A stretch of DNA of 64,000 nucleotides from a virus, in IMG/VR virus record IMGVR_UViG_3300022188_000226, positions 52,258 to 116,257 of that record; one strand, 5' to 3'. The position numbers and the translations under genes are program-made. Below are positions 1 to 64,000 of the stretch, piece after piece; position 1 is the stretch's first letter; the number at the start of each line of letters is the position of its first letter. The notes below the pieces were generated by a model, which saw only the letters and a list, made by a program, of their open reading frames with translations, made no database searches and had not been told where the DNA came from.

Positions 1-1
1 T

Positions 2-541
2 GTAACGGATAAAATTGATGGGTCAGTTAATCTTCAATATGATTTCTTTATGGGGCTTAGACGCTTATTAAATGAGAACATGCAGTCGTTTTGGGAAATT
101 ACCGGTAACAGAGTAGCTGTTAAATTTGACGATATTGTTTTTATCGGTCGTACTATTATAGGGCATGAATATCCTGAATATAGAGCATCGTTGGATAATT
201 ATACAGATTATTTGAACTTAAGTAAGGAATTTCTTATGACAACATTGGCTCCATTCATGGATGTTCTTGAGCCTGAAGATCATTTTAGGTTGACTATGGA
301 AATTAAAGATAAAACTTTGAAGTTCTTTAATGATTTTGCAAATATAGAAACAGAGCAGAATATTCAGGGTGGTTTAGACTTCTCAATTGATATAAATGGT
401 AAGCTTTTGATTCAATCAGTAGATGCTATTAGGGATGATAATGTGTTATTTAAATTTTCAGACGGAGAGAAACCAATCATATTTGATTCCAGTACGTTTA
501 ACGATCAGAAATCTCTTATACAGCCACTTATTAAGAGGTAA
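2..541 (+). CDS. dnaN: DNA polymerase III beta sliding clamp, C-terminal part (5' end outside window)
   Basis: The frame is open to the left window edge, so the gene starts upstream; the first internal ATG at 50 is not convincing as a start. Directly after the edge the protein has the beta-clamp signature of domain II/III: a strand, then GHEYPEYRASL, matching the family pattern around DGRFPDYRRVLP in E. coli. It continues with the domain III pattern (an FLMTTLAPF helix, ETEQNI, a DFSIDINGKLL helix) and ends in LIQPLIKR, where clamps end in a hydrophobic MPMRL-like strand. A clamp fits the downstream recA, helicase, primase and SSB and the clamp loader at 33.3 kb. The assignment rests on by-eye motif comparison; domain I is not visible. 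Confidence 0.72.
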   Translation, partial: VTDKIDGSVNLQYDFFMGLRRLLNENMQSFWEITGNRVAVKFDDIVFIGRTIIGHEYPEYRASLDNYTDYLNLSKEFLMTTLAPFMDVLEPEDHFRLTMEIKDKTLKFFNDFANIETEQNIQGGLDFSIDINGKLLIQSVDAIRDDNVLFKFSDGEKPIIFDSSTFNDQKSLIQPLIKR

Positions 542-542
542 T

Positions 543-1148
543 ATGGAAAATGACTTAAAAGAACAAATTCGTAAAGCATTAACTCTACAAGACCAAACTA
601 CTATTTTTTATAGTGGGGTTGAACACGATTTAGAAGAAGCTTGTGCTGCTTTTTTAAAGTTTAAGGGATATAGGGTTATAAATCCTACGGATTATAAGTA
701 TAACATTCGTAATATAACTGATCTTGCTAGCTTTTTCTACGCTATGCTAGATTCTAGGCACCCTGAGTACATAAATGTGTACAGAAATTTGGGCCGTGAC
801 AGAAAAATAGCTTCTTTATTCGTTAGAAACAGAATGGAAACCACAGGTAACAGTAAAGAAATAGCTCTTAAAGAGTGTGCTGCTATCATCGATACTGTTT
901 TCAAATACGAAAAGAAATTTAAGTTTAGAACTGACATATATTTTGGTATGTTCGGACAAGCTAATCTTAGTTGGGTTACAAGAAGGGCTGTTGAGTTAAT
1001 GAACAAGAAGATGGATGACGCACGTAGAGAAAGAAGTCGAAAAGACGTAGAACGTATTGAGCATGAACAACAAGCAGAATATGATTTAGGGTTTAATAAC
1101 ATTGATTCTATTCTTGAACGTATAGAGGGGGAGGAGAATGGCGAATAA
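543..1148 (+). CDS. Hypothetical protein between clamp and RecA
   Basis: 201 residues from the ATG at 543, preceded by AAGAGGTA as ribosome binding site. An upstream in-frame ATG at 423 lies inside the clamp gene and lacks a ribosome binding site. The protein is mixed alpha-helical, with a highly charged, probably coiled C-terminal third (about residues 150-200, rich in R, E and K). I see no signal peptide, membrane segment or known catalytic motif. Its end overlaps the recA start by 11 bp, so the two are probably translationally coupled, and its position suggests a replication or recombination role. No family recognised. Confidence 0.85.
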   Translation: MENDLKEQIRKALTLQDQTTIFYSGVEHDLEEACAAFLKFKGYRVINPTDYKYNIRNITDLASFFYAMLDSRHPEYINVYRNLGRDRKIASLFVRNRMETTGNSKEIALKECAAIIDTVFKYEKKFKFRTDIYFGMFGQANLSWVTRRAVELMNKKMDDARRERSRKDVERIEHEQQAEYDLGFNNIDSILERIEGEENGE

Positions 1149-2253
1149 GAAACAGAGTAAGTCTGTCAAAGGAGATGTCAAAAAAGAAAGCAAGAAAGAT
1201 GTCAAGGAAGATTCAGCAGAAGCTGCGTTTGAACTTGCTAAAAAAGCAGTGGAAAAGAAATACGGTGAGGTAGTTTCTACTTTGGCAGAACATGGAGACA
1301 TGGATATTCCTACTGTCAGTACAGGGTGTCTTAGTCTTGATCTCGCTCTTGGTTGCGGAGGTATGGGATTAGGTAGGGTTTATGAAATTTATGGGCCAAG
1401 TAGTAGTGGTAAGAGTACATTAGGTGTAAATGTCGTGATTCAGGCCCAGAGAAGAGGTATGCGGTGTTGTTATGTCGACGCTGAACATGCTGTGGACCCG
1501 AAACTATTTCGTGCCTATGGAGTTGATACTAAGAATTTACAATTAGTGCAGGGTTATGATGGTGAGGAAAACCTTGATATCTTGGAGAGATTTATTAAGA
1601 CTGACGCGTTTAGTGTAGCTGTTGTCGACAGTGTCAGTGCTCTTATACCACGCGTTGAAGCAGAATCAGATATTGATAAAGATCAGGTTGCTTTACAAGC
1701 CAGACTTATGAGTAAAGCTTTACGTAAAATTACTCCTATTGCAAACCAAACTCAGACATTACTTATATTTATTAATCAGCTTAGGATGAAGATTGGGGCT
1801 TATGGTAATCCAGAAACTACAACTGGTGGGGAGGCTCTGGCGTTTTACTCTACAGGTAGGATTTCTGTACGTGGTCCAGAGGCTAAGAGTAGGCGACTTA
1901 TTGATGATGTAACTGGTGAGGTATTTGGACATAGGGCAGAATTCGAGATTGTTAAGAATAAATTGGCTGCACCTTTCAAAAAATCAGCGGTGAAGCTTAT
2001 TTATGGTGAAGGTTATGACGCTGCTTGGGAAGTACTTGATATAGCAACAGGGCTTGGTATTATTGATAAAAAGGGTGCTTGGTATAAATACGAAGGGGAG
2101 AACGTTGCACAGGGTGAGACAAATGCAGTAGTTTTTTTAAAAGACCCAGATAATGCTAAGGTATATAAAGTTATTAGGGATAATGTGATTAATCAAATTG
2201 GTTTAAAGGATGTCTATGAGCGTCATGGCCACAAAGGTCCACTCTATTCTTAA
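1138..2253 (+). CDS. recA: RecA recombinase
   Basis: 371 residues, near the bacterial RecA length. A lysine-rich N-terminal extension (residues 1-25) precedes the core. Walker A is GPSSSGKST at about residue 86, Walker B ends in AVVDSVSAL at about 161-169, and the DNA-binding loop region with GGEALAFYSTGR lies at about 228. The DQVALQARLMSKALRK stretch before loop 1 is typical of RecA. The role is homologous pairing and strand exchange in phage replication and repair. The 3' end overlaps the next nuclease gene by 44 bp. A bacterial-type RecA rather than a UvsX-type protein is consistent with a large phage genome. No intein is present. Confidence 0.97.
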   Translation: MANKKQSKSVKGDVKKESKKDVKEDSAEAAFELAKKAVEKKYGEVVSTLAEHGDMDIPTVSTGCLSLDLALGCGGMGLGRVYEIYGPSSSGKSTLGVNVVIQAQRRGMRCCYVDAEHAVDPKLFRAYGVDTKNLQLVQGYDGEENLDILERFIKTDAFSVAVVDSVSALIPRVEAESDIDKDQVALQARLMSKALRKITPIANQTQTLLIFINQLRMKIGAYGNPETTTGGEALAFYSTGRISVRGPEAKSRRLIDDVTGEVFGHRAEFEIVKNKLAAPFKKSAVKLIYGEGYDAAWEVLDIATGLGIIDKKGAWYKYEGENVAQGETNAVVFLKDPDNAKVYKVIRDNVINQIGLKDVYERHGHKGPLYS

Positions 2254-2578
2254 CAATATGTTTCCGGCAAACCCGCATAAGAGGGTGTTCCTTGAACATT
2301 ATGTTAAGTATAAGGGAAGTCGTCTGTTCTTTGACTTTTATATAAAAGAGTTGAGTGTGTTTATAGAAGTACAGGGAAGACAACATGTGCAATTTGTGAA
2401 GCATTTTCATGGGACTATTGACTCTTTTTATAAACAAAAGATAAGAGACAATTTTAAGATAGAATATGTACAAGAGCACAACCAGTGCCTTGTTAGAATA
2501 TATGATACAGAAGAAGTTACAGAAGAATTAGTACGTGAAAAAATAACTAAAGCTATGGAGATGTGTTTTTATGAGTGA
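2210..2578 (+). CDS. Small PD-(D/E)XK (VSR/EDxHD-like) endonuclease
   Basis: 122 residues. The core has FDFYIKELSVFIEVQGRQHV followed about 20 residues later by QKIRDNFKIEYVQE and an LVRIYD strand. This order (D, then E-x-Q with GxQH, then K/RD, then a final strand) is the minimal endonuclease module seen in VSR-like and EDxHD phage nucleases. ATG codons at 2210, 2216 and 2225 are in frame; AAAGG just upstream best serves 2210 or 2216. It is embedded in the recA 3' end, so a recombination-linked nicking or repair role is plausible, but a freestanding homing nuclease is also possible. Substrate unknown. Confidence 0.65.
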   Translation: MSMSVMATKVHSILNNMFPANPHKRVFLEHYVKYKGSRLFFDFYIKELSVFIEVQGRQHVQFVKHFHGTIDSFYKQKIRDNFKIEYVQEHNQCLVRIYDTEEVTEELVREKITKAMEMCFYE

Positions 2579-2891
2579 ACTTCTTATAAGTATACCTAAA
2601 GAAGAACGTGAGGATGGTAGAACTCCTGACTCTATTAAGTATAAAAAAGATTGTCCAGATTTTGTTTGTTTGGAGGATGGTACTATTACAAAAGAATATA
2701 AGTATTGTAATTTAAGTTTACAGTGTCGTCAAGTTGATATTGTAAAAAACTGTGAGACGTTTCCTATGGAAGCTAATTATTTACCAGTTTATGATGCTGA
2801 TGGACGTCTTCGTTCTCACGAGTTATTTTGTACGGGAATGCATGATATTCGTTCTTATGTGGAAAGACTTGAAGACGACAAAGTGTCTTAG
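2571..2891 (+). CDS. Hypothetical protein with conserved-looking cysteines
   Basis: 106 residues overlapping the preceding nuclease by 8 bp. Six cysteines (DCPDFVC, YCNLSLQC, NCETF, FCTG) are spaced like a compact metal-binding or zinc-ribbon-like fold at about residues 28-60. No catalytic motif, signal peptide or membrane segment. Operon position between recA and the helicase suggests a DNA-metabolism accessory protein; function unknown. Confidence 0.8.
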   Translation: MSELLISIPKEEREDGRTPDSIKYKKDCPDFVCLEDGTITKEYKYCNLSLQCRQVDIVKNCETFPMEANYLPVYDADGRLRSHELFCTGMHDIRSYVERLEDDKVS

Positions 2892-2899
2892 GAGATTAT

Positions 2900-3364
2900 A
2901 TGAATCCTGATGTGTTATCATTTCAGAATATAAAAATCAATCATGATCTATTGAATGAGGTTTGGAAGTTTGACCCACGAACCTTAGATACTTTAAAGGG
3001 AGCGAAACTAAGTTCATACGCTATGGCTTTGGCTCAATATCTTATTTACTTTACATATCAATGTAATCTATCTAAGGCAGAAATACATAGGCTGAACACG
3101 TTTATAGAGAGAACTATTTCTTTAACGTTATCTGCTGACCCGTCATTATTGAAAGAATATAAAACAAAGAAGGCAGCTGCCGAATATCTAGTGTCTATTG
3201 ATATGAAACTAATGGAGGCTCAAAGCAAGCTAGAGGCCCTAAAAAAGGAGATAATGCAAACAGAGGGTATGGATAAGGTAATAAGTGAGTTAATAGCCAC
3301 AATCAAGCGTGAGCTCACTAGAAGGGAAAATGAATTGTATCAAGTAAGGATGGAGCGTAGATAA
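2900..3364 (+). CDS. Hypothetical coiled-coil protein upstream of helicase
   Basis: 154 residues, ATG preceded by TTAGGAGA. The first two thirds are helical; residues about 105-154 form a strongly charged likely coiled coil (KLMEAQSKLEALKKE and later ELTRRENELYQVRMERR). The stop codon overlaps the helicase start by 1 bp, so co-translation with DnaB is likely and a helicase-loader or helicase-partner role is a fair guess, but no loader family is recognisable from sequence. Confidence 0.8.
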   Translation: MNPDVLSFQNIKINHDLLNEVWKFDPRTLDTLKGAKLSSYAMALAQYLIYFTYQCNLSKAEIHRLNTFIERTISLTLSADPSLLKEYKTKKAAAEYLVSIDMKLMEAQSKLEALKKEIMQTEGMDKVISELIATIKRELTRRENELYQVRMERR

Positions 3365-4782
3365 TGGATCAAGATATTAAAATGCGAGAGTTGTTTTGTA
3401 GGCCAGCGGATGAGAGAGCCCTGCTTGCTTATTGTATGCACGATCTAACGAGTTATTTTGCAGTTTGTGCTAGGCTTGATGCTAATGATTTTTTGTATAG
3501 TCAGCATGAAACTATGATGTTGTTACTTCATTCATTGTCAACTAAAGGATCGGAAAAATTCGATACTCATTTGATAATGTCAGAGGCGTCTGCACAGGGT
3601 ATATTAGAAGATATTGGAGGAGCTAAGTATGTTCAAACTATATCTAATATGAATGTATCGGCACAGAATTTTGAAATACATTTGAATGCTGTAGTTGAGG
3701 CGACTACTAAATATAAATTATACAGGTTGTTAAGTGAGCAAACGGTTAATCTAGGAGATAATGCTAAAGATGGGTTATCAAGTGCAGATTTACTAAGCTC
3801 TGTGGAAGCTGAGATTATGGATTTGTCAATGAGTGGATTTAATATAGATGAACCTATTAATTTGGCAGAAGGTTTGGATGAGTTTCTTGACAAACTTAAA
3901 GATAATAAGATAGATTTAAGTGGGTTGTCGACTGGTTACCCAGTTCTTGATAAACAGATAGATGGTATGATAGCAGGTACGTTGTTAGTGGTAGCAGCTC
4001 GCAAAAAGATGGGAAAGAGTGCTTTGTTAACTAATATAGCTACTCATGTAGCATACAATCTAAACACACCAGTACTTTATGTTGATACAGAGCTGTCATT
4101 TGCTGAATGGAGGACTAGAGCATTAGCTAATTTGTCGGGTGTTAAGGAACGTAGCATTAAACATGGTGGTTACGATGATTTTACTTATAACAAACTTAAG
4201 AAGTGTTCTAAAATTGTAGGTAATGGTAAGTTGTTTCATGAGTTTATGCCAGGTTATTCTGTAGATAAATTAGTAGCTCTGTATAAAAAATATAGATATA
4301 AAGAGAAAATTGGTTTAATAGTATTTGATTATTTAAAAGAGCCTGATAGCACATCAATTGATAGGCAGCGTAAGGAGTATCAGGTACTAGGTGATGTTAC
4401 TACTAAACTTAAGGATTTGGCCGGCCAGTTAGATATACCAGCTATTACAGCTGTCCAATTGAACAGAAGTAATGATGTTGCGGATAGTGATAGAATTGCT
4501 CGTTATGCTGACGTTGTATGTCATTGGGCACAGCGTGACGACGAAGAAAGAGATGAGGGTGGGGATGTAAGTGGTACCCATAAACTCATCATTAGAGACA
4601 CAAGACGTGGTGGTGCTACGAGTGAACACGGTATAGGTTATATGTTCTTTAAAGAGACTTTAAATATACGAGAAGTACCAATTGATAGGCAATATTTTAC
4701 TAATTTCGAACGAATTGTAAATGAAGATAGTGCAGGAGAGCCTTGTGATTACGAAGGGTATGAAAACGAAAAGTTATCTTAG
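3364..4782 (+). CDS. dnaB: Replicative DNA helicase, DnaB type
   Basis: 472 residues, the usual DnaB length. The N-terminal helical domain has the family pattern (ERALLAYCMHD, then GGAKYVQTIS at about 80). The RecA-like motor follows a linker at about 180: GLSTGYPVLDKQIDGM, then a Walker A of the form ARKKMGKSA at about 213-221, GLIVFDYL as Walker B at about 318-325, and a QLNRS motif near 360. It unwinds the fork and works with the primase encoded next. The P-loop has K-K where many DnaB proteins have P-S or A-M, not an obvious inactivation. A mitochondrial Twinkle-like origin is excluded because the primase is separate. Confidence 0.93.
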   Translation: MDQDIKMRELFCRPADERALLAYCMHDLTSYFAVCARLDANDFLYSQHETMMLLLHSLSTKGSEKFDTHLIMSEASAQGILEDIGGAKYVQTISNMNVSAQNFEIHLNAVVEATTKYKLYRLLSEQTVNLGDNAKDGLSSADLLSSVEAEIMDLSMSGFNIDEPINLAEGLDEFLDKLKDNKIDLSGLSTGYPVLDKQIDGMIAGTLLVVAARKKMGKSALLTNIATHVAYNLNTPVLYVDTELSFAEWRTRALANLSGVKERSIKHGGYDDFTYNKLKKCSKIVGNGKLFHEFMPGYSVDKLVALYKKYRYKEKIGLIVFDYLKEPDSTSIDRQRKEYQVLGDVTTKLKDLAGQLDIPAITAVQLNRSNDVADSDRIARYADVVCHWAQRDDEERDEGGDVSGTHKLIIRDTRRGGATSEHGIGYMFFKETLNIREVPIDRQYFTNFERIVNEDSAGEPCDYEGYENEKLS

Positions 4783-5809
4783 ATATAAAGACAAAAAATT
4801 AGAGAATCTCAAGGAGAGACTTGATTATCTAAAGCACTCGGTAGACCCACAATATCTATTAAAAGAGTTAGGGTTTGAGTATACTAGAGAAACTTCTAAA
4901 GAGCTACGTAGTAGATGTATTATTCATGGTGGTGATAATAAAACTGCGTTTAGATTTAATAAAGATACTCGTACATGGGTGTGCTTTACTCATAAGTGTC
5001 ATGAAGAGCACGGTAACGATTTGATTGGGCTTATAAGGGCTGTGACAGGTCGTGATTTTCTACAATCTGTTGAGTTCTTAAAGCAGTTTACTCCAGATCT
5101 TGATGATATAGACTACGTAAAAGCTAAAAGAAAGAGAGAGATAGATGATTTTATTAAGTCTCATGACCAAGTAAATGTAAAACCCAAGGCTGTTAATGAA
5201 AGTTCTCTTGAGAGTTTTAGAAGCATGGGAGCTAATTATTTTATTGGTCAAGGGTTTAAAAAAGAAACTATGGATTATTTTGAAGTGGGGCATGGTTGGA
5301 CTGATACACACGGTGTTACTAGAGCAGTAATCCCTATTAGGGATGAACGTGGTGAGTTAGTTGCTTACAGTCTCAGGGATATAAGAGAGGGTGTTGATGA
5401 TGATTTTAAATATATTTTAACTCCAGGATTTAATAAACAAGGTAATCTTTATAACCTAAATAACGCTCAAGAATACGGCGATAAATTACCTATTATTGTA
5501 GTAGAAGGGTTTAAAAGTGTATGGAGATTACATGAATACGGTATAAAGAATGTAGTAGCTACAATGGGGGCAGGAATAACTGAAGGACAGCAATTCTTGT
5601 TGTGTATGTACGCTATGAAGGGGGCAGTAACACTCTTTGATAATGATAGGGCTGGAGTTGAGGGCACTATATCAGCATGTAAAGATCTTTCAGGAAAGCT
5701 CGACACACGACCTGTGTTTATTCAAGAAGTAGATGAGAATGGTAAGGGTTTAGACCCAGCAGATTTAACTAAAGAACAAGTATATGAATACTTGGAAACA
5801 TATTTTTAA
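4745..5809 (+). CDS. dnaG: DNA primase, DnaG type with TOPRIM domain
   Basis: 354 residues from a GTG at 4745, chosen because AGGAGAG (4734-4740) sits 4 nt upstream; an ATG at 4721 has no ribosome binding site and one at 4760 is too far away. The N-terminal zinc-binding region (C at about 57, H at about 60, then CFTHKCHEEHGN at about 80-92) is followed by the TOPRIM domain with VVEGFKSV at about 252 and the metal-binding DNDRAG at about 298. It makes RNA primers at the fork with the helicase just upstream, which it overlaps by 38 bp. A DnaB-binding C-terminal domain as long as in E. coli DnaG is missing; total length is about 60 percent of the bacterial enzyme. Confidence 0.9.
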   Translation: MITKGMKTKSYLRYKDKKLENLKERLDYLKHSVDPQYLLKELGFEYTRETSKELRSRCIIHGGDNKTAFRFNKDTRTWVCFTHKCHEEHGNDLIGLIRAVTGRDFLQSVEFLKQFTPDLDDIDYVKAKRKREIDDFIKSHDQVNVKPKAVNESSLESFRSMGANYFIGQGFKKETMDYFEVGHGWTDTHGVTRAVIPIRDERGELVAYSLRDIREGVDDDFKYILTPGFNKQGNLYNLNNAQEYGDKLPIIVVEGFKSVWRLHEYGIKNVVATMGAGITEGQQFLLCMYAMKGAVTLFDNDRAGVEGTISACKDLSGKLDTRPVFIQEVDENGKGLDPADLTKEQVYEYLETYF

Positions 5810-5821
5810 GGAGGAAGTTTT

Positions 5822-6139
5822 ATGGAAGGTGAAAATTTTGTAAGTTTAAAAGGTAGCATTCAGTGGCCGGAGCTAAGAACTGTTGGCGAGAACAATACGT
5901 CTTTATTTAAGGGTAAACTGGCAATTCCTTTTGGTCAAGATAAGTCTCAGTATCTTAAAATAGCAGCATGGAACAGTATTGCAGAGGGTTTAGGTGCTCT
6001 ACCAAAAGATGCTTTTATTCATATTCACGGTCATATAGAAGAACGTTCGTATGACGGGAATTGTAAACACTGCAAGGGAGTTGAAAAAAAGTACTGGACT
6101 GAAGTTATTGTAGATAATTTTTCTCCACTGGAGGCGTAA
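5822..6139 (+). CDS. ssb: Single-stranded DNA-binding protein-like OB-fold protein
   Basis: 105 residues after a good AAGGAGG site. The pattern is that of an OB fold: FVSLKGSIQWPELRTV (strand 1), FKGKLAIPFG, YLKIAAWNSIAEGLGALPKD (SSB-like helix with the W and loop), FIHIHGHIEERSY and WTEVIVDNFSPL. A CKHCKG knuckle is inserted at about residue 80, as in some phage SSBs. No acidic C-terminal tail is present, which bacterial SSBs use for partner binding. Its place after the primase supports a role in protecting fork ssDNA. Confidence 0.75.
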   Translation: MEGENFVSLKGSIQWPELRTVGENNTSLFKGKLAIPFGQDKSQYLKIAAWNSIAEGLGALPKDAFIHIHGHIEERSYDGNCKHCKGVEKKYWTEVIVDNFSPLEA

Positions 6140-6534
6140 TGACAGAAAAAGCTAAATTAGAAGAAAAATTTATTAGGGGTACACCACCACCAGTTTTAAT
6201 GCCAGCAAAGAATTACATCTTTAAGATTACAAACGAGCATTTCGTGATTGAGTTACCACGTTCTGGTACTTATCACGATATAGCCCCAGAGTTTTTCAAT
6301 GAAGATGCAGGCTCGTTTAATATATTCGATGAAGAAAGTAAGATTTTGTACATGCCGGCAATTACTAAAGTACTGTTTGCGGCAGCTAAGTACCCTGATT
6401 TGGAGTTTAATCAGTTTTTTACACCTTATTCGATTAAGATCGATAATGATAAGGTACTCATTTCTGGAATGATTATTGATATGGTACTTCCAATAAAAGA
6501 TGAAGAAAAGACTGAAAAGGAGGTTACTGAATAA
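6139..6534 (+). CDS. Hypothetical protein
   Basis: 131 residues overlapping the SSB-like gene by 1 bp (TAATG). Mostly beta pattern with an acidic, lysine-rich C-terminus. No recognisable motif. Strictly coupled to the replication genes, so probably part of the same operon. Function unknown. Confidence 0.8.
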   Translation: MTEKAKLEEKFIRGTPPPVLMPAKNYIFKITNEHFVIELPRSGTYHDIAPEFFNEDAGSFNIFDEESKILYMPAITKVLFAAAKYPDLEFNQFFTPYSIKIDNDKVLISGMIIDMVLPIKDEEKTEKEVTE

Positions 6535-6897
6535 ATGGAATGTCTTAATTGTCAAGGAACTGATGTTATGACTTTTTTTAATGAGATTATTACTTGTTCT
6601 CATTGTAAAGAAGACAACGATGTTTCGTATAATGTATGTCAAACTTGTGGTTTGATTTGGAAAGCTGTGAATGATAAACCTATATCAGAGTCTGTTTTCA
6701 CAGATACTGATCTTGGCGAGGTGTTAGGGGATTCTCTAGATAAATTTATGGAGAATATTAGTCATGAAACAGCTTCTACTGGTACTATGAATGAGATAGT
6801 TCATAAGTGTTTGCGGTGTGAAACTATAGCGTATGAGGTGGCCCCACGTCTTTACCGTTGCCCAGAATGCAGGTTCGAGTGGGAGGTTATTACATAG
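6535..6897 (+). CDS. Zinc-ribbon protein with two or three CxxC ribbons
   Basis: 120 residues after AAGGAGGT. Cysteine pairs are at CLNC, CSHC, CQTC and again CLRC and CPEC, which makes an N-terminal ribbon with a third pair and a separate C-terminal ribbon joined by an acidic linker. Such double ribbons resemble TFIIB/TFIIS-like or DNA-binding adaptors, but nothing more specific can be claimed. It is the last gene of the first replication block. Confidence 0.75.
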   Translation: MECLNCQGTDVMTFFNEIITCSHCKEDNDVSYNVCQTCGLIWKAVNDKPISESVFTDTDLGEVLGDSLDKFMENISHETASTGTMNEIVHKCLRCETIAYEVAPRLYRCPECRFEWEVIT

Positions 6898-6942
6898 TAA
6901 TCTTTCATTACTAATTATTAACATATCTTAATGAACAGATTT

Positions 6943-6981
6943 AGAGCCGCAATCCTCAGAGGGTTTCCGGGGTTAGGCTCT
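6943..6981 (+). terminator. Hairpin after the replication block
   Basis: AGAGCC (6943-6948) pairs with GGCTCT (6976-6981), with an inner CCTCAGAGG. No run of T follows, so it may be a terminator-like element or the structured left part of the adjacent TnpB remnant rather than a true terminator. Confidence 0.35.
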
Positions 6982-7008
6982 TGACAAGTTAGATTTAATA
7001 CTTATTAT
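6981..7008 (+). promoter_or_regulatory. Sigma70-like promoter upstream of the tnpB remnant
   Basis: TTGACA at 6981-6986, 16 bp spacer, TATTAT at 7003-7008. It matches the promoter form used elsewhere in the window and would transcribe the tnpB remnant, the 127 nt structured unit and the gene at 7289. Confidence 0.55.
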
Positions 7009-7039
7009 TAAAATAGATATTAAATTTACAGGATAATTT

Positions 7040-7267
7040 ATGATAACAAGAGAATTAAAATTACGATTAACGACCAAACAGAAAAATTTACTAAATCAAT
7101 AGTTATTTAATTTGACTGGAACGTATAACTGGGAATGCAGTGCTTGTGGGGCACAGCTCGATCGCGATCTTAATGGAGCTAGAAATATCTTCGTAAGATC
7201 TTTGGGAGATTCACTTGCACTGAAGAGAATGTTAACTTCCTCAGTGTGCATTGTTAATAATTGTTAA
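7040..7267 (+). pseudogene. Internally deleted tnpB remnant
   Basis: Starts MITRELKLRLTTKQ, an RNA-guided TnpB-like N-terminus, reaches an in-frame TAG at 7100-7102, then in the same frame jumps to the extreme C-terminus: WECSACGAQLDRDLNGARN, the second half of the zinc ribbon plus the RuvC-III aspartate region, then to a stop at 7265-7267. Roughly 300 residues of the usual protein are missing. The remnant keeps a CxxC pair that the longer copy at 21.6 kb lacks, so the two derive from different tnpB genes although their 3' ends are nearly identical. Not expected to be a functional nuclease. Confidence 0.8.
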
Positions 7268-7281
7268 CGAAAAAGAATTGG
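7155..7281 (+). repeat. 127 nt structured unit, copy A (tnpB 3' end plus element end)
   Basis: Nearly identical to 8442-8568 and 22890-23013, same orientation. Similarity starts exactly at the first base of an AGCTC/GAGCT stem and stops after the terminal GG. Predicted hairpins: AGCTC/GAGCT, ATCTT/AAGAT (7187-7199), CACTGAAGA/TCCTCAGTG (7218-7246, one mismatch) and GTTAA/TTAAC (7253-7268). Ends 7 nt before the ATG at 7289. Possible omega-RNA scaffold. Confidence 0.75.
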
Positions 7282-7288
7282 AAAAATT

Positions 7289-8224
7289 ATGACAGAAAAT
7301 GATATTAAGAATTTAAAAGAAATAAGAGAATTTTTAGAAAAAAACAATATTAAGTATAGTATTGAATTGGACAATTTTTGTTTGTTTTATGATGAGTGGC
7401 CAGAAAAAAGAAGATATGAAATAGAGTATGTGCGGGCATTAGATTTTCCTATAGAGTATCCAAAATATGATATAGGGGGAGTGAATAAGAATTACTTTTT
7501 TAATAAATCTATAGAAGCAGAGGAAAATAACTCGTTTAAGATGTGGATCAAAGATTTTGAGTGGGATGATGATAGGAAGAGACCTATATTGAAGTCACAA
7601 ATACTTCATGCTTATGGGATTACACCTTATAAATTCTATGCTCGTGAGTGTATTGTCAAAGAGGTAGGCACCAAAGAAGGAAGGGAATTCGAGGTTGAGA
7701 ATTGTTTTTATGGAAAAAGAGGGGCAAGTCTAAGTCTTGGTTTGTATTTGAAGAAGGATAAAAATGGTTTTAAAAAAGACACACTTCTTATGTTGTATAC
7801 ATTCGGCATGAATTTTTTTGGAAAAAGTAAAAACATGTTAGAAGTATTGCGAGTAGGTACTTTGAAAAAATCCTATGTTACTGGCGGTGCTTCTAAGTTG
7901 CTTAAACATTTTATTAAGAACTATGAAACAATTAAGATTGGTAAGCGTGATGTTGAAGTTTCTGTTTTAAAATTTTATAGCGATTATGACCATAATTTGG
8001 GGTCTAGTATGCAGGGGATAGGGTTTAAATTTCATAATTATTCCAAGGGGGGTTTTATGAATTATTGGGCCGAGAGTGGGGAAGTGCGGCATAGACAGCC
8101 AATGAAGCATAAGTGGGTGATGGCACAAATAGCTGATGGAAAATGTAGAAGTATTCCTAATGCAGGAGTTAAGACCTTCTTACTGGATGTTTCAACTTAT
8201 AAAAAAGAAGTCGGTATAACTTAA
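7289..8224 (+). CDS. Protein with a homing-endonuclease-associated C-terminal domain
   Basis: 311 residues, ATG 7 nt after the structured unit. The C-terminal half (about 170-290) has the order GGASKLLKHF, VSVLKFYSDYDHNLG, GIGFKFHNYSKGGFMNYW, which parallels the C-terminal domain of the nuclease at 17971 (GVASKFLTFF, FTFADRRWSDG, KIGFSYVSATVPNYWYF). That domain is common at the end of phage homing endonucleases. The N-terminal half shows no nuclease motif I can identify, so this may be a nuclease relic or a DNA-binding partner. It sits between two TnpB-derived units, so the whole 6.9-8.6 kb segment looks mobile. Confidence 0.6.
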   Translation: MTENDIKNLKEIREFLEKNNIKYSIELDNFCLFYDEWPEKRRYEIEYVRALDFPIEYPKYDIGGVNKNYFFNKSIEAEENNSFKMWIKDFEWDDDRKRPILKSQILHAYGITPYKFYARECIVKEVGTKEGREFEVENCFYGKRGASLSLGLYLKKDKNGFKKDTLLMLYTFGMNFFGKSKNMLEVLRVGTLKKSYVTGGASKLLKHFIKNYETIKIGKRDVEVSVLKFYSDYDHNLGSSMQGIGFKFHNYSKGGFMNYWAESGEVRHRQPMKHKWVMAQIADGKCRSIPNAGVKTFLLDVSTYKKEVGIT

Positions 8225-8269
8225 AATAATGTCTAAAAAATTAACATATTATTTATAGAAAGATCAGAA

Positions 8270-8303
8270 AGTCAATAATCACTATCCTAAAGGAGTAGTA
8301 GTT
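8270..8303 (+). repeat. Imperfect hairpin element, copy 1 (AGTCAATA...CCTAAAGG)
   Basis: Consists of AGTCAATA followed by an imperfect hairpin with loop core CCTAAAGG. The same arrangement is found at 48884-48917. It follows the stop of the gene at 7289. Possibly a subterminal hairpin of an IS200/IS605-type element or a terminator-like structure. Confidence 0.45.
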
Positions 8304-8321
8304 TTACGCCAGTTATATAAA

Positions 8322-8353
8322 AAGGTTTTTTGTAATTAATAGGTAAGAAAACC
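8322..8353 (+). terminator. Inverted repeat, terminator-like
   Basis: AGGTTTT (from 8323) pairs with AAAACCT (8347-8353) around an AT-rich loop. AT-rich stem without a strong T tract, placed between the stop at 8224 and the promoter at 8375, so it could end the upstream transcript. Confidence 0.35.
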
Positions 8354-8374
8354 TCAAATATTTTAAATTAACAC

Positions 8375-8403
8375 TTGACAAAAGCTTTTGCATGTATTAT
8401 ATT
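8375..8403 (+). promoter_or_regulatory. Strong sigma70-like promoter ahead of structured unit B and dnaJ
   Basis: TTGACA at 8375-8380, 17 bp spacer with TGTAT, TATATT at 8398-8403. The predicted transcript start near 8410 is followed by an AACTTTA/TAAAGTT hairpin (8414-8435) and then immediately by structured unit B. Confidence 0.75.
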
Positions 8404-8441
8404 ATAATTAATAAACTTTAACAAAGTCTAAAGTTATTTAA

Positions 8442-8568
8442 AGCTCGATCGTGATCTTAATGGAGCTAGAAATATCTTCGTAAGATCTTTGGGATATTCA
8501 CCCGCACTGAAGAAAATGTTAACTTCTTCAGCGTGCGTTGTTAATGATTGTTAACGAAAAAGGATCGG
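8442..8568 (+). repeat. 127 nt structured unit, copy B, without any tnpB reading frame
   Basis: Same unit as 7155-7281 and 22890-23013, all four stems retained; the third stem is CACTGAAGAA/TTCTTCAGCG (8505-8533) with one A-C mismatch at 8506/8532. No tnpB coding sequence precedes it; instead it starts about 30 nt after a strong promoter. It ends 9 nt before the GTG of the dnaJ-like gene, so it is also that gene's 5' leader. Confidence 0.75.
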
Positions 8569-8577
8569 TGATTTAAA

Positions 8578-9357
8578 GTGGGGCATTATAAAACGTTGGG
8601 TGTTAGTTCTCAAGCTACGCAAGAAGAAATAAAAAAAGCTTATCGTAATCTTTCTAAAGAACACCACCCAGATGTTGGTGGTAATGAAGAAATATTTAAG
8701 AGTGTGTCTGAGGCTTATTCGACTCTATCAGATGTTGAAAAACGTAGACAGTATGATAATCCTAATCCTTTTGATGGTATGTCTGGCGGTATGGGAGGGT
8801 TTCCGTTTGGTTTTCAAAGGCCTCGCCAACAGAAGCCTGACCTAAATGCACCAAAGGACGGACATTTTATAGGCGTAGAAGTGGAGTTACCTCTTAAGCA
8901 CTATGTTTTTGGTGGTAAATTTAAAATTAATTTAAATTATCATGAAGACTGTGCTGATTGTGGGGGTAAGGGTTTCAGTACTGGTACTGAATGTGATGTT
9001 TGTAATGGGGAAGGGTATGTACAACAAGTAGAAAGGAGGCCTGGTTTTATGTCCTCTGCAACACGTCCTTGTCATAAATGTGGGGGGCTGGGTCAAGTTT
9101 CTACTAATAAATGTGAGACATGCTCAGGAACTGGAAATCATTCAGTTATAGATAAAGAATTTATTTTTGATATCCCTAAAGGGTCAGGAATAGGTGCTAA
9201 AATAATACTTAGTGGTGTAGGTAGGGTTGGTATAAATGGTGGACGGAACGGAGATATTGGTATAATGATAACTAATATAAAACAACCAGTGTTAAATAAA
9301 CTATCCCCTGATAAAGTAGACATACTAAAAGACTTATTAGAAGAACTAGACGCTTAA
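8578..9357 (+). CDS. dnaJ: DnaJ-like co-chaperone, shortened
   Basis: 259 residues, against about 375 for bacterial DnaJ. J domain with the HPD motif (KEHHPDVGG at about residue 30), a Gly/Phe region (about 62-80), then a zinc domain with four CxxCxGxG-type repeats (CADCGGKG, CDVCNGEG, CHKCGGLG, CETCSGTG, about 123-185), and one short C-terminal beta domain instead of two plus the dimerisation segment. It should stimulate DnaK ATPase; no DnaK is in the window, so it probably recruits host Hsp70. Starts at GTG, behind unit B. A truncated class I J protein retained by a phage suggests a role in replisome or virion assembly. Confidence 0.9.
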   Translation: MGHYKTLGVSSQATQEEIKKAYRNLSKEHHPDVGGNEEIFKSVSEAYSTLSDVEKRRQYDNPNPFDGMSGGMGGFPFGFQRPRQQKPDLNAPKDGHFIGVEVELPLKHYVFGGKFKINLNYHEDCADCGGKGFSTGTECDVCNGEGYVQQVERRPGFMSSATRPCHKCGGLGQVSTNKCETCSGTGNHSVIDKEFIFDIPKGSGIGAKIILSGVGRVGINGGRNGDIGIMITNIKQPVLNKLSPDKVDILKDLLEELDA

Positions 9358-9402
9358 TTAGTCATACGTCTTCTGATAAATAATTTCAGGGGGTACTTGA
9401 CA

Positions 9403-9927
9403 ATGATACAAAGAGTGCTTAGTTTAGATATAGCAACAACTACTGGTTGGGCGTTTAATTTTGTTCAGACGATAGATAAGTTTGAGTATGGGTTGATAAA
9501 AACTAATTCTAAACATAGTGAAGGAAGAAGGTTGGCTTATTTTAGGAAAGAGTTAATAAAGCTTATCTCGAAATTTAACCCAACACATGTTGTTATAGAG
9601 GATATTTATTCCGGTATAAATGTAAAAACCATGAAGTTACTGGCTAAATACGCAGGGGTTGCTCAAGAATGTTGTGCGTCGTTTGCAAACATAGACCCAT
9701 ATATAATTCATACTAGTACAGTAAAGGCTTATTTTAAAGCTAAAAATAAAAGACAGTTATTTGATTTTGCAATTACTCTTTTAGATTGGGATACAAATGT
9801 AATAAGTTTTAAAAAACATAATGATATTGTGGATTCAATTTGTCAATTAATTTGTTATTGTGATAAAGTATTGGGTGTAAAAAAATGTAGAGAAGAAAAA
9901 GATTATGGGTATTTATATAAGTTATAG
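9403..9927 (+). CDS. ruvC: RuvC-like Holliday junction resolvase
   Basis: 174 residues from the ATG at 9403 (AGGGGGT about 9 nt upstream; a TTG at 9397 is the alternative). RNase H-like fold with the catalytic acids in order: LSLDIATTTGWA (D at about residue 7), HVVIEDIYSG (E at about 64), and KKHNDIVDSICQLIC (D residues at about 143-146). This is the RuvC pattern, used to resolve branched phage DNA before packaging. It is slightly separated from neighbours but in the same transcription direction. Confidence 0.82.
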   Translation: MIQRVLSLDIATTTGWAFNFVQTIDKFEYGLIKTNSKHSEGRRLAYFRKELIKLISKFNPTHVVIEDIYSGINVKTMKLLAKYAGVAQECCASFANIDPYIIHTSTVKAYFKAKNKRQLFDFAITLLDWDTNVISFKKHNDIVDSICQLICYCDKVLGVKKCREEKDYGYLYKL

Positions 9928-9961
9928 AGAAATTAAAGTTAACATTTATGTGGGGTATTAA

Positions 9962-11128
9962 ATGGCAAAAAATATTAAGCTTAGTGCTACAAGAATTAGT
10001 ACATTTCTGTCATGTAAGCAGAAATACTGGTTCAATTATTATGAGAAGTTACCTAAACTTTCTAATCCAGCGTTTAAATTAGGTTTAGCCGTTCATGAAT
10101 CACTCGAATTAGCAGGAAATATTTGGATGGAGAAAGAAAAGTTTAGTAAAGCAGATATCAAAAAAGTTATGGCGGAGTACGATAGGATATCTATTAGAGA
10201 AGGTATAGAAGAGTATTCTTCTCATCTAGAAGGTAAAGAGTTAGTTAAGAAAAGATTAAATAATTTTATTTCTGGCGAAAAACTTATAGGTTTAGAGACT
10301 AAATTTGGATTTTGGGGTAAGGACGCTGGACCACAAGTCACAAGTAAGTATGGTGTGCCACTAATAGGGGCAATTGATAAAGTCGAGAAGTATGATGAAG
10401 ATACTGTACTTATAGTAGACTATAAAACTTCTAAGACCGCACCGACACCTATTCAGATGAAAAGTGATATGCAGCTTTCAATTTATGATTTGGTAGCACG
10501 TCAAGTATGGCCTGGATATAAAAGGGTTGTGTTGGCTTTAGATTTATTGAAATCAGATGTTTTATATACATATAGAACTGACAAACAACGTGAAGAGTTT
10601 GAAGTTTATATTAAGGTTATCTATGATGAAATGTTAGCTTTTACAGAAGAGGAAGCAGCTGCTTCGTTGAATATGTTTTGTCCGTGGTGTTCTTATAAAG
10701 ATTATTGTTCTACTTATCAGAAAGCTTGTAAAAAATCTGACTATAAATTCTTACCAACTGTTGGTTATACGGATAATCAGTTGATTGAGGAGTGGGATAG
10801 TGTTAAATCTACCAAGAAAATTTTGGAGAACAGGGAGCGTGAGCTTGGAATGATCATGATGGAAAAAATTAGACGCACGTCAAATAATTTAAGGGGAGAC
10901 AAGAAAGAAATTTATGTACGACAGAACGCAAGAATAAATTATGATCTCAGTACAGTGGCAGAGAAAGTTCCAACAGAGGATTTTCCAAGTCTTGTTAATA
11001 TAAACAAAAGAGCTGTGGATGTATATTTGAATCTTAATCCAGCAGTAAAGGATGACATTATTGAAACAACTATTACAAATTATACATCTCCGTTTTTGGC
11101 TGGAAGGGATATAAAGAAAAGCAAATAA
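9962..11128 (+). CDS. RecB/Cas4-like PD-(D/E)XK exonuclease with probable Fe-S cluster
   Basis: 388 residues. N-terminal KLSATRISTFLSCKQKYWF carries the first cluster cysteine at about residue 18. A conserved H is in LAVHESLE at about 46. The nuclease motifs are at about 110-160: LIGAIDKV (D) and VLIVDYKTSK (D...K). The cluster cysteines follow at CPWCSYKDYC, about 239-248. This is the PDDEXK_1/Cas4/AddB nuclease arrangement, implying 5'-3' or end-processing exonuclease activity in recombination. No cas1 or cas2 and no CRISPR array are present, so a CRISPR role is unlikely. Confidence 0.85.
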   Translation: MAKNIKLSATRISTFLSCKQKYWFNYYEKLPKLSNPAFKLGLAVHESLELAGNIWMEKEKFSKADIKKVMAEYDRISIREGIEEYSSHLEGKELVKKRLNNFISGEKLIGLETKFGFWGKDAGPQVTSKYGVPLIGAIDKVEKYDEDTVLIVDYKTSKTAPTPIQMKSDMQLSIYDLVARQVWPGYKRVVLALDLLKSDVLYTYRTDKQREEFEVYIKVIYDEMLAFTEEEAAASLNMFCPWCSYKDYCSTYQKACKKSDYKFLPTVGYTDNQLIEEWDSVKSTKKILENRERELGMIMMEKIRRTSNNLRGDKKEIYVRQNARINYDLSTVAEKVPTEDFPSLVNINKRAVDVYLNLNPAVKDDIIETTITNYTSPFLAGRDIKKSK

Positions 11129-11171
11129 TAACTGCAATACAATTTTTTTAAAAGAAGTAAAGGAGAAGGGA

Positions 11172-13724
11172 ATGACAAAAAAGAATAAGAAACCTGCCAC
11201 AAAATTTTCACAACCAGTCCCCAAGAACAAGATTAAAGTATTAGCATACTGTGACTCCCCTACTTGTGCAACAGGTTTTGGAACAGTGTCACGTAATATT
11301 TTATTAGGTCTGTATTCTACTGGGCGTTATGATATTGACGTTCTTGGTATTAATTACTGGGGAGATCCACATAATCTTCCGTTCAGAATTTGGCCTACTG
11401 GTATTAACAGTGAACGAGATCCTTATGGTAGAAAGAAAGTATTTAAAATGATTCAGCAGATGGATTTTGATATTATATTTTTTTTGCAGGATACTTTTAT
11501 TTTAGATTTTTTACCTGAGCTTCAGAAGTCTCTTGTAGATCGTGGGAAGCCTTTTAAATCTATAGTTTATTATCCAGTGGACGGTGTGCCTAAAGAACAG
11601 TGGCTTCATAATGTAAATGCTTGTGATTTTCCTGTGGCGTATTCTGAATTTGGTAAAGCTGAGAGCATGCGTGTACTGCCTATAATGAAAGAGCCTCTGG
11701 TTGTCCCTCATGGAGCTAATACTAAAGATTTTTTTGTTGCAGATAAGAAAGATGTAATGTCTTTTAGGTCTCAATATTTTGGAAACCAGGCTGATAAGTT
11801 TATCCTTTGTAACCTTAATAGAAATCAGCAGAGAAAAGATATCCCTAGAACTATTGCTGCTTTCAAAGAATTTAAAAAACAGGTTCCTGAATCTCTTCTG
11901 TACTTGCATATGGCTAAACAAGATCAGGGGTGGAATTTGACTGATGTATGTAATTCTTTTGAGTTAGATATCACTAAAGATGTTATATTTCCTGAGAATT
12001 TTGGGCCTAATCAAGGGTATCCACGTAATATTGTTAATATGATATACAACGCCAGTGATTGTGTAATAAGCACAACTTTGGGCGAAGGTTGGGGTCTTTG
12101 CCTTCACGGTGATTCTAGTGTTATGACAGTATCTGGTCAAAAAAGAATTAAAAATATAGTAGTTGGAGATAATGTAGTGATTGCTGGAGATGCTTTTCCA
12201 GTTAATGGGGTAGAGTCGTCTAATCATACACAAGAGTTTAAAATTAAACTTTATAATAATCAAGAGCTTGTTGGTAGTGGTAATCATAAAGTACCTACTT
12301 GTGATGATGTGTATAAAAATTTATCAGAGATTTCAACTAATGACTGGTTGCTTGTTGATAAAGCTGTTTTGAAAGATGATGCTGGATATACTTATGATTT
12401 AAAATCGTTTGCAGATACTCATGATGATAATTTTGTTTGGAATAAGATGGGCTTTAGTCCAAGTGTAGAATGTTCTATTATGGCTATTATGGAGGCTACA
12501 AAAGAAACTAAGAAAATTATTGAAACAGCAATAAAAAATTACGATACAAATACAGATTCTTCCAGTAATAGAGTTAATAGTGTTATAAGTTATCTTGAGA
12601 GTATTTGGTATAAGAAAACTCAGCCAGTAAAAATGAATAGATATGTAGAGTTTGATAGTGATTTTGCGAGACTTCTTGGGTACTATGTTGCTGAAGGTAG
12701 CAATGAGTCAGGAAACGGTATAGAGTTTAGTTTTCATACTAAAGAAACAGTCTATCATGAAGATGTAAGTACACTTATAGAAAAGTATTTTGGAGTTAAA
12801 ACAATAATTAAAATTAAAGATAATAGATGTGCCGTCCGTGTACGTTCTTCTATACTTGCTAAATTTTTTGGAGATTTATGTGGTATCGGTTCTCATAATA
12901 AACATATTCCACTTCTTTGTATGCAACACAGAGATAAAGCTAAAGAGTTCATTAAAGGGGCTTGGCGTGGTGACGGACATTTTGGAGATGTTGAGTTTAG
13001 TTATTCAACAGCTTCTATTGTATTAAAAGAAGAGATGATGTGGTTATTATCTGGATTTAATATATTTTCCAAATGTAACAAAAATAAGGTAGGTAATTGG
13101 GCTATTTATGTTAATGGAAAAGACTATAATTTATTAGCCGAAGTGCTTGACCATACAAATAGTCATGATAATTACAGAGAACGTAGTTACATTAAGAAGC
13201 ATGATAATTTCTTTATGGTTAAAGTAAAAAGTACATCTTGTGAAGAGATAAATAGTACATATTACGATATAAGTGTAGATAGTAAGAGGCACTTTGTTGT
13301 TAATGGTATTGTTGTTCATAATTCTTGGATCGAGGCTATGGCTACTAAAACTCCAGTGATTATGCCTGCAAATACAGCGTTGGTTGAAAATATTACTGAA
13401 GATAGAGGGTGGTTATGTAAGAGTGGGTCAGACCCTTCTTTGTTTACAGTTGTACCTAATGATAACGAAGTCATTAGACCTTTGGTAGATGTTAATGATA
13501 TGGTATGTCAAATGCTTGAGGTTTATAATAATCCAGATGAGGCTACTCGTCGTGCAGAAAATGCGTATAACTGGATTCATGCAAAAATGGATTGGGGTTC
13601 TGGTGTAGTACCTAAGTGGATTACTGTTTTTGATGATGCTTATAATCGTCTTTCAGATGAGAGTAATAACACAGTTGATGAGGGTGTGTCTGGAAATAAA
13701 GTTATTGACTCTGAGGCATTCTAG
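11172..13724 (+). CDS. GT4-type glycosyltransferase interrupted by one intein
   Basis: 850 residues, of which 408 are intein (separate entry); the spliced protein would have 442. The extein begins with KVLAYCDSPTCATGFGTVSR, contains VVPHGANTKDFF and the nucleotide-sugar-binding GT4/GT-B part FILCNLNRNQQRKDIPRT, then NASDCVISTTLGEGWGL joined after splicing to SWIEAMATKTPVIMP, the E-x7-E motif region of retaining GT4 enzymes. It probably adds a sugar to a virion or host glycan. AAAGGAGAAGGG precedes the ATG. First gene of the carbohydrate block. Confidence 0.88.
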   Translation: MTKKNKKPATKFSQPVPKNKIKVLAYCDSPTCATGFGTVSRNILLGLYSTGRYDIDVLGINYWGDPHNLPFRIWPTGINSERDPYGRKKVFKMIQQMDFDIIFFLQDTFILDFLPELQKSLVDRGKPFKSIVYYPVDGVPKEQWLHNVNACDFPVAYSEFGKAESMRVLPIMKEPLVVPHGANTKDFFVADKKDVMSFRSQYFGNQADKFILCNLNRNQQRKDIPRTIAAFKEFKKQVPESLLYLHMAKQDQGWNLTDVCNSFELDITKDVIFPENFGPNQGYPRNIVNMIYNASDCVISTTLGEGWGLCLHGDSSVMTVSGQKRIKNIVVGDNVVIAGDAFPVNGVESSNHTQEFKIKLYNNQELVGSGNHKVPTCDDVYKNLSEISTNDWLLVDKAVLKDDAGYTYDLKSFADTHDDNFVWNKMGFSPSVECSIMAIMEATKETKKIIETAIKNYDTNTDSSSNRVNSVISYLESIWYKKTQPVKMNRYVEFDSDFARLLGYYVAEGSNESGNGIEFSFHTKETVYHEDVSTLIEKYFGVKTIIKIKDNRCAVRVRSSILAKFFGDLCGIGSHNKHIPLLCMQHRDKAKEFIKGAWRGDGHFGDVEFSYSTASIVLKEEMMWLLSGFNIFSKCNKNKVGNWAIYVNGKDYNLLAEVLDHTNSHDNYRERSYIKKHDNFFMVKVKSTSCEEINSTYYDISVDSKRHFVVNGIVVHNSWIEAMATKTPVIMPANTALVENITEDRGWLCKSGSDPSLFTVVPNDNEVIRPLVDVNDMVCQMLEVYNNPDEATRRAENAYNWIHAKMDWGSGVVPKWITVFDDAYNRLSDESNNTVDEGVSGNKVIDSEAF
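12099..13322 (+). other. Intein 1 with LAGLIDADG endonuclease (in glycosyltransferase at 11172)
   Basis: 408 codons. Cys1 follows GEGWGL; ends VVHN before Ser+1. Block A-like CLHGDSSVMTVSGQKRIKNI, block B GSGNHKV, endonuclease motifs LLGYYVAEGS and FIKGAWRGDGHF both with acidic residues, C-terminal YYDISVDSKRHFVVNGIVVHN-type blocks F and G. All splicing residues are present, so splicing and endonuclease activity are both plausible. Confidence 0.93.
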
Positions 13725-13737
13725 TAAAAATTAGTAA

Positions 13738-13756
13738 TATATATATATATATATTA
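13738..13756. repeat. Short (AT)n run
   Basis: About ten AT dinucleotides between two genes, ending in TATTATAAT, which could serve as a -10 element although no matching -35 is evident. Confidence 0.6.
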
Positions 13757-13802
13757 TAATTAAAAAGGAGAGGTGGTAATTTTTTTTTGCCGTGAAAATT
13801 TT

Positions 13803-14375
13803 ATGGAAACTAAGATTATACAAGAAGTTGGATATAATGAGGCTATACAAGGAATAGGTTATAGTTTTGGAGTTAACGATAAGGACCGTTTAAAATTGAT
13901 TGCTGAAAAATTATCTTTAAAAGATGGTGGACATAATAAATTTCTAGAGTCCATGATGGTATGGGTCGATATAAATGCCCCAAGATATTTTTGGAGTGAG
14001 TTTGATACGTATCGCGTTGGTACAACTAAACAATCACAAAGTACTATACACACTATTACATACCGTACTCTAAAACAAGATGATTTTGAGCACGAAGTTT
14101 ATGAACACACATTGATTTCTCTTAATAAATCTATAGTGGCATATCAACATACTGAATTAAAAGAAAAAAAGCATAAACTATTTATGGAAATTAAAAACAA
14201 TTTACCAGAAGGATTTTTGCAGCGACGAATGGTTTGTACTAATTATAAAGTATTAAAGAATATTATTTTACAGAGAAAAAATCATAAATTAAAAGAATGG
14301 GGTGTTTTTATTAGTGCTTTGTTAGATCAATTACAGTTTCCGCATTTTGTTACTAAATTTAAGGAGAAGGATTAA
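13803..14375 (+). CDS. thyX: ThyX-like (FAD-dependent thymidylate synthase family) protein, divergent
   Basis: 190 residues from ATG 13803. The start is uncertain: the AAGGAG at 13765-13770 fits an ATT at 13779 (8 nt) far better than the ATG, and a GTG at 13773 is too close. Family features are APRYFWSEFDTYRVG with a TTKQSQS stretch (where ThyX has RHR...S) and NLPEGFLQRRMVCTNY followed by LKNIILQRKNHKLKEWGVF, matching the ThyX C-terminal pattern of a loop, N/R-rich helix and AQxE-like helix. It would make dTMP, fitting the dCMP deaminase, dUTPase and ribonucleotide reductase of this phage. The classical RHRxxS motif is not intact, so catalysis is not assured. Confidence 0.6.
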   Translation: METKIIQEVGYNEAIQGIGYSFGVNDKDRLKLIAEKLSLKDGGHNKFLESMMVWVDINAPRYFWSEFDTYRVGTTKQSQSTIHTITYRTLKQDDFEHEVYEHTLISLNKSIVAYQHTELKEKKHKLFMEIKNNLPEGFLQRRMVCTNYKVLKNIILQRKNHKLKEWGVFISALLDQLQFPHFVTKFKEKD

Positions 14376-17300
14376 TGGAGATAAAAGGGATAAAGTATAC
14401 GGGTCCGGTATTTGATGGGTCAGGTTATGCCCAAGCAGTTAGAGGAAATATAATGGCTTTACATAAACTGGGGGTACCTTTAACTGTAAACTCCATATCA
14501 TTCGAACACTTAAGACCTGAGTTAGGTGTGGTTGGTAAAGTTATAAACAAGTTAGTGGATAAAAAAATAGATTATAATATTAATATAATTCATACAACTC
14601 CAGAATTTTGGGAGAATCATAAAGAAGAGGGTAAATTAAATATCGGTTACACAATTTGGGAAACTACTAAACTTCACCACAAATGGCCTGGTTATATTAA
14701 TGACAATGTCGATGCAATCATGGTGGGCAGTGAATGGAATGTTGGTGTATTCAAAGATAGCGGTGTAACTGTACCGATTTTTGTAGTACCTCACGGAATA
14801 GGACAACATGAATTTGATAATATTGAGAAATTTGAAGTTAAAGGTGTGTCAGATGAGACGTATATGTTCTATAGTATTTTTCAATGGGTTGAGCGAAAAC
14901 ACCCTCTTTCTCTAATTAAAGCATATTGGCATGCTTTTCAGAACAAAGAAGACGTAGCTTTGGTGCTTAAAACATATCGTAGTGATTATAGTGATCAGGA
15001 AAAAGAGGCTATCAGGACTACGATAAGAAGATTGAAACAAGTAACACCATTTGATAACTATCCTCCTATTTATCTTATTCCTAACATGCTAACTAATGAC
15101 GAAATTTTTGGACTACATGCTAGAGGTGATTGTTACACTAGTTTGGATCGCGGGGAAGGATTTGGCCTTTGTGTAGCTCAAAATACTAATATAACAACTC
15201 CTTCCGGTATTAAACTAGCTGAAGATATTATAGAGGGGGATTTGACTTTATCTATGGGGGGTAAGTTTAACAAAGTTACAGCTACCTCTAAGAGATATGT
15301 TGAAAAGGCATTACGTGTATCTATAAAATTACATGAAGCTCTTGTGGTTAGTCATGAACATCCTTTTTATGTTACTAAAGATTTGTCGACATGGAAAAGA
15401 TACAATTATTCACCGTCCACGATAGAAGATGCACTTGAGTGGTCAGAGGCGTCTAACATAGTAGTTGGAGATTATGTTGCGGTTCCTAAACCTAAACTTA
15501 ATAACAAATTGATAGATAAAATTGATATAAGTGATTATTTAGATTTAGAGGGAGTTGTTGTTGAGGACGAATATATCTTTTTAAAGCATGGGTATTCCCC
15601 TAAAAATACTAAAAATAGTTATAAAAATTTAGTAGATAAATACGGATTTACAAAGAAAATTTTTGAAACGGCAGTATCACATATTAAAAATAATACTGTT
15701 CCTAAGATTGGTACAAGTGCACATAATGCTTATACTATTTTATTGAAAATAGAGTATGAGGTTAAGAAACCAAATAGAATTAAACGTTTTATCGACTTAG
15801 ATAGTAATTTATTAAAATTGTTTGGTTGGTATTTAGCTGAAGGAAGCACTAACAATAGAACTTTTTTAGAGATAGATCTACACAAAGACGAATTTGATGT
15901 TGCAAAGAGCCTTTCAGATATATTTAAACAGTATTTCTCTGTTAGTGTTGATTCTATATATACTAGTATAAATGGAAATAAATCGAGGTTAATAGTAAGT
16001 AGTAAAATAATAGCTTCCTTATTTGAATCTCTGTTCGGTAAAGGAGCTAGGAATAAACATATACCAGACTGGCTTATTTATTCAAGCCAATCTTTATTGC
16101 CTCTAATTAAAACATTGTTTTTTGGGGATGGTTATGACTCAGGGAATACTTATGCATTAACTACAGTTTCTCCTAGTTTAGCTTATCAGGTTAAGACTGT
16201 ACTAAATAGTTTGGGGATGTGTCCTAGAATAAATAAAGGGAAACGAGGAGAATTAGGAAATTATGATCAATATATAGTCAGTGTAGCTAATGAAGATTAT
16301 AAAATATTTACTGAGAATACTATTACTAAAGAATACAAAAAACATAGTGTAGAAACTGAAAATTATTTTCTAGTAAAAGTAACTAATATTGAAGAGATAA
16401 AATATAATGATTATATGTATGATTTTACTATAAATGGTGCTGAAAGTTTTGTAGGGAATGGTATATTATTACATAATTGTCCTTTTACTGCTGGGGCTTG
16501 TGGAAATCCAGTAATTATTACTGGGTTTGGTGGTATTACAGAATACGCTAAAGAAGATAACAGTTATCTTGTTGACTACACACTGACTCCAGTGTTTGGG
16601 ATGCCTTGGAGCGGTTCTCCAATAATTTCAATAGGTTGCATCGATGGATATAAGAAGATAAAGGATGTAAAAGAAGGTGACTTGGTTTTTAATAAGAATG
16701 GTAAAATAAAAAGTGTAACAAAGGTTGGAGATCGACCAATGCTTCCTGATGAAAGGATGCACTCTATTAAACATGGGTCTATGCATACTAGTATAGAGGT
16801 AACAAATAAACATAAATTATATATTGCAAAGAATAATAAGTCAGTACTAGCTGAAGTAGAAGATATTACTGATGAGGATTATCTAATTATACCAAAGCCA
16901 TTTTTGTATTCAGAAAATTTCTCTATTAATATGAAGGATTATACTTTGACAGATGTTTGGAGTGAAGAGGCCGGTAGAATAGTTTATAATAGAGATGTTG
17001 ATGTTTCCACTGGTATTTATAGCACTGTAGAATTGTCTGAGGATATGTTTTATTTAATTGGTTTATATTTAGCAGAAGGATGTGTGTATTCTTCCAACGA
17101 TTGTGTTAGTTTTTCTTTTAATTCTAACGAAATTGATACGTTAGCTGCTGAGTGTAAGAAATGTTTATCTTCAGTTTTTGGTATATCTTCAGAACATTTT
17201 CATGAGCGTGAGTATAAGGATAGAAATGGTTATGAGCTTATTGTAAACAATACACTTATAGGAAGATTTTTTAGAAATGAATTTGGTACAGGAGCACATG

Positions 17301-17971
17301 ATAAGTTTATACCTTATAGATGGAGATTACATACAAATGATAACTATAGAATTCGATTATTAAAGGGGTATTGGGATGGGGATGGGCACATTAGTTATAG
17401 ACATAAAAATCAAAATGCTCCGGAGTACTCTGCTTCATCTTGTTCAGAAAACCTTATGTTGTCTATACGTGATTTAGTAATAAGTTTAGATGTGATACCG
17501 TCGTTAACAATAAATATTAGATCTGATGGGCGTATTAGTTATATTATGACTGTAACAGACCCAGTATTTGATAAACTGTTTGGTGTGAAATGTAAAAGAA
17601 ATAAACGTACATCTTATTGTTATAAAATTGATGATCACCATTTTGCTGTACGTGTCAAGAGTAACGTTGTTATGAAAGATTATAAAGACCCTGTTTATAG
17701 TTTATCTGTGGAGCCTGGAGACGACGAAGACATTGAGCATGGCGGTAGTTACATATTAAACGGGGTTGCTTCTAGTAACTCACCGTGGTATAGGGGATCA
17801 CAACTGTGGGCTGAAGTTAGCGTTAAACACGGTGCCGATTTGATGTATAATGCATACGAAAATCGACAGGAAGCCAAAGATAAAGGGTTATTATTACAGA
17901 AATATATATATAAGAATTTTGAGTGGGAAGTAATAGGACAGAAAATAGTAGATGGGATTAGGAGTTTGTAG
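14375..17971 (+). CDS. GT4-type glycosyltransferase interrupted by two inteins
   Basis: 1198 residues; removing inteins of 436 and 390 residues leaves 372. Extein: GIKYTGPVFDGSGYAQAVRG, IGYTIWETTKLHHKWPGYI, VPHGIGQHEF, then HARGDCYTSLDRGEGFGL joined to CPFTAGACGNPVIITGFGG, then GMPW joined to SPWYRGSQLWAEVSVKHG. The GEGFGL...GxP region is the donor-binding E-x7-E motif of GT4 enzymes. It is a paralogue of the glycosyltransferase at 11172 and its first intein occupies the same position. Overlaps the ThyX-like gene by 1 bp. Acceptor unknown; probably builds the same glycan. Confidence 0.88.
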   Translation: MEIKGIKYTGPVFDGSGYAQAVRGNIMALHKLGVPLTVNSISFEHLRPELGVVGKVINKLVDKKIDYNINIIHTTPEFWENHKEEGKLNIGYTIWETTKLHHKWPGYINDNVDAIMVGSEWNVGVFKDSGVTVPIFVVPHGIGQHEFDNIEKFEVKGVSDETYMFYSIFQWVERKHPLSLIKAYWHAFQNKEDVALVLKTYRSDYSDQEKEAIRTTIRRLKQVTPFDNYPPIYLIPNMLTNDEIFGLHARGDCYTSLDRGEGFGLCVAQNTNITTPSGIKLAEDIIEGDLTLSMGGKFNKVTATSKRYVEKALRVSIKLHEALVVSHEHPFYVTKDLSTWKRYNYSPSTIEDALEWSEASNIVVGDYVAVPKPKLNNKLIDKIDISDYLDLEGVVVEDEYIFLKHGYSPKNTKNSYKNLVDKYGFTKKIFETAVSHIKNNTVPKIGTSAHNAYTILLKIEYEVKKPNRIKRFIDLDSNLLKLFGWYLAEGSTNNRTFLEIDLHKDEFDVAKSLSDIFKQYFSVSVDSIYTSINGNKSRLIVSSKIIASLFESLFGKGARNKHIPDWLIYSSQSLLPLIKTLFFGDGYDSGNTYALTTVSPSLAYQVKTVLNSLGMCPRINKGKRGELGNYDQYIVSVANEDYKIFTENTITKEYKKHSVETENYFLVKVTNIEEIKYNDYMYDFTINGAESFVGNGILLHNCPFTAGACGNPVIITGFGGITEYAKEDNSYLVDYTLTPVFGMPWSGSPIISIGCIDGYKKIKDVKEGDLVFNKNGKIKSVTKVGDRPMLPDERMHSIKHGSMHTSIEVTNKHKLYIAKNNKSVLAEVEDITDEDYLIIPKPFLYSENFSINMKDYTLTDVWSEEAGRIVYNRDVDVSTGIYSTVELSEDMFYLIGLYLAEGCVYSSNDCVSFSFNSNEIDTLAAECKKCLSSVFGISSEHFHEREYKDRNGYELIVNNTLIGRFFRNEFGTGAHDKFIPYRWRLHTNDNYRIRLLKGYWDGDGHISYRHKNQNAPEYSASSCSENLMLSIRDLVISLDVIPSLTINIRSDGRISYIMTVTDPVFDKLFGVKCKRNKRTSYCYKIDDHHFAVRVKSNVVMKDYKDPVYSLSVEPGDDEDIEHGGSYILNGVASSNSPWYRGSQLWAEVSVKHGADLMYNAYENRQEAKDKGLLLQKYIYKNFEWEVIGQKIVDGIRSL
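15170..16477 (+). other. Intein 2 with LAGLIDADG endonuclease (first intein of GT at 14375)
   Basis: 436 codons. Cys1 after GEGFGL, ends LLHN before Cys+1. Block B VVSHEHPF, endonuclease motifs LFGWYLAEGS and KTLFFGDGYD with both acids, C-terminal YMYDFTINGAESFVGNGILL. Insertion site is equivalent to that of intein 1. Confidence 0.93.
16610..17779 (+). other. Intein 3, Ser1 type, with LAGLIDADG endonuclease (second intein of GT at 14375)
   Basis: 390 codons. Starts Ser1 (SGSPIISIGCIDGYKKI) after GMPW; ends VASSN before Ser+1, so the penultimate His is replaced by Ser. Block B EVTNKHKL. Endonuclease motifs LIGLYLAEGC and KGYWDGDGHI keep both acids. Serine as first nucleophile and no penultimate His make it the least canonical of the set, but the flanking extein reads through cleanly. 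Confidence 0.88.
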
Positions 17972-19569
17972 TGACAAAACGATTAACATTAGATTTTGTA
18001 AAAAGTTCTTTTGAAAAAGAAGGTTATACTCTGTTATCCAAGGAATATAAATCTGTAAAAGTTAAACTTAAATATGTTTGCCCAAAAGGGCATGTCCATG
18101 AGATTGGTTGGTCTGAGTGGAATTCAAAGAGAAAACATAGATGCCCTTATTGTGCTAATAATGCTGCTCTTAATATAGATATAATTAGAGAAGAATTTTT
18201 AACATCTAATTATGAATTGTTGGATACAGTATATATTAATTCAAAACAGTCCTTTAAATATAGGTGCGATAATGGTCATGTAAATAGTATGCGGATAGAC
18301 CATTTTAGACGTGGAATAAGGTGTCCTTTTTGTTCAGGCTTTATTAAAAAATCTATAAATGAAGTACGGGAAATAATTGAGTCAGAAGGTTATAAGTTGC
18401 TATCTGATGAGTATAAGAATGTACATACAAAATTATTAGTACAGTGTAAGAAACGGCATCAGTATAAAGTATCTTTTCATAGCTGGTTACAAGGAAGCCG
18501 ATGCCCTTATTGTAATGGTGGAATTAGGGCTAACTTTGATGATATTAAAGCCTCTATCGAGGAGGAAGGATATGCACTATTAACTGATAATTATGAGAAT
18601 TCAAATCAAGTACTTGAATTAATTTGCCCAAATGGGCATCATTACAATGTTGCGTGGAATAATTGGAAACATAAAGGGTCTAGATGTACAGAATGCTCTG
18701 GAAAAGGTTCATCGATTAATGAGGAGGCTATAAAAGAATTTATTTCAGATTTAGGTATTGAATTTATATCTAATGACAAACAACTTATAGCCCCATATGA
18801 ATTAGACATAGTAATCCCATCTAAAAAGATTGCTATAGAGTATTGTGGATTATATTGGCATTCAGAAAATATGGGAAGAGATAGAAATTATCATTTAAAT
18901 AAACTTAATATGTGTATAACTAAAGGATATAGACTACTAACTATATTTGAAGATGAATTTTTAGATAATAAACAAATGGTATTTTCCAGACTTCTCAATA
19001 TACTTAATGTTACTAATAATTTAAAGAGAATATACGCAAGGAAATGTAAAATAATGCCTATACCTGTACCGGAAGCTAGAACGTTTTGTATAGAAAATCA
19101 TATGCAGGGGTATACAGGCTCATCTATAAAGCTTGGAGCATTTTATAAAGGGCAGTTAGTGTCAGTAATGATGTTAGCTAAACCGTCAATTGCTAAAGGG
19201 TATAAGAAACAAGTTGATGGTGTATATGAGCTTAGTAGGTTTTGTTCGAAAAAGGAGCATATAGTAGTTGGGGTTGCTTCTAAATTTCTTACTTTTTTTA
19301 AAAAAAATTATCAATGTAGTTCGATATTTACATTTGCAGATCGTAGATGGTCTGACGGTAATTTATATGAAAAAATTGGTTTTAGTTATGTGAGTGCCAC
19401 TGTTCCAAATTATTGGTATTTCAAAAATAAAAAGCGATTACATAGGTTTGCTTTAAGAAAAACTAAAAATGACCCAATAGAATTGACAGAGAGAGAAATT
19501 AGGAAACAAGAAGGTTGGAATAGAATTTGGGACTGTGGTAATTTGAAATATGCTATGGAGGTAATATGA
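17971..19569 (+). CDS. Freestanding homing endonuclease: four zinc-ribbon repeats plus EDxHD/VSR-type nuclease
   Basis: 532 residues from GTG, overlapping the two-intein gene by 1 bp. Four tandem repeats of about 55-65 residues (about 1-235), each of the form EGYxLLSxEYxN...CPxGHxH...W...RCPYC, are zinc-ribbon DNA-binding modules. A nuclease core follows at about 240-330: ELDIVIPSKKIAIEYCGLYW, RDRNYHLNKLNMC, YRLLTIFEDE, the EDxHD family arrangement known from I-Bth0305I-type phage enzymes. The C-terminal domain (about 350-520) has ADRRWSDGNLYEKIGF. It probably cuts intein- or gene-free alleles and spreads this locus. Confidence 0.85.
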   Translation: MTKRLTLDFVKSSFEKEGYTLLSKEYKSVKVKLKYVCPKGHVHEIGWSEWNSKRKHRCPYCANNAALNIDIIREEFLTSNYELLDTVYINSKQSFKYRCDNGHVNSMRIDHFRRGIRCPFCSGFIKKSINEVREIIESEGYKLLSDEYKNVHTKLLVQCKKRHQYKVSFHSWLQGSRCPYCNGGIRANFDDIKASIEEEGYALLTDNYENSNQVLELICPNGHHYNVAWNNWKHKGSRCTECSGKGSSINEEAIKEFISDLGIEFISNDKQLIAPYELDIVIPSKKIAIEYCGLYWHSENMGRDRNYHLNKLNMCITKGYRLLTIFEDEFLDNKQMVFSRLLNILNVTNNLKRIYARKCKIMPIPVPEARTFCIENHMQGYTGSSIKLGAFYKGQLVSVMMLAKPSIAKGYKKQVDGVYELSRFCSKKEHIVVGVASKFLTFFKKNYQCSSIFTFADRRWSDGNLYEKIGFSYVSATVPNYWYFKNKKRLHRFALRKTKNDPIELTEREIRKQEGWNRIWDCGNLKYAMEVI

Positions 19570-20054
19570 AACTTACATTAAATGTTGGTTGTGGAGAAAG
19601 GACTTACAAGGAATACCCGCCAGGTCATAAATGTATAAATTATGACGAGCGTGAAAACCTTAACAATATAGATGAGGTCGGTGACGTTAGAGATTTATCT
19701 AAGTTTCCTGATGAGAATTTTGATTATATACTTGCAAGTGATATAATCGAGCATTTTCCAATTGTTGAAACAGATAAGGTTTTGGCAGAATGGAAAAGAG
19801 TACTTACAGTAGGTGGGATAATTGAGTTTAGAATGCCAAATCTAAAAGTTATTTGTAAAAAATATATAGATGGAAAACATGACGCTAAACACACCTCTTG
19901 GCTACTTTATGGTGGTCAGGGATACTCCGGAAATTTCCATTACGTTGGTTACGACAAACAATGGTTCTCCTCTATCCTTGAGACCAATGGGTTTGAAGTT
20001 TTTGATTATAAAGAGATAGGAAATAATTTTGAAATAAAGGGGAGAAAAATATGA
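19566..20054 (+). CDS. SAM-dependent methyltransferase, class I
   Basis: 162 residues, ATG after TATGGAGGTAAT inside the preceding gene's end. LNVGCGERTYKEYPPGHKCI is the SAM-binding glycine motif with a short D-rich second strand (CINYDERE), then NFDYILASDIIEHFP and EWKRVLTVGGIIEFRMPNL, the usual motifs of a sugar or small-molecule methyltransferase in glycan clusters. Substrate unknown; by context probably a glycan or nucleotide sugar. Confidence 0.85.
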   Translation: MKLTLNVGCGERTYKEYPPGHKCINYDERENLNNIDEVGDVRDLSKFPDENFDYILASDIIEHFPIVETDKVLAEWKRVLTVGGIIEFRMPNLKVICKKYIDGKHDAKHTSWLLYGGQGYSGNFHYVGYDKQWFSSILETNGFEVFDYKEIGNNFEIKGRKI

Positions 20055-21040
20055 ATATAACATTAATCGGTTTAGGTTATTGGGGACCTAACTTACTAAG
20101 AGTTCTTAATAAAATAGGGGCATTACGATCAGCATACGATTTGGATGTGGAAAAGGTTAATAAATTCTCACACGATCCTTCTTATAAACACATAGAATTT
20201 GGGACAGACTACAAAGACGCTTTGACAGATGATATAGACGCTGTTGTTATAGCTACGCCCCCAAGTACCCACCATACTATAGCTGTCGAGGCTATGAAGT
20301 CCGGTAAACATGTTTTTATAGAGAAGCCTATGACATTAGATGTCTACGAAGCAGAAGATCTTACAAAAATGGCTAAAGCGTTAGGCCTTATTCTTATGGT
20401 GGGGCATATCTTTCTATATGTGCCTGAAGTTATAAAAATAAAAGACATAATAGATTCCGGTGAATTAGGTGATATTGTGTATATTCATGCATCGAGATTA
20501 AATCTGGGAAAATTTCAAAAGGCCAATGTAGTTTCTGATTTAGCTCCACATGATATATCTATATTCAATTTTCTAACTGATGATGATGTAGTTAGGGTGC
20601 ATGCAAATGGTTATGGTTTTGTGAAGAAAGAAGTAGTTGAAGTAGCTAAGATAACTTTAGAGTATTCTCGTGGTATGGTGTGTGATCTTCATCTCAGTTG
20701 GTTGGATCCTAGAAAAAAGCGAGTTACTACTATAGTTGGTACGGAGAAGATGTTAGTGTACAACATGTTAGCTGAAGAGAAAATTAAAATATATAATAAG
20801 GGTGTTGACATACAAGATACTAGTGATCATGCTGCTTATATGTTGGCGTACAGACATGGAGATGTCTATTCTCCTTACACAGAAGTGTGGGAGCCTTTAC
20901 AAAAAGAATGTGAATGTTTTATAGAATGTATAAACAAAAAAGAATCACCACTCACTGATGGAGCAAATGGTGTGGCTGTAGTAAAGGTTTTAGACGCGGC
21001 TCTTAGTTCTTTAGAGACAGGTGGTTGGGTAACCCTCTAG
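20051..21040 (+). CDS. Gfo/Idh/MocA-family NAD(P)-dependent sugar oxidoreductase (WbpB-like)
   Basis: 329 residues. Rossmann motif ITLIGLGYWGPNLLR at residue 3, then AVVIATPPSTHHTIAVEAMKSGKHVFIEKP cut here as ATPPSTHH and GKHVFIEKPM, the Gfo/Idh signature with the catalytic EKP lysine at about 97, and DLAPHDISIFNFL with the catalytic His region at about 180. In WbpB/WlbA this fold oxidises C3 of a UDP-N-acetyl-glucuronate. A transaminase (29138) and an acetyltransferase directly downstream complete such a route. Confidence 0.9.
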   Translation: MNITLIGLGYWGPNLLRVLNKIGALRSAYDLDVEKVNKFSHDPSYKHIEFGTDYKDALTDDIDAVVIATPPSTHHTIAVEAMKSGKHVFIEKPMTLDVYEAEDLTKMAKALGLILMVGHIFLYVPEVIKIKDIIDSGELGDIVYIHASRLNLGKFQKANVVSDLAPHDISIFNFLTDDDVVRVHANGYGFVKKEVVEVAKITLEYSRGMVCDLHLSWLDPRKKRVTTIVGTEKMLVYNMLAEEKIKIYNKGVDIQDTSDHAAYMLAYRHGDVYSPYTEVWEPLQKECECFIECINKKESPLTDGANGVAVVKVLDAALSSLETGGWVTL

Positions 21041-21056
21041 AAAGGTAATTAAAAAT

Positions 21057-21530
21057 ATGGTTATGGCAATAGATAACGATGTTGTAATAGGTAAAGGCAC
21101 TAAACTGTGGTTTCGTGATAAATCAAATATATATGGGTGTAGGATAGGTAATAATTGTAACATAGGTACCTTAGTAGAGATAAGAAAAGGTGTAATCATA
21201 GGTGATGATTGTAAGATTCAAGCCTTTACTTTTATACCTGAAGGAATTAGTATAGGTAATCGGGTTTTTATTGGTCCACATGTTTGTTTTACTAATGATA
21301 AATATCCCAGAGTTGTTGGTAAATGGGATGAATTAAAAACAATAGTGGAAGATGATGCTAGTTTAGGGGCAGGTTCAATTATTTGTCCCGGTGTTACTGT
21401 AGGGAAGGGAGCTATGGTGGGTGCAGGATCAGTTGTAACTAAAGATGTTCCGGCCTTCACATTAGTTGTAGGTAATCCAGCTAGAATCGTAAGGTTAGTA
21501 CATAGTAAACCTTTCATTATCGATCTTTAA
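21057..21530 (+). CDS. Left-handed beta-helix N-acetyltransferase (WbpD/WlbB-like)
   Basis: 157 residues of hexapeptide repeats: VVIGKGTKLWF, NIYGCRIGNNCNIGTLVEI, VIIGDDCKI, ISIGNRVFIGPHVCFTND, KYPR, then SLGAGSIICPGVTVGKGAMV, GAGSVVTKDVPAFTLVVGNPA. The FTNDKYPR segment after the GPHV turn is typical of WbpD/WlbB, which N-acetylates a 3-amino-uronic-acid nucleotide sugar using acetyl-CoA. Works with the oxidoreductase just upstream. A generic WbbJ-type acetyltransferase is the alternative. Confidence 0.85.
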   Translation: MVMAIDNDVVIGKGTKLWFRDKSNIYGCRIGNNCNIGTLVEIRKGVIIGDDCKIQAFTFIPEGISIGNRVFIGPHVCFTNDKYPRVVGKWDELKTIVEDDASLGAGSIICPGVTVGKGAMVGAGSVVTKDVPAFTLVVGNPARIVRLVHSKPFIIDL

Positions 21531-21545
21531 TATATCTTAATAAAT

Positions 21546-21574
21546 TAACCTTCTTAGTATAAAGAGGCTATAAT
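21546..21574 (+). promoter_or_regulatory. Possible promoter upstream of tnpB
   Basis: TTAACC at 21546-21551, 17 bp spacer, TATAAT at 21569-21574. The -10 is perfect, the -35 poor. It would serve the tnpB gene at 21628. Confidence 0.4.
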
Positions 21575-21627
21575 TCAAATAAGATACTAGAATTACATTC
21601 TAAAAACGGAATCATGGTAAAGGAGAT

Positions 21628-22999
21628 ATGACGTTAATGATATCAGAAGTGGATTCAACTATAAGCGAAAAGGGTTGCAATCCATTCTTCGACGAGCAAT
21701 GTCAGGAGAGGCAATCAAACTTGTTTCTGCCTATAGAGATAGAATCACAAGATTTAGCATTGAACTCATCTCACTTGCTATTAAAGAAAATGGTGGAGAA
21801 CTCGTGGTTTTCAACTAAGCTACTTTATCCGCGGAACAAAAACTTACAGCAGACTTACTTAACATCTTGCACGTCTTCTCCTGCAGAATGCGTGTTTATA
21901 AAAAGCAAGTCTGTGAGACTTTATCCAACCAAAAGTCAAGTTAAACTCTTCAAATGCTGGTTAGATTGTTCAAGATATGTTTATAACTGGACCATAGATT
22001 TCTTAAAATCTTGTATAGGATTTAATCTTAGTTGGATGACTATTAAGAAATATGCTACAAAGTTACTTCCTAAATGGACTAAAGCAATACCATTTCAAGC
22101 CAAAGGGATTGCTATTAGAGAAGCTCATAAAGCGTTTTGGGCAGCTAAAGGTCGCCCTAAATTTAGGAGCAGAAAAAAGCCTTTACAATCTTGTTACATA
22201 CCTAAATCAGCTATTTCTGATAAAGGAATTTATTCAAGAATATCCGGTAAAGGTTTAATTTTTAAAGAAGTTTTACCAGAACAACTTATGGACAGCAGAT
22301 TAGTTTTTCAATATAATCAATGGTTTTTGTCCGTACCCAGTAATCACACAAATCGTGTAGCCGATAACCAAGGGCACGGAATTGTGGCTTTAGATCCTGG
22401 GATACGAACATTTCAAACTTTTTATTCTGAAACAAGTGCTGGACATATTGGGCAATATGATATTGGTAGAATTAATAGGTTGTGTTATTATTTAGACAAT
22501 TTGATTTCAAGAACTTCTAAAGTTTTTGGAAACAAAAAGAAACGAATGAAACTTGCTCAAGATAGAATTCGTTTAAAGATTCAAAATTTAGTTAAAGAGT
22601 TGCATCATAAAACAGCTTATTTTTTAGTAAATAACTTCGATGTAATATTGTTACCGACATTTGGTGTTAAACAGATGAGTAAAAAAATCTAGTAAGTTAA
22701 GATCTAAAACTGTTCGTCAAATGCTAACTTGGTCCCATTATAAATTCAAAATGTTCTTGAAAAACAAGGCATTAGAGTTTGGGAAGATTGTTATAGAAGT
22801 TTGTGAAGCTTATACTTCTGTGACAGAAAGTTGGTCAGGTAAAATAGTAAATATTGGAGGATCTAAAGTTATTGGCTCGGGCAAAATAAAGCTCGATCGC
22901 GATCTTAATGGAGCTAGAAATATCTTCGTAAGATCTTTGGGAGATTCACCCTCGCTGAAGAAATTAATATCTTCAGCGTGCGTTGTTAATAATTGTTAA
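21628..22999 (+). pseudogene. tnpB: tnpB, frameshifted at an A7 run
   Basis: Frame 1 (21628-22692) has an N-terminal extension with NPFFDEQCQERQ and NSWFSTKLLYPRNKNL, as seen in some TnpB groups, then VRLYPTKSQVKLFKCW, the RuvC-I motif GIVALDPGIRTFQTF at about residue 250 and a KTAYFLVNNFDVILLPTF strand. The frame is lost in an A7 tract near 22680. Dropping one A restores KKSSKLRSKTVRQMLTWSHY and reads on to 22999 with DRDLNGARNIFVRSLGDSP (RuvC-III). At the zinc-ribbon positions the pattern is TESWSG...IGSG, without the usual cysteines. It is a pseudogene, a slippage-expressed gene, or a sequencing error in a homopolymer. Confidence 0.88.
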
Positions 23000-23013
23000 C
23001 GAAAAAGGATCGG
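22890..23013 (+). repeat. 124 nt structured unit, copy C (3' end of tnpB)
   Basis: Same unit as 7155-7281 and 8442-8568 with a 3 nt deletion in the third hairpin loop. The third stem is perfect here: CGCTGAAGA (22953-22961) with TCTTCAGCG (22970-22978). The G-C pair 22954/22977 replaces the A-T pair of copy A. Ends 10 nt before the ATG at 23024. Confidence 0.78.
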
Positions 23014-23023
23014 AGTTTAAAAG

Positions 23024-23908
23024 ATGAGTAATACAATGTTATTTGCAGTTTGGAATAGGCCGGAAATGTTCGCTCTAGTTACAGAGAGTTTAGTGGAAGC
23101 ATATAATTATTATCAGTTTCCAGATCTTAAATTTGTTTTTGCAGTTGAAGCTCCTAATGATCCTAAAGTGTTAGAGCTCATAAAGACGTTTCCATTTCCT
23201 GTAGAAGTTGTTCTTGTTAGAAACAAGCATTTTGGTTTAAGCAGAAATATATTGGAAGCCATGAAGGTGGCTATGGAAAAGACAGACGATTATGTGTTTT
23301 TCCAAGCTGATGACATAGTTGTGCATAAAACATTCTTTAAATTTTATCATACTTTAATTGAAGAGTATAAAGATAAATTTTCTGTACACAGTCTTGCGAC
23401 ATACACAGAAGGTGGTAACATCAATAAAGTAAACATAGGACACGCATATGATGCTGCAGGAGCATGTATTTCTAAAGAATTTTGGACAGATTATATTGCT
23501 AAATGTTCTGATGAGTCTTTTTATAGTTATAGGTCTTATTTTGTTAATAGGTTGGATGAAATGTTTAAAGAGTATTTTCCTCACCCGTATAAGTTTAAAG
23601 CTGGTCAAGGAAAGCATAACCAACAAGCAGGGTTAATAAATAGACTTGTAGATGTTGCTCTTATAAAAGAGGGTTACAACTCAACTACGGTTGATGTGGC
23701 TAGAGTACGTAATGTGGGTTTCTACGGAAGAAATAGACCTGGAAGTGGTTTAACAGGAGAAACTTTCGAAGATAGAATTAAAAATTTGAGAGAAATTATT
23801 ACTGATCGTGACAGAATTTACGCTCATACAGCGACAAAACAATACAGTGATTATGTTAATTTTGATGAGCATCTGGATGATTGGGATGGGAGTATTATAC
23901 TAAAATGA
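23024..23908 (+). CDS. Glycosyltransferase, GT2/GT13-like fold
   Basis: 294 residues. N-terminal MLFAVWNRPEMFALVTESL resembles the NRP...L start of GT-A enzymes; KHFGLSRNILEAMKVAMEK and YVFFQADDIVVHKTFF give the DxD-like metal motif (ADD at about residue 93). No membrane segment. The gene follows the tnpB element directly and overlaps the next glycosyltransferase start by 4 bp. Probably transfers a sugar in the same glycan pathway; acceptor and donor unknown. Confidence 0.75.
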   Translation: MSNTMLFAVWNRPEMFALVTESLVEAYNYYQFPDLKFVFAVEAPNDPKVLELIKTFPFPVEVVLVRNKHFGLSRNILEAMKVAMEKTDDYVFFQADDIVVHKTFFKFYHTLIEEYKDKFSVHSLATYTEGGNINKVNIGHAYDAAGACISKEFWTDYIAKCSDESFYSYRSYFVNRLDEMFKEYFPHPYKFKAGQGKHNQQAGLINRLVDVALIKEGYNSTTVDVARVRNVGFYGRNRPGSGLTGETFEDRIKNLREIITDRDRIYAHTATKQYSDYVNFDEHLDDWDGSIILK

Positions 23909-24666
23909 AATTGTCAGCGTGCTTATTGACATTCAACGAGGATAGATGGATAGATCTTTGTATAGAACATATGTACGATTACGTAGATGAAATCGTATGT
24001 TTAGACGCAGGTAGTACAGATAATACTTTATCTGTTATAAAGAGGTATGATAAAGTTCGTTATTACGTGGTCCCACAACCGTCCCCACTTAGGGGTCGCC
24101 CAGGCTGGCATGAGGGGGATAGAAGAAATATTTTACAAAGTGCGGCGAGAGGGGACTGGATATTATGTTTGGGTTGTGACGAGCTCATTGAGGACGATGC
24201 TTGGGAAAATATCCATAGCTGGTTGGACAATGACAAAATGTTAGGTTGGGGGTTTTATAGAATAAACTATATGTATAGTTTTGATTGGCACAAACCCATT
24301 CATCAACCAAATAATGGTGGAGAGGTAAGAATTTATAGAAACATTCATCAGATAAAGTGGGAGACAAATAATGCCCACAATTTCCTTAGATTTTATGAGG
24401 ATAAACAATCAGCAGATAGAAATCTTATTAACAACAGTGTTCGTATGTATGACCATCCAGATGTTACTAACACAAAATATCTTATACACCACATGCATCA
24501 AATGGGGATAAGGGGCCACGAACCAGTGCACAATAGGAGAGACGAGACACCAGGTATAGTGACTGAAGAGTACGTAAAGACTCACGGGTTCCATAAAACA
24601 ATAGATAATAATTATTCAAATAAAATAAAGTACCCTCAGATACTGCACGATAAAGACATAATATGA
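23905..24666 (+). CDS. Glycosyltransferase family 2
   Basis: 253 residues from ATG 23905, which overlaps the previous stop (AAAATGA); an upstream in-frame ATG at 23881 would lengthen it by 8 residues. KLSACLLTFNEDRWIDLCI and EIVCLDAGSTDNTLSVI are the GT2 N-terminal nucleotide-binding motifs, and DWILCLGCDELIEDDAW carries the DxD-like site at about residue 92. GRPGWHEGDRRN lies between. A GT2 enzyme of the SunS/WaaE type is likely; no transmembrane helix. Confidence 0.88.
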   Translation: MKLSACLLTFNEDRWIDLCIEHMYDYVDEIVCLDAGSTDNTLSVIKRYDKVRYYVVPQPSPLRGRPGWHEGDRRNILQSAARGDWILCLGCDELIEDDAWENIHSWLDNDKMLGWGFYRINYMYSFDWHKPIHQPNNGGEVRIYRNIHQIKWETNNAHNFLRFYEDKQSADRNLINNSVRMYDHPDVTNTKYLIHHMHQMGIRGHEPVHNRRDETPGIVTEEYVKTHGFHKTIDNNYSNKIKYPQILHDKDII

Positions 24667-25115
24667 ATCAGAAATTAAAAAATATAGCCGCGATAAAATA
24701 TAATGCATCATTGTCCAACCCAACGTATAAATTGTTTGGTCAACATACAGATGTGGGCGTAGGTTGTTTAGCTTTAACTAAACCAGTGCACATAAGAGGT
24801 GGGTGTGAGTTTGATTTGACTGGTAATATTACCATCGGACAGCATACAGAGGTTTCTAAGTATGTTCATTTTTTTACACACAAACATAATTGGCAGGAAT
24901 CTAGAAGACTTAGAAAGGATAATCAGCGAATAGAAGCGGTAGATTTGATTATAGATGGGGATGTGTTTATAGGAGAATCTGCTTTAATTATTACTGTTAG
25001 ACACATAGGCCAAGGGGCTGTAGTTGGTGCTGGTAGTGTTCTAACAAAAGATGTACCTGAGTATGAAATATGGGCAGGAAATCCTGCTGTTAAAATAGGA
25101 GAACGAAATGATTGA
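24663..25115 (+). CDS. Left-handed beta-helix O- or N-acetyltransferase
   Basis: 150 residues of hexapeptide repeats: VGVGCLALTKPVHIRGG, NITIGQHTEVSKYVHFFTH (with the catalytic-type His at about 73), GDVFIGESALIITVRHIGQG and AVVGAGSVLTKDVPEYEIWAGNPAVKIG, the typical ending of maltose/WbbJ-type acetyltransferases. Start ATG overlaps the previous stop. Probably acetylates a sugar of the glycan made by neighbouring transferases. Confidence 0.85.
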   Translation: MNQKLKNIAAIKYNASLSNPTYKLFGQHTDVGVGCLALTKPVHIRGGCEFDLTGNITIGQHTEVSKYVHFFTHKHNWQESRRLRKDNQRIEAVDLIIDGDVFIGESALIITVRHIGQGAVVGAGSVLTKDVPEYEIWAGNPAVKIGERND

Positions 25116-25917
25116 ATTATCTGTTGGTCTTCCATTTTTTAGATCTAAATATATAGGATGGGCAGCACTTGAATCTCTCTGCCTCCAAGAGAATATAAAT
25201 TTTGAATGGGAACTTATTATAATGGAAGAAGCCAACGATCCAGAGGCTTTGGGTAAAGACGAAATAAGAAAATATGAGAATAGATTAAAAGCTGTGGGTT
25301 GTAAACATCTTAAGTATATTCCATTTAAAAAGTGGGTGCCTTTGGCTGTGAAACTTAAAAAATTAATAAATAGTTTTTCAGATTCAGAAGTGGCTATATG
25401 GAATCCAGACGATTATTATGCTCCTCCTAAATTATTAAGTACAGCATATGATGTTCTTAGTAATGATACAAGTATAGATTGGTTTTCTATACCCAAAACT
25501 ATATTTTATAACATATCTGATGAAAAGACTTTGGTGTATGATGTCTGGGCAACTGCTCTTAGACGCAAAGATGATAGCACTGGACGAGCTTTTAAAACAC
25601 CTTTACTAAAAGAAGCCACTAAATATTTCGACCAACGTAAGGCTGTTTGTGATGGTATGGTAAGAGATGCCTATAAAAAGGTTTTGAATCGCCCTATCGT
25701 CATGCATTTTGATAATACTGACAACTGGAAATGTGGGTTAAATATAAAAGGATTGAATAATGTTTCTAAGGGGCAGGAGAGGTGGTTTTGTAATATTAAG
25801 CCACCGTTATATAGCTGTGAGGTGGAACTAAAGGAATTTATTCCTGAACATGTTTTAAAAAAACTAATAGAATGTAAGAAATATTTAGAACTTCATAAAA
25901 GAGGTGTGGGGAAATGA
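25108..25917 (+). CDS. Glycosyltransferase-like protein (GT-A fold)
   Basis: 269 residues. IELSVGLPFFRSKYIGWAAL and EWELIIMEEANDP resemble a GT2 N-terminus, and SEVAIWNPDDYYAPPKLL has a PDDY motif where GT2 enzymes have DxD. The rest is unlike standard families. Overlaps both neighbours by 4-8 bp, so it is in one translational chain with the acetyltransferase and sulfotransferase. Glycosyl transfer is inferred mainly from context and the N-terminal half. Confidence 0.65.
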   Translation: MIELSVGLPFFRSKYIGWAALESLCLQENINFEWELIIMEEANDPEALGKDEIRKYENRLKAVGCKHLKYIPFKKWVPLAVKLKKLINSFSDSEVAIWNPDDYYAPPKLLSTAYDVLSNDTSIDWFSIPKTIFYNISDEKTLVYDVWATALRRKDDSTGRAFKTPLLKEATKYFDQRKAVCDGMVRDAYKKVLNRPIVMHFDNTDNWKCGLNIKGLNNVSKGQERWFCNIKPPLYSCEVELKEFIPEHVLKKLIECKKYLELHKRGVGK

Positions 25918-26558
25918 CAACTAGAATATTTATAACGGGCTGTGCAAAGAGCGGAACAACATTATTGTTAAGATTATTTAATTATTTTGATAATATTTTA
26001 GTACTAACAAGTGGTGATAGTAACGAAGTCACGTTAGAGAGGTTGATAAAATGCGAATATGAGGGGGTTATCGTAGGTAAGAGAAAATGGAATTATATAT
26101 TATCAGAAGTTTTACATGATGATATTTTAAAGAAACAAGAAAAATTAATATTGGATAACGATATAAAGGTATTAAACATTGTTAGAGACGGAAGAGACGT
26201 AATTCTTTCAGATAATAAATATGTTCCTCCTAAGAGGTGGATACACTGTGTAAAACAGCGTGAAGAATTAAAGGGGATAATACATCTTGAAGTTAGATAC
26301 GAGGATATAATATATAAACCTGATGAAGTTCAGAAAGAAATAGGTAGTAGTTTTAATCTTAAAAATAAACAAAAATTTTCAGAATACCCTACTGGTTTAG
26401 CTAATGAAATTTTTAATAAGAAAGGGGGTAATCTGTACAAAGCTCGTCCTATCACGGATGTATCAATTCACAAGAATTTAACGGCGTACAAGAATATCTG
26501 TAACGATAAAGAATTGCCAGAATTTGAAAAATTATTAAAGGAGCTAAATTATAAATGA
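25914..26558 (+). CDS. Sulfotransferase-like protein (PAPS-dependent family)
   Basis: 214 residues. RIFITGCAKSGTTLLLRLF at residue 4 is the 5'-phosphosulfate-binding loop, and VLNIVRDGRDVILSDN at about 85 is the 3'-phosphate-binding motif with R and the conserved D-G-R-D. EVRYEDIIYKP follows as in bacterial sulfotransferases. It would move sulfate from PAPS to a glycan hydroxyl. Sulfation of a phage-encoded glycan would be unusual. Starts overlap the previous gene (ATGA). Confidence 0.8.
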   Translation: MTTRIFITGCAKSGTTLLLRLFNYFDNILVLTSGDSNEVTLERLIKCEYEGVIVGKRKWNYILSEVLHDDILKKQEKLILDNDIKVLNIVRDGRDVILSDNKYVPPKRWIHCVKQREELKGIIHLEVRYEDIIYKPDEVQKEIGSSFNLKNKQKFSEYPTGLANEIFNKKGGNLYKARPITDVSIHKNLTAYKNICNDKELPEFEKLLKELNYK

Positions 26559-27235
26559 AACCTATAGGACTTATAGGGGGTGTCAGTTGGACATCTACCA
26601 TGGAATACTATCGCCGACTTAATAGTAATTTTGACGTGGAGATCCTCATACATAGCTTTAATTTTGCCGACATATTGAAGCATCAGAAAACAAACAACAT
26701 AGAAGAAGAAAGTAGAATGTTAATAACAGCAGCCATGGGTCTTCAGAAAGCTGGTGCAGCAGTAATTCTTATATGTTCTAATACTACGAGTAAAACGTCA
26801 GAAATTGTGGCGAAATGTGTAGATATCCCTTTGGTCAACGTTATAGAAGCTACTGCTAAGCATATTCATACTTCTGGTTTTTCTAAAGTTGGTCTTTTAG
26901 CTACTACACACACAGTAAATAATAAATTATATAATAAATATCTTGGCGATGTTGAAATAATATTACCGACTACAGAACAACAAGAAGATATACATAATAT
27001 AATATATAAAGAGTTATGTAATAACATTATACTAATGCCTTCCAAAATGAAATACCTATATACTATATTAGATATGTGTAATAGAGGTGTTGAGGCTGTG
27101 ATTCTAGGGTGTACTGAGATCCCTTTACTTATATCAAAAGATGATTTAAATGACCTTACATTGCTAGGTTGTTCTATAGATGTTCCAATTATTGATACTA
27201 TAACAGTTCACATTGACGCTTTGGGGAAATATTAA
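26555..27235 (+). CDS. Aspartate/glutamate racemase family protein
   Basis: 226 residues, near the family length of 230. IGLIGGVSWTSTMEYYRRLN is the start typical of Asp racemases; the catalytic cysteines are in LICSNTTSKT (about residue 73) and VILGCTEIPLLI (about 186). It interconverts L and D amino acids, and next to an asparagine-synthetase-like ATPase may supply a D-amino acid or amide for decorating a sugar. Start overlaps the sulfotransferase stop. Confidence 0.88.
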   Translation: MKPIGLIGGVSWTSTMEYYRRLNSNFDVEILIHSFNFADILKHQKTNNIEEESRMLITAAMGLQKAGAAVILICSNTTSKTSEIVAKCVDIPLVNVIEATAKHIHTSGFSKVGLLATTHTVNNKLYNKYLGDVEIILPTTEQQEDIHNIIYKELCNNIILMPSKMKYLYTILDMCNRGVEAVILGCTEIPLLISKDDLNDLTLLGCSIDVPIIDTITVHIDALGKY

Positions 27236-28341
27236 TGAGACTAAACAGGTATTATAGACACAAGAAGACTGGGAAAGTGTCCCGATTAATTTTAAATTTA
27301 ATAGAAGATTCAATTACACTTAAAAAGAATGCAGCAACTATCAATTTAATGGCTGGAAACACCCCATTTGAGGAGATAGAGGTTGTGACTCCTTTAGATA
27401 CTTTGTCTGAAGAATATAAAGAGTTGAGTAAGGTCAAGGCACACAGTGTACCTATATCTTGGAATAAGTTCATAGATAAATGTTGGGAAACATATTTGAC
27501 CGCAGTTGATAACGTGTGGGATGATGATAAATTCCATATGGTAATGCACTCTTCAGGGTACGACAGTAGAATTATGTCGTTGGCTCTGAAACAGTTGCAT
27601 AAAGAAAATCTACTGTTTGTTTGCTTAGAGCCGGAGGGTTCGGTGTTTGAAAATATAATGAAGCATCAGGCTTGGTCTGAGGACAAGTACATGGTGTATA
27701 ATAAGGGCATATCTTACGATGAATATTATAAGGAGGGGTTGGACTATGATTTATGTTTAAAGATAACTAATGGTCCATCCGAGAGGCCCGTTAATCCAAA
27801 TGGGGTCGCTTATTATTGTTTGCAAGCTGCAGGAAAAATAGATAAGGATGAAAACATGCAGTTTCACGCAAATCAGTTTGCTGAAATTCTAAATAGCAAG
27901 GTTGTAAATTTTGAGCATTATTATAAGGAATTTTATTATTCTAGATTCAGTAGATTCTGGTCTACGTTTGATTGTAAAGTGTCAGACAATTATTTAGACT
28001 TCGACCTCATGAAGTTTATGATGGAAGCGAAGGTCTCTAATTGGCATACTAGAGACCAGCTTAGAGAAGAGATGATAAGACAAATAGATCCACATATGTT
28101 AAAATTTAAGAGGTGGACTTGGAATGAAGTTTATGGTCAGAACTTTTTTAAGTTGTCTGACAGATTACACAAGAAAGCAGTAGAGGATTACAAAAATTCT
28201 TGGTTCTATAAAAATATAGATAAAGATATAAACAGTACATCTAAATATATGGTGTCAGCAACATTTAAGTGGTGGCAAAAGTGGAGTATGGGAGCTGTTA
28301 CAGACTATCTTGTTAGTAAAGGATGCAATATAAAATTTTAA
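27235..28341 (+). CDS. Asparagine-synthetase-like PP-loop ATPase
   Basis: 368 residues. HMVMHSSGYDSRIMSLAL at about 100 is a PP-loop of the SGGxDS class (here SSGYDS), as in asparagine synthetase and related amide-forming enzymes. The glutaminase domain of AsnB is absent, so ammonia or another amine would be the nucleophile. C-terminal half is helical (KFKRWTWNEVYGQNFFKL). Overlaps the racemase by 1 bp. Function inferred: amidation or aminoacylation of a glycan component. Confidence 0.65.
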   Translation: MRLNRYYRHKKTGKVSRLILNLIEDSITLKKNAATINLMAGNTPFEEIEVVTPLDTLSEEYKELSKVKAHSVPISWNKFIDKCWETYLTAVDNVWDDDKFHMVMHSSGYDSRIMSLALKQLHKENLLFVCLEPEGSVFENIMKHQAWSEDKYMVYNKGISYDEYYKEGLDYDLCLKITNGPSERPVNPNGVAYYCLQAAGKIDKDENMQFHANQFAEILNSKVVNFEHYYKEFYYSRFSRFWSTFDCKVSDNYLDFDLMKFMMEAKVSNWHTRDQLREEMIRQIDPHMLKFKRWTWNEVYGQNFFKLSDRLHKKAVEDYKNSWFYKNIDKDINSTSKYMVSATFKWWQKWSMGAVTDYLVSKGCNIKF

Positions 28342-28351
28342 GGAGAAATAA

Positions 28352-29095
28352 ATGGATACACCTTTTGCAATATGTATGGGAACAGGAGAGATAGGTACAC
28401 CTTTGTACGAATTAATCAGGGGCGTATTCAACACGTTACCGGTTGATCCTATTCATTTTCCAGGTAACGAGCTTACGACATGCAGCATCTTGCATGTTTG
28501 TATACCCGGAAACATTAGAAATTTTAATGAAATTATTATTGATGCCGCTATATATACAGAGGCATCGTTTGTGGTTGTACATAGTACTGTGGTACCCGGC
28601 ACTATTGACACTATACAAGATAAATTGACGGTACCAGTTATTCATTCTCCAGTACAAGGAAAGCATGCGGGTAATCAGATGAAAAAAGATATGCTAAGAT
28701 ATCCTAAATATTTAGGGGTTCCTAAGACATTGACAGAGAAACAGGAAGGAGAGTTGGTAAAGTTCTTTGAGCTGGTAGGTTTTGCTGACGTTAGAATTAT
28801 ACGCGGTGTTGGTAATGTGGAGTGGCAGAAGGTGTTGGCTACATCTTTCTTCGGTTATATGATAGCTTGGGCCCAAGAGGTGGAGAGAATTTGTGACGAA
28901 TTTAACTTAAATTATGAGGCTGTAACAGATATCTTTAAACATATAGAAGATATAATTCCGCCACATTATCCCGGAGTAATTGGTGGTCACTGTGTTATGC
29001 AGAATATAGAATTAATTAGTAAAATTCACGATTCTGAAGCGTTGGCTTTTATTAAGAAGTCTAATGATTTAAAAAAGAAACGTGATGGTGTATAA
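28352..29095 (+). CDS. UDP-sugar 6-dehydrogenase-like protein (WbpA/WecC-like), short
   Basis: 247 residues, against about 430 for the family. MGTGEIGTPLYELI at residue 9 is the NAD-binding glycine motif; VVHSTVVPGTIDTI corresponds to the family ESTVPPGTT; HSPVQGKHA, YPKYLGV and NVEWQKVLATSFFGYMIAWAQE follow; GVIGGHCVMQN at about 214 carries the catalytic cysteine in the GGHC form of WecC/WbpA enzymes. It is compacted between the two Rossmann parts. With 20051, 21057 and 29138 it would complete a UDP-GlcNAc-derived diamino uronic acid pathway. Confidence 0.75.
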   Translation: MDTPFAICMGTGEIGTPLYELIRGVFNTLPVDPIHFPGNELTTCSILHVCIPGNIRNFNEIIIDAAIYTEASFVVVHSTVVPGTIDTIQDKLTVPVIHSPVQGKHAGNQMKKDMLRYPKYLGVPKTLTEKQEGELVKFFELVGFADVRIIRGVGNVEWQKVLATSFFGYMIAWAQEVERICDEFNLNYEAVTDIFKHIEDIIPPHYPGVIGGHCVMQNIELISKIHDSEALAFIKKSNDLKKKRDGV

Positions 29096-29137
29096 CTAGT
29101 AAATAGATGAGTTTAATAATACAAAGGGGAATAAATA

Positions 29138-30241
29138 ATGAAAGTTAATTTCGTTGATTTGGTAAGCCAGTATGCAGTAATTAAAGATGATGTACTGTCT
29201 GATACAGAGGCAGTACTTAGTACTGGTGGATTTATAGGGGCTCAAGAATTTGAAGAAAAGTTTTCAGCTTTTCATGGAAAAAAATATTGTGTTGGAGTTG
29301 GTTCTGGTACAGACGCGTTATGGCTATCTCTGTTGGCCCTAGGTATTGGTATAGGTGACGAAGTGATAGTGCCTTCTAACACCTATATTGCTTCAGCATT
29401 CGCAATATCACACACTGGAGCAACACCAGTATTTGTTGACCCTAATCCAGAAACTTATGTTATAGATGTTGATAGTATAAGAAGTGCTATTACAGATAAG
29501 ACTAAAGCAATAATGCCTGTACATTTATATGGTCACCCAGTAAACATGACAAAACTAATGTCGTTTGTTAGTAGTAAAGATATATTTGTGGTAGAAGATT
29601 GTGCTCAATCTGTGGGTGCTTCGTGTTTAAATAAAAAGACGGGTACTTTTGGAGATGTCGGTTGTTACTCGTTTTATCCAGCTAAGAATCTTGGAGGTCT
29701 TGGGCAAGGAGGAGCAATAGTAACTGATAACGAGAGGTTGGCTATAATGGTTAGGGAGTTAGGGAATGTTGGTAGGTCAGAAGGGTCTTGGTTTGATTAT
29801 ATTCATAAAGGATTTAATTCAAGACTAGACGCTTTAAATGCCAAATTTCTTAGTAGAGGGCTTAACTATTTAGATACTTGGAATAACGCACGTGTAAATT
29901 CTGCTGTAGTGTATTCTGAACTTTTAGATGGAGTTCCTGTGGTTACACCACAATTGCCTACTGACGATTTTTATCCAGTGTTTCATTTATATGAGATAAA
30001 ATGTCAATCTGAAGTTGTTCGTGATGAATTAAAAGCTTTTCTTGGAAAAAAAGAAATAGCTTGCGGGCTTCACTACCCTATTCCATGTCATCGTCAGCCT
30101 GTTTATAAGGAGTTATTTGCCGAGTGCCCTATAGCTGATGAACTGTCTAAAACCTTGTTATCGCTTCCTATACACCCAGGTTTAAAATATAGTGAGATAG
30201 TGTATGTCAGTGAGGCTATATGTGAATTTTTTGATAAGTAA
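29138..30241 (+). CDS. DegT/DnrJ/EryC1/StrS-family sugar aminotransferase (WbpE-like)
   Basis: 367 residues, the family length. VGVGSGTDALWLSLLALGIG, EVIVPSNTYIASAFAIS, VFVDPNPETYVID, VVEDCAQSVGAS (PLP-contacting D and Q) and CYSFYPAKNLGGLGQGGAIV with the PLP lysine at about residue 186 make the assignment secure. GLHYPIPCHRQP is the C-terminal substrate motif. It transfers an amino group to a keto nucleotide sugar, in this cluster probably the C3-keto product of the Gfo/Idh enzyme. Confidence 0.95.
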   Translation: MKVNFVDLVSQYAVIKDDVLSDTEAVLSTGGFIGAQEFEEKFSAFHGKKYCVGVGSGTDALWLSLLALGIGIGDEVIVPSNTYIASAFAISHTGATPVFVDPNPETYVIDVDSIRSAITDKTKAIMPVHLYGHPVNMTKLMSFVSSKDIFVVEDCAQSVGASCLNKKTGTFGDVGCYSFYPAKNLGGLGQGGAIVTDNERLAIMVRELGNVGRSEGSWFDYIHKGFNSRLDALNAKFLSRGLNYLDTWNNARVNSAVVYSELLDGVPVVTPQLPTDDFYPVFHLYEIKCQSEVVRDELKAFLGKKEIACGLHYPIPCHRQPVYKELFAECPIADELSKTLLSLPIHPGLKYSEIVYVSEAICEFFDK

Positions 30242-30281
30242 ATTGTATAGTTGATAGTAAGGGAAAAGGAGGTGAATTTTT

Positions 30282-30770
30282 TTGGATTTAAGTAATATAA
30301 AATTTATAATAAGTGAAGTAGATGGTGTAATAACAGAACACCTATCCGGTATAGGTGAGATGGGTATCACTTTATTCAAACAATTCTGTATTAAGGAATT
30401 TGAGGCAATAAACTTTATCAAAAAAGATTGGGGTTTCGCTTTTTTGTCAATTGACGCAGCTATAAGTATGTCTACATGTAAGAAAAAGAACATACCTTTC
30501 TTTTTTGCTGAGAGAAGTAAGAAAGAAATATTTAATAATATGTTGCGGCGTTATGATATTACAGCAGATAATGTACTATATATAGGAAGTATGTATTCTG
30601 ACATAGAATGTATGAAGATGTCTAGTTTATCGATGTGTCCTGAGGATGCTTCACAGCAGGTAAAAAATGTGGCTGATCACGTGATTCCGGTTTATAGTGG
30701 TAATGGTGTGCTGTGCTATGTGTATGATACTTTATTTAGTTACAAACTTAGTAAGAATAGGGGTGAATAA
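30282..30770 (+). CDS. KdsC-like HAD protein with altered active site
   Basis: 162 residues from TTG with AAAGGAGGTG upstream. Fold markers of KdsC/CMP-KDN phosphatases are present: KFIISEVDGVIT at residue 7, SKKEIFNNMLRRYDI, NVLYIGSMYSDIECMKMS, and a DASQQVKNVADHVIP end. But the nucleophile Asp of DxDG is Glu (SEVDG) and the GDxxND motif reads GSMYSD, so two catalytic acids are changed. It may be a non-catalytic or altered enzyme in the sugar cluster. Confidence 0.7.
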   Translation: MDLSNIKFIISEVDGVITEHLSGIGEMGITLFKQFCIKEFEAINFIKKDWGFAFLSIDAAISMSTCKKKNIPFFFAERSKKEIFNNMLRRYDITADNVLYIGSMYSDIECMKMSSLSMCPEDASQQVKNVADHVIPVYSGNGVLCYVYDTLFSYKLSKNRGE

Positions 30771-33254
30771 TTGTCTATTTTACGAATGGAAGTGGGTAAA
30801 ATACTCCTCAGGGACGTTATAGACACTGCGTATGGTAATATATACGAAACAATTGTGTTTAAGAATGTATATAAAAATCCTGTAGTTATAGCATATATCA
30901 TGACGAGAGTTGGTGGTGAGTCTATTGATGTTCGTGTTAGAAATGTTACCCAGTTAACTTGTGAAATTTTTATGCAGGAATGGGATAATGAAGAACATTC
31001 TAGTGAGTGGGTTTCTTATATGGTTATTGAGTCCGGCAAATATCTTTTACCTAGTGGTTTAAGTGTTGAAGCAGACACAACATCCATTCCTGCAACAGCT
31101 GTACATAATGCTACAGAGGGTCCAGGTAGTTTCAATACCGTCAACATTAATTTCCAAACTATTTTTTCTACAGATCCTGCATTTTTTGTGACCTTAAATA
31201 CCTTCAATAATAATGACTTTATGTCTGTTTCTTCTATGTCTATTACCTCTTCAGGGGCAGAAGTATTTCAAGAAAAACAACGTACTAATAAAACTCCGGC
31301 TGATGAAATTGCTGGGTGGGTAGCCATATCAGAATTTTCTGGTGAATTACCGTGGGAAACAGTTTTTGAAACAGGGAAATTTAGTGATGGTTCTAGTGAT
31401 GGGGTCGGTGACACACCACACAAAGTAACATATACGCAAACCTATAGTGAGCCTCCGATAGTTTTTTCACAAGTTAACACACTTAATGGTTGGGATGGTT
31501 CATGGGCTAGAGGGTATTTTTGGGCACTAGATTATTTTGAAACATATGCCGAAGAAGCAGACGATGGTGGGGGCATGTCGCACAATGATGAGGTATTTTC
31601 TCATTTAGTATTTGACTCGGAATTTAGTATTATATACGATGAAACTTTTGGCATCTTTACATCAGAAAAATATAGAAATATTTGTACTGTAGATCCGTAT
31701 GTGTTTAAAGCGTCAGTTACTGGTGTAAAAATATATGATCTTGCTTCAGAATCTTTGGTAAGTTGTGCAACTTTTTCAGGCGGGGTAAATTCTGTTTGGG
31801 CAAATGATGACTATCTTTATGCAGCAACATCGTTTTCTGGTGTATGCAGAGCTACAATCAGTACTGTAACCGGTACTATAACATTTTCTGAGTACAAAAG
31901 TTACCCCAACATAACAGCTAACGATGTGAACTATATACATGGGTCAGGCGATTACCTATGTATATCTACAGTATCAGGTGTTGATAGAATAAAAATATCT
32001 AATGGCACTAGAGAATATCAAACATCTTCTCGTTCTAGTAAATGTTTTCAAACTAGTAAGGGTGATTATTATTATGTAGTAAACCAATTTAAAGATATAC
32101 AAGGACTTGATGATAATCTTTTTTGGTGGAGTTATGGTCGAGAAGTTAATCTATCCTCAACTATTCCAGAAGATAATTATCAATTAAAATTAACAATTCC
32201 AATAACACAACCAGATAACATTTATACACAAGCTATGCAGGAGGGTATAGATGTTAGAGTAATAGATAGTAATGGACAGTGTGTTCCACATTTTATAGAG
32301 GTTTGGGATTATGTTTCTCCTGTAGATATCTGGGTAAAATTATCAAGAGGTGTAGATACATTATATATAATATATGGAAACCGTTCGGTAGTAGATACTT
32401 CTAGTGCTGAGGGTACGTTTAGATTATACGACCATTTTGAAGGTACAACACTAAATGAGGAGCGTTGGGACTTTGATGACGGGGGTTCTTCTACCAATAC
32501 ATATATCGTAGCTAATAGTGTTTTATCTATTAGAACAACCAGTAACGATTATACTGTTAAATTGTATTCTAATGAGGCTTTTTTTGGTGGGGTTATAGAG
32601 GCTAAAGTAAAGTATCGTACTACTGACCTTGAAGATGACATGGATTATACATTAACTTTTTTAGATAGTGTGCTTTCTTATATAGGGGTTGACGATAGTT
32701 GGCATGAATTTCCGCATTACATAAGGACTTATGATCCACAAGGAGTAAGTACTACTACGTACGGAACAAAATTACTTAGTACAGAATGGAAAATTCATAC
32801 TGTAGTAGAAACGCCGGATTATCAAGCTTCTAATTATGATGGGGAGACTGTGGCAACTTCAGCAACATTGGATTCTGGTTACAGAAAAATAAGGTTTTCT
32901 TATAATTCAGGGGCTAATAAGCCGGATCTTGATATAGATTGGGTACGTGTAAGAAATTATGACCAAAACCCACCAGTTGTAGTGGTAGAACGTGGTAAAA
33001 GTATAAACGATTTATTTGATGCTGCAGAGCTTCACGCGGTATACGATAATGGAGATAGTTATACGTATAGTTCGTCTCAGAACGATGTAATATCCTCAGC
33101 ATATATATCAGATTTATATGTGACTGAAAATACGTCTATTTATGGTGATGGTAATGTTATATTTTTGGGTACTTCTTGGGGAGCTTATGTTTTAGAAGAA
33201 AAACGTGGTGATGAAAGTAATTGCCGTAAAAGAATATATTTAATTGAGACTTGA
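30771..33254 (+). CDS. Lectin-like tail or receptor-binding protein (H-type lectin repeats plus DUF2341 domain)
   Basis: 827 residues from TTG directly after the previous stop. Residues about 1-270 hold two H-type-lectin-like units (IVFKNVYKNPVVIAYI ... VRVRNVTQLTCEIFMQEWD, then VTYTQTYSEPPIVFSQVNT). Residues about 285-440 look like beta-propeller or WD-like strands (ANDDYLYAATSFSGV). Residues about 445-720 form a DUF2341-like carbohydrate-binding domain with FRLYDHFEGTTLNEERWDF. Last part, about 740-827, is more beta structure. A secreted signal peptide is absent, so it is more likely a virion protein than an exported enzyme. Confidence 0.7.
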   Translation: MSILRMEVGKILLRDVIDTAYGNIYETIVFKNVYKNPVVIAYIMTRVGGESIDVRVRNVTQLTCEIFMQEWDNEEHSSEWVSYMVIESGKYLLPSGLSVEADTTSIPATAVHNATEGPGSFNTVNINFQTIFSTDPAFFVTLNTFNNNDFMSVSSMSITSSGAEVFQEKQRTNKTPADEIAGWVAISEFSGELPWETVFETGKFSDGSSDGVGDTPHKVTYTQTYSEPPIVFSQVNTLNGWDGSWARGYFWALDYFETYAEEADDGGGMSHNDEVFSHLVFDSEFSIIYDETFGIFTSEKYRNICTVDPYVFKASVTGVKIYDLASESLVSCATFSGGVNSVWANDDYLYAATSFSGVCRATISTVTGTITFSEYKSYPNITANDVNYIHGSGDYLCISTVSGVDRIKISNGTREYQTSSRSSKCFQTSKGDYYYVVNQFKDIQGLDDNLFWWSYGREVNLSSTIPEDNYQLKLTIPITQPDNIYTQAMQEGIDVRVIDSNGQCVPHFIEVWDYVSPVDIWVKLSRGVDTLYIIYGNRSVVDTSSAEGTFRLYDHFEGTTLNEERWDFDDGGSSTNTYIVANSVLSIRTTSNDYTVKLYSNEAFFGGVIEAKVKYRTTDLEDDMDYTLTFLDSVLSYIGVDDSWHEFPHYIRTYDPQGVSTTTYGTKLLSTEWKIHTVVETPDYQASNYDGETVATSATLDSGYRKIRFSYNSGANKPDLDIDWVRVRNYDQNPPVVVVERGKSINDLFDAAELHAVYDNGDSYTYSSSQNDVISSAYISDLYVTENTSIYGDGNVIFLGTSWGAYVLEEKRGDESNCRKRIYLIET

Positions 33255-33278
33255 CAAGCTCAATTTTGTGATTATATT
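33251..33278 (+). promoter_or_regulatory. Sigma70-like promoter of the second replication block
   Basis: TTGACA 33251-33256 (overlapping the stop of the lectin-like gene), 16 bp spacer ending in TGAT, TATATT 33273-33278. Drives clamp loader and polymerase. Confidence 0.8.
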
Positions 33279-33323
33279 ATAGAAGTACAATTACATCACA
33301 GGAAAAGGAATGGAGGTTTATAT

Positions 33324-34406
33324 ATGATTTTAAGACGAGAAACTTCAAGTGGGTCTAATGACCTTAATGTAGTCTATCGCCCTTGTCTTGTTACCGAGAT
33401 GCTTGGTAACGAAACCAATAAGCGAATTATTAAGAATGCGTTAGACTCAGGAAAAGTTCCCCATACGCAGTTATTTACTGGAGATGCTGGGTGCGGTAAA
33501 ACTACGGCAGCAAAGATAATTGCTTTAGGGTTAAATTGTGAAGAGAATGGTGTTAGTTCTAATCCATGTTTAAAATGTAAGTCGTGTAGAACTATACTAG
33601 AAGGAAATAGTTTAGGGGTTAAAGAGATTAATGTAGGGCAGTCCGGCGGAAAAGATTATGTAGATGCAATGGTAAGAGAACTTCCATTGTCTCCTTTTGA
33701 TACGAGATACAAGATTTTAATCTTCGATGAAGCACACGAACTTACGACAGCCGCTAAAGATCTTCTCCTTAAGCCAATAGAAGCTGGCTATGAACATGTG
33801 TATTTCATTTTTTGTACAAATCAACCTGAAAAATTACGTAGCAAAAAGAAGGATGCTGGTGAAGCGTTTCTTGATAGGTGTTCTGTACTTAATTTTAGTA
33901 GAATACCCATAGAAAAAGTACGGGGTCTACTACAGAACATATGTGAGTTTGAGGGGTTTCACTACAATGTAGACGTGTTAGATTTAATTGCTGAGGAATC
34001 AAAAGGAGTACCACGTAATGCAATTGTGTGGGTAAACCAGGTAGCTACTGAAGGTTCTTGGCTTGTTAGTGCAGCTAAAGAAATCTGTAGTGTAATGTCA
34101 GATGAGGATGAACCTAGGGTTCTTGAACTATGTCGGGCACTTAATAAAGGTAGTTGGATAGAAGCTATCGAAATATTTGGTGGTATAAAGACAATCCCAG
34201 TAGAAACTGTTAGGATATCTGTATCTGGTTACTTTGTAAGTTGTTTGAAGAGGGCAAAGAAGTTTGGGGACGGTAAAAAATATTCAAGGGTTCTTGATAT
34301 AGTCACTATACCAATTTTTGAGCAAGGAAAACTAGCAGAACATAAGTGGTATAATTACATGTTTAAAATTGTTGATACTGTTTCTGCAGCCGGAAGGAGA
34401 GTTTAA
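33324..34406 (+). CDS. dnaX: DNA polymerase III clamp loader subunit, DnaX-like
   Basis: 360 residues. Walker A GDAGCGKTTAAKI at about 53; a four-cysteine zinc module CEENG...NPCLKCKSC at about 72-92 as in DnaX; Walker B YKILIFDEAHE at about 130-140; sensor 1 VYFIFCTNQPEKL at about 154; the C-terminal helical lid after 200. It loads the beta clamp encoded at 2-541. Overlaps the polymerase start by 1 bp. Long tau-specific C-terminus absent, as usual in phages. Confidence 0.9.
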   Translation: MILRRETSSGSNDLNVVYRPCLVTEMLGNETNKRIIKNALDSGKVPHTQLFTGDAGCGKTTAAKIIALGLNCEENGVSSNPCLKCKSCRTILEGNSLGVKEINVGQSGGKDYVDAMVRELPLSPFDTRYKILIFDEAHELTTAAKDLLLKPIEAGYEHVYFIFCTNQPEKLRSKKKDAGEAFLDRCSVLNFSRIPIEKVRGLLQNICEFEGFHYNVDVLDLIAEESKGVPRNAIVWVNQVATEGSWLVSAAKEICSVMSDEDEPRVLELCRALNKGSWIEAIEIFGGIKTIPVETVRISVSGYFVSCLKRAKKFGDGKKYSRVLDIVTIPIFEQGKLAEHKWYNYMFKIVDTVSAAGRRV

Positions 34407-37400
34407 TGTCAGGATTAATAGAAGATACCAAGTCGATGCTTCCACCACCTAATTATAAATATATTACCACAGAAGAAGAAGCAAGAGGGGCGATGTCTGT
34501 TTTAGATAATTACCCCATACACTCTATGGATATTGAAGCAACTGCTCTTGATCCTTATGAGGCTAGATGGACTTTGTTACAGGTAGGAATACCAGACCAG
34601 GTTTTTGTTTTTGATGTAAGACATGATACTGAGCACAGTAGTTTACACCCAGAAGTGTTAGACCCAATGCTTCAAGACCAAACAAAGGTTCGTATATTTC
34701 AGAATGCATCTTATGATATGAAAGTCATTAAAAGAAGTCGCGGGTATTATCTTGATAATATATATGATACGATGCTTATAGAGCAGTTGAGTTATCTTGG
34801 GCTTGGTTTTACAAAAACTAGTTTGGATGCTTTAGTTTTCAGACATCTTGGTTTATATATGTCTAAAGAACCTAGAAATACTTTTGCTGATTACTATCAG
34901 AAGTATAAACCTTTTCAACTAGAGTATGCAGCTAACGATGTAGTTCCTTTACAGATGATTAAAGATTTACAGTGGCCTAATATACAGAAAGAGGGGTTAG
35001 AGGGTGTTGCACAGTTGGAGTTTGAATTCTTAGTCCCGTTATGCGAAATGGAACTAAATGGAATTTGTATAGACGAGCATAAGTGGCGAAAAATGATGGC
35101 TGAAGTTAAGGATGAACGAGATAATGTTCACAGTATTATACAAGAAACACTAGCAGAATCACAGGCACAAGCTACTATGTTTGGGGTATCTCTAACTAAT
35201 ATTGATAGCCCTTCACAGCTTAAAAAGGCTTTAAGTAGATACGGTTTACCACTTGATAGTACTGCAGAAGAAGCTTTAAAAAAGCATCAAGGCTTGCCTG
35301 TAATTGACGCACTACTTGATTATAGGAAAGCTAATAAACTTATAAGCACTTATTCCGAAACACTACTTGCTAAAATTAATAAAGTAACTGGCAGATTACA
35401 TACAAACTTTAGACAAATGGTTGCTACAGGTCGTATGAGTAGTTCTAATCCAAATTTACAGAACATACCAAAGAAGCAAAAGTTTCGTTCATGTTTTGTA
35501 GCTAAAGAAGGGTATTCGTTATTAACTGCTGATATGTCTGGTGCCGAGCTCCGTATTCTTGGTAATTTATCAAAAGATCCAGTGTTCATTGACGCATATG
35601 CTACTGGTCAGGATTTACATACACGTACTGGTTCGGAAATGTTCAAGGTTGCTTATGAGGAGGTACAGAAGCATCAACGTAACGCAGCAAAATCTGTGAA
35701 TTTTGGTCTTTGCGGGTCGGAAGATACTGATATTATTACTAATTTAGGAATAAAAAAAATAAAAGAGGTTAAAGCTAGAGACAAGGTAGCACATGATGTT
35801 GGTTTTAACGAAGTAATAGATAGTGCTTTTATGGGACAAAAAGAAGTTTTTGAAATTAAAACTAAATACGGTTATACATTAGAAGTAACAGCAGACCACC
35901 CAATGAAAGTAATAAACAGTGATGGAGATTATGTTGATAAGAAATTAAAAGATTTGAATTTGAATACTGATTTAGTATGTATCAAAAATGGAGCTAACTT
36001 ATTTCCACATGAAGAAGTATTTTTTGACAAGTTTGAAGTGTCAAAAGTTACTAATTATAAACATATAGATTTACCAAAAAAACTCAATTCATGTGTGGCG
36101 GCGTTTTTAGGTTTATTTATTGCTGAAGGAAGTGTGTTCAAAACAAGAGGTAGCTCAAATTATGGGGTTGTTGCGTTTGGTTTTAGTAAAGAAAACAAAG
36201 AATTTATATATAATATGGATAAATTATTTAACAATCTATTTGGCCACAGGGTATCTATCCATGATGGTAAATATAAGAGATATACGATCAATTCTGTTTT
36301 GTTTGCTGAGTGGCTTGTTACTATTTTAGACATTAAGGGGCATAACAAGACTGATGATATTGGTATTCCTGATTGTATAAAAAGATCACCGAGAAAACAT
36401 CAGGTAGAATTTTTGAAGTGGTTGTTTGAAGGGGATGGTACAATTAAGAAAAACGGTAAAGGGTGTAAAATATGTTACAGTAGCAACTCTAAAAAACTTG
36501 TAAAAGATATTCAGACTGTGCTTCTAAACTTTGGGGTGTTATCATCTATTACTATAGAAAGCAGGAGTGGTTACGATAAAAATTATTATGCGTTGTCTAT
36601 TATAACTGTGACTAATGAATTGTTTATGTCTGAAATTGGATTTTTAACTAAGGTCAAAAATGATAAATATATAAATCTCGTGAAGCATATTATTTCCTCT
36701 TATTTTGTGGGCCGCCATAAAGAAAGGATTAAAGATGTTGTGTTGAATAATTATGTAAGTACTCAACTAGAAAGTAGATTTAGCGAAAGTATGTGTGGTG
36801 ATAACGTTGGAAATATTTACCTAAAAGAGTTGTCTAAATACGATGAATTTTTTGATTTTATATACAAAAATAATATAGTTCCATTAAAAATAAAATCTAT
36901 AATGACTAAAGGTATTAAAAGAGTTTACGACTTGGCTATTGAAAACCATCAATATTTTTTAGCCAATGGTTTTATTGTACATAATTGTTATGGTATGTCC
37001 GCAGTTGGTTTATCAAAGAGATTAAAAGTGTCCAAAAAGGAAGCAGAAAATCTTATTTTTAGATATTTTAATGCCTATAAAGGAGTTAAAAAGTATTTAG
37101 ATAAGGCAGGAAAGGACGCTGTACGAAATAGACATAGTACAACCATTAGTGGACGTCGACGTTACTATAATATGCCTCCTCATGACCACCCAGATCGTAG
37201 AATGATGCAAAGTAGGATAGAAAGACAGGGTAAGAACGCAGGTATTCAAGGATGTTTGTGTGCAGGTAGCGTTATTAAAGGTATTGGTGCTATAGAAAAT
37301 TGTGTTGATAAGTGTGTAGAAATTAAAACAGGGTTTGGTGACGATAATGCGGTTGGTGTTTATTCTGGTAAGAAGGGGGTTTATAACTTAAAATTATCTA

Positions 37401-38845
37401 ATGGTGTTGAGTTAGGGATTACACTTGATCATAATATACCTGTTGTAAGAGATAATAGCATTGTAGACATACCTGTAGTAGAGTTAAACGATAAAGACTT
37501 TATTTTAGTACCGTTAAACATTACTGACGGGAAAGTTACTGATATTTCTGGATATGATTATAACTGTCCTAATGTTATGGATATTAAATTGTCTTTTATA
37601 TGTGGTTGTTTACTTAGTGATAATTGTTCCATAAAACGTAATCATTTTAGATTTGTTTGTCAAGAACATGAAATAGGGTTGTTTGCTAAATTTAATAACT
37701 ACATAGAGGATTTATTTTGGTATCAGCCTGAAATTAAAGTATTAAATGAAGATAGAAAAACACTTTTGTATGTGTCTAAAATTAGATCAGTAATTGTATG
37801 TGAATTTATGAAACATATCGGGTTAGACTGTGTTAAACATGTAGAAAAGAAGATTCCTGAGTATTTTTATACAGAGACTGTTATTAATAAAGGTGAATTG
37901 TTAAATGGGTTGTTTTCTATTAATGGTGGAATGACTTCTAAATCAGGACCAAATTTTACTACATCATCGAAATACTTGGCTAATAGTGTGCACCAATTAC
38001 TATTTACATTAGGCATCAATTCAAATTTAAAAACATATATCGAGAAAGATGAGTGTATTTACAAAATTCAGATACCAAAAAGATTTAATTATAAATTTGA
38101 ACAATACATAGGATTTTCTGTGTTAGAAAAACAACGATGTTTAATTAGTGAAAACAATAATCATGAGTTTGTAGATAATAGTGTTGTCCCAGAGTTTATT
38201 CCTAAAACTATAGAAAAGGTTTTACATAGAAATTCTAATTACCTAGAAGAATTTTCTAAAGATGAAAAAGAATATTTAAGAAGATTTAAATTAGGTAAAT
38301 GCTCTTTCAGTAGTTGGAGAAAATTTTATAAATGTTTACCAGATTGTAAAGAAAAAGTTATGTTATCTAAGTATTTAAATTACGATTTCTGTCATATTCG
38401 TTCTTTAAACTATAGAGGTAAAGAAGATACATACGATATGATGTGTGATAATATTCATTACTTTACAGCTAACGGGGTAATAGTTCATAATTCTAACGCT
38501 GACACAATTAAAGAGGCTATGATTATATTAGTGGAACGTCTTAAAAATTATGATGCAAAACTTATACTGACTGTACATGATGAGGTAGTAGTTGAGGTGG
38601 CAGAAGATCAGAAGTATGAGGTGGCTCCTATAGTTGCTCAATCCCTCATTGATGGTTTTGGTAAATATTTTACTACTATTCCTATGGAAACTGATACTTT
38701 GATTGGTCCAAGCTGGTTAAAAGAATCCTGTAGTAATAGACCAGATGGTAAAAACACGTGTGGCAACACGGAGATGAAATTTGTACCTCACAGTAAATTT
38801 GGAACTAAACTTGTATGTGCTAAATGCGGAGCTGATCAAGAATAG
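34406..38845 (+). CDS. polA: Family A DNA polymerase with 3'-5' exonuclease, interrupted by two inteins
   Basis: 1479 residues; inteins of 425 and 413 leave 641. Exonuclease domain at about 35-200: SMDIEATALDP, FQNASYDMKV, YAANDVVPL. Palm motif A is LLTADMSGAELRILGNL at about 371. Motif B is HQRNAAKSVNFGL, which splices to CYGMSAVGLSKRL. NAGIQG splices to SNADTIKEAMI, and motif C is LTVHDEVVVEV. Both inteins therefore split active-site motifs, so no polymerase forms without splicing. A small CxxC-like C-terminal zinc motif (NTCG...CAKCG) is added. No 5' nuclease domain. Confidence 0.96.
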   Translation: MSGLIEDTKSMLPPPNYKYITTEEEARGAMSVLDNYPIHSMDIEATALDPYEARWTLLQVGIPDQVFVFDVRHDTEHSSLHPEVLDPMLQDQTKVRIFQNASYDMKVIKRSRGYYLDNIYDTMLIEQLSYLGLGFTKTSLDALVFRHLGLYMSKEPRNTFADYYQKYKPFQLEYAANDVVPLQMIKDLQWPNIQKEGLEGVAQLEFEFLVPLCEMELNGICIDEHKWRKMMAEVKDERDNVHSIIQETLAESQAQATMFGVSLTNIDSPSQLKKALSRYGLPLDSTAEEALKKHQGLPVIDALLDYRKANKLISTYSETLLAKINKVTGRLHTNFRQMVATGRMSSSNPNLQNIPKKQKFRSCFVAKEGYSLLTADMSGAELRILGNLSKDPVFIDAYATGQDLHTRTGSEMFKVAYEEVQKHQRNAAKSVNFGLCGSEDTDIITNLGIKKIKEVKARDKVAHDVGFNEVIDSAFMGQKEVFEIKTKYGYTLEVTADHPMKVINSDGDYVDKKLKDLNLNTDLVCIKNGANLFPHEEVFFDKFEVSKVTNYKHIDLPKKLNSCVAAFLGLFIAEGSVFKTRGSSNYGVVAFGFSKENKEFIYNMDKLFNNLFGHRVSIHDGKYKRYTINSVLFAEWLVTILDIKGHNKTDDIGIPDCIKRSPRKHQVEFLKWLFEGDGTIKKNGKGCKICYSSNSKKLVKDIQTVLLNFGVLSSITIESRSGYDKNYYALSIITVTNELFMSEIGFLTKVKNDKYINLVKHIISSYFVGRHKERIKDVVLNNYVSTQLESRFSESMCGDNVGNIYLKELSKYDEFFDFIYKNNIVPLKIKSIMTKGIKRVYDLAIENHQYFLANGFIVHNCYGMSAVGLSKRLKVSKKEAENLIFRYFNAYKGVKKYLDKAGKDAVRNRHSTTISGRRRYYNMPPHDHPDRRMMQSRIERQGKNAGIQGCLCAGSVIKGIGAIENCVDKCVEIKTGFGDDNAVGVYSGKKGVYNLKLSNGVELGITLDHNIPVVRDNSIVDIPVVELNDKDFILVPLNITDGKVTDISGYDYNCPNVMDIKLSFICGCLLSDNCSIKRNHFRFVCQEHEIGLFAKFNNYIEDLFWYQPEIKVLNEDRKTLLYVSKIRSVIVCEFMKHIGLDCVKHVEKKIPEYFYTETVINKGELLNGLFSINGGMTSKSGPNFTTSSKYLANSVHQLLFTLGINSNLKTYIEKDECIYKIQIPKRFNYKFEQYIGFSVLEKQRCLISENNNHEFVDNSVVPEFIPKTIEKVLHRNSNYLEEFSKDEKEYLRRFKLGKCSFSSWRKFYKCLPDCKEKVMLSKYLNYDFCHIRSLNYRGKEDTYDMMCDNIHYFTANGVIVHNSNADTIKEAMIILVERLKNYDAKLILTVHDEVVVEVAEDQKYEVAPIVAQSLIDGFGKYFTTIPMETDTLIGPSWLKESCSNRPDGKNTCGNTEMKFVPHSKFGTKLVCAKCGADQE
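35711..36985 (+). other. Intein 4 with LAGLIDADG endonuclease (polymerase motif B)
   Basis: 425 codons. Cys1 after VNFGL, ends IVHN before Cys+1 of CYGMS. Block B EVTADHPM, endonuclease motifs FLGLFIAEGS and LKWLFEGDGTI with both acids, C-terminal YDLAIENHQYFLANGFIVHN-type blocks. Fully canonical. Confidence 0.95.
37253..38491 (+). other. Intein 5 with decayed LAGLIDADG region (polymerase, NAGIQG site)
   Basis: 413 codons. Cys1 after NAGIQG, ends IVHN before Ser+1. Block B GITLDHNI, C-terminal YDMMCDNIHYFTANGVIVHN-type blocks. The first endonuclease motif reads ICGCLLSDNC and the second NGLFSINGGM, the latter without an acidic residue, so the endonuclease is probably inactive while splicing residues remain. 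Confidence 0.92.
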
Positions 38846-38847
38846 CA

Positions 38848-39699
38848 TTGAATAAATTTACATATAAATACATTAAAGAACAATTTGAAAAAGAATGGTA
38901 TACTCTCATATCAAAAGAGTATACTAACAATTATACCCATTTATTATATAAATGTCCAATTGGACACACTAATAGCATAGTTTATAGCAGTTGGCAGCAA
39001 GGTAGAAGATGCCCTAAATGTGCAAAGAATAAACGTCTTAATATAAATGAAATTAGATTGTCTTTTGAAAAAGAGGGGTACACATTGCTTTCTAAAGAGT
39101 ACGAGAATGCTAAATCTCTATTAGAGTATGAATGCCCTAATGGGCATAACCATAAGACATCTGCTGATAATTTTAGACGAGGATATAGATGTCCTTATTG
39201 TAACGGAAGGCCTGTAATAACTATTAAAGAGGCGAAGGAAGTTTTTGAACAAGAAGGTTACATCCTTTTGACAAATATTTATATTAATGGTGAGAAAAAA
39301 TTAAAATATAAGTGCCCTGTTGGGCATATCCACAGTGTTGGTTTGACCTCTTTTAAAAGTGGGGTACGTTGCCCAACATGTTCTAATATAAAAATGTCAG
39401 GTTCTGGGCATCCAAACTGGAAAGGTGGTATTTCTTGTGAACCTTACTGTGTAGATTGGACAAAAGAATATAAAAATTTTATTAAAGAACGTGATGGGTA
39501 TAGATGTTTGAATCCAGATTGTACAAAAAGACATAAAAGATTACATGTACACCATATAGACTACATCAAAAAGAATTGCAGTATGGAAAACTTGATAACA
39601 CTGTGTGGGAGTTGCAATTCAAGGGCTAATTACGAAAGAGATTGGCACCAATCTTGGTATCAATCTATATTACATAATAGATATAATTATAAATATTAG
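38848..39699 (+). CDS. Freestanding homing endonuclease: zinc-ribbon repeats plus HNH domain
   Basis: 283 residues from TTG, 2 nt after the polymerase stop. Three repeats of about 60 residues (about 1-190) of the same EGYTLLSKEY...CPxGH...RCPxC form as the gene at 17971, then NWKGG (a NUMOD3-like linker at about 190) and an HNH nuclease: YKNFIKERDGYRCLNPDC, RLHVHHIDYIKKN, NLITLCGSCNSRANY, with the zinc cysteines and HHID motif. By position it probably targets the intein-bearing polymerase region. Confidence 0.88.
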   Translation: MNKFTYKYIKEQFEKEWYTLISKEYTNNYTHLLYKCPIGHTNSIVYSSWQQGRRCPKCAKNKRLNINEIRLSFEKEGYTLLSKEYENAKSLLEYECPNGHNHKTSADNFRRGYRCPYCNGRPVITIKEAKEVFEQEGYILLTNIYINGEKKLKYKCPVGHIHSVGLTSFKSGVRCPTCSNIKMSGSGHPNWKGGISCEPYCVDWTKEYKNFIKERDGYRCLNPDCTKRHKRLHVHHIDYIKKNCSMENLITLCGSCNSRANYERDWHQSWYQSILHNRYNYKY

Positions 39700-39712
39700 G
39701 AGAATTAATTAA

Positions 39713-40156
39713 ATGCTAGCAAACGGATTAAAAGTACTTTACACAACAAATCACCCAGATGCAAAGATACCTACTTACGAGAAAGAGGGTGATGCTGCTT
39801 GTAGTTTAAGGGTGGTTGAAGATTATACAATTCATCCTGGGGAACGAGTTTTAGCCAGGACTGGTTTAAAGATTTCTATGGCCGAGGGGTTTGAGGCTCA
39901 AATTAGACCAAGAAGTGGTTTGGCTTGGAAAAAAGGTCTTACTGTAGTTAATACTCCAGGTACTGTGGACGGAAATTTTCGTGGAGAAATTATGGTAGCT
40001 TTGATTAACTTAGGAGAAGATGTTGTAGAAATTAAAAGTGGAGATGCTGTTGCTCAAATGAAGTTTTCACCTGTTTATGTTGGTTATTTTTTAAAAGTAG
40101 ATACTTTAGATGATACAGTACGTGGTAGTGGTGGTTTTGGATCGACTGGCAGATAA
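39713..40156 (+). CDS. dut: dUTP diphosphatase (trimeric dUTPase)
   Basis: 147 residues, the usual length. All five motifs are seen: KEGDAACSLR (motif 1 variant, AACSL for AGxDL), RPRSGLAWKKG (motif 2), VNTPGTVDGNFRGEIMVAL (motif 3), GDAVAQMKFSPV (motif 4) and RGSGGFGSTGR (motif 5). Hydrolyses dUTP to dUMP and keeps uracil out of DNA while feeding the ThyX-like enzyme. Confidence 0.96.
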   Translation: MLANGLKVLYTTNHPDAKIPTYEKEGDAACSLRVVEDYTIHPGERVLARTGLKISMAEGFEAQIRPRSGLAWKKGLTVVNTPGTVDGNFRGEIMVALINLGEDVVEIKSGDAVAQMKFSPVYVGYFLKVDTLDDTVRGSGGFGSTGR

Positions 40157-40165
40157 GGAGGAATT

Positions 40166-43100
40166 ATGTTTATAGACCCTTTTCAGGAAAAAATTTGGAA
40201 AGATAAGTACCAATATAATGACGAGACATTCATACAATTTTGTTATAGAATTGCTGATAACATATTTAAAGATGATAAAAAACGTCACGCAGCACTTGTA
40301 GATTTTATTAAAAATTTTCGTGGACTATTTGGAGGCAGAATAAACTCTAATATAGGTGTAGATGAAGAAGGGCTAACCTTATTTAATTGTTTTATTGAGT
40401 CTATTGTAAAAAACCCCGATTCTCTAGAAGGTATTATGGATATGGTTACTAAATATGCTATTACTTTAAAGACTGAAGGAGGTGTTGGGTTTTGTGCAAA
40501 CTTTCTTCGGCCGGCAAAAACTTTAATTCGTAAAATAGGTGTTACAACGCCAGGAGCAATTAAATTTCTAGAGATATTTGACAAGACATCAGAAATAATC
40601 ACAGCAGGTAGTGTTGATAAAAATGATAGTTATCAAGGAGAACCCTCAAAGAAAAGTATAAGGAAAGGGGCTACCATGGTGACTATGAACATTAACCATC
40701 CTGATATTGAGGAGTTTATCGTTGCCAAAGCAGTACCGAACAGGTTGACTAAAATGAACATGTCAGTACTTGTTACAGATGCTTTTATGTATGCTGTTGA
40801 AAAAGATACTGATTGGGATTTATGGTTCCCTGATATTAATTTTGATAAGTATGACGATGAGTGGGATGGTAACTTTGAAAATTGGGGAGATAAAGGTTAT
40901 CCATTTGTCATATATAAGACTCTCCCAGCACGTGAATTATGGAATCTTCTTTTAAATAGTACTTATAATAGGAATGAGCCTGGTATTATTTTTATTGATA
41001 ATGCTAGACGTATGAACAACTTGCATTACTTGAATGGTAGTATGACGTCTACCAACCCTTGTCAGCCTTCTTGGGCAACCGTGATGACTCCAAACGGTAT
41101 ACGTATCATGGAGAATATACATGTTGGTTCTGTAATTTGGAGTGATGATGGATGGACTATAGTGACTAATAAAGCTTCTTCTGGACAAAAAAAAGTGTAT
41201 AAATATAAAACAACTGCATCTGTTTTTTATGGCACTGAAAATCATAAAATAGTTTCTGATGGCGTCAAGGTTGAGGTTTGTGATGCTTTATGTATTGATA
41301 CATCTGTAGGTCGTGCAGTGTGTCTTAATACTGCTAATAAAAATTCTACTACATATAACTGGCAGTCTGTTGTTGATGGTCTGCTTATAGGAGACGGGTC
41401 TGTTCACAAGGCGTCCAATTCTTTAATTTATTTATGTGTGGGAAAAAATGATAAAGACTATTTAGATAACTCATATCTCAAAGACTTTATACTTGCACAT
41501 CGTTCTGGAATAGATGACTATGCATATACAGTTAAAACAACACTTGAATCAAATGAGTTACCATTAACTTTTAAACGTAGAGTACCTAAAAAATATTTTG
41601 AAGCTGGCGGAGTAGAAGCGTGTTCGTTCTTAATGGGGTTGTTTTCAGCTAATGGTACTGTTATAACAAGAAAGGGCTCAATGTCAGTTAGATTGAAGGC
41701 CGCATCGAAGGCTCTTGTTGAGGATGTGCAGGTTATGTTGTCTTCTTTAGGTATAAGGTCTTTTATAACGACTAATAAAAAAACTAAAGTTAAGTTTGAC
41801 AATGGAGAATGTGAGAATAGAGAAAGTTATGATTTGGATATAATAGAACACACAGTTTCTTTTCAGAAAATAATTGGTTTTATACAGAATTATAAAAATG
41901 AGAAGTTGACTTTAATAAACAAAAGAAAGTTCTCTACAAAAGAAAAAATTTCTTTTGAAGTAGTAGAAAAAGAATTTATATCTGAAGAGGAAGTTTTTGA
42001 TATAACTGTTGATAATGATTCTCATACTTATTGGACTGGTGGGTGTAACGTTTCAAATTGTGCGGAGGTGGTTGGACACACAGGTCCTGAGTATTATAAC
42101 GGTGAGCTTATTGAACTTGGTGATGTATGTAACCTCGGATCCATTAATCTCACTAAATACTACGATATTACAGAAAATAAATTTAGTATGGATGAGTTTA
42201 AAGAAGACATAGATCTTATGATAAGGTCTTTAGATAATGTAATAGAAATATCTAATTATCCACTGAAGATGTATGAAGACGCTGCCAAATTAAAAAGAAA
42301 AATAGGGGTTGGTTTAATGGGCGTAGCCTCGCTTATGATGATGTCTAATATACGGTATGGAAGTAAAGAGTGTATTGATTTGTTAGAAGTAATTTTATCA
42401 GAATTCATTAATCAAGCGTATAGATCATCAGCCATACTCGCAAAAGAGGTAGGTCCTTTTCCTTTGTGGGATAAGAAAGCGTTACAAGGTGGATTTATTA
42501 AACACAGTGGAGTATTAAAGAAGGATACACTTGCTCTTATTAAGAAACACGGATTGCGGCATTCTGCTGTATCTGCCATTGCACCAAACGGTACTTTATC
42601 AATTGTGGCTGGTAATATTTCTGGTGGGTTGGAACCTATATTTGCCAAAGAGTTTACTCGTTGGAATAGGATTGAAGGAAAAAAGGTAGATTTTGAATAC
42701 CCAAACATACATAAAGGTGAGTGGTTCGAGACTGATTATCTTAAAGAACAGAGGGTAGCTGATGAAGTTATTCTTATATCTGAGGACGGTAAACATAGGG
42801 TTGATAAGAACAGCGGTTTGTGTAAGAATGTAACTATAATGGATTATGGATATAAAGCGGCTTTAAAGGCCGGGCACAACGAATTCGCTTGTGCTACAGA
42901 GTTAAGTATAGACGAGCATCTCGCTGTATTAAAGGTTTTTTCAAAGTATATTGATCAGTCATGTAGTAAATGTATATCTCTAGACTCCAGAATTAATACT
43001 GACAAAGGATTGGTTAAGTTAGGAAGTTTGTCTGATAATAGAGCAGTAGACACTTTTTGTGATATTGATTCCAAAGTGTTGGTACCTACAGAGAAAGGGC

Positions 43101-45001
43101 TTAAGCCTGTGAACCAGTTCTATTATAATGGGGAAGTATTAGGTAAAGAAGTAATAACCAAATCTGGGTTAGAATTGACTGGTAGTAATCAACATAGGAT
43201 TAGGGTATTAAATAACATTCACGAGTTGGAGTGGAAACGGTTAGATAGTTTAGTTGTAGGAGACTTGATAGCAGTTAAGCTAGGCAAGGATATTAGTTCA
43301 GAAAAAACTATTAGTCGTATTGTTGGTAAGAAGTTTAGTTATGACACTAAGAGGTGTAAACATATAACTATTCCTACACAATTAACTAAAAATTTATTAT
43401 GGTGGTTAGGTTGTATAGCTGCTGATGGTAACATTAACAGTGTCGGAGTACATTTATCCCAAGTATCTGGTATTGCTCTAGATAAATTTATCAGAGTTTC
43501 AGAAGAACTATTTGCAAGAAAGCCAGTTATAGTCAAAGATCATAGAAGAGATAAGTTATTTACAGCATCAATTAATTCTAAGGTTTTAGTTGAGTGGTTT
43601 AATTACATAGGGTTTTCTAAAGAAGAATTATCAGAAATTGTATTCGCGGCTCCGAAATTACTTAAGAAGTCTTTTGTTGAGGGGGTTACTTTAGATGGGT
43701 ACGTTACTGATGAGAGAGTTTGTTTAAAAACCGATAAAACTGAACGTTTTATTATGGATTTACAACTTATTTGTAACACTATTGGTATTCCAACTAGAAT
43801 TACAAAAAAATTCAATACACATTATGAAAAGTTTTATTATAACTTGTTTGTTTACTCTGATGGGGTTAACAAATTATCATCTTTTGTTTTTCCTGAGGAA
43901 CATAAACAGACTAAACTGTTGAAGTTATTAAACGGTAATAAAAATTATAGTAGAAAATCTTTTATAGATTATGGGTGTAGACTTCCTATAGATGATGTTA
44001 TGGTTCAACGTGTGTCTGACGTGGAAAAACAAGTGTTTAAGTCTAATAAACTATATAATATTTTTCATAGAATAACCAATGATGCTAAAGAAAGCAAGTC
44101 TCTAACAATGGACCAGCTTTTAGCAGTTTATACATTTAATAATACAGTACCGAAAGCATTAAATAATAATTATTTATTTACAGCGGTAGAAAGTGTTGAA
44201 GATAAGAAAGTAATTACGGCCGATATTGAGGTTAAAGACGAGCATAATTATATTGCTAATGGTTTTATTTCTCATAACACCATTAATCTTCCTGCTGATA
44301 TTGGTTTTGAAAATTTTAAGAAGTTGTATGGCGAAATTCATGGTTACGGTATTAAGGGTTGTACGACATACAGAGCAGGTACTTCAGTAGCCGTGCTTGA
44401 GACACAGAAGAAAGAAAAAAATAAATCTATTAAGGAACAGCAGAAAGAATTTCTAGATGTTTTTAAAAATCAGGAAAACGGAGACACTATAGTTCAGAAT
44501 GTTAGTTTGCCAGAACAGTATCCAGCTAAAGGTTTTATTTTAAAATCTGATGGTGGAAAAAAATGGTATATTCACGTAGCTTTTAAAGATATACAATGTA
44601 CTCAGCCATTTGCAATTTTTGTAAATACTAATAATAGGGAAGACAATGTTGTTACTTACAATGCTCTTGAAATGATGGTAAATGTTGCTAAATCTAAGGG
44701 TATTAGGGGAGATTTAATTGAAGAGGTTCAGCGTAAGTATGGTTATCAAAAAAATCCTGTAAAAATTTGTAGGATGCTTGGATTCCTTCTTAGGCATAAC
44801 ATAGATGTGTACACTATTGTTATGGGTTTAGATGGACTAGGTACAGCTCCAGGGACATTTGTATTTAGAATTAAAAAATTTCTTTCGCAATTTGTCACTA
44901 AAATTGGAGACCCATTATTGTGTCCTGAATGTGGAGAAATAGCCATAGTTTTTGAAGCTGGCTGTTTTGAGTGTAAGAACTGTGGGCATTCTAAATGTTA
45001 G
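40166..45001 (+). CDS. nrdJ: Class II (adenosylcobalamin-dependent) ribonucleotide reductase with two inteins
   Basis: 1611 residues; inteins of 333 and 436 leave 842. Extein features: TEGGVGFCANFLRP-like substrate loop with its thiol Cys, NEPGIIFIDNARRMNN, TSTNP splicing to CAEVVG (the NPCxE radical site), VCNLGSINLTKYYD, GLMGVASLMMM, SAIAPNGTLSIVAGN, SCSK splicing to TINLPADIG, and a C-terminal zinc module CPECG...CKNCGHSKC typical of NrdJ. No small subunit gene is near, which supports class II. Both inteins disrupt catalytic motifs. Good AGGAGGA site. Confidence 0.94.
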   Translation: MFIDPFQEKIWKDKYQYNDETFIQFCYRIADNIFKDDKKRHAALVDFIKNFRGLFGGRINSNIGVDEEGLTLFNCFIESIVKNPDSLEGIMDMVTKYAITLKTEGGVGFCANFLRPAKTLIRKIGVTTPGAIKFLEIFDKTSEIITAGSVDKNDSYQGEPSKKSIRKGATMVTMNINHPDIEEFIVAKAVPNRLTKMNMSVLVTDAFMYAVEKDTDWDLWFPDINFDKYDDEWDGNFENWGDKGYPFVIYKTLPARELWNLLLNSTYNRNEPGIIFIDNARRMNNLHYLNGSMTSTNPCQPSWATVMTPNGIRIMENIHVGSVIWSDDGWTIVTNKASSGQKKVYKYKTTASVFYGTENHKIVSDGVKVEVCDALCIDTSVGRAVCLNTANKNSTTYNWQSVVDGLLIGDGSVHKASNSLIYLCVGKNDKDYLDNSYLKDFILAHRSGIDDYAYTVKTTLESNELPLTFKRRVPKKYFEAGGVEACSFLMGLFSANGTVITRKGSMSVRLKAASKALVEDVQVMLSSLGIRSFITTNKKTKVKFDNGECENRESYDLDIIEHTVSFQKIIGFIQNYKNEKLTLINKRKFSTKEKISFEVVEKEFISEEEVFDITVDNDSHTYWTGGCNVSNCAEVVGHTGPEYYNGELIELGDVCNLGSINLTKYYDITENKFSMDEFKEDIDLMIRSLDNVIEISNYPLKMYEDAAKLKRKIGVGLMGVASLMMMSNIRYGSKECIDLLEVILSEFINQAYRSSAILAKEVGPFPLWDKKALQGGFIKHSGVLKKDTLALIKKHGLRHSAVSAIAPNGTLSIVAGNISGGLEPIFAKEFTRWNRIEGKKVDFEYPNIHKGEWFETDYLKEQRVADEVILISEDGKHRVDKNSGLCKNVTIMDYGYKAALKAGHNEFACATELSIDEHLAVLKVFSKYIDQSCSKCISLDSRINTDKGLVKLGSLSDNRAVDTFCDIDSKVLVPTEKGLKPVNQFYYNGEVLGKEVITKSGLELTGSNQHRIRVLNNIHELEWKRLDSLVVGDLIAVKLGKDISSEKTISRIVGKKFSYDTKRCKHITIPTQLTKNLLWWLGCIAADGNINSVGVHLSQVSGIALDKFIRVSEELFARKPVIVKDHRRDKLFTASINSKVLVEWFNYIGFSKEELSEIVFAAPKLLKKSFVEGVTLDGYVTDERVCLKTDKTERFIMDLQLICNTIGIPTRITKKFNTHYEKFYYNLFVYSDGVNKLSSFVFPEEHKQTKLLKLLNGNKNYSRKSFIDYGCRLPIDDVMVQRVSDVEKQVFKSNKLYNIFHRITNDAKESKSLTMDQLLAVYTFNNTVPKALNNNYLFTAVESVEDKKVITADIEVKDEHNYIANGFISHNTINLPADIGFENFKKLYGEIHGYGIKGCTTYRAGTSVAVLETQKKEKNKSIKEQQKEFLDVFKNQENGDTIVQNVSLPEQYPAKGFILKSDGGKKWYIHVAFKDIQCTQPFAIFVNTNNREDNVVTYNALEMMVNVAKSKGIRGDLIEEVQRKYGYQKNPVKICRMLGFLLRHNIDVYTIVMGLDGLGTAPGTFVFRIKKFLSQFVTKIGDPLLCPECGEIAIVFEAGCFECKNCGHSKC
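41060..42058 (+). other. Intein 6, compact, partly decayed endonuclease (NrdJ radical site)
   Basis: 333 codons, the shortest here. Cys1 (CQPSWATVMTPNGIRI) after STNP, ends NVSN before Cys+1 of CAEV; penultimate His is replaced by Ser. Block B YGTENHKI. First endonuclease motif VDGLLIGDGSV keeps its acid, second MGLFSANGTV has Asn instead. Confidence 0.92.
42971..44278 (+). other. Intein 7 with LAGLIDADG endonuclease (NrdJ SCSK/TINLP site)
   Basis: 436 codons. Cys1 (CISLDSRINTDKGLVKL) after SCSK, ends ISHN before Thr+1. Block B ELTGSNQHRI, endonuclease motifs WLGCIAADGNI and EGVTLDGYV both with Asp, C-terminal VITADIEVKDEHNYIANGF. Canonical splicing residues. Confidence 0.93.
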
Positions 45002-45010
45002 GAGGTAGTT

Positions 45011-45607
45011 ATGCGATTAGGATTTGATTTAGATGAAGTAGTGGTAAATCTAACAGCTGAGTTTGAAAAGTATATAGAACTTAATTACGGTATTGTATGG
45101 CCTATAGATTATTTTGTTCATTACGATTTTGCTAAGTGTAAATTTCATGACGATTCTGATTTGAATAAAAGGATTATAGAGGACATGCTAGTTACAGCAA
45201 ATGATCCTGATTTTCAATTTCAAGCAGAGCCTTTAGAAGATGCTAGAATGGTGTTACAGAAATTAAAAAAAGTAGGTCATAAATTATACTTCATTACCTC
45301 TAGGCCGGTACAGAATCAACCATTAACGTTTCGTTGGCTTCGTAAGAATGATATACCGTTTGACGGTCTTAAAGTAATAGGCCATAAAGAGCCTAAAGGC
45401 TCTTACGGTATGCGACTTAATCTTGATATGTATGTTGATGACTTAGAGAGGCATCTTAAATCTATGTTGAATTATAAAAAAAGATGGAGAAAAGGACTTT
45501 TATTACTTGACAAGCCCTGGAATCGTACTTACATTGATGGTAGTAGATTTAAGAGAGTAAATAATTGGAAAGATATTTTGAGGCATGTTGGTGTGCAGAA
45601 TAGATAA
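45011..45607 (+). CDS. 5'(3')-deoxyribonucleotidase-like HAD phosphatase
   Basis: 198 residues after TTAGGAGGT. GFDLDEVVVNL at residue 4 is the HAD motif I (DLD), LYFITSRPVQNQ at about 95 is motif II (T/S), GHKEPKGSYGM carries the motif III lysine, and LDMYVDDLERHL at about 140 is motif IV. This is the NT5C/phage nucleotidase layout. It dephosphorylates dNMPs and may tune pools made by the upstream reductase. Confidence 0.82.
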   Translation: MRLGFDLDEVVVNLTAEFEKYIELNYGIVWPIDYFVHYDFAKCKFHDDSDLNKRIIEDMLVTANDPDFQFQAEPLEDARMVLQKLKKVGHKLYFITSRPVQNQPLTFRWLRKNDIPFDGLKVIGHKEPKGSYGMRLNLDMYVDDLERHLKSMLNYKKRWRKGLLLLDKPWNRTYIDGSRFKRVNNWKDILRHVGVQNR

Positions 45608-45615
45608 CAACTAAA

Positions 45616-45648
45616 CCCACCAGCCCTGTTTTTTTGGGCTGGTGTGTG
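45616..45648 (+). terminator. Strong hairpin, probable terminator
   Basis: CACCAGCCC (45618-45626) pairs perfectly with GGGCTGGTG (45636-45644) around a T-rich loop. The T tract lies in the loop instead of after the stem, so efficiency is uncertain, but it closes the reductase operon before the promoter at 45684. Confidence 0.6.
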
Positions 45649-45683
45649 GTTGGAATAATTGTTAAATAAATTACTTATAAACC

Positions 45684-45711
45684 TTGACAATAGAAAATTA
45701 TGTATTATATT
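45684..45711 (+). promoter_or_regulatory. Sigma70-like promoter
   Basis: TTGACA 45684-45689, 16 bp spacer with TGTAT, TATATT 45706-45711. Drives the genes at 45747 and 46114. Confidence 0.78.
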
Positions 45712-45746
45712 TAGTTATACGCAACAAAAATATATAGGAGGAGTCC

Positions 45747-46100
45747 ATGATGAAAGTAAGATGTGGTGTTTGTAGTAATGAAAAAGTTGGTTTCTGTTCG
45801 ATTAAAAAGACTAGAATTAAACCTAACAAGTCACGTAAGTGTACTGCTTATGTTTATGATGAATCTAAGGTTAAAACTAGACAAAGTATCCCATCAATTA
45901 AGTTTGGGTATAATGAACATCGAGAACAAAAACAACTTATGAAAGAGGAGCGGAATGCTTTAAAAGTCGCAAAAAAACAGTTATCGTTAGACAGTACGTT
46001 TGATGAACAAAGTGCAGCTGATTTTGCAGGAAACCAAAAACACCCTTTAACTGGTGACCTGAGTAGGTTTACGACTACTGCAGTAAAGAATGAGGAATAG
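45747..46100 (+). CDS. Small basic cysteine-containing protein
   Basis: 117 residues after AGGAGGAG; a second ATG follows at once. VRCGVCSNEKVGFCSIKKTRI and SRKCTAYV place four cysteines in the first 35 residues, a probable zinc-binding N-terminus; the rest is charged and probably disordered or helical. No enzyme motif. Overlaps the upstream alternative start of the RNase HII gene. Function unknown. Confidence 0.8.
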   Translation: MMKVRCGVCSNEKVGFCSIKKTRIKPNKSRKCTAYVYDESKVKTRQSIPSIKFGYNEHREQKQLMKEERNALKVAKKQLSLDSTFDEQSAADFAGNQKHPLTGDLSRFTTTAVKNEE

Positions 46101-46113
46101 TGCAAGGAAATTA

Positions 46114-46764
46114 ATGGAGATATCCAAGGTAAAAGAAAAAAGAAAAACAACGATTTATCCAACATATGATTTAGAGAATCTTACTAAGGGTAAAGGTTAT
46201 AAATATATAGTAGGGACCGATGAAGCTGGGCGTGGTTGTGGTGCTGGTCCGGTAGTAGCGGCTGCAGTGCATATACACGAGGATATATTACCAGAGCTCT
46301 TAGGAAAGGTCAATGACTCTAAAAAGATGTCTCATAAACGTCGTGAGGTTATGTATGAGTTTATTAATGAGCATTGTAACGTTGGTGTTCAAGCTATAGA
46401 AGCAGAAATTATAGACGACATAAATATTTTAGAAGCCACGAAAGTAGCTATGCGAAGTTCGGTAGAGCAGCTAGAGTATTATGACTATATACTAGTAGAC
46501 GGGCCAGTAGATTTGACTAAACATATTGTTGGTATCCCAACTCAACAGATCATTAAAGGTGACACTAAATCAGTTTCAATTGCAGCAGCATCAGTTATAG
46601 CCAAAGTGACTCGTGATAGAATTATGGACGATATACACAATATATATCCGATCTATAATTTTCGTAAAAATAAAGGGTATCTAGTTCCAGAACATCTTAA
46701 AGCATTGGAGCTATACGGTCCGTGTAATTTTCATCGTTTTTCTTTCAGAAGAGTTGGTAAATGA
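46114..46764 (+). CDS. rnhB: Ribonuclease HII
   Basis: 216 residues from ATG 46114, chosen for AAGGAA 4-5 nt upstream; ATG 46090 lies inside the previous gene. YIVGTDEAGRGCGAGPVVAAA at about 31 has the DEAGRG catalytic signature (D, E), VNDSKKMSHKRRE the DSK, YILVDGPV the third Asp, and SIAAASVIAKVTRDRIMDD the last. Removes ribonucleotides and RNA primers from DNA, complementing a polymerase that lacks a 5' nuclease. Confidence 0.95.
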   Translation: MEISKVKEKRKTTIYPTYDLENLTKGKGYKYIVGTDEAGRGCGAGPVVAAAVHIHEDILPELLGKVNDSKKMSHKRREVMYEFINEHCNVGVQAIEAEIIDDINILEATKVAMRSSVEQLEYYDYILVDGPVDLTKHIVGIPTQQIIKGDTKSVSIAAASVIAKVTRDRIMDDIHNIYPIYNFRKNKGYLVPEHLKALELYGPCNFHRFSFRRVGK

Positions 46765-46870
46765 GTATAAAAAACATGACGTTAGAGCAACGAAACCAGC
46801 AGAGCCAGATTACGAGCAAGTAAACGAATTGGTAAAAACCATTATGTGTAACTACATCAATAGGAACTAG
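46754..46870 (+). CDS. Possible short protein downstream of RNase HII
   Basis: 38 codons from a TTG inside the RNase HII 3' end, reading MVNEYKKHDVRATKPAEPDY and ending in CNYINRN. Only weak AGAAG upstream. The alternative is that the segment is untranslated leader. Low confidence. Confidence 0.3.
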   Translation: MVNEYKKHDVRATKPAEPDYEQVNELVKTIMCNYINRN

Positions 46871-46928
46871 TGTGTAAGTGTGTGGTAGAATGAGGTTTCC
46901 AAGGTTCTGGAGAATTGGATAGGGCCTC

Positions 46929-46957
46929 TAAACAAAATTCTAATATTGTACTATAAT
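46929..46957 (+). promoter_or_regulatory. Extended -10 promoter
   Basis: TGTACTATAAT-type extended -10 with TATAAT at 46952-46957, the same form as the promoter at 48238; the -35 (TAAACA-like, about 46929) is weak. Confidence 0.5.
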
Positions 46958-47002
46958 ATTAGCAAGTCGGTAGGTCTAAACCAGAACAGGAGGTGCAATA
47001 TC

Positions 47003-47251
47003 ATTAATATAATTAAACAAAAACATAATACTATCTACTATACATGTAGTTGTGGGGCACAAGGGATGTGTTCTTTCAAACCTATGAACCATGATGCAGC
47101 TATTGTAATAGACATAAAGTGCCCAGCTTGTGGTGGGACAGAGAGGATGACACTTTTACAATATAGTTCTGAAGAGACTAAAGAAAGCCTTTTAAATAAT
47201 TTAGATAATATTGATTTGTCATGGGTCCCAACACTTAATCAAGAGATTTAG
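47003..47251 (+). CDS. Zinc-ribbon protein, probable ATT or ATC start
   Basis: About 82 residues. YYTCSCGAQGMC and KCPACGGTERM supply a CxC...CxxC zinc ribbon. The only strong ribosome binding site, AGGAGGTG at 46988-46995, is followed in frame by ATC (47000) and ATT (47003) but no ATG, GTG or TTG. A TTG at 46946 lies in the promoter -10, and the ATG at 47065 would remove the first cysteine pair. A rare initiation codon is therefore the best reading. Function unknown. Confidence 0.6.
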   Translation: MNIIKQKHNTIYYTCSCGAQGMCSFKPMNHDAAIVIDIKCPACGGTERMTLLQYSSEETKESLLNNLDNIDLSWVPTLNQEI

Positions 47252-47268
47252 TATGGAGATTGTTAAAT

Positions 47269-48237
47269 ATGGAAATGATTATTGATGATGTATTTCGTAG
47301 CACTCACAATTTATATTTCAAAGGTTTACCTGAGGAAACAGTTTTAAAAAGAATTAACGAAGTATTTAATAGTTACGATCCTGAAATGGTAATTGATGTA
47401 ATTAATATTATTAAGACATCGATAGCTATTGGAATAACTTATAGTGATTGTTATGATAAGATTGTGGTTGCAATTATCGATAGGTTCCCATCAGACGATA
47501 ATATAGATATTTTTGTTCTAAGTTTAACCATGAAAGTTTTAATAGCTATGGGTGATGGTGGTATTGAAAAACTATTATTTAAATCTAGGGATATAAATAA
47601 GGAAGTTGCTGCTAAATATTTTAGGGTACCTCTTAAGAAAGTATCTAAAGATATGATAAATGAAGTTCTAGACGCTTCAGATAATTTTACAAAGAATTAT
47701 TCTATAAATGATGAGCCTGTTGAAAGTTGGGATGAATATTTCTATAATGTTTGTAGACAAGTTGCACGTAATTCTAAGTGTTTGTCTCGTCGTATAGGGG
47801 CTATTATGGTGTGGGATAAGGGGATTATTAGTACAGGGTATAACGGCCCACCTAGAGGTGTACCAAGGTGCGATATGAGATGGAAAATTGATAAGGAATT
47901 CGTTGAGAAGTATAAGGAAAAGACTGGTGGTTGTAAGCTAGAAGGAATATGTCCTAGGTACGCTATCGGGTTTAAATCTGGGGCTGGATTAGAGATTTGT
48001 CCTGCAGGCCACGCAGAAAGAAATACTTTAATTAACGCTGCTAGAAAAGGTATTAAAACTAAGGGGGCCGCTTTATATATGACGTGTGGTATTCCATGTA
48101 CACCATGCCTTGTTGAAATTATCAATGCTGGAATAAAAGAAATAGTTGTAATATCACTAAAGACATATGATGAAACGTCTATGTATCTTCTAAATCAGAG
48201 TAATTTAGGGGTTAGATTGTTTAATTTTATAAAATAA
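47269..48237 (+). CDS. dcd: dCMP deaminase with N-terminal extension
   Basis: 322 residues from ATG 47269; TTG 47260 is too near the GGAG. Residues about 1-145 form an all-helical domain of unknown function. The deaminase domain (about 150-320) has SKCLSRRIGAIMVWD, ISTGYNGPPRG, PAGHAERNTLINAA with the zinc His and catalytic Glu at about 249-251, and GIPCTPCLVEIINAG with the two zinc cysteines at about 277-280. Extra cysteines (GGCKLEGICPR) resemble the second zinc site of T4 Cd. Makes dUMP for thymidylate synthesis. Confidence 0.9.
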   Translation: MEMIIDDVFRSTHNLYFKGLPEETVLKRINEVFNSYDPEMVIDVINIIKTSIAIGITYSDCYDKIVVAIIDRFPSDDNIDIFVLSLTMKVLIAMGDGGIEKLLFKSRDINKEVAAKYFRVPLKKVSKDMINEVLDASDNFTKNYSINDEPVESWDEYFYNVCRQVARNSKCLSRRIGAIMVWDKGIISTGYNGPPRGVPRCDMRWKIDKEFVEKYKEKTGGCKLEGICPRYAIGFKSGAGLEICPAGHAERNTLINAARKGIKTKGAALYMTCGIPCTPCLVEIINAGIKEIVVISLKTYDETSMYLLNQSNLGVRLFNFIK

Positions 48238-48267
48238 TTGAACAGTTTTGGTTCTTTGTACTATAAT
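48238..48267 (+). promoter_or_regulatory. Sigma70-like promoter
   Basis: TTGAAC 48238-48243, 18 bp spacer with TGTAC, TATAAT 48262-48267; a GGGCACGTCGCCC hairpin follows in the leader. Drives 48315. Confidence 0.75.
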
Positions 48268-48314
48268 AGTATTAAGGGCACGTCGCCCATAAGAATATTA
48301 GGAGGAGTTTAAAA

Positions 48315-48869
48315 ATGGCAGAAAAATTTTATTTTGATTTTCATCAGATACCCCAAGTAGGGGTTGATGAACCAGAACTGGAGGGTGATTACGCTCGTGC
48401 TGATGGTATGTATGGTAAGACTGTTATCAGACGCCCTGTTGCAATGAAAATTTCTAACTTTGGATCTTTGGAAGTAAGTAATCGTTTGGGATGGGACTAC
48501 ACAAGAACTGATACCATGGCTTTTAAGGCTAAAGGTGAGCTGGAAGACATCAATGTCATTACAGCAGACACTGGTATAGGAAGTAATGTACGTTTGTTTG
48601 GTGTTACAGTTAATCATAACCCATATCTATGGGGTAACTCTGTTAAGTACACCCGTGATGACCAGTTTATAAGAATGACTATGTCCAAAGACACAGGTTC
48701 TTCTACTGCTGCAACTCAGGTTGACTTGCCTAAGTTTGATATTATGGATGAAAACGAAAGAACAGCTGAAGGTATTTTAGCTACATCTAATTATGCTATG
48801 AAGAATTGGCCTTCTGAGGGTTGGAGATCGTTTGGTGGTAAATATGACTTCTTACCTTATGTTGGGTAA
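48315..48869 (+). CDS. Hypothetical protein with its own strong promoter
   Basis: 184 residues after TTAGGAGGAG. Beta-rich and acidic: FYFDFHQIPQVGVDEPELEG, MKISNFGSLEVSNRLGWDYT, VRLFGVTVNHNPYLWGN. A separate promoter with a perfect -10 and strong ribosome binding site suggest high expression, as for a virion or DNA-associated protein. No domain recognised; no signal peptide or membrane segment. Confidence 0.85.
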   Translation: MAEKFYFDFHQIPQVGVDEPELEGDYARADGMYGKTVIRRPVAMKISNFGSLEVSNRLGWDYTRTDTMAFKAKGELEDINVITADTGIGSNVRLFGVTVNHNPYLWGNSVKYTRDDQFIRMTMSKDTGSSTAATQVDLPKFDIMDENERTAEGILATSNYAMKNWPSEGWRSFGGKYDFLPYVG

Positions 48870-48883
48870 CGGATTAAATAATC

Positions 48884-48940
48884 AAGTCAATAACTCCTAC
48901 CCTAAAGGGATAGGGGTTTCCTTGTCGATTTTTTAGGAAA
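48884..48940 (+). repeat. Imperfect hairpin element, copy 2, plus terminator-like stem
   Basis: AAGTCAATA followed by an ACTCCTACCC/GGGATAGGGGT hairpin with loop core CCTAAAGG, like 8270-8303. Directly after it TTTCCT pairs with AGGAAA (48917-48940) around a T-rich loop, so the pair could act as a terminator. Confidence 0.5.
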
Positions 48941-48950
48941 AACATTATCA

Positions 48951-49148
48951 ATGAATAATTTTTGCAACTGTAAAGATTGGTTTGAGTTGAAAGACAATAA
49001 TAGATCTATTGTAAAGTGGGACCCGGCCTATGGCTGGGTCTTAAATTGGATAGAATTGACTGAGGATGATGGTTATACCCAAGTTCATAGGTACGGTATA
49101 CCTATTAAATTTTGCCCTATGTGTGGCTGTCCAGTGAAATGCCCATAG
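48951..49148 (+). CDS. Small zinc-ribbon protein
   Basis: 65 residues. NFCNCKDWFEL at the start and FCPMCGCPVKCP at the end give two cysteine pairs that can bind one zinc; the middle is a WDPAYGWVLNW beta segment. No clear ribosome binding site. Function unknown. Confidence 0.65.
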   Translation: MNNFCNCKDWFELKDNNRSIVKWDPAYGWVLNWIELTEDDGYTQVHRYGIPIKFCPMCGCPVKCP

Positions 49149-49210
49149 ATTAAAAAAAATCTGTTGGTTTTCTCTGACATCTTTTATAAAGAATTCTTAA
49201 GGACTGATAA

Positions 49211-49681
49211 ATGAGTAACAGAGATGAAAAGAGAACTGACAAAGTCACCCTAGATATAGAATTCAAAGATCTAGTAGATATGGTTTCTAGGTCTAAAGCC
49301 CCGCTCATATCCGGAACTTATTCTAACCATATGATAGAAGGGGAGGAGCTTAAAAAAGCATGGTTCCAACATGTACTAATCAGTATGGAGAAACTAGGGG
49401 ACACCATCCAAGAAGTACGTACAAAGGATTTAGTAGCACTAAGGAAAGAGCTTAAATCGGAATTTCAAAAGGACATACAGCGAGTTGAGGCTAACGTAAT
49501 CAAAGACGAAGATGCCTTTGAGATTTATAAGAAAGAAACTATTAAACCGATTCACGATAAGTTAACAGTGCTTGTTACTAGACTAGCAACGTGGAGCGTG
49601 TTAGCTGGTTTTATTGGTAGCGGTTTAATGTGCTTGCTTATGTACTTGGCCAAGGAATACTTCTTTAAAGGAGGACCGTAA
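49211..49681 (+). CDS. Coiled-coil protein with C-terminal membrane anchor
   Basis: 156 residues. About residues 50-115 are a charged coiled coil (MEKLGDTIQEVRTKDL, KSEFQKDIQRVEANV); residues about 124-148 (WSVLAGFIGSGLMCLLMYLA) are a single membrane helix with a short KEYFFKGG tail. The layout recalls XhlA-like lysis accessory proteins and tail-anchored proteins, but it is longer than XhlA and no endolysin is near. Function open. Confidence 0.8.
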   Translation: MSNRDEKRTDKVTLDIEFKDLVDMVSRSKAPLISGTYSNHMIEGEELKKAWFQHVLISMEKLGDTIQEVRTKDLVALRKELKSEFQKDIQRVEANVIKDEDAFEIYKKETIKPIHDKLTVLVTRLATWSVLAGFIGSGLMCLLMYLAKEYFFKGGP

Positions 49682-49694
49682 GGGAAAATTAAAT

Positions 49695-50168
49695 ATGATT
49701 GATGAGCTAAAAAAATTAAGAGAATTAACTGAAACTCTGACAGGAAATGGTTATTTACGAGATCAAGCTGAAGAATGGGAATACGCTTTGGACGCTATTC
49801 CTAACCCTATTTACATCATCAACCATAAGTTTATGATTAAGTTTGTTAATAAGGCGTTTGTAAAAAGATTTAGTGTTGAAAAAAAAGATTGTTTGGACAA
49901 AACATGTTACTATTTTATTACAGAACATGAAGCAGGGGATATACCTGAAGATTACATAAATGAAATAGTTATGGACTCAGAGCCTTTACTTAAAGAAAGG
50001 TATATAGAGAAATTAAACGGGTGGTTTGACATAAACAGATCTCCTATTTACACAGTTACTAATAAATTTCTTGGTTATATATGTGTGTTACAGGATGTTA
50101 CTGATAAAAAACTAGCGATAGATAAATTACATCTGTTAGTTGGAAGTGAGTTAGTAGAGAGTAGATAA
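49695..50168 (+). CDS. PAS-domain protein
   Basis: 157 residues. After a short helix (KLRELTETLTG), residues about 30-140 are a PAS fold: YALDAIPNPIYIINHKFMIK, FVNKAFVKRFSVEKKDCLDK and GYICVLQDVTDKKLAIDKL, the classical PAC end. No histidine-kinase, GGDEF or other output domain is attached. Next to a receiver-like protein at 50206, so the two may form or interfere with a signalling relay. Ligand unknown. Confidence 0.85.
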   Translation: MIDELKKLRELTETLTGNGYLRDQAEEWEYALDAIPNPIYIINHKFMIKFVNKAFVKRFSVEKKDCLDKTCYYFITEHEAGDIPEDYINEIVMDSEPLLKERYIEKLNGWFDINRSPIYTVTNKFLGYICVLQDVTDKKLAIDKLHLLVGSELVESR

Positions 50169-50205
50169 ATCAACTTTATACTTAAGAGTATAACGGTTAT
50201 AAGAG

Positions 50206-50565
50206 GTGCGTAAAATAAGAATTTTAATACTTGAAGATGACGGATTTAGGGTACGGTTTTTTATAGAACGTTTCGGTCACCATGAATTAAAAATAACAGA
50301 GAATGCTAATAACGCTATTGAATTTCTTAAAGAATTCACATTCGATTATTTATTTCTCGATAATGATTTAGGACAAGGTAATGGTGAGGGTATAGATGTG
50401 GCCGAGTTTCTGCACCATAACACAGAAAATCCAAATAACTACGCTATCACTATTATCCATTCATGGAATCGGCCTGCTACAGATCAAATCAAAGCACGAT
50501 TACCTAACGCAGTGGCCGCTCCGTTTAATACCGAACATTTTAATAATTTAAAACTTGACATATAG
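50206..50565 (+). CDS. Receiver-like protein (cyclic-phosphate-processing REC, cREC, type)
   Basis: 119 residues from GTG after AAGAG. IRILILEDDGFRVRFFIERF at residue 4, DYLFLDNDLGQGNGEGIDVA at about 50 and TIIHSWNRPATDQIKARL at about 87 match the cREC variant of the receiver fold (EDD-x-R, LDxDLG, HSxN) more than a standard response regulator, which would have K in place of the HSWN end. Families of this kind are linked to nucleic acid end or cyclic phosphate processing. The alternative is a stand-alone receiver partnering the PAS protein. Confidence 0.7.
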   Translation: MRKIRILILEDDGFRVRFFIERFGHHELKITENANNAIEFLKEFTFDYLFLDNDLGQGNGEGIDVAEFLHHNTENPNNYAITIIHSWNRPATDQIKARLPNAVAAPFNTEHFNNLKLDI

Positions 50566-50582
50566 GATTTAGTGTTTATATT
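50555..50582 (+). promoter_or_regulatory. Sigma70-like promoter
   Basis: TTGACA 50555-50560 inside the end of the receiver-like gene, 16 bp spacer, TATATT 50577-50582. Drives the group at 50642-52308. Confidence 0.75.
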
Positions 50583-50641
50583 ATATTGACGTTAGGATTT
50601 ACTAGATAATCTAGTGATCCATACTACCATTAGGAGGGGTA

Positions 50642-50884
50642 ATGTCAGAGGAATTCGACAATTGTGCTAGGAACGGTGGCAAAATAAGGACAAAGAAGTT
50701 AAAGAATAATAAATACATACGTACTTGTTATGATAAAGATGGTAACTCGTATACCGGAGAAGTTATGGATAAAAAGAAAAAATCCAAGGCTAAAAAATTT
50801 CATAAAAGGAAAGGCGGGCCAAAGGATTTGAATGAATCGTTGTTGGGATTGAAGAAGTATTACGATGAGTGTTACCATAATTAA
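50642..50884 (+). CDS. Small lysine-rich protein
   Basis: 80 residues after AGGAGGGG. The N-terminal half (CARNGGKIRTKKLKNNKYIR, then TCYDKDGNSYTGE) is a small beta unit and the rest is very basic (KKKKSKAKKFHKRKGGPK). Nucleic-acid binding is plausible from charge. No family recognised. Confidence 0.8.
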   Translation: MSEEFDNCARNGGKIRTKKLKNNKYIRTCYDKDGNSYTGEVMDKKKKSKAKKFHKRKGGPKDLNESLLGLKKYYDECYHN

Positions 50885-50896
50885 AAGGAGGGGCCC

Positions 50897-51382
50897 ATGA
50901 ACAGATTTATAGAAATTGACGATGGAGTTGTTGAAGTATTTTTAGCCATTCTTGAAGAACGTTTTCCTAGTTTGGCACAATTAAAAATTAAATTAGTTTT
51001 TGATACTAAGAAAAGAATGAAACAGGGTGAGATTTGTTTGGCTAGTACTGAATTGGCTAATGAAAAGATTAAATTCTTTTCTAAAGATGATGTTGCTATT
51101 GAGGGTTACGATATTGTAATTGTACTTGATATGAAGGCTTGGGGATTAGCTAGTGCTGAAGACCGCAAACGTATTATGTCTCACGAACTTCGTCATGTAC
51201 TTATTACAGAAGAAGGGAAAGTCAAGATACTTCCACACGATATTTCTGACTTTAGAATTGAACAAAAACTTAATCAAGAAAACCCAGACTGGTCATTTAA
51301 ACTTGTAGTACTTGTGGATGATATTTATAAGCAAGAAAAAGAAATGGTAAAACAGGGTAAACAAACTAAAAAGGGAGGGTAG
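50897..51382 (+). CDS. Phage metallopeptidase-like protein
   Basis: 161 residues after AAGGAGGGG. DRKRIMSHELRHVLI at about 90-104 contains HExxH-type zinc ligands as HELRH, with an upstream beta strand (YDIVIVLDMKAWG) and ISDF downstream, the layout of the putative phage metallopeptidase domain (PF18894). Role unknown; it could process host or virion proteins. Third zinc ligand not assigned. Confidence 0.72.
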   Translation: MNRFIEIDDGVVEVFLAILEERFPSLAQLKIKLVFDTKKRMKQGEICLASTELANEKIKFFSKDDVAIEGYDIVIVLDMKAWGLASAEDRKRIMSHELRHVLITEEGKVKILPHDISDFRIEQKLNQENPDWSFKLVVLVDDIYKQEKEMVKQGKQTKKGG

Positions 51383-51384
51383 TA

Positions 51385-51714
51385 ATGACAGACGACATTC
51401 AAAAAGATAGTGTAGTTGATTTGTCTGATTTAACTCCAGAAGAGCAGGAAAGTGCTTGGGAAGACTGGGTAAGGAATGAAGTTAATTCAGCCTTAGATAT
51501 CTATTTACCTATTTCTAAAATTGGACATGTTAACCTTAGTTATAGTGCTGTTGTTTTAGAGCAGACGGAAGCTGGACCAGTGTTCAGTGACAATTTGAAA
51601 GACGCTGTAATGATCTCTTTGGTCTTTGATTTTAAAGATCCAGTTGATATTACGAAACCTAGAATTAACGATGACGATGAAGAAGTTGTTCCAGACGAAC
51701 CAGGCACAGAATAG
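51385..51714 (+). CDS. Hypothetical acidic protein
   Basis: 109 residues after GGGAGGG. Acidic termini (SDLTPEEQESAWEDWVRNEV and DDDEEVVPDEPGTE). Middle is a beta pattern. Probably in one operon with the metallopeptidase-like gene. Function unknown. Confidence 0.8.
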   Translation: MTDDIQKDSVVDLSDLTPEEQESAWEDWVRNEVNSALDIYLPISKIGHVNLSYSAVVLEQTEAGPVFSDNLKDAVMISLVFDFKDPVDITKPRINDDDEEVVPDEPGTE

Positions 51715-51723
51715 GAGTGATAG

Positions 51724-52308
51724 ATGGCAGATGGACTGATCTACTTCATTGATGGTGAGCTTGTTGCCAAACATGGAGAAGCACACGTATACAAAATGAA
51801 CGAAGAGCTTTTTCTTGAAATCGGACCTGGGCATACACTCTGGGCGTTGGAGAGCGAGCTTAAGGACTACATAGTACAGCTAGATGATCTTCCAAAGGGG
51901 CGTTACTTGGAGATCGGCTTAGGGTTAGGGGTTGTATCACGGTACCTATTAACATTCCCACAGGTAGAACATCTTACTACTGTAGAAATTAATCCAGACG
52001 TTGTTGCTGTCCATGCTAAAATTAAAGAAGAGGATCGTAACCTAATTCGGACATACGATCCAGAAAGGCATAGGATTCTTAATGCAGATGGTATTTTATA
52101 CGCATATCAAACCAAACAAAGATATGACTTTGTTTTTATAGACTGTTACGATTGTATTGATGAAGAAACTTTACCTTTAATAGCAGATATGTATGCTGCA
52201 TGTTCTAGAATTTTAAAACCTGGCGGAAAGATTACAGCATGGTTAGATAAATATACCCCTGAACCATATTACACAGCATTTGAACGAATTAAGTCACAGT
52301 ATCAGTAA
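51724..52308 (+). CDS. Class I SAM-dependent methyltransferase, spermidine-synthase-like fold
   Basis: 194 residues. GRYLEIGLGLGVVSRYLLTF at about 60 is motif I, LTTVEINPDVVAVH motif II, YDFVFIDCYDCIDEETLPLI the post-II/IV strand and SRILKPGGKITAWLD motif V. The arrangement resembles spermidine-synthase-fold enzymes, but the polyamine site is not evident. Target unknown; DNA, protein and small-molecule substrates are all possible. Confidence 0.82.
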   Translation: MADGLIYFIDGELVAKHGEAHVYKMNEELFLEIGPGHTLWALESELKDYIVQLDDLPKGRYLEIGLGLGVVSRYLLTFPQVEHLTTVEINPDVVAVHAKIKEEDRNLIRTYDPERHRILNADGILYAYQTKQRYDFVFIDCYDCIDEETLPLIADMYAACSRILKPGGKITAWLDKYTPEPYYTAFERIKSQYQ

Positions 52309-52434
52309 CGTAACACGTATGAAGTTAGGGGAGTAGCTTCTCTCCACAAAACAATTGGTAGAAGAGTCTATTAAAATCCCTGGCATGGATTTAGATTTAT
52401 AGCCTTAACTGAGTATACAAAATAGGAGAATAAT

Positions 52435-53826
52435 ATGTCTTACAAAATTTCAGGAAGTATCGGTACAGATAGTAGAATACTGGTTTTCGATGAAACCACT
52501 GGCACGATAACTGGAAACGAATTAGTTTCCAGTGGAGAATACGAAGTTCTAGATGTTGGCGAAGGGGCTAAAACTGTTTTAGCTAGGAAAAGTGACGGTG
52601 AAACGATCGGTTACGGGAATATTTCACCGATATTTTACGAGGGCTCCGGGTTACTATATACTTTGGATAATCCTAATCCGTATGGTACTTCTACAGATGA
52701 TTATTTCGGTATGAGTACCGCTATTGATGGAAATAATTGCATAGTAGGTGCTCGTGGAGAAAGTAATAATATTGGAAAAGCATACATTTTTGACGTAACT
52801 ACCGGAAATTTATTACATACTTTAGATAATCCTAATGCTTATGGTACTTCTTCTGGTGATAATTTTGGTATTAGTGTTGCCATTTCTGGAAATAAATGCA
52901 TAGTTGGTGCTAATTATGAGGATGATGCTGGTGGTGGTAATTCTGGAAAAGCATATATTTTCGACGTAACTACCGGAAATCTTTTACAAACTTTAGATAA
53001 TCCAAATGCTTATGGTACTTCTCAGGACGATCGTTTCGGTTATAGTGTGTCTATTTCTGGAGACAGGTGTATAGTAAGTGCTTTAAGAGAAGACGATGCT
53101 GGTGGAACAACTTCAGGAAAAGCTTACATTTTCAACGTAACTACCGGAGCCTTATTGCAAACTTTGGATAATCCTAATGCGTACGGTACTTCTGCAAGTG
53201 ATTATTTCGGTTGGAGTGTTTCTATTTCTGGAAATAAATGTATAGTAGGTGCCATTTTGGAAGACGAGGCTGGTGGTTCAAGTCCTGGAAAAGCTTATAT
53301 TTTCAACGTAACTACCGGAAATCTATTACATACTTTAGATAATCCTAACGCATACGGTATTTCTGCAGGTGATCAGTTTGGTTACAGTGTCGCCATTTCT
53401 GGGAATAATTGTATAGTGGGTGCTCGTTATGAAGATGATGCTGAGGGTAGTCAGTCAGGAAAAGCATATATTTTCGACGTAACTACCGGAAATCTTTTAC
53501 AAACTTTAGATAATCCTAACGCATACGGTACTTCTGCAACTGATTGGTTTGGTTACAGTGTCGCCATTTCTGGGAATAATTGTATAGTGGGTGCCCATGG
53601 AGAAGATGATACTGGGGGTACCACTTCAGGAAAAGCCTATATTTTCGATGTAATTACTGGAAATTTAGTACGCACGTTAGATAATCCTAATGCGTACGGT
53701 ACTTCTGCAGATGATTGGTTTGGTAATAGTGTCGCCATTTCTGGAGATAATTGTATAGTAAGTGCTCATTATGAAGACGACACTAGCGGAACAAACTCAG
53801 GAAAAGCATATATTTTTGCTGTTTAA
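52435..53826 (+). CDS. Seven-bladed beta-propeller protein, paralogue 1
   Basis: 463 residues after AGGAGAAT. Residues 1-72 form a compact beta domain (GSIGTDSRILVFDETTG, GEYEVLDVGEGAKTVLARKS) shared by all three paralogues, probably the virion anchor. Then come seven repeats of 57-58 residues, LLxTLDNPNAYGTS-xx-DxFG-xxVAISG-xxCIVxA-xxEDDA-xG-xxSGKAYIFDVTTGN. This FG-GAP/integrin-like pattern closes a seven-blade propeller. Sequence varies mainly at fixed positions just after GTS, after FG and around EDD, in loops. A receptor- or glycan-binding role is inferred. No signal peptide. Confidence 0.85.
   Translation: MSYKISGSIGTDSRILVFDETTGTITGNELVSSGEYEVLDVGEGAKTVLARKSDGETIGYGNISPIFYEGSGLLYTLDNPNPYGTSTDDYFGMSTAIDGNNCIVGARGESNNIGKAYIFDVTTGNLLHTLDNPNAYGTSSGDNFGISVAISGNKCIVGANYEDDAGGGNSGKAYIFDVTTGNLLQTLDNPNAYGTSQDDRFGYSVSISGDRCIVSALREDDAGGTTSGKAYIFNVTTGALLQTLDNPNAYGTSASDYFGWSVSISGNKCIVGAILEDEAGGSSPGKAYIFNVTTGNLLHTLDNPNAYGISAGDQFGYSVAISGNNCIVGARYEDDAEGSQSGKAYIFDVTTGNLLQTLDNPNAYGTSATDWFGYSVAISGNNCIVGAHGEDDTGGTTSGKAYIFDVITGNLVRTLDNPNAYGTSADDWFGNSVAISGDNCIVSAHYEDDTSGTNSGKAYIFAV
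52651..53823 (+). repeat. Tandem repeats, 7 units of about 171-174 bp, propeller paralogue 1
   Basis: Coding tandem repeats, one per blade, with long near-identical stretches (for example the TTTAGATAATCCTAATGC-type segments) suited to homologous recombination. Confidence 0.9.
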
Positions 53827-53840
53827 AAAGAAATGATTCA

Positions 53841-54077
53841 ATGAAAATATATAAATTAGATTTACATAGAATGCTCCATAGGGACGTAAGAAGAACAGTT
53901 ATAAGATTTATTGAGGAACATTGGGGAAAACAAACTGAGCTAGAAATAGTTACAGGTAACAGTGCTAAAATGAAAAGTATAGTAATCGATGTTTTAGACG
54001 AATACAAATTAGATTACCAAATAGGCAGACCACTAGATCTTAATAATAAGGGGTACATAATTACATGGATAAGATAA
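53841..54077 (+). CDS. Smr-domain-like small protein
   Basis: 78 residues. YKLDLHRMLHRDVRRTVIRF matches the Smr LDLHG...A...V motif (HRM for HGM), ELEIVTGNSAKMKSIVIDVL corresponds to the ITGxGxHS stretch (here VTGNSAKM), and NNKGYIITWIR to the final strand. Smr domains bind or nick nucleic acids and act on collided ribosomes or DNA junctions. Only the core domain is present. Overlaps the next gene by 13 bp. Confidence 0.75.
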   Translation: MKIYKLDLHRMLHRDVRRTVIRFIEEHWGKQTELEIVTGNSAKMKSIVIDVLDEYKLDYQIGRPLDLNNKGYIITWIR

Positions 54078-54247
54078 TTTGTGTAAAAACTTATTGTAGA
54101 GGAAAGTTAGTTACTAGTAAAATTTTTGAAGATATTCCGTTGGAATATTGCACAGAGAAAGCAGAGTTTTTGGAGAACGGTATGAGAATAGTAATTTATA
54201 CTGCACCTAAAAATTTAAAAAGATTATTAAAGACGGTACAAATGTAA
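54065..54247 (+). CDS. Hypothetical small protein
   Basis: 60 residues, basic, beta-rich (CVKTYCRGKLVTSKIFEDI, GMRIVIYTAPKNLKRLLKTV). Overlaps the Smr-like gene by 13 bp, suggesting coupling. No motif recognised. Confidence 0.65.
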   Translation: MDKIICVKTYCRGKLVTSKIFEDIPLEYCTEKAEFLENGMRIVIYTAPKNLKRLLKTVQM

Positions 54248-54275
54248 ATATAATGTGTTTTAGAAAAAAAAATAC

Positions 54276-54303
54276 TTGACAAATGGAAAATATGTATTAT
54301 ATT
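54276..54303 (+). promoter_or_regulatory. Sigma70-like promoter
   Basis: TTGACA 54276-54281, 16 bp spacer with TATGTAT, TATATT 54298-54303; leader hairpin AGCGA/TCGCT at 54319-54334. Confidence 0.82.
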
Positions 54304-54364
54304 ATAATCTAATGTGGGAGCGACTTCTATCGCTTCTGTAACTAAGACAAGGGAGGTATTTACT

Positions 54365-54571
54365 ATGTTTGGAGAAATTGTAGCATTAGTTATTGGTGTA
54401 GCAGGCGGAGCAATCGGAATGTTTTTCGTGGCTAAGAACAACGAAGAGAAGTTTACCGCTGCTTTAGGTATTGATTTCGAGCGGATGGTCAATGACCTGC
54501 TAGACAAGACCGAAGTCGATGAAAAAGTTAAGAAATTTATCGACGATGTTAAAGCAAAGTTAAAAAAGTAG
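54365..54571 (+). CDS. Small membrane-anchored protein
   Basis: 68 residues from ATG 54365, chosen for GGGAGGT about 8 nt upstream; a GTG at 54314 lies in the leader hairpin. Residues about 3-22 (GEIVALVIGVAGGAIGMFFV) are one membrane helix with Gly zippers, followed by an amphipathic charged helix (MVNDLLDKTEVDEKVKKFID). Own promoter, so presumably expressed strongly. Role unknown; holin-like or membrane-associated scaffold functions are possible. Confidence 0.78.
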   Translation: MFGEIVALVIGVAGGAIGMFFVAKNNEEKFTAALGIDFERMVNDLLDKTEVDEKVKKFIDDVKAKLKK

Positions 54572-54572
54572 C

Positions 54573-54600
54573 TTGACAAACTGAATTTCAGTATTATATT
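54573..54600 (+). promoter_or_regulatory. Sigma70-like promoter of the first tRNA cluster
   Basis: TTGACA 54573-54578, 16 bp spacer, TATATT 54595-54600; followed by a CTGGG/CCCAG leader hairpin. Confidence 0.8.
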
Positions 54601-54640
54601 ATAAATCGGCTGGGGGCAAAAGTTCCCAGACCCAAGATAA

Positions 54641-54712
54641 TCCAGGGTAGCTCAGCAGGCGGAGCAGACGGCTGTTAACAACCTCGTCGGAGGTTTGAAT
54701 TCTTCTCTCGCA
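54641..54712 (+). tRNA. Degenerate tRNA-Asn(GTT)-like
   Basis: GTAGCTCAGCAGGCGGAGC is a good D-arm, CTGTTAA an Asn anticodon loop and GGAGGTTTGAATTCTTC a T-arm. The 3' acceptor strand TCTCGCA should pair with TGCGAGA but the 5' strand is TCCAGGG, and the anticodon stem GACGG/CAACC does not pair. Probably a damaged or chimeric tRNA, or one needing RNA editing. Confidence 0.55.
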
Positions 54713-54726
54713 AAAGATAACAACAC

Positions 54727-54800
54727 TGGGGCATGGTGTAAAGGTAGCACACAAGGTTTTGGTCCTTGAAGTCTGGGTTCGATCCCTAGTGCCCCAGCCA
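54727..54800 (+). tRNA. tRNA-Gln(TTG)
   Basis: Acceptor TGGGGCA/TGCCCCA, anticodon stem CAAGG/CCTTG with loop TTTTGGT (TTG, codon CAA), T-arm GGGTTCGATCCC, and encoded GCCA end. Complete cloverleaf. Confidence 0.95.
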
Positions 54801-54827
54801 TTAGAGAAAGAATTGTTTAAGACAAAA

Positions 54828-54898
54828 GCGAGTATCGTCCAGTGGTAGGACCTCAGCTTTCCAAGCTGATGACGGGGGTTCAAATCCCTTTACTCGCT
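54828..54898 (+). tRNA. tRNA-Gly(TCC)
   Basis: Acceptor GCGAGTA/TACTCGC, anticodon stem TCAGC/GCTGA with loop TTTCCAA (TCC, codon GGA), T-arm GGGGTTCAAATCCCT. CCA not encoded. Complete cloverleaf. Confidence 0.95.
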
Positions 54899-54937
54899 CA
54901 ATAAAATAAAAATACTGTATGATTTATAGGAGAATAG

Positions 54938-55117
54938 ATGGTAAAACGAATTAATATGAACGATATAGCCCGTGTTGTTGCTTCAAAAGAAGGTGGTAGT
55001 GTTGAAGTAAACATTGCCCAAATTAAAGAGGTCATGAGAATTTTTCTCGAAGAACTTTCTGTTTATGAAGATGATGAAATTCTCGAAGTGGTTAAACGGT
55101 ATAGAAAAGAGGAGTAA
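54938..55117 (+). CDS. Small conserved-looking phage protein
   Basis: 59 residues, ATG after TAGGAGAATAG. MNDIARVVASKEGGSVEVNI, then QIKEVMRIFLEELSVY and EDDEILEVVKRYRKEE: a short two- or three-helix protein of a type common in prophages and plasmids. Lies between tRNA-Gly and the basic protein below. Function unknown. Confidence 0.75.
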   Translation: MVKRINMNDIARVVASKEGGSVEVNIAQIKEVMRIFLEELSVYEDDEILEVVKRYRKEE

Positions 55118-55195
55118 AATAATGATTTATAGATTAATTTTATCTTGCGGAGGTAGCCCCATGACGTAAAACCCCTATAAAGGAGGTGATAAGTC

Positions 55196-55372
55196 ATGGG
55201 TGAACATAAAAGCGGTAAGAAAAATCGCAAATACGGTCGGTCTGACCGTAGACCTTCGCACACTCGTTATAACATGGAAGAGCGTTGGGCTAAGAATAAA
55301 GCACGTCGTATCGCTAAACAAGCTCGTAAAGAGGCGAAAAAACATGCTAAACTAGCTCACAAGAACGGATAA
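55196..55372 (+). CDS. Very basic small protein
   Basis: 58 residues, ATG 5 nt after AGGAGGTGAT. MGEHKSGKKNRKYGRSDRRP start and KARRIAKQARKEAKKHAKLA helix; about 40 percent K, R or H. Probably binds nucleic acid or ribosomes. It has one of the strongest ribosome binding sites in the window and a terminator directly after it, so abundant expression is likely. Confidence 0.8.
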   Translation: MGEHKSGKKNRKYGRSDRRPSHTRYNMEERWAKNKARRIAKQARKEAKKHAKLAHKNG

Positions 55373-55386
55373 TAACCTTTTACTAT

Positions 55387-55425
55387 GGGGTCTCCTCTGC
55401 TTTAGGGGGCCCCTTGTTTTAAATT
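55387..55425 (+). terminator. Rho-independent terminator
   Basis: GGGGTCTCCT (55387-55396) pairs with AGGGGGCCCC (55404-55413) with two G-T pairs, followed by TTGTTTTAAATTTTT. Confidence 0.85.
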
Positions 55426-55430
55426 TTTAC

Positions 55431-55458
55431 TTGACAAACGAAAAAGAATGATTATATT
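55431..55458 (+). promoter_or_regulatory. Sigma70-like promoter of tRNA-Pro
   Basis: TTGACA 55431-55436, 16 bp spacer, TATATT 55453-55458, ending about 11 nt before the tRNA. Confidence 0.82.
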
Positions 55459-55469
55459 ATAAAAAGACT

Positions 55470-55541
55470 CGGGATGTAGTCGCGGGGAGCGACGCCTGCT
55501 TTGGGAGCAGGAGGCGGTGAGTTCAACTCTCGCCATCCCGA
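55470..55541 (+). tRNA. tRNA-Pro(TGG)
   Basis: Acceptor CGGGATG/CATCCCG, anticodon stem CCTGC/GCAGG with loop TTTGGGA (TGG, codon CCA), T-arm with GAGTTCAACTC. Own promoter. Confidence 0.93.
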
Positions 55542-55606
55542 CAAATTTACACAGGAGTCAGCACAATAGTTACATATATTTATTTTAAATGTACTGTTTT
55601 TTACAC

Positions 55607-55634
55607 TTGACAAATGGAAAATATGTATTATATT
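55607..55634 (+). promoter_or_regulatory. Sigma70-like promoter of the tmRNA
   Basis: TTGACA 55607-55612, spacer identical to the promoter at 54276 (AATGGAAAATATGTAT), TATATT 55629-55634. Confidence 0.85.
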
Positions 55635-55693
55635 AATAATGTAACTTATTTATAACTGAGGGAGTCCTTTGTTGGATTACCTTTACAAAATAC

Positions 55694-56061
55694 GGGGGTG
55701 AATTGGATTCGACGTGGTGAAAGAAGCTAAAGATTCGATGCGTAGACGGTACAGACTACGTAAAAACTGTGCAAAAATTATAACTTGCAATTCTATACTT
55801 GATTATGCCTGCGAAATGCTTGAGGCTTCTAAGCCACATAGCGTCAATGGCAACGTTATGGCAGCTATTTAGTAGTTGCCATGGGGTTTGTGAGAACCTA
55901 GCAACAGAATCTCACACAATGTTTGATATTAGTAATCTAACACAGTAGGGTATCAATCCCCTTAATGATTGATTGGTGGAGGCCAGCTGTTTTGGCCCTA
56001 TTATCATCGTCAACCCTTTAGAAGAATCATTGCGGACGCGGTTTCGATACCGCCACCTCCA
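55694..56061 (+). ncRNA. ssrA: Transfer-messenger RNA
   Basis: 5' end GGGGGTGAATTGGATTCGACG and 3' end GGACGCGGTTTCGATACCGC then CACCTCCA are the conserved tmRNA termini; GGGGGTG pairs with CACCTCC with one G-T. A CGTAG/CTACG pseudoknot-1-like stem (about 55740-55770) is followed 10 nt later by GCA (55771), the expected resume codon. From GCA the frame runs 33 codons to TAG TAG (ending NVMAAI). A shifted frame gives CKNYNLQFYT and stops at TGA just before a GCCT/AGGC stem. One-piece form. Rescues stalled ribosomes and tags nascent proteins. The tag is atypical. Confidence 0.93.
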
Positions 56062-56094
56062 CATAACAAATTAACTTACATTTAGGAGATTAAC

Positions 56095-57498
56095 ATGTCT
56101 TATAAAATTTCAGGAAATATCGGTACTGACAGCAGAATACTGGTTTTCGATGAAACCACTGGTACAATAACTGGAAACGAATTAGTTTCCAGTGGAGAAT
56201 ACGAAGTTCTAGATGTTGGAGAAGGGGCTAAAACAGTTTTAGCCAGGAAAAGTGACGGTGAGACGGTTGGTTACGGGAATATCTCACCGATATTTTACGA
56301 GGCTTTCGGATTACTTCATACACTGGATAATCCTAATAAATACGGTACGTCTGAAAGTGATTATTTCGGAGGTAATGTCGCTATTTCTGGAAATAAATGT
56401 ATAGTAGGTGCTCATGCTGAAGATGATGCTGGCGGTACAAGTTCAGGAAAAGCCTATATTTTCGACGTAACTACCGGAAACCTTTTATATACTTTAGATA
56501 ATCCTAATGCATATGGTACTTCTGCAGGTGATTATTTTGGTTACAGTGTCGCTATTTCTGGAGATAAATGTATAGTGGGTGCTTTTCATGAAGATGATAC
56601 CGGCGGTACAAATTCTGGAAAAGCCTATATTTTCGACGTAACTACCGGAAATCTTTTACATACTTTAGATAATCCTAATGCATATGGTACTTCAACAAAC
56701 GATTATTTTGGTACTATTGTCGCTATTTCTGGAGATAAATGTATAGTGAGTACTTATGCAGAAGACGATGCTAGTGGAACAACTTCAGGAAAAGCCTATA
56801 TTTTCGATGTAATTACCGGAAATTTATTACATACTTTGGATAATCCTAATGCATATGGTACTTCAACAAACGATTATTTTGGCGGGGCTGCCGCTATCGA
56901 TGGAAATAAATGTATAGTGAGTGCCAATAGTGAAGACGATGCTGGCGGTACGGATTCAGGAAAAGCCTATATTTTCGACGTAAGTACCGGAAACCTTTTA
57001 CACACTTTAGACAATCCTAATGTATATGGTACTTCTGCACAGGATTATTTCGGTATGTCTGTTGCTATTTCTGGAGATAAATGTATAGTTAATGCTCCTT
57101 ACGAAGACGATGCTAGTGGAACAACTTCAGGAAAAGCCTATATTTTCGACGTAACTACCGGAAACCTTTTATATACTTTAGATAATCCTAATGCATATGG
57201 TACTTCTGAAGGTGATCGTTTCAGTAGCAGTGTAGCTATTTCTGGAGATAAATGTATAGTTGGTGCTCAGTATGAAGACGAGGCTGGAGGATCAAGTTCT
57301 GGAAAAGCCTATATTTTCGACGTAACTACAGGAAATCTTTTACACACTTTAGACAATCCTAATGTATATGGTACTTCTGCACAGGATTATTTCGGTATGT
57401 CTGTTGCTATTTCTGGAGATAAATGTATAGTAGGTGCTTCCGCTGAAGATGACGCTGGTGGAGACTATTCAGGAAAAGCCTATATTTTTGCTGTTTAG
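56095..57498 (+). CDS. Seven-bladed beta-propeller protein, paralogue 2
   Basis: 467 residues after TTAGGAGAT. Same N-terminal beta domain (1-72) and seven 57-58-residue blades as the gene at 52435, nearly identical in DNA over the N-terminal part. Blades differ at the same loop positions (for example NKYGTSESDYFGGNVAISG in blade 1 and NAYGTSAGDYFGYSVAISG in blade 2). Last blade ends SGKAYIFAV as in the other two genes. Located directly after the tmRNA. Upstream 25 bp are shared with the one-blade gene at 62924. Probably an adhesin or decoration protein. Confidence 0.85.
   Translation: MSYKISGNIGTDSRILVFDETTGTITGNELVSSGEYEVLDVGEGAKTVLARKSDGETVGYGNISPIFYEAFGLLHTLDNPNKYGTSESDYFGGNVAISGNKCIVGAHAEDDAGGTSSGKAYIFDVTTGNLLYTLDNPNAYGTSAGDYFGYSVAISGDKCIVGAFHEDDTGGTNSGKAYIFDVTTGNLLHTLDNPNAYGTSTNDYFGTIVAISGDKCIVSTYAEDDASGTTSGKAYIFDVITGNLLHTLDNPNAYGTSTNDYFGGAAAIDGNKCIVSANSEDDAGGTDSGKAYIFDVSTGNLLHTLDNPNVYGTSAQDYFGMSVAISGDKCIVNAPYEDDASGTTSGKAYIFDVTTGNLLYTLDNPNAYGTSEGDRFSSSVAISGDKCIVGAQYEDEAGGSSSGKAYIFDVTTGNLLHTLDNPNVYGTSAQDYFGMSVAISGDKCIVGASAEDDAGGDYSGKAYIFAV
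56311..57495 (+). repeat. Tandem repeats, 7 units of about 171-174 bp, propeller paralogue 2
   Basis: One unit per blade. Blades 5 and 7 share long identical stretches (NVYGTSAQDYFGMSVAISGD), a sign of recent internal copying. Confidence 0.9.
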
Positions 57499-57511
57499 TA
57501 AACAGTTTTTG

Positions 57512-57542
57512 TTGACAAAATAAATCTAAGTAAAGGTTTATT
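57512..57542 (+). promoter_or_regulatory. Possible promoter
   Basis: TTGACA 57512-57517 then 19 bp to TTTATT; the long spacer and poor -10 make it weaker than the others. Confidence 0.4.
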
Positions 57543-57571
57543 AAATAATTTAAGTATTATTAAAAGGAGAA

Positions 57572-57616
57572 ATGACAATTTTTCCAGGATTAAGGTCGTT
57601 GGTTCTTTTGTCATAA
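57572..57616 (+). CDS. Possible 14-residue leader peptide
   Basis: ATG directly after AAAAGGAGAA reads MTIFPGLRSLVLLS and stops 7 nt before the ATG at 57624, which has no ribosome binding site of its own. Translation of the next gene may depend on this leader through coupling. Confidence 0.45.
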   Translation: MTIFPGLRSLVLLS

Positions 57617-57623
57617 ATAACCT

Positions 57624-58070
57624 ATGGATTTTACAATACTTGGTCCGAGTGATGGTCAGCTAGCAGATAATAAATCTGATATGACAGATTGTAGATTTGG
57701 CGGTATCAGAGAGCACAGTGATGTAGCTGACACAAAAGATTACACTAAACGTACTGGAGGAGCTCCAAACAAAGAAGAGAATCCGGTAGATGAGGTCGCT
57801 AAAGATGTTGATGAGATGACTGAATCTGAAGCACGTAAGCGAGAATTTAGTCGGCGTGAAGAGACATCTAATGTACAGAAAAACAATGAAGCGGATTGGC
57901 AGGTTAAATCTGATTCAGATAACCAACCTCTGGAAAATACAGATGCGTTTGAGCCTGATCCTTCAGATCCTAATTTTCTAATGAAAACTAGACGTTCTAA
58001 GTTGAAAGGTCATTTTGGTGATGGACAATACGATAACCCTCATGGTGCTTATGAGGGAGAAATTAGTTAA
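57624..58070 (+). CDS. Hypothetical hydrophilic protein, probably disordered
   Basis: 148 residues rich in D, E, K, N and S (VDEVAKDVDEMTESEARKRE, EPDPSDPNF), with GHFGDGQYDNPHGAYEG near the end. No predicted fold or motif. No good ribosome binding site; see leader peptide at 57572. Function unknown. Confidence 0.75.
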   Translation: MDFTILGPSDGQLADNKSDMTDCRFGGIREHSDVADTKDYTKRTGGAPNKEENPVDEVAKDVDEMTESEARKREFSRREETSNVQKNNEADWQVKSDSDNQPLENTDAFEPDPSDPNFLMKTRRSKLKGHFGDGQYDNPHGAYEGEIS

Positions 58071-58081
58071 GGAGATATATT

Positions 58082-58207
58082 ATGCCAAGAAAAGATGGGA
58101 CTGGGCCGAATGGAAAAGGCCCCAAAAGAACAAATAGAGGAGTACCTAAAAGAGATGGAACTGGACCAGGTGGAAACAAGCCTAGACGCACAACCAGAAA
58201 TAAGTAA
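58082..58207 (+). CDS. Small basic GTGP-repeat protein (DUF5320-like start)
   Basis: 41 residues, ATG after AAGGAGATATATT. MPRKDGTGPNGKGPKRTNRG then VPKRDGTGPGGNKPRR: two copies of a KDGTGPxG motif. The first resembles the MPRGDGTGPMGMGP start of DUF5320 proteins, here with lysines. Function unknown. Confidence 0.7.
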   Translation: MPRKDGTGPNGKGPKRTNRGVPKRDGTGPGGNKPRRTTRNK

Positions 58208-58238
58208 CACGAAAGTATATAAAAAAGATATTTAGGAC

Positions 58239-58266
58239 TTGACAAATAGAAATACTGTATTATATT
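58239..58266 (+). promoter_or_regulatory. Sigma70-like promoter of a tRNA-like gene and the annealing protein
   Basis: TTGACA 58239-58244, 16 bp spacer ending CTGTAT, TATATT 58261-58266. Confidence 0.82.
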
Positions 58267-58286
58267 ATAGGTAAGAAACAAGGAAA

Positions 58287-58359
58287 AGGCTCGGTGGTTA
58301 AGTGGTGAGAGTATAGGTATGTAAACTCTTGTACAGAGAATTACGCCTCCACGAGCCTA
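58287..58359 (+). tRNA. tRNA-like gene with intact acceptor stem but no T-arm
   Basis: AGGCTCG pairs perfectly with CGAGCCT and a D-arm-like GTGGTTAAGTGGTGAGAGT follows. An ATGTAAA loop resembles a Tyr(GTA) anticodon loop, but its stem does not pair, and there is no GGTTCGAATCC-type T-arm. Degenerate tRNA-Tyr or a tRNA-shaped RNA processed as a spacer. Confidence 0.5.
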
Positions 58360-58383
58360 CATTTTGGAAAAGGAGAAATTAAT

Positions 58384-59379
58384 ATGAGTATAAAAGAACA
58401 ACTGTATGCACCATTTACAAACATTCAGTCACGTAGAGGCCGCGGCGGTACATATGATTATGTATCTTGGAAAGCCGTAGCTGATCGTATGAATGAATCG
58501 TTTGGTGTAGGATGGTCCAGTGAAGTAGTAAACCAGGAAATTGTGGGAGAAAATGTAGTAGTTCGAGTTCGTGTACTTGCTACAAACCCAGAGTCTGGTG
58601 CCATTCAATATCAGGAAGGTTACGGTGGTGCGAAAAATGATGTAGCTGCTGAAGCAGGTAATCCATTTAAGTCTGCATATTCTAAAGCATTTAAAGACGC
58701 TTGTAAGAAATGGGGAATAGGATTATATTTGGACGAAGATGTTGAGCCTTCGTCTTCTACTAGTAAAATACCTACTGGCTATACAGGAAAAGAAATGGGC
58801 GTTCCGAATACACCCAACACAACACCTACAACAGAGCCACCGCGTGTAGTACAACAGATGCCAAAAACACCTACGTTTCCAGTAGACACACCAGAAGTTA
58901 AGAAAAATTTCACGGAACCAAATATAATAACTCCATTACCAACAAATCAAATGCCAGCAGCAGGGGGGTTGCCGATACCTCCAGGTATAAGTATGAAAAT
59001 GAGTTCTGGTATTGTTGTTAAACAGGAGACTCCAGGAGTTAAAGTTGTGGCTGAACAAGAGCAAGCCCCACCAACTCCACCACCGGTACAGCAGACAATG
59101 CCAACTCCGCCTGTTGTAAATTTGAGTGCCGGTGAGAAACCAATGGTTACTAAAGCACCTACAATTAACAACGGTGCCCCTGAGAGTATTTCTGATGTAC
59201 AAAAAGCAGCTCTTCATAGCATCTTAAATATTAATGGTGTCGAATATGAAACATTAGTGACAGAAACTTTCGCTGCTAATGGCATTACTAAAACCCCAAT
59301 CCCGTCTCCTGATGATTTAACATATCAGGAAGCAGTTTATGTGGTTAAGTACGGAAATGATAAATTTAGAAGACGTTAA
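58384..59379 (+). CDS. Rad52-like single-strand annealing protein
   Basis: 331 residues after AAAGGAGAA. Residues about 1-120 fit the Rad52/22 family SSAP core: LYAPFTNIQSRRGRGGTYDY, VSWKAVADRMNESFGVGWSS, GYGGAKNDVAAEAGNPFKSA, YSKAFKDACKKWGIGLYLDE. Residues about 130-270 are a proline-rich disordered linker; the last 60 (ISDVQKAALHSILNINGVEY) form a small helical domain of unknown role. It anneals complementary ssDNA, giving this phage a RecA-independent recombination route. Confidence 0.85.
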   Translation: MSIKEQLYAPFTNIQSRRGRGGTYDYVSWKAVADRMNESFGVGWSSEVVNQEIVGENVVVRVRVLATNPESGAIQYQEGYGGAKNDVAAEAGNPFKSAYSKAFKDACKKWGIGLYLDEDVEPSSSTSKIPTGYTGKEMGVPNTPNTTPTTEPPRVVQQMPKTPTFPVDTPEVKKNFTEPNIITPLPTNQMPAAGGLPIPPGISMKMSSGIVVKQETPGVKVVAEQEQAPPTPPPVQQTMPTPPVVNLSAGEKPMVTKAPTINNGAPESISDVQKAALHSILNINGVEYETLVTETFAANGITKTPIPSPDDLTYQEAVYVVKYGNDKFRRR

Positions 59380-59388
59380 GGAGTTAAT

Positions 59389-61332
59389 ATGTCAGAAAGT
59401 AATTATAAAGTTCATAAGGAATGGATTAAAGAAGCTGAATTTGAAATATTGATTCTTGAAATCCCGAGAGACGACATTGAAGATAAGTTAGCTTACTTAG
59501 CACGTGATAAAGGAAGTATTACAAAAAGTTTCTTTGAGGATTTTGTTATAGCAACATGTGTTGCAAACATTAACCAACTTCTATTTCACATTAAACAACA
59601 ACACATTGATCCTCCTAACTTGATGAATGTAAGGGCTGAGGTTATGGGGCTTATTTTGGCAATTAATTCAACATTAGACCCGGAAAACCTTGTAATTAAC
59701 CATAACGCAGTAGTAAAAATTAAAGATGAAGACGGATTAAAAGACGATGAGCGTTTACTTACAGATAATAAAGCATGGAATGTTTCTTATTATGATGAAG
59801 TAATAGACCAGTACGGTACAGATGAAGTCGAAGATAAAAATGTACCTGTAAATAATGATAAGAAAAAAAGACTTCCTTCTGGCTTAAAAAATATTGATGA
59901 TCTTGAATTTGAAGTAATAAAACAGTGGTGGAAACGGATTAATAAGTACATTGAAGTTAAAAAGTTTGATGAAGAGTGTATGGCCACCATGTTGAGTCAG
60001 AGATATTTTCATAACAGGTCAAGTTTTCAGACATATATTGTTTCTGTGTGTGTAGTTAATTCAGAAGACTTGTTTATAATGCTCGATAATATGGGTATTC
60101 CTAGTCGAGTAGCTCCGCCAATACTAATGCACGAAGTTTATGAATTATGTAAGGAGATTAATCCTTTTCTAACTTACGAGAACGCAAAGGAATTTATAGA
60201 GGAATTAAACGACGATGATGATGAGGACGACGATAATAAAAATAATTCTCCTCGTAGAGCTCCTAATAGAATGTCTTCACACGCAAGACAACCGTCTAAA
60301 AAAAAGAAACATACTAAGAAAAAGTTCAAAGATGTTCCTAAAGCCGACTTTCTAAGACTTGCATCTGCTATGAAAGTGTTTGTTATTGGTCAAGATAAAG
60401 CTATTGAAAACATTGTAGAGGCTGTACAAAGGGCTTGTGTAGGACTGAAAGATCCTAATAAACCGATAGGTTCGTTTTTATTTGCTGGTAGAACTGGTGT
60501 TGGTAAAACTCTTACTACAAAGGTACTAGCTGACGAATTAATTAAGGACCGTAATAACCTAGTTAATATAGACTGTTCTGAATACTCAGCAGATCACGAA
60601 TACGCTAAACTGATAGGAGCCCCGTCCGGATATGTAGGACATGAACAAGGTGGTATTCTTACTAATGCTATTATAGAGAACCCGTTTAGTGTGATTGTTT
60701 TTGATGAAGTAGAAAAAGCAAGCCATAAAGTTCATGAGCTCATGCTTCAGATTCTGGAGGAGGGCAGGCTTACAGACGGTAAAGGACAGAAAGTATATTT
60801 TAAAGATTGTATTATTATTATGACATCTAATGTTGGAGTATATGAAGTCGATGAAGTAAAGAAAACTATCGGATTTGGTGATGTGGCAGACCTTACAGAA
60901 AAACGTAGGATTACAGCTATTGATAAAGCTATAAAGAAGAAATTTAAACCTGAGTTCTTGAATAGAATAGACGCAATAGTTCATTTTAATACATTAAAAA
61001 AAGTTGATTACATGAGAATTATCGACCTTGAACTTTTTAAGCTTAACGAGAATCTCAAAGCTAATGACACTGAGTACAAAGATCTTACAATTGATTTTGA
61101 TGAAAAAGTTAGTAATTTTATTTATAAAAACAGCATCGATGAAGACTACGGTGCTAGACCACTAAAGAGATATATAGAGAAAGAGATTTCTAATCCTCTT
61201 TCTTCAGCATTGCTTAATAAGAATGTTGATGATAGTACAAAAGTAAATGTTTGTATTAAAAAAAGAAAGATACATTTTAAATTTGAAGCTGATTTTTTTA
61301 AGAGTGAAGAACATAAAGAAATAGGTGTATAG
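59389..61332 (+). CDS. ClpA/ClpB-type AAA+ ATPase with non-standard N-terminus
   Basis: 647 residues. About 1-300 are helical and charged, unlike the Clp N-domain and without a first AAA module; a KKKKHTKKK patch lies near 305. The AAA+ module from about 320 is Clp D2-like: FVIGQDKAIENIVEAVQRA, FLFAGRTGVGKTLTTKVLA (Walker A at about 367), GAPSGYVGHEQGGILTNAI (pore loop GYVG), FSVIVFDEVEKASHKVHELM (Walker B), LTDGKGQKVYFKD, IIMTSNVG (sensor 1), FKPEFLNRIDAIVHF (arginine finger) and DYGARPLKRYIEKEI (sensor 2). The ClpP-docking IGF loop is not obvious. Probably an unfoldase, not a protease partner. Confidence 0.88.
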   Translation: MSESNYKVHKEWIKEAEFEILILEIPRDDIEDKLAYLARDKGSITKSFFEDFVIATCVANINQLLFHIKQQHIDPPNLMNVRAEVMGLILAINSTLDPENLVINHNAVVKIKDEDGLKDDERLLTDNKAWNVSYYDEVIDQYGTDEVEDKNVPVNNDKKKRLPSGLKNIDDLEFEVIKQWWKRINKYIEVKKFDEECMATMLSQRYFHNRSSFQTYIVSVCVVNSEDLFIMLDNMGIPSRVAPPILMHEVYELCKEINPFLTYENAKEFIEELNDDDDEDDDNKNNSPRRAPNRMSSHARQPSKKKKHTKKKFKDVPKADFLRLASAMKVFVIGQDKAIENIVEAVQRACVGLKDPNKPIGSFLFAGRTGVGKTLTTKVLADELIKDRNNLVNIDCSEYSADHEYAKLIGAPSGYVGHEQGGILTNAIIENPFSVIVFDEVEKASHKVHELMLQILEEGRLTDGKGQKVYFKDCIIIMTSNVGVYEVDEVKKTIGFGDVADLTEKRRITAIDKAIKKKFKPEFLNRIDAIVHFNTLKKVDYMRIIDLELFKLNENLKANDTEYKDLTIDFDEKVSNFIYKNSIDEDYGARPLKRYIEKEISNPLSSALLNKNVDDSTKVNVCIKKRKIHFKFEADFFKSEEHKEIGV

Positions 61333-61340
61333 GAATAACA

Positions 61341-61841
61341 ATGGGAACAATGCAAGAACTGGAAGAAGATATTGCTTTAATGCTTCATCAATTTCGTGTG
61401 GATGTAAGAAGAACTACAATGAGAGATGCATCAGTACAATTTGTAGTTGATGATTTTGGGTTAATAATCTGCTGTATTGATAGACTAGATTATACCCAAA
61501 TAGATGATATAGTTAGTAATAAGTTCGAGGGATGGAGGGCTGTATTTATATCGACTAGTGATAGTATGACAGAAAAGAGGTACGAAGTTCTTTGGGCTTT
61601 AATACGGTGTGGTTACATGAAATGGTTGAGATATAGTTTTCCTAGACAGGTAAAAAATGTATTAGCAGGACATGACAATTTAGGACAGAGAATTATAGAA
61701 GAGAGATTAAGGATTTGGAATGATAAGCCTAAGTTTAAGTATCTTATTGACGATAATAAGGTTGTCTTGAAGAACGGAGTACGGTTGGAGCTTTCAAATG
61801 ATCCGAGTTTTTTTGACTTTATGCCAGAAGAGGAGGTGTGA
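61341..61841 (+). CDS. Hypothetical protein
   Basis: 166 residues. Alternating helices and strands (VQFVVDDFGLIICCIDRLDY, GWRAVFISTSDSMTEKRYEV) suggest a compact alpha/beta fold; a nuclease-like core is conceivable but no catalytic set can be named. Overlaps the next gene's alternative GTG. In line with the ClpA/B-like gene. Confidence 0.8.
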   Translation: MGTMQELEEDIALMLHQFRVDVRRTTMRDASVQFVVDDFGLIICCIDRLDYTQIDDIVSNKFEGWRAVFISTSDSMTEKRYEVLWALIRCGYMKWLRYSFPRQVKNVLAGHDNLGQRIIEERLRIWNDKPKFKYLIDDNKVVLKNGVRLELSNDPSFFDFMPEEEV

Positions 61842-61846
61842 CTCAT

Positions 61847-62047
61847 ATGTTTAAAGAGAATGGTAGATTTAAACCCGCGAAAAAAGAAGAGTTGGCTAAT
61901 TTAAAAGGTAAAAATATGATTTGTCCTAAGTGTCAAGAGTATTCTATTGTAACTAGTGCTAATTTTTCTGACATTAGATGTAGTGAGTGTGGTACTGTTT
62001 TAGTAGAGGTTGGGATGTCTGCTGCTGGTAAATCTACAGGCAAGTAA
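61847..62047 (+). CDS. Small zinc-ribbon protein
   Basis: 66 residues from ATG 61847, 8 nt after AGGAGGTG; a GTG at 61838 overlaps that site. MICPKCQEYSIVTSANFSDI and RCSECGTVLVEVG form a CxxC...CxxC ribbon at about residues 26-49. Flexible basic N-terminus. Function unknown. Confidence 0.75.
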   Translation: MFKENGRFKPAKKEELANLKGKNMICPKCQEYSIVTSANFSDIRCSECGTVLVEVGMSAAGKSTGK

Positions 62048-62071
62048 GTAAGTTGGAGGCAAAGAACTATT

Positions 62072-62836
62072 ATGACAGATGAAAACAATGGTAATGGTAA
62101 CGGGGTTGAGGAGCATAAGGAGTCTAATGATGGACTTCAACAACTTCTTGATTCAACGTATCCACTGTTGCAAAAATTCAGAGACGCTTGTTCTGGTACT
62201 TATAAGCATTCTCAAGCTTTAGCGTCTATGGTTGAAGGGGTAGCTTTACCACTTGGACTCGATGTGATGAAGTTGAAAGTGGCAGCTCAGTATCATGACA
62301 TAGGAAAGATGTTTTGTCCTAAATATTTTACTGAAAATCAGGTGGAAGATGAAAGCCCGCATGAAAAATTGAGTCCAATTATGAGCTATAATGTTATAAC
62401 TAGACACGTATCCGATAGTGTTGCTATACTTATTAATGACCATAATTTTCCTAGAGACATTATAGAAATTATTAGTCAGCATCATGGTACGTCAGTACTT
62501 AAATACTTCTTTAAGAAGTCTGGTTCTGATGTAGAAGATATGTTTAGGTATAAAACTAATAAACCGACCTGTATTGAGGCGGCGATACTGATGATCTGCG
62601 ACCACATAGAAGCCACCTCTAGGTCATTGGTGCAGTCTAATAAGTTTGCCCCTACAAAGGCCATAGAGGGCACTATAAATGGATTAATTAATGATGGGCA
62701 GTTAGACGATGTAGTCATGAGGCTTGGGGACTTAAAAAAGATTAAAGAAGCATTAGCCAAGGAATTGGAAGGGACTTATCAAAAGCGTGTAGATTATGAC
62801 AAGGCAGAGGAAGAAAGGGAAACTGCTGTAGAGTAA
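62072..62836 (+). CDS. Soluble HD phosphohydrolase of the PgpH (c-di-AMP phosphodiesterase) type
   Basis: 254 residues without any membrane segment. After 30 acidic residues come DACSGTYKHSQALASMVEGV (first His), AAQYHDIGKMFCPKYFTENQ (the HD pair at about 75), ESPHEKLSPIMSYNVITRHV (His), IIEIISQHHGTSVLKYFFKK (the HHGT motif at about 136) and CIEAAILMICDHIEATSRSL. Each block matches the cytosolic HD domain of PgpH/YqfF, which in bacteria follows an extracellular 7TMR-HDED region and seven membrane helices; these are all missing here. Predicted to hydrolyse c-di-AMP or a related cyclic dinucleotide in the host. Confidence 0.85.
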   Translation: MTDENNGNGNGVEEHKESNDGLQQLLDSTYPLLQKFRDACSGTYKHSQALASMVEGVALPLGLDVMKLKVAAQYHDIGKMFCPKYFTENQVEDESPHEKLSPIMSYNVITRHVSDSVAILINDHNFPRDIIEIISQHHGTSVLKYFFKKSGSDVEDMFRYKTNKPTCIEAAILMICDHIEATSRSLVQSNKFAPTKAIEGTINGLINDGQLDDVVMRLGDLKKIKEALAKELEGTYQKRVDYDKAEEERETAVE

Positions 62837-62923
62837 GAAGAATGTTGTAGTGAATGGTAAATAAAATTAGTTACGATACATGCGTTTTAATTTGATAAAT
62901 TAACTTACATTTAGGAGATCAAC

Positions 62924-63301
62924 ATGTCTTATAAAATTTCAGGAAGTATCGGTACAGATAGTAGAATACTGGTTTTCGATGAAACCACTGGCACGATAAC
63001 TGGAAACGAATTAGTTTCCAGTGGAGAATACGAAGTTCTAGATGTTGGGGAAGGTAGTAAAACTGTTTTAGCTAGGAAAAGTGACGGTGAGACAGTCGGT
63101 TACGGGAATATTTCACCGATATTTTATGAGGCTTTCGGATTACTACATACTTTAGATAATCCTAACGCATATGGTACCTCTGCAGGTGATAATTTTGGTA
63201 TTAATGTTTCTATTTCTGAAAATAAATGTATGATAGGTGCTACTGGTGAAGATGACGCTGAGAGTTCGAACTCTGGAAAAGCATATATTTTCGCTGTTTA
63301 A
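62924..63301 (+). CDS. Single-blade propeller paralogue 3
   Basis: 125 residues: the same N-terminal domain (1-72) and C-terminal SGKAYIFAV, but only one blade (NAYGTSAGDNFGINVSISEN, then CMIGATGEDDAESSNSG). Upstream 25 bp and ribosome binding site equal those at 56095. One blade cannot close a propeller, so the protein is non-functional, oligomerises, or acts as a minimal anchor. Most simply a product of deletion between blade repeats. Confidence 0.85.
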   Translation: MSYKISGSIGTDSRILVFDETTGTITGNELVSSGEYEVLDVGEGSKTVLARKSDGETVGYGNISPIFYEAFGLLHTLDNPNAYGTSAGDNFGINVSISENKCMIGATGEDDAESSNSGKAYIFAV

Positions 63302-63370
63302 TAAATAGTTTTTCTAGAAATAGTAATACGAAAAGATATATTTAAAATAGTAATATAATAGGGGAAAGGT

Positions 63371-63793
63371 ATGATACATTTCGGATGGGTTACCATTACA
63401 ATAGTTATACTAGTCGTTGCAGGTATATGGTTAACCAATGTTTACAATCAATGTAGTAAGGTAAAGGAAAAAAATAAAGAATTAGAAGTCAAATGTGCTA
63501 AAGTGTTGAGCCAAAAGAAAAGCTCTGAGGTAAGACTTGGAAAAATTGGTGAGAATATGGCTCCATTTTTTGCTCAATGGCCTTATGACCCTAATGGTTT
63601 TAGATTCTTAGGTAACCCGATAGACGGCATACAGTTTAATGAAGATTCCGTTGTATTTGTAGAGATAAAAACAGGTAAAGCAAGATTAACTAACAGCCAA
63701 AAAACTGTTAAGAGGCTCGTTAAAGAGGGCAAAGTTAGTTTTGTAACCTTTAGGGTCGGAGAAGACTGTTGTACTTTAAAAAAAGACCCCTAA
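63371..63793 (+). CDS. Holliday-junction-resolvase-related endonuclease with membrane anchor
   Basis: 140 residues. Residues about 5-23 (GWVTITIVILVVAGIWLTN) are a membrane helix, followed by a coiled segment (KVKEKNKELEVKCAKV). About 45-130 fit the Endonuc_Holl family (PF10107): VRLGKIGENMAPFFAQWPYD, FRFLGNPIDGIQFNEDSVVF, VEIKTGKARLTNSQKTVKRL, with the D and E-x-K catalytic set. Targets branched DNA; the membrane anchor would hold it near the cell envelope. Confidence 0.82.
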   Translation: MIHFGWVTITIVILVVAGIWLTNVYNQCSKVKEKNKELEVKCAKVLSQKKSSEVRLGKIGENMAPFFAQWPYDPNGFRFLGNPIDGIQFNEDSVVFVEIKTGKARLTNSQKTVKRLVKEGKVSFVTFRVGEDCCTLKKDP

Positions 63794-63815
63794 TAATAAT
63801 TTAATATGAAATTAT

Positions 63816-63850
63816 AAGGTCAGTTCCGTAAAGGGATTGGCCTTTTTTTA
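63816..63850 (+). terminator. Rho-independent terminator
   Basis: AAGGTCA (63816-63822) pairs with TGGCCTT (63838-63844, one G-T) and runs into a T7 tract. Confidence 0.88.
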
Positions 63851-63966
63851 ATTAACTAACCTTACTATAAATAAAGGGAGTACAATCCTTTTGCCATTCA
63901 TAAACTACTTTCTAATATTGTGATCAGTATATCGTTATTTTTTATTAAGAGGAGGAGAAAAACCTG

Positions 63967-64000
63967 ATGCCAAAAAGAAGTTTATTTACCCAATTGAGTC
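63967..64000 (+). CDS. Start of a protein continuing beyond the window
   Basis: ATG after AAGAGGAGGAG reads MPKRSLFTQLS up to the window edge. Nothing can be said about function. Confidence 0.6.
   Translation, partial: MPKRSLFTQLS

Follow-up and report, generated by a model that had tools for sequence, protein, structure and literature searches.

Among described systems, the closest to the sequences analysed here is the IS607-type element ISXfa1, for which crossover at GG and an RNA pseudoknot have been published (PMC10711439). Its TnpB guide RNA (reRNA) lies at the 3' end of tnpB, terminates in GG and combines stem-loops with a pseudoknot that joins an apical loop to the five bases preceding the guide. 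The units reported below share these features, but their pseudoknot loop lies within the tnpB coding sequence, the phage unit matches no Rfam 15 family (search of the window and five relatives) and its partner TnpB is decayed. RAGATH-18 is also a reRNA of IS607 TnpB, independent of the coding sequence (PMC11061315), whereas the present scaffold overlaps that sequence and gave no RAGATH-18 match in the window or the five relatives. On the protein side, the pro-Fanzors, called exclusively cyanobacterial among prokaryotes, share with the TnpB studied here a DPG motif in RuvC-I, a proline at the canonical glutamate position, a glutamate six residues before the former zinc finger and an IS607-type tnpA (PMC10711439). 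Non-autonomous MITE-like derivatives of insertion sequences, in turn, retain the element ends, have lost the transposase genes and occur in many copies, a pattern recognizable in a set of Parabeggiatoa sequences and in one phage insertion. Here, however, what is retained at the end is a guide-RNA scaffold, complete and covarying, and in the phage a homing-endonuclease-like gene lies between the two right ends of the insertion.

The window, a 64,000-nucleotide stretch of a 116,257-base phage record (IMGVR_UViG_3300022188_000226), contains three units of this kind:

7155-7281, + strand: unit A, tnpB 3' end and reRNA scaffold (R1 match 7202-7281, 43.9 bits)
8442-8568, + strand: unit B, reRNA scaffold with hardly any tnpB upstream (R1 match 8489-8568, 43.6 bits)
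22890-23013, + strand: unit C, tnpB 3' end and reRNA scaffold (R1 match 22937-23013, 59.9 bits)

As the sequence-only reading had noticed, they are closely alike and lie on the same strand. Their identity is 88-91%, and no further full copy was found in the whole record, where a 27-nt partial match corresponds to the LDRDLN codons, a conserved part of another tnpB. A covariance model, R1, was derived from 20 relatives (bacterial and phage), the window sequences being left out; in the record it recovered exactly A, B and C (E 1e-10 to 6e-7) and nothing else, all matches finishing precisely at the unit end. The right edge is the same GG in the three units, B and C being weakly alike for about 10 nt beyond. 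The sharp left edge, also proposed as a boundary, does not delimit an RNA, because in A it marks where recombination joined the unit to another tnpB and in B and C the shared tnpB sequence continues upstream, with a deletion. Each unit lies in the tnpB reading frame except for its last ~14 nt (LDRDLNGARNIFVRSLGDS..VNNC*). The scaffold shares sequence with the 3' end of tnpB and does not extend past the right end of the element. The view that the units represent guide-RNA scaffolds of TnpB, situated at the right terminus of a transposon, was confirmed on sequence grounds: A, B and C each comprise the 3'-terminal part of an IS607-type tnpB and its predicted reRNA (omega-RNA) scaffold, ending at the GG terminus of the element.

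The assignment to IS607 is supported by comparisons of filled and empty sites, three of which revealed insertion by GG crossover without target duplication: the insertion comprising A and B against relatives L010/L011, an element with a second type of TnpB (D) against L005, and Vibrio phage F100 against 1.187.O. In the Vibrio phages, the empty site TAGGGG/TTTC corresponds in F100 to TAGGGG/TAAATC...ACTATCGG/TTTC. IS607 elements are devoid of terminal inverted repeats. A weak inverted similarity was observed between the left and right ends. The first of these insertions comprises the following features:

6887-8568, + strand: IS607-type insertion of 1682 bp, between GG at 6885-6886 and GG at 8567-8568, absent from L010/L011
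6887-6936, + strand: left end, directly 3' of GG, matching that of element C over 53 nt at 81% identity
7036-7181, + strand: remnant of a D-type (zinc-finger) tnpB, its 5' 98 nt plus a 55-nt zinc-finger stretch, fused to a C-type 3' end
7289-8224, + strand: cargo ORF of 311 aa, homing-endonuclease-like according to tblastn

In L010/L011 the whole of 6887-8568 is missing, and when the sequences on either side are joined, the upstream gene regains its tail FEWEVI* and dnaJ comes next. A and B had been taken for independent tnpB ends; because the empty sites lack one segment running from the left end of A to B, they are two right ends, A the inner and B the outer, of a single insertion, arranged as left end, chimeric tnpB remnant, copy A, cargo ORF and copy B. 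Unit A itself is a chimera with the second TnpB, since the two stretches of the D-type remnant are 85% and 94.5% identical to the intact tnpB D lying just upstream of the window (L006:1524-2657); in relative L005 the D-type/C-type fusion can be read as an uninterrupted frame of 74 aa. The cargo ORF gave no Pfam match; by tblastn it was found in 237 phage records, the best annotated match being a "putative homing endonuclease", and its family is multi-copy in several phages, with 11 places per Campylobacter phage.

Unit C belongs to a second element:

21495-23013, + strand: element C, 1519 bp, between GG 21493-21494 and GG 23012-23013, with a left end resembling that of A
21633-21890, + strand: tnpA remnant, serine recombinase catalytic domain (PF00239, match 37-127, E 1.3e-6, above cut-off)
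21628-22692, + strand: 5' part of the C-type tnpB (HTH_OrfB, OrfB_IS605; RuvC-I DPG), its frame opening within the tnpA remnant
22721-22999, + strand: 3' part of the C-type tnpB (PF07282; alternative RuvC-II Glu in CEAYTS, RuvC-III Asp, no zinc finger)

These boundaries are plausible, resting on the left-end similarity and on the reading frame formed when the flanks are joined, in which the acetyltransferase-like gene upstream ends in RIVRSLKDE*; no empty-site relative was found for C, a homolog of the acetyltransferase-like gene being absent from L010-L012. The tnpA remnant lacks its N-terminus and holds one internal TAA, and tnpB is frameshifted at an A7 run near 22681, so that element C is a decayed element, although the frameshift could be an assembly error. 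In Vibrio phage F88, a resolvase-domain ORF adjoins tnpB, whereas in C just the catalytic-domain remnant is left. The TnpBs of the record amount to that of C, the chimeric remnant and the differing type D; with tnpB of C frameshifted and its tnpA truncated, no intact cognate TnpB is apparent for A, B or C.

Searches of IMG/VR and phages with the C tnpB protein or DNA gave no close match, and relatives were retrieved with an alignment as query. They occur in Beggiatoaceae, whose TnpBs are 56-64% identical to that of C, in Chromatiaceae isolates, Chloroflexi and phages, in contrast to the published pro-Fanzors of cyanobacteria. C has DPG and the alternative glutamate, and of 91 relatives whose sites were readable, 86 have them too. 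LPTFG in C, at one point taken for a lost RuvC-II glutamate, was withdrawn as such: 86 of 92 relatives have E at position 346, but the catalytic residue of this type is the alternative Glu of CEAYTS, which C keeps. The CxxC zinc finger of pro-Fanzors is absent from C and from 87 of the 91 relatives, and for this reason the branch is named pro-Fanzor-type rather than counted as a member by the published pattern.

Since the units are mostly coding, their sequence identity alone does not prove selection on RNA, and protein constraint explains part of the conservation. The structural elements in C are:

22943-22947, + strand: 5' arm of the pseudoknot (GATTC), pairing with 23007-23011 (GGATC), with covariation in the family
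22953-22978, + strand: hairpin P2, the third stem of the earlier drawing
22983-23002, + strand: hairpin P3, the fourth stem of that drawing, with 98.3% of cells paired in 20 relatives

The pseudoknot, which the sequence-only reading had not described, covaries strongly across 40 distinct relatives, where a GG[T/G/C]..[A/C/G]CC hairpin and a GAT[A/T]C/G[T/A]ATC pairing between loop and pre-guide bases are 95.6% paired. Hairpin and pseudoknot together have 23 double-changed cells against 5.4 in shuffles (0 of 500 shuffles as high), and sliding the partners lowers pairing to 32-48%. The series reported for the third stem is correct (A-T at 7219/7245, A.C at 8506/8532, G-C at 22954/22977), and its interpretation as RNA structure under compensation holds in the family, P2 covariation exceeding 2000 shuffles with a crude anchor that left 11 sequences unanchored. 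Among the four hairpins originally drawn, the third and fourth are family-conserved, while stems 1 and 2 as drawn were rejected (22.8% and 40.8% of cells paired, respectively). In the window-type clade, GATCTTA was seen by eye, among close relatives, to fold with TAAGATC instead. Folding was more stable than in shuffles for B and C (z-scores -3.56 and -4.20), A reaching only -0.86. The pseudoknot is retained in C and, with one G.U, in A (terminal GAATTGG). In B both the outer pseudoknot pair (T.C, by a G to T change) and a hairpin pair (G.A) are broken, and the scaffold is not intact.

That the units were conserved only as code for the TnpB C-terminus, the folds being incidental, could be argued from the frame being open through A, B and C, with a whole codon as the sole length difference. 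This reading is nevertheless very improbable: synonymous choice tracks pairing (Val GTA occurring with ACA/TCA, Gly GGA with ACC/TCC/AGC), and the non-coding terminal bases pair with a loop inside the coding sequence. It is already contradicted by one genome of the sulfur bacterium Parabeggiatoa, in which the scaffold occurs at least 45 times without tnpB, in MITE-like copies whose flanks all differ; among 40 distinct tnpB-less scaffolds, the pseudoknot is intact in 38. The left end of one such copy is 80% identical over 40 nt to that of the A-B insertion. Such copies, with their pseudoknots intact, indicate that stand-alone reRNA units exist in related bacteria.

Unit B is flanked by two further features:

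8375-8403, + strand: phage-type promoter TTGACAAA-N-TGTATTATATTATAAT, by sequence match, about 35 nt upstream of B
8578-9357, + strand: dnaJ-like gene (Pfam DnaJ, DnaJ_CXXCXGXG, DnaJ_C), downstream of B

The promoter noted directly before B was recognized by sequence match as phage-type; the record has five such sites, nearly identical to each other, and another of them precedes the tRNA cluster. Together with Parabeggiatoa being rich in tnpB-less intact scaffolds while also encoding intact TnpBs, and with the resemblance of Beggiatoaceae TnpBs to that of C, this predicted promoter would suit a stand-alone guide RNA made from B (perhaps A) and used in trans by a TnpB that the host or a co-infecting element supplies, for example to cut phages without the insertion. 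A working guide of this sort is unlikely, because B breaks, without compensation, a pair that is invariably G-C, both among the relatives (40/40) and among distinct Parabeggiatoa scaffolds lacking tnpB (40/40). In ISXfa1, one broken pseudoknot pair reduces activity to <10^-4 of wild type (PMC10711439). Moreover, the record lacks an intact cognate TnpB, and the flanks of A, B and C, taken as guides, have no good second match in it.

The geometry also fits the other proposal made for B, a structured 5' leader of dnaJ: promoter, unit and GTG start codon follow in order, with 9 nt from unit to start codon, and A and C likewise stop 7-10 nt 5' of a start codon. That such a leader regulates dnaJ seems improbable, as the structure is accounted for as a transposon right end, found elsewhere before unrelated genes, dnaJ in L010/L011 is leaderless and begins at the stop of the preceding gene, and the unit matched no riboswitch or thermosensor family.

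It is highly probable that the units are right ends of IS607-type elements for a zinc-finger-less TnpB with DPG and alternative glutamate (pro-Fanzor-type), surviving chiefly as transposon ends and remains of tnpB and not as a guide-RNA set evolved by the phage. The promoter of B, matching those of the phage, and its fold, more stable than shuffles, speak against this and would fit a retained RNA. In intact relatives, the right end would be transcribed and processed as the 3' part of a reRNA bound by TnpB, in which a pseudoknot links the loop of a small hairpin to the five bases preceding the terminal GG, two more hairpins follow the small one and flanking DNA provides the guide. Element C is an autonomous element that has decayed, the insertion holding A and B is a non-autonomous one carrying the homing-endonuclease-like gene, and function in the phage has presumably been lost.

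What was a vague repeat can now be defined as a right end with its guide-RNA scaffold, belonging to a TnpB branch that has been little described and that carries an active-site fingerprint shared with eukaryotic Fanzors. This branch, minus the zinc finger, is now found in gammaproteobacteria and phages, the fingerprint having been reported before as only cyanobacterial among prokaryotes. One may tentatively imagine, although it is rather doubtful, that in giant sulfur bacteria and the phages of these bacteria IS607-type elements have separated into a small number of TnpB genes and numerous mobile reRNA units devoid of tnpB, each unit with a guide of its own, so that the units would act in trans as a dispersed guide library for one TnpB, phage unit B with its phage promoter being a viral entry to this pool. 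The many tnpB-less copies keeping the pseudoknot in one genome make TnpB action in trans with dispersed guide RNAs testable.

The three repeated units that a sequence-only reading had taken for candidate omega-RNA scaffolds derived from tnpB 3' ends (A, 7155-7281; B, 8442-8568; C, 22890-23013) are borne out as repeats, with 88-91% identity over a 124-127 nt alignment and no further full copy in the 116,257-base IMG/VR virus record, of which the window covers bases 52258-116257. Each lies in a tnpB 3'-end frame (LDRDLNGARNIFVRSLGDS...VNNC*), the stop falling about 14 nt short of the unit end. Unit C is the terminus of a 1.5-kb element (21495-23013) with two consecutive ORFs:

21628-22692, 5' part of tnpB, HTH_OrfB and OrfB_IS605 domains
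22721-22999, 3' part of tnpB, the next ORF, TNB domain

These ORFs are a single tnpB, split at an A7 run by a frameshift. A serine recombinase remnant (PF00239 positions 37-127, one internal TAA) overlaps the beginning of ORF 21628-22692 in another frame and is what is left of an IS607 tnpA.

The first relatives were found in Vibrio phages, a Microcoleus phage and a Trichormus plasmid, with 80 bacterial and 6 viral loci added afterwards. In the Vibrio phages, the junction reads TAGGGG/TTTC without the element and TAGGGG/TAAATC...ACTATCGG/TTTC with it. Nearly every relative terminates in ...AAA(n)ATCGG, and the window units end likewise (GAATTGG in A). The unit end is therefore the transposon end, with insertion at GG, as published for IS607.

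Units A and B are not separate loci but belong to one insertion (6887-8568), as revealed by the empty sites of two relatives (L010 and L011). In these, the gene preceding dnaJ ends in ...GGGAGG-TWATATAA, with the dnaJ start immediately after; the window copy of this gene breaks off after GGGAGG (6885-6886) and continues past the terminal GG of B, the joined flanks giving back its FEWEVI* tail. The insertion contains, in order:

left end, similar to the left ends of C and of Parabeggiatoa copies
chimeric tnpB, in which a 5' end and a zinc-finger stretch from another tnpB (D) precede a C-type 3' end, joined at shared DRDLN codons
unit A (7155-7281), whose sharp left edge is due to that join of D-type tnpB and C-type 3' end
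311-aa ORF, from a family that carries the annotation putative homing endonuclease and occupies 11 places in single Campylobacter phages
unit B (8442-8568)

Another relative, L005, carries the same chimera as an open frame, its 3' part being the C version, and thus the copies have recombined. L005 lacks element D and supplies its exact empty site. D itself, immediately left of the window (G000:C1:50486-51645; L006:1487-2646), is IS607-type and GG-bounded; its intact TnpB (369-377 aa) has neither the canonical RuvC-II Glu (T in ungapped alignment) nor the alternative Glu described below, and could, judging by these residues, be a nuclease-dead, TldR-like protein.

Across 40 distinct relatives, 95.6% pairing is seen for a short hairpin within the coding sequence together with a pseudoknot in which the hairpin loop meets the five bases preceding GG. 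Double changes number 23 versus 5.4 in shuffles, a level reached by none of 500 shuffles; pairing is lost when the partners are slid. Covariation also links the V/G codon to the third T/S codon base. The third stem of the earlier reading (P2) was upheld as RNA structure, its covariation exceeding 2000 shuffles, though with a crude anchor, and the P3 hairpin is 98% paired among relatives. The same kind of pseudoknot occurs in the ISXfa1 and ISDra2 scaffolds.

Within the record, the only matches to a model built from 20 relatives are A, B and C. In the phage sample, which comprises one record and one partial close relative, the third hairpin pair is G.A in all three units, and the outer pseudoknot pair, G-C in all relatives, is G.U in A and T.C in B. 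Breaking one pseudoknot pair reduced ISXfa1 activity to below 10^-4 of wild type (PMC10711439). With its T.C pair and no intact cognate TnpB in the record, B is unlikely to supply the functional stand-alone guide that had been proposed. The promoter noted ahead of B is supported by sequence: the unit begins about 35 nt downstream of one of five near-identical phage promoters (TTGACAAA...TGTATTATATTATAA), a position that makes its transcription as part of the dnaJ message probable. From their sequences, the five likely form one phage promoter class:

8375, promoter ahead of unit B
54276, promoter
54573, promoter
58239, promoter
L007:18134, promoter

Other features of the window are a phage-encoded tmRNA (55694-56064, Rfam 89 bits) adjoined by three tRNAs (54727, 54828 and 55470), two glycosyltransferase-like genes (11172-13724 and 14375-17971) with one and two apparent intein-like insertions, respectively, seen by eye in the translations, and a 532-aa protein (17971-19569) with zinc-finger (CapR, DUF4379), weak MTES_1575 nuclease and Mom-like domains.

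The relatives are no census, having been collected with a finger-less query on the basis of similarity. They have DPG at RuvC-I (89/93), P where the canonical RuvC-II Glu would stand (92/92) and, six residues ahead of the zinc-finger position, a Glu (91/92), a fingerprint given for Fanzors and cyanobacterial pro-Fanzors (PMC10711439). DPG and the alternative Glu are common to both groups; in contrast to pro-Fanzors, the zinc finger is absent in 87 of 91 relatives. The full fingerprint is found in 28 of 30 non-cyanobacterial or viral relatives, including Thiobaca, Allochromatium and Chromatium isolates. Since the published search pattern demanded a zinc finger (PMC10711439), finger-less relatives would escape it. 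At a conserved TnpB position three residues past the canonical Glu site, E is replaced by K or R in L093 (Microcoleus phage), L132 and L175; this position is probably non-catalytic.

The closest relatives (56-64% identity) are from Thioploca, Parabeggiatoa and Thiomargarita, and by this element similarity Beggiatoaceae are a possible phage host. The Parabeggiatoa sp. nov. 2 genome, a MAG, has 81 model matches versus 12 TnpB matches, some of them fragments of one gene. Among 60 strictly parsed copies, drawn from most of the 81, 54 have no upstream tnpB similarity, 45 of these judged on 400 nt or more ahead of the unit; the genome thus contains at least 45 GG-bounded copies free of tnpB (e.g., L219-L296). 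The 54 comprise 40 distinct scaffolds, 38 of which keep all pseudoknot pairs while switching between GATTC/GAATC and GATAC/GTATC in the pseudoknot and among GGT/ACC, GGG/CCC and GAG/CTC in the hairpin. The flanks of the 54 copies are all different, and most of nine left edges begin, after GG, with the phage-like TT.....ATAGTA or a close variant. A literature search of open-licence papers found no description of this set. By their sequences, the tnpB-less Parabeggiatoa copies look like MITE-like elements in which the guide scaffold is kept complete though not under coding constraint.

Follow-up and report, generated by a model that had tools for sequence, protein, structure and literature searches.

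Cyclic di-AMP (c-di-AMP) is essential in many bacteria, and the locus described here raises the question of what a phage might do with the catalytic HD domain of PgpH, a c-di-AMP phosphodiesterase, once that domain has been cut loose from the membrane. The stretch of DNA that was analysed, called the window below, is 64,000 nucleotides long and makes up the right-hand end of an IMG/VR virus record of 116,257 bases, a linear fragment (G000:C1:52258-116257). At 62072..62836 on the + strand it holds a gene with an ATG start for a 254-aa protein, a predicted stand-alone PgpH-type HD phosphodiesterase. The sequence GGAGG at 62055..62059 (+), 12 nt upstream, reads as its probable ribosome-binding site.

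A preliminary description of this DNA had called the product a soluble PgpH-like protein, and each part of that assignment held up. All five HD sequence blocks that it quoted are found in the translation of ORF 62072-62836. A sequence search of the PDB gave the HD domain of Listeria PgpH (Lmo1466; 4s1b/4s1c) as the closest solved structure, matching residues 29-242 with an E-value of 2.4e-41. A profile built from eight phage HD proteins matched the same domain at 1.7e-55, and the next solved sequence at 0.073. The HMM search that the description had proposed placed both the HDIG model of NCBIfam (TIGR00277, 2.8e-14) and Pfam HD (1.4e-12) above their cut-offs. The Pfam scan returned HD models only, without PF07698, the model for seven transmembrane helices. 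It also gave no match to the extracellular 7TMR-HDED domain, and the HD domain occupies residues 29 onward of the 254. The hydropathy scan found no transmembrane segment in the protein, every 19-residue stretch of which lies below the threshold of 1.6, so the membrane and extracellular parts are missing by both approaches, as had been claimed.

The structure of the HD protein was predicted with AlphaFold from 42 sequences, with a mean pLDDT of 92.8. VIA-align superposed this model on 4s1c with a Z score of 30.2 and an rmsd of 1.4 Å over 207 aligned residues; the best HD-GYP structure scored 13.1. The top entry in Foldseek was again PgpH-HD (2.6e-15, TM 0.94 on the target, rmsd 1.5), and the first entry of any other kind came at 2.4e-3. 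The strong fold matches in both programs are HD proteins throughout. In sequence and in fold, the phage protein is far closer to PgpH than to other HD families.

The metal ligands of Listeria PgpH are described as H514, H543, D544, H580, H604, H605 and D648 (PMC8177086). By alignment, the predicted equivalents in the phage protein are H46, H75, D76, H112, H137, H138 and D177, and these seven residues are invariant in all 49 phage proteins of the family introduced below; among 80 bacterial proteins, each is kept by 79-80. The preliminary description had named missing metal ligands as grounds for giving up its reading; the ligands are predicted to be present, by an alignment with which the modelled fold agrees. 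Lys547 of PgpH is the catalytic lysine and is said to stabilise the oxyanion (PMC12072042); its equivalent, K79, is kept in 49 of 49 phage proteins. E88, N89, H97, S105, G139 and Y160 are likewise invariant in the phage proteins and common to nearly all bacterial PgpH. At a few positions the phage proteins consistently differ from bacterial PgpH, for example R111, S116 in place of G, G219 and E231. Four bacterial rows of this alignment lacked the motif used for trimming and were trimmed by position.

Other known enzymes share less with the phage protein than PgpH does. HD-GYP proteins, among them the ones predicted for jumbo phages (PMC7824862), belong to the same superfamily and have the H...HD...H...HH...D motif in common with it, but the HHExxDGxGYP-type motif or GYP triad occurs in 0 of 38 phage proteins and the fold distance is much larger. 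Small alarmone hydrolases and the RelA-SpoT HD domain (HD_4) are in the HD superfamily too, and one such protein is a neighbour in one lineage; the phage protein, however, has no HD_4 match in Pfam at E-values up to 1 and reads HDIGK rather than HDxxED. GdpP and DhhP (DHH-DHHA1) presumably act on the same substrate and give the same product, and DhhP is likewise soluble, but their catalytic domain is unrelated and the phage protein has no DHH match in Pfam (E up to 1).

The gene is far from a single case. Relatives were sought in IMG/VR with increasingly broad queries: the window's protein by itself yielded one, an alignment of two rows yielded seven, and one of eight rows yielded forty hits, 37 of them true relatives. 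A scan with a second profile found 47 loci, 11 of them on new contigs. Together with the window, the family therefore stands at 49 contigs at least (48 further ones), between 5 and 315 kb long, where the preliminary description had a single gene, and it is specific to phages. The three hits L045-L047 are other HD proteins and were excluded from all family counts. The 49 proteins are 230-269 aa long, the copy on L179 being cut by the contig end, and 48 of them have no hydropathy segment; the only one, in the L041 protein, sits inside the HD domain. At least 487 bacterial relatives were confirmed in a GTDB-based genome collection. The best 80 of these include two that are truncated at contig ends; the remaining 78 have 4-9 hydropathy segments, and judged by their sequences these 80 are membrane PgpH.

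Two trees were built to compare the phage and bacterial proteins. In a quick tree of 38 phage and 80 bacterial rows, all phage rows fall on one side of a branch with an SH-aLRT support of 100, and this branch, which divides them from all bacterial PgpH, is long. For a mixture-model tree the phage set was reduced to 44 rows by removing five near-copies; seven bacterial rows were dropped because of long branches, odd placement or contig cuts, and 34 of the remaining 73 were picked at random. In this tree the 44 phage rows are split from the 34 bacterial rows at 100/100 (bootstrap/SH-aLRT), so that the phage proteins stand outside the bacterial PgpH tree on their own side of the branch. Since both trees are unrooted, the claim that they carry is limited to this separation and to a probable single origin of the phage proteins, and does not extend to a bacterial donor. 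Retention of the gene across a divergent, phage-only clade implies a selected function. The long branch and the consistently differing positions mean that a shift of specificity is possible.

These data also bear on whether the gene is phage DNA at all, or an ordinary host fragment in a bacterial contig misclassified as viral. The record encodes a phage-type DNA polymerase, a DnaB helicase, a primase, a clamp loader, an exonuclease, a ribonucleotide reductase and a dCMP deaminase; the longer ORFs of the window lie nearly all on one strand, and large proteins, one with a weak tail match, are encoded in its left part. This replication gene set and the one tail-protein match agree with the earlier placement of the gene in a phage. 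Terminase_6N was not found in the window's record, a linear fragment, which leaves some room for a host origin; of 38 records that carry the HD gene, 8 have it. The same soluble architecture recurs across the 49 contigs, the gene order is conserved in two lineages, and the phage proteins split cleanly from the bacterial ones. In a sample of 297 genomes from one phylum, 190 had a match at 1e-30, and among the matches listed all frames were at least 293 aa long, the shortest ending at a contig edge. Taken together, these observations make a misclassified host fragment extremely improbable.

Phage collections gave a warning of their own. A tblastn search of INPHARED (50,697 phage records) returned eight matches, of which six were inspected, all six being unannotated UNVERIFIED records. 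Five of them (OR846595, OR848126, OR848882, MT835511 and MT837542) encode full-length PgpH of 517-735 aa with 7-8 hydropathy segments, and in the sixth the gene is truncated where the contig stops. They look like bacterial contamination, a point in favour of suspecting the same of the window; the five are probably contaminants of the phage collection, and the INPHARED matches were rejected as phage genes and none was counted. No annotated phage record matches the HD protein, and PHROGs has no family for it. The modelled viral proteins of BFVD gave no match to its model at an E-value of 0.001 or better, and a megablast search of window positions 40000-64000 against phage records found nothing. 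An IS-type transposase gene (phrog_506) lies within the phage record at window 21628-22692; a search of 395 genomes from one phylum found no close relative of it (E 1e-70).

The activity, the substrate and the benefit to the phage that we infer from sequence, fold, ligand conservation, soluble architecture and separate lineage are as follows, with a probability of roughly 60%. The HD protein would be a constitutive cytoplasmic c-di-AMP phosphodiesterase, a PgpH HD domain without anchor and sensor, that drains the c-di-AMP of the host. By homology with the Listeria enzyme, H46, H75, D76, H112, H137, H138 and D177 would bind two Mn/Fe ions, and these would activate a water to attack one phosphodiester of 3',3'-c-di-AMP; K79 would stabilise the resulting oxyanion, and the product would be 5'-pApA. 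c-di-AMP is favoured as the substrate because the PgpH-type residues and the fold are kept. The parts that the phage protein lacks would be those with which PgpH senses signals, so the host pool could be drained during infection free of host regulation, and potassium/osmolyte and stress signalling could be reset in favour of the phage. In 4s1b the crystallised Listeria HD domain (222 aa) binds c-di-AMP by itself, so the domain does not need the membrane part to be stable. A diadenylate cyclase was found in 0 of the 38 phage records searched and in 11 of 14 control genomes, which means that any substrate would have to come from the host. In c-di-AMP-using bacteria, low levels of the messenger have been connected with lysis and with cell enlargement (PMC10243994), and depletion could thus ease host takeover or lysis.

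The chemistry and the fold of PgpH are already known, and it is the phage-specific soluble branch that appears new; a search of the openly licensed papers in PMC turned up no description of PgpH, or of a c-di-AMP hydrolase, in a phage. If the reading is true, phages may drain an essential messenger from the cells they infect. A soluble PgpH branch across many large phages offers a concrete and easily purified candidate for a c-di-AMP-destroying enzyme, lets one test whether phages attack housekeeping second messengers besides dedicated immune signals, and could become a soluble laboratory tool with which to deplete cellular c-di-AMP.

The main rival to c-di-AMP depletion is an anti-defence role, in which the HD protein would hydrolyse an antiphage cyclic dinucleotide, CBASS-type or another adenine-containing signal, and so fill the role that Acb1 has, but with a fold unrelated to it. 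Acb1 has a 2H phosphoesterase fold, and the catalytic folds of Acb1 and Apyc1 are unrelated to HD. The comparison of Acb1 and Acb2 with the HD protein is one of purpose only. No anti-CBASS nuclease entry is among the VIA-align matches listed, an absence that carries no weight as evidence. The phage nucleases Acb1 and Apyc1, which act against CBASS and Pycsar (PMC9117128), possibly serve the same end of removing a host nucleotide signal. Phages are described as degrading defence nucleotides (PMC9117128; PMC12657218), and HD-GYP and HD-alarmone phosphodiesterases of jumbo phages have been predicted to counter nucleotide signals (PMC7824862). NAD-salvage genes, a group proposed to act against nucleotide-based defence, are often found in the same phages, with nicotinate phosphoribosyltransferase (NAPRTase) in 11 of 49 family records; the copy in G338 has an in-frame TAG. 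Against this, PgpH reportedly does not cut c-di-GMP or other cyclic dinucleotides (PMC8177086), and the phage proteins retain the PgpH-type residues. The PADLOC models gave only weak Cas3-HD matches on the window and no defence gene beside the HD gene. An anti-defence role is thus a possibility that we hold to be unlikely. An HD hydrolase that acts on something else, whether a linear nucleotide, the end of an RNA or a metabolite derived from nucleotides, and that was recruited for the nucleic-acid metabolism of the phage, would suit the recombination and nuclease genes that surround the HD gene in the window's lineage and the functional diversity described for the HD superfamily (PMC8177086). 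We consider it improbable, as PgpH is by far the nearest of the HD families in sequence and fold and the residues E88 to Y160 listed above are invariant as in nearly all bacterial PgpH.

A further alternative adds a partner to the HD protein. In one lineage, a downstream protein resembling ppGpp hydrolases could remove ppGpp, so that the PgpH domain would be freed from its inhibitor and the two alarm signals of the host would fall silent. The pairing is suggestive because (p)ppGpp is described as an inhibitor of PgpH (PMC10243994). In this lineage the HD gene is followed by a small zinc protein (7 of 49 loci) and then by the HD_4 protein (6 of 49 loci), which is encoded on the same strand at a distance of 0.3-0.8 kb from the HD gene. 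The HD_4 protein matches MESH1 and small alarmone hydrolases with E-values from 6e-13 to 4e-8, and an HD_4 domain occurs somewhere in 10 of 38 records, 8 of them above the curated cut-off. One such gene is at L037:9103-9633, with relatives in L025, L027, L030, L036 and L038. The number of independent genomes behind these six loci is small, however: L036-L038 are near copies, and a single sample number covers both L025 and L027. In L030 the HD_4 frame is split in two. The window's record has no HD_4 match. A two-enzyme eraser of this kind is therefore doubtful. The wider picture, in which a dedicated and old c-di-AMP eraser is carried by large phages that infect c-di-AMP-using bacteria and is paired in some lineages with a ppGpp hydrolase, removing the inhibitor of PgpH and silencing both alarms, is one that we put forward tentatively.

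A point against the single-enzyme reading, c-di-AMP depletion by the HD protein, is that the genes around it in the window belong to recombination and AAA+ functions and not to signalling. Upstream, all on the + strand, are a weakly matching Erf/Rad52-like single-strand annealing protein (58384..59379, syntenic in 8 of 38 loci), a 647-aa ClpA/ClpB-like AAA+ protein (59389..61332, 9 of 49 loci), a 166-aa protein with no Pfam or PHROG match (61341..61841, 8 of 38 loci) and a 69-aa zinc-ribbon protein (61838..62047). The zinc ribbon is a separate gene that ends 24 nt before the HD gene, and clustering placed relatives of it in the same position in five further loci. Downstream is a nuclease of the Endonuc_Holl family (PF10107; 63371..63793, +); in 10 of 49 loci the HD gene is followed by a relative of this nuclease. 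The gene order typical of the window's lineage (8 of 38 loci) is an Erf/Rad52-like gene, a Clp-type AAA+ gene, a conserved protein of 161-178 aa, usually a zinc ribbon, and the HD gene, and the Holliday-resolvase-like nuclease often comes next. The clustering of neighbours covered 38 loci, and the 11 later loci enter only the neighbour counts given over 49 loci.

Several other features of these genomes were recorded along the way. In the phage nearest to the window (L001), a run of NAD-salvage genes lies at 10824-14975 (-), 2-6 kb from the HD gene, and encodes an NAD synthase, a NadD-like protein, a nicotinate phosphoribosyltransferase and an isochorismatase-fold protein that may be a nicotinamidase. 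In L030 (7529-7984) and L032 (7561-8034), the gene directly before the HD gene touches or overlaps its start. The L030 product matches Phage_30_3 of Pfam, the T4 Gp30.3 family; a NADAR-like reading of this gene, made by eye, was dropped in view of that match and of a best solved-structure E-value of 0.06. A 162-kb viral contig (L045) encodes an HD-GYP-like protein with the motif HHEKLNGTGYP at 7953-8561, which is a separate case of a virus record with an HD enzyme of the cyclic-dinucleotide type.

Within the window, a DNA polymerase of 1479 aa (34406-38845) and a ribonucleotide reductase of 1611 aa (40166-45001) are overlong. In short internal stretches, these two and a protein of 1198 aa (14375-17971) have matches in common to PHROGs of mixed enzymes, which suggests possible inteins. 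Three tRNA genes (Gln, Gly and Pro) lie at 54727-55542 between ORFs of 463 and 467 aa (window 52435-57498), and these two flanking ORFs have weak, short matches to the same PHROGs.
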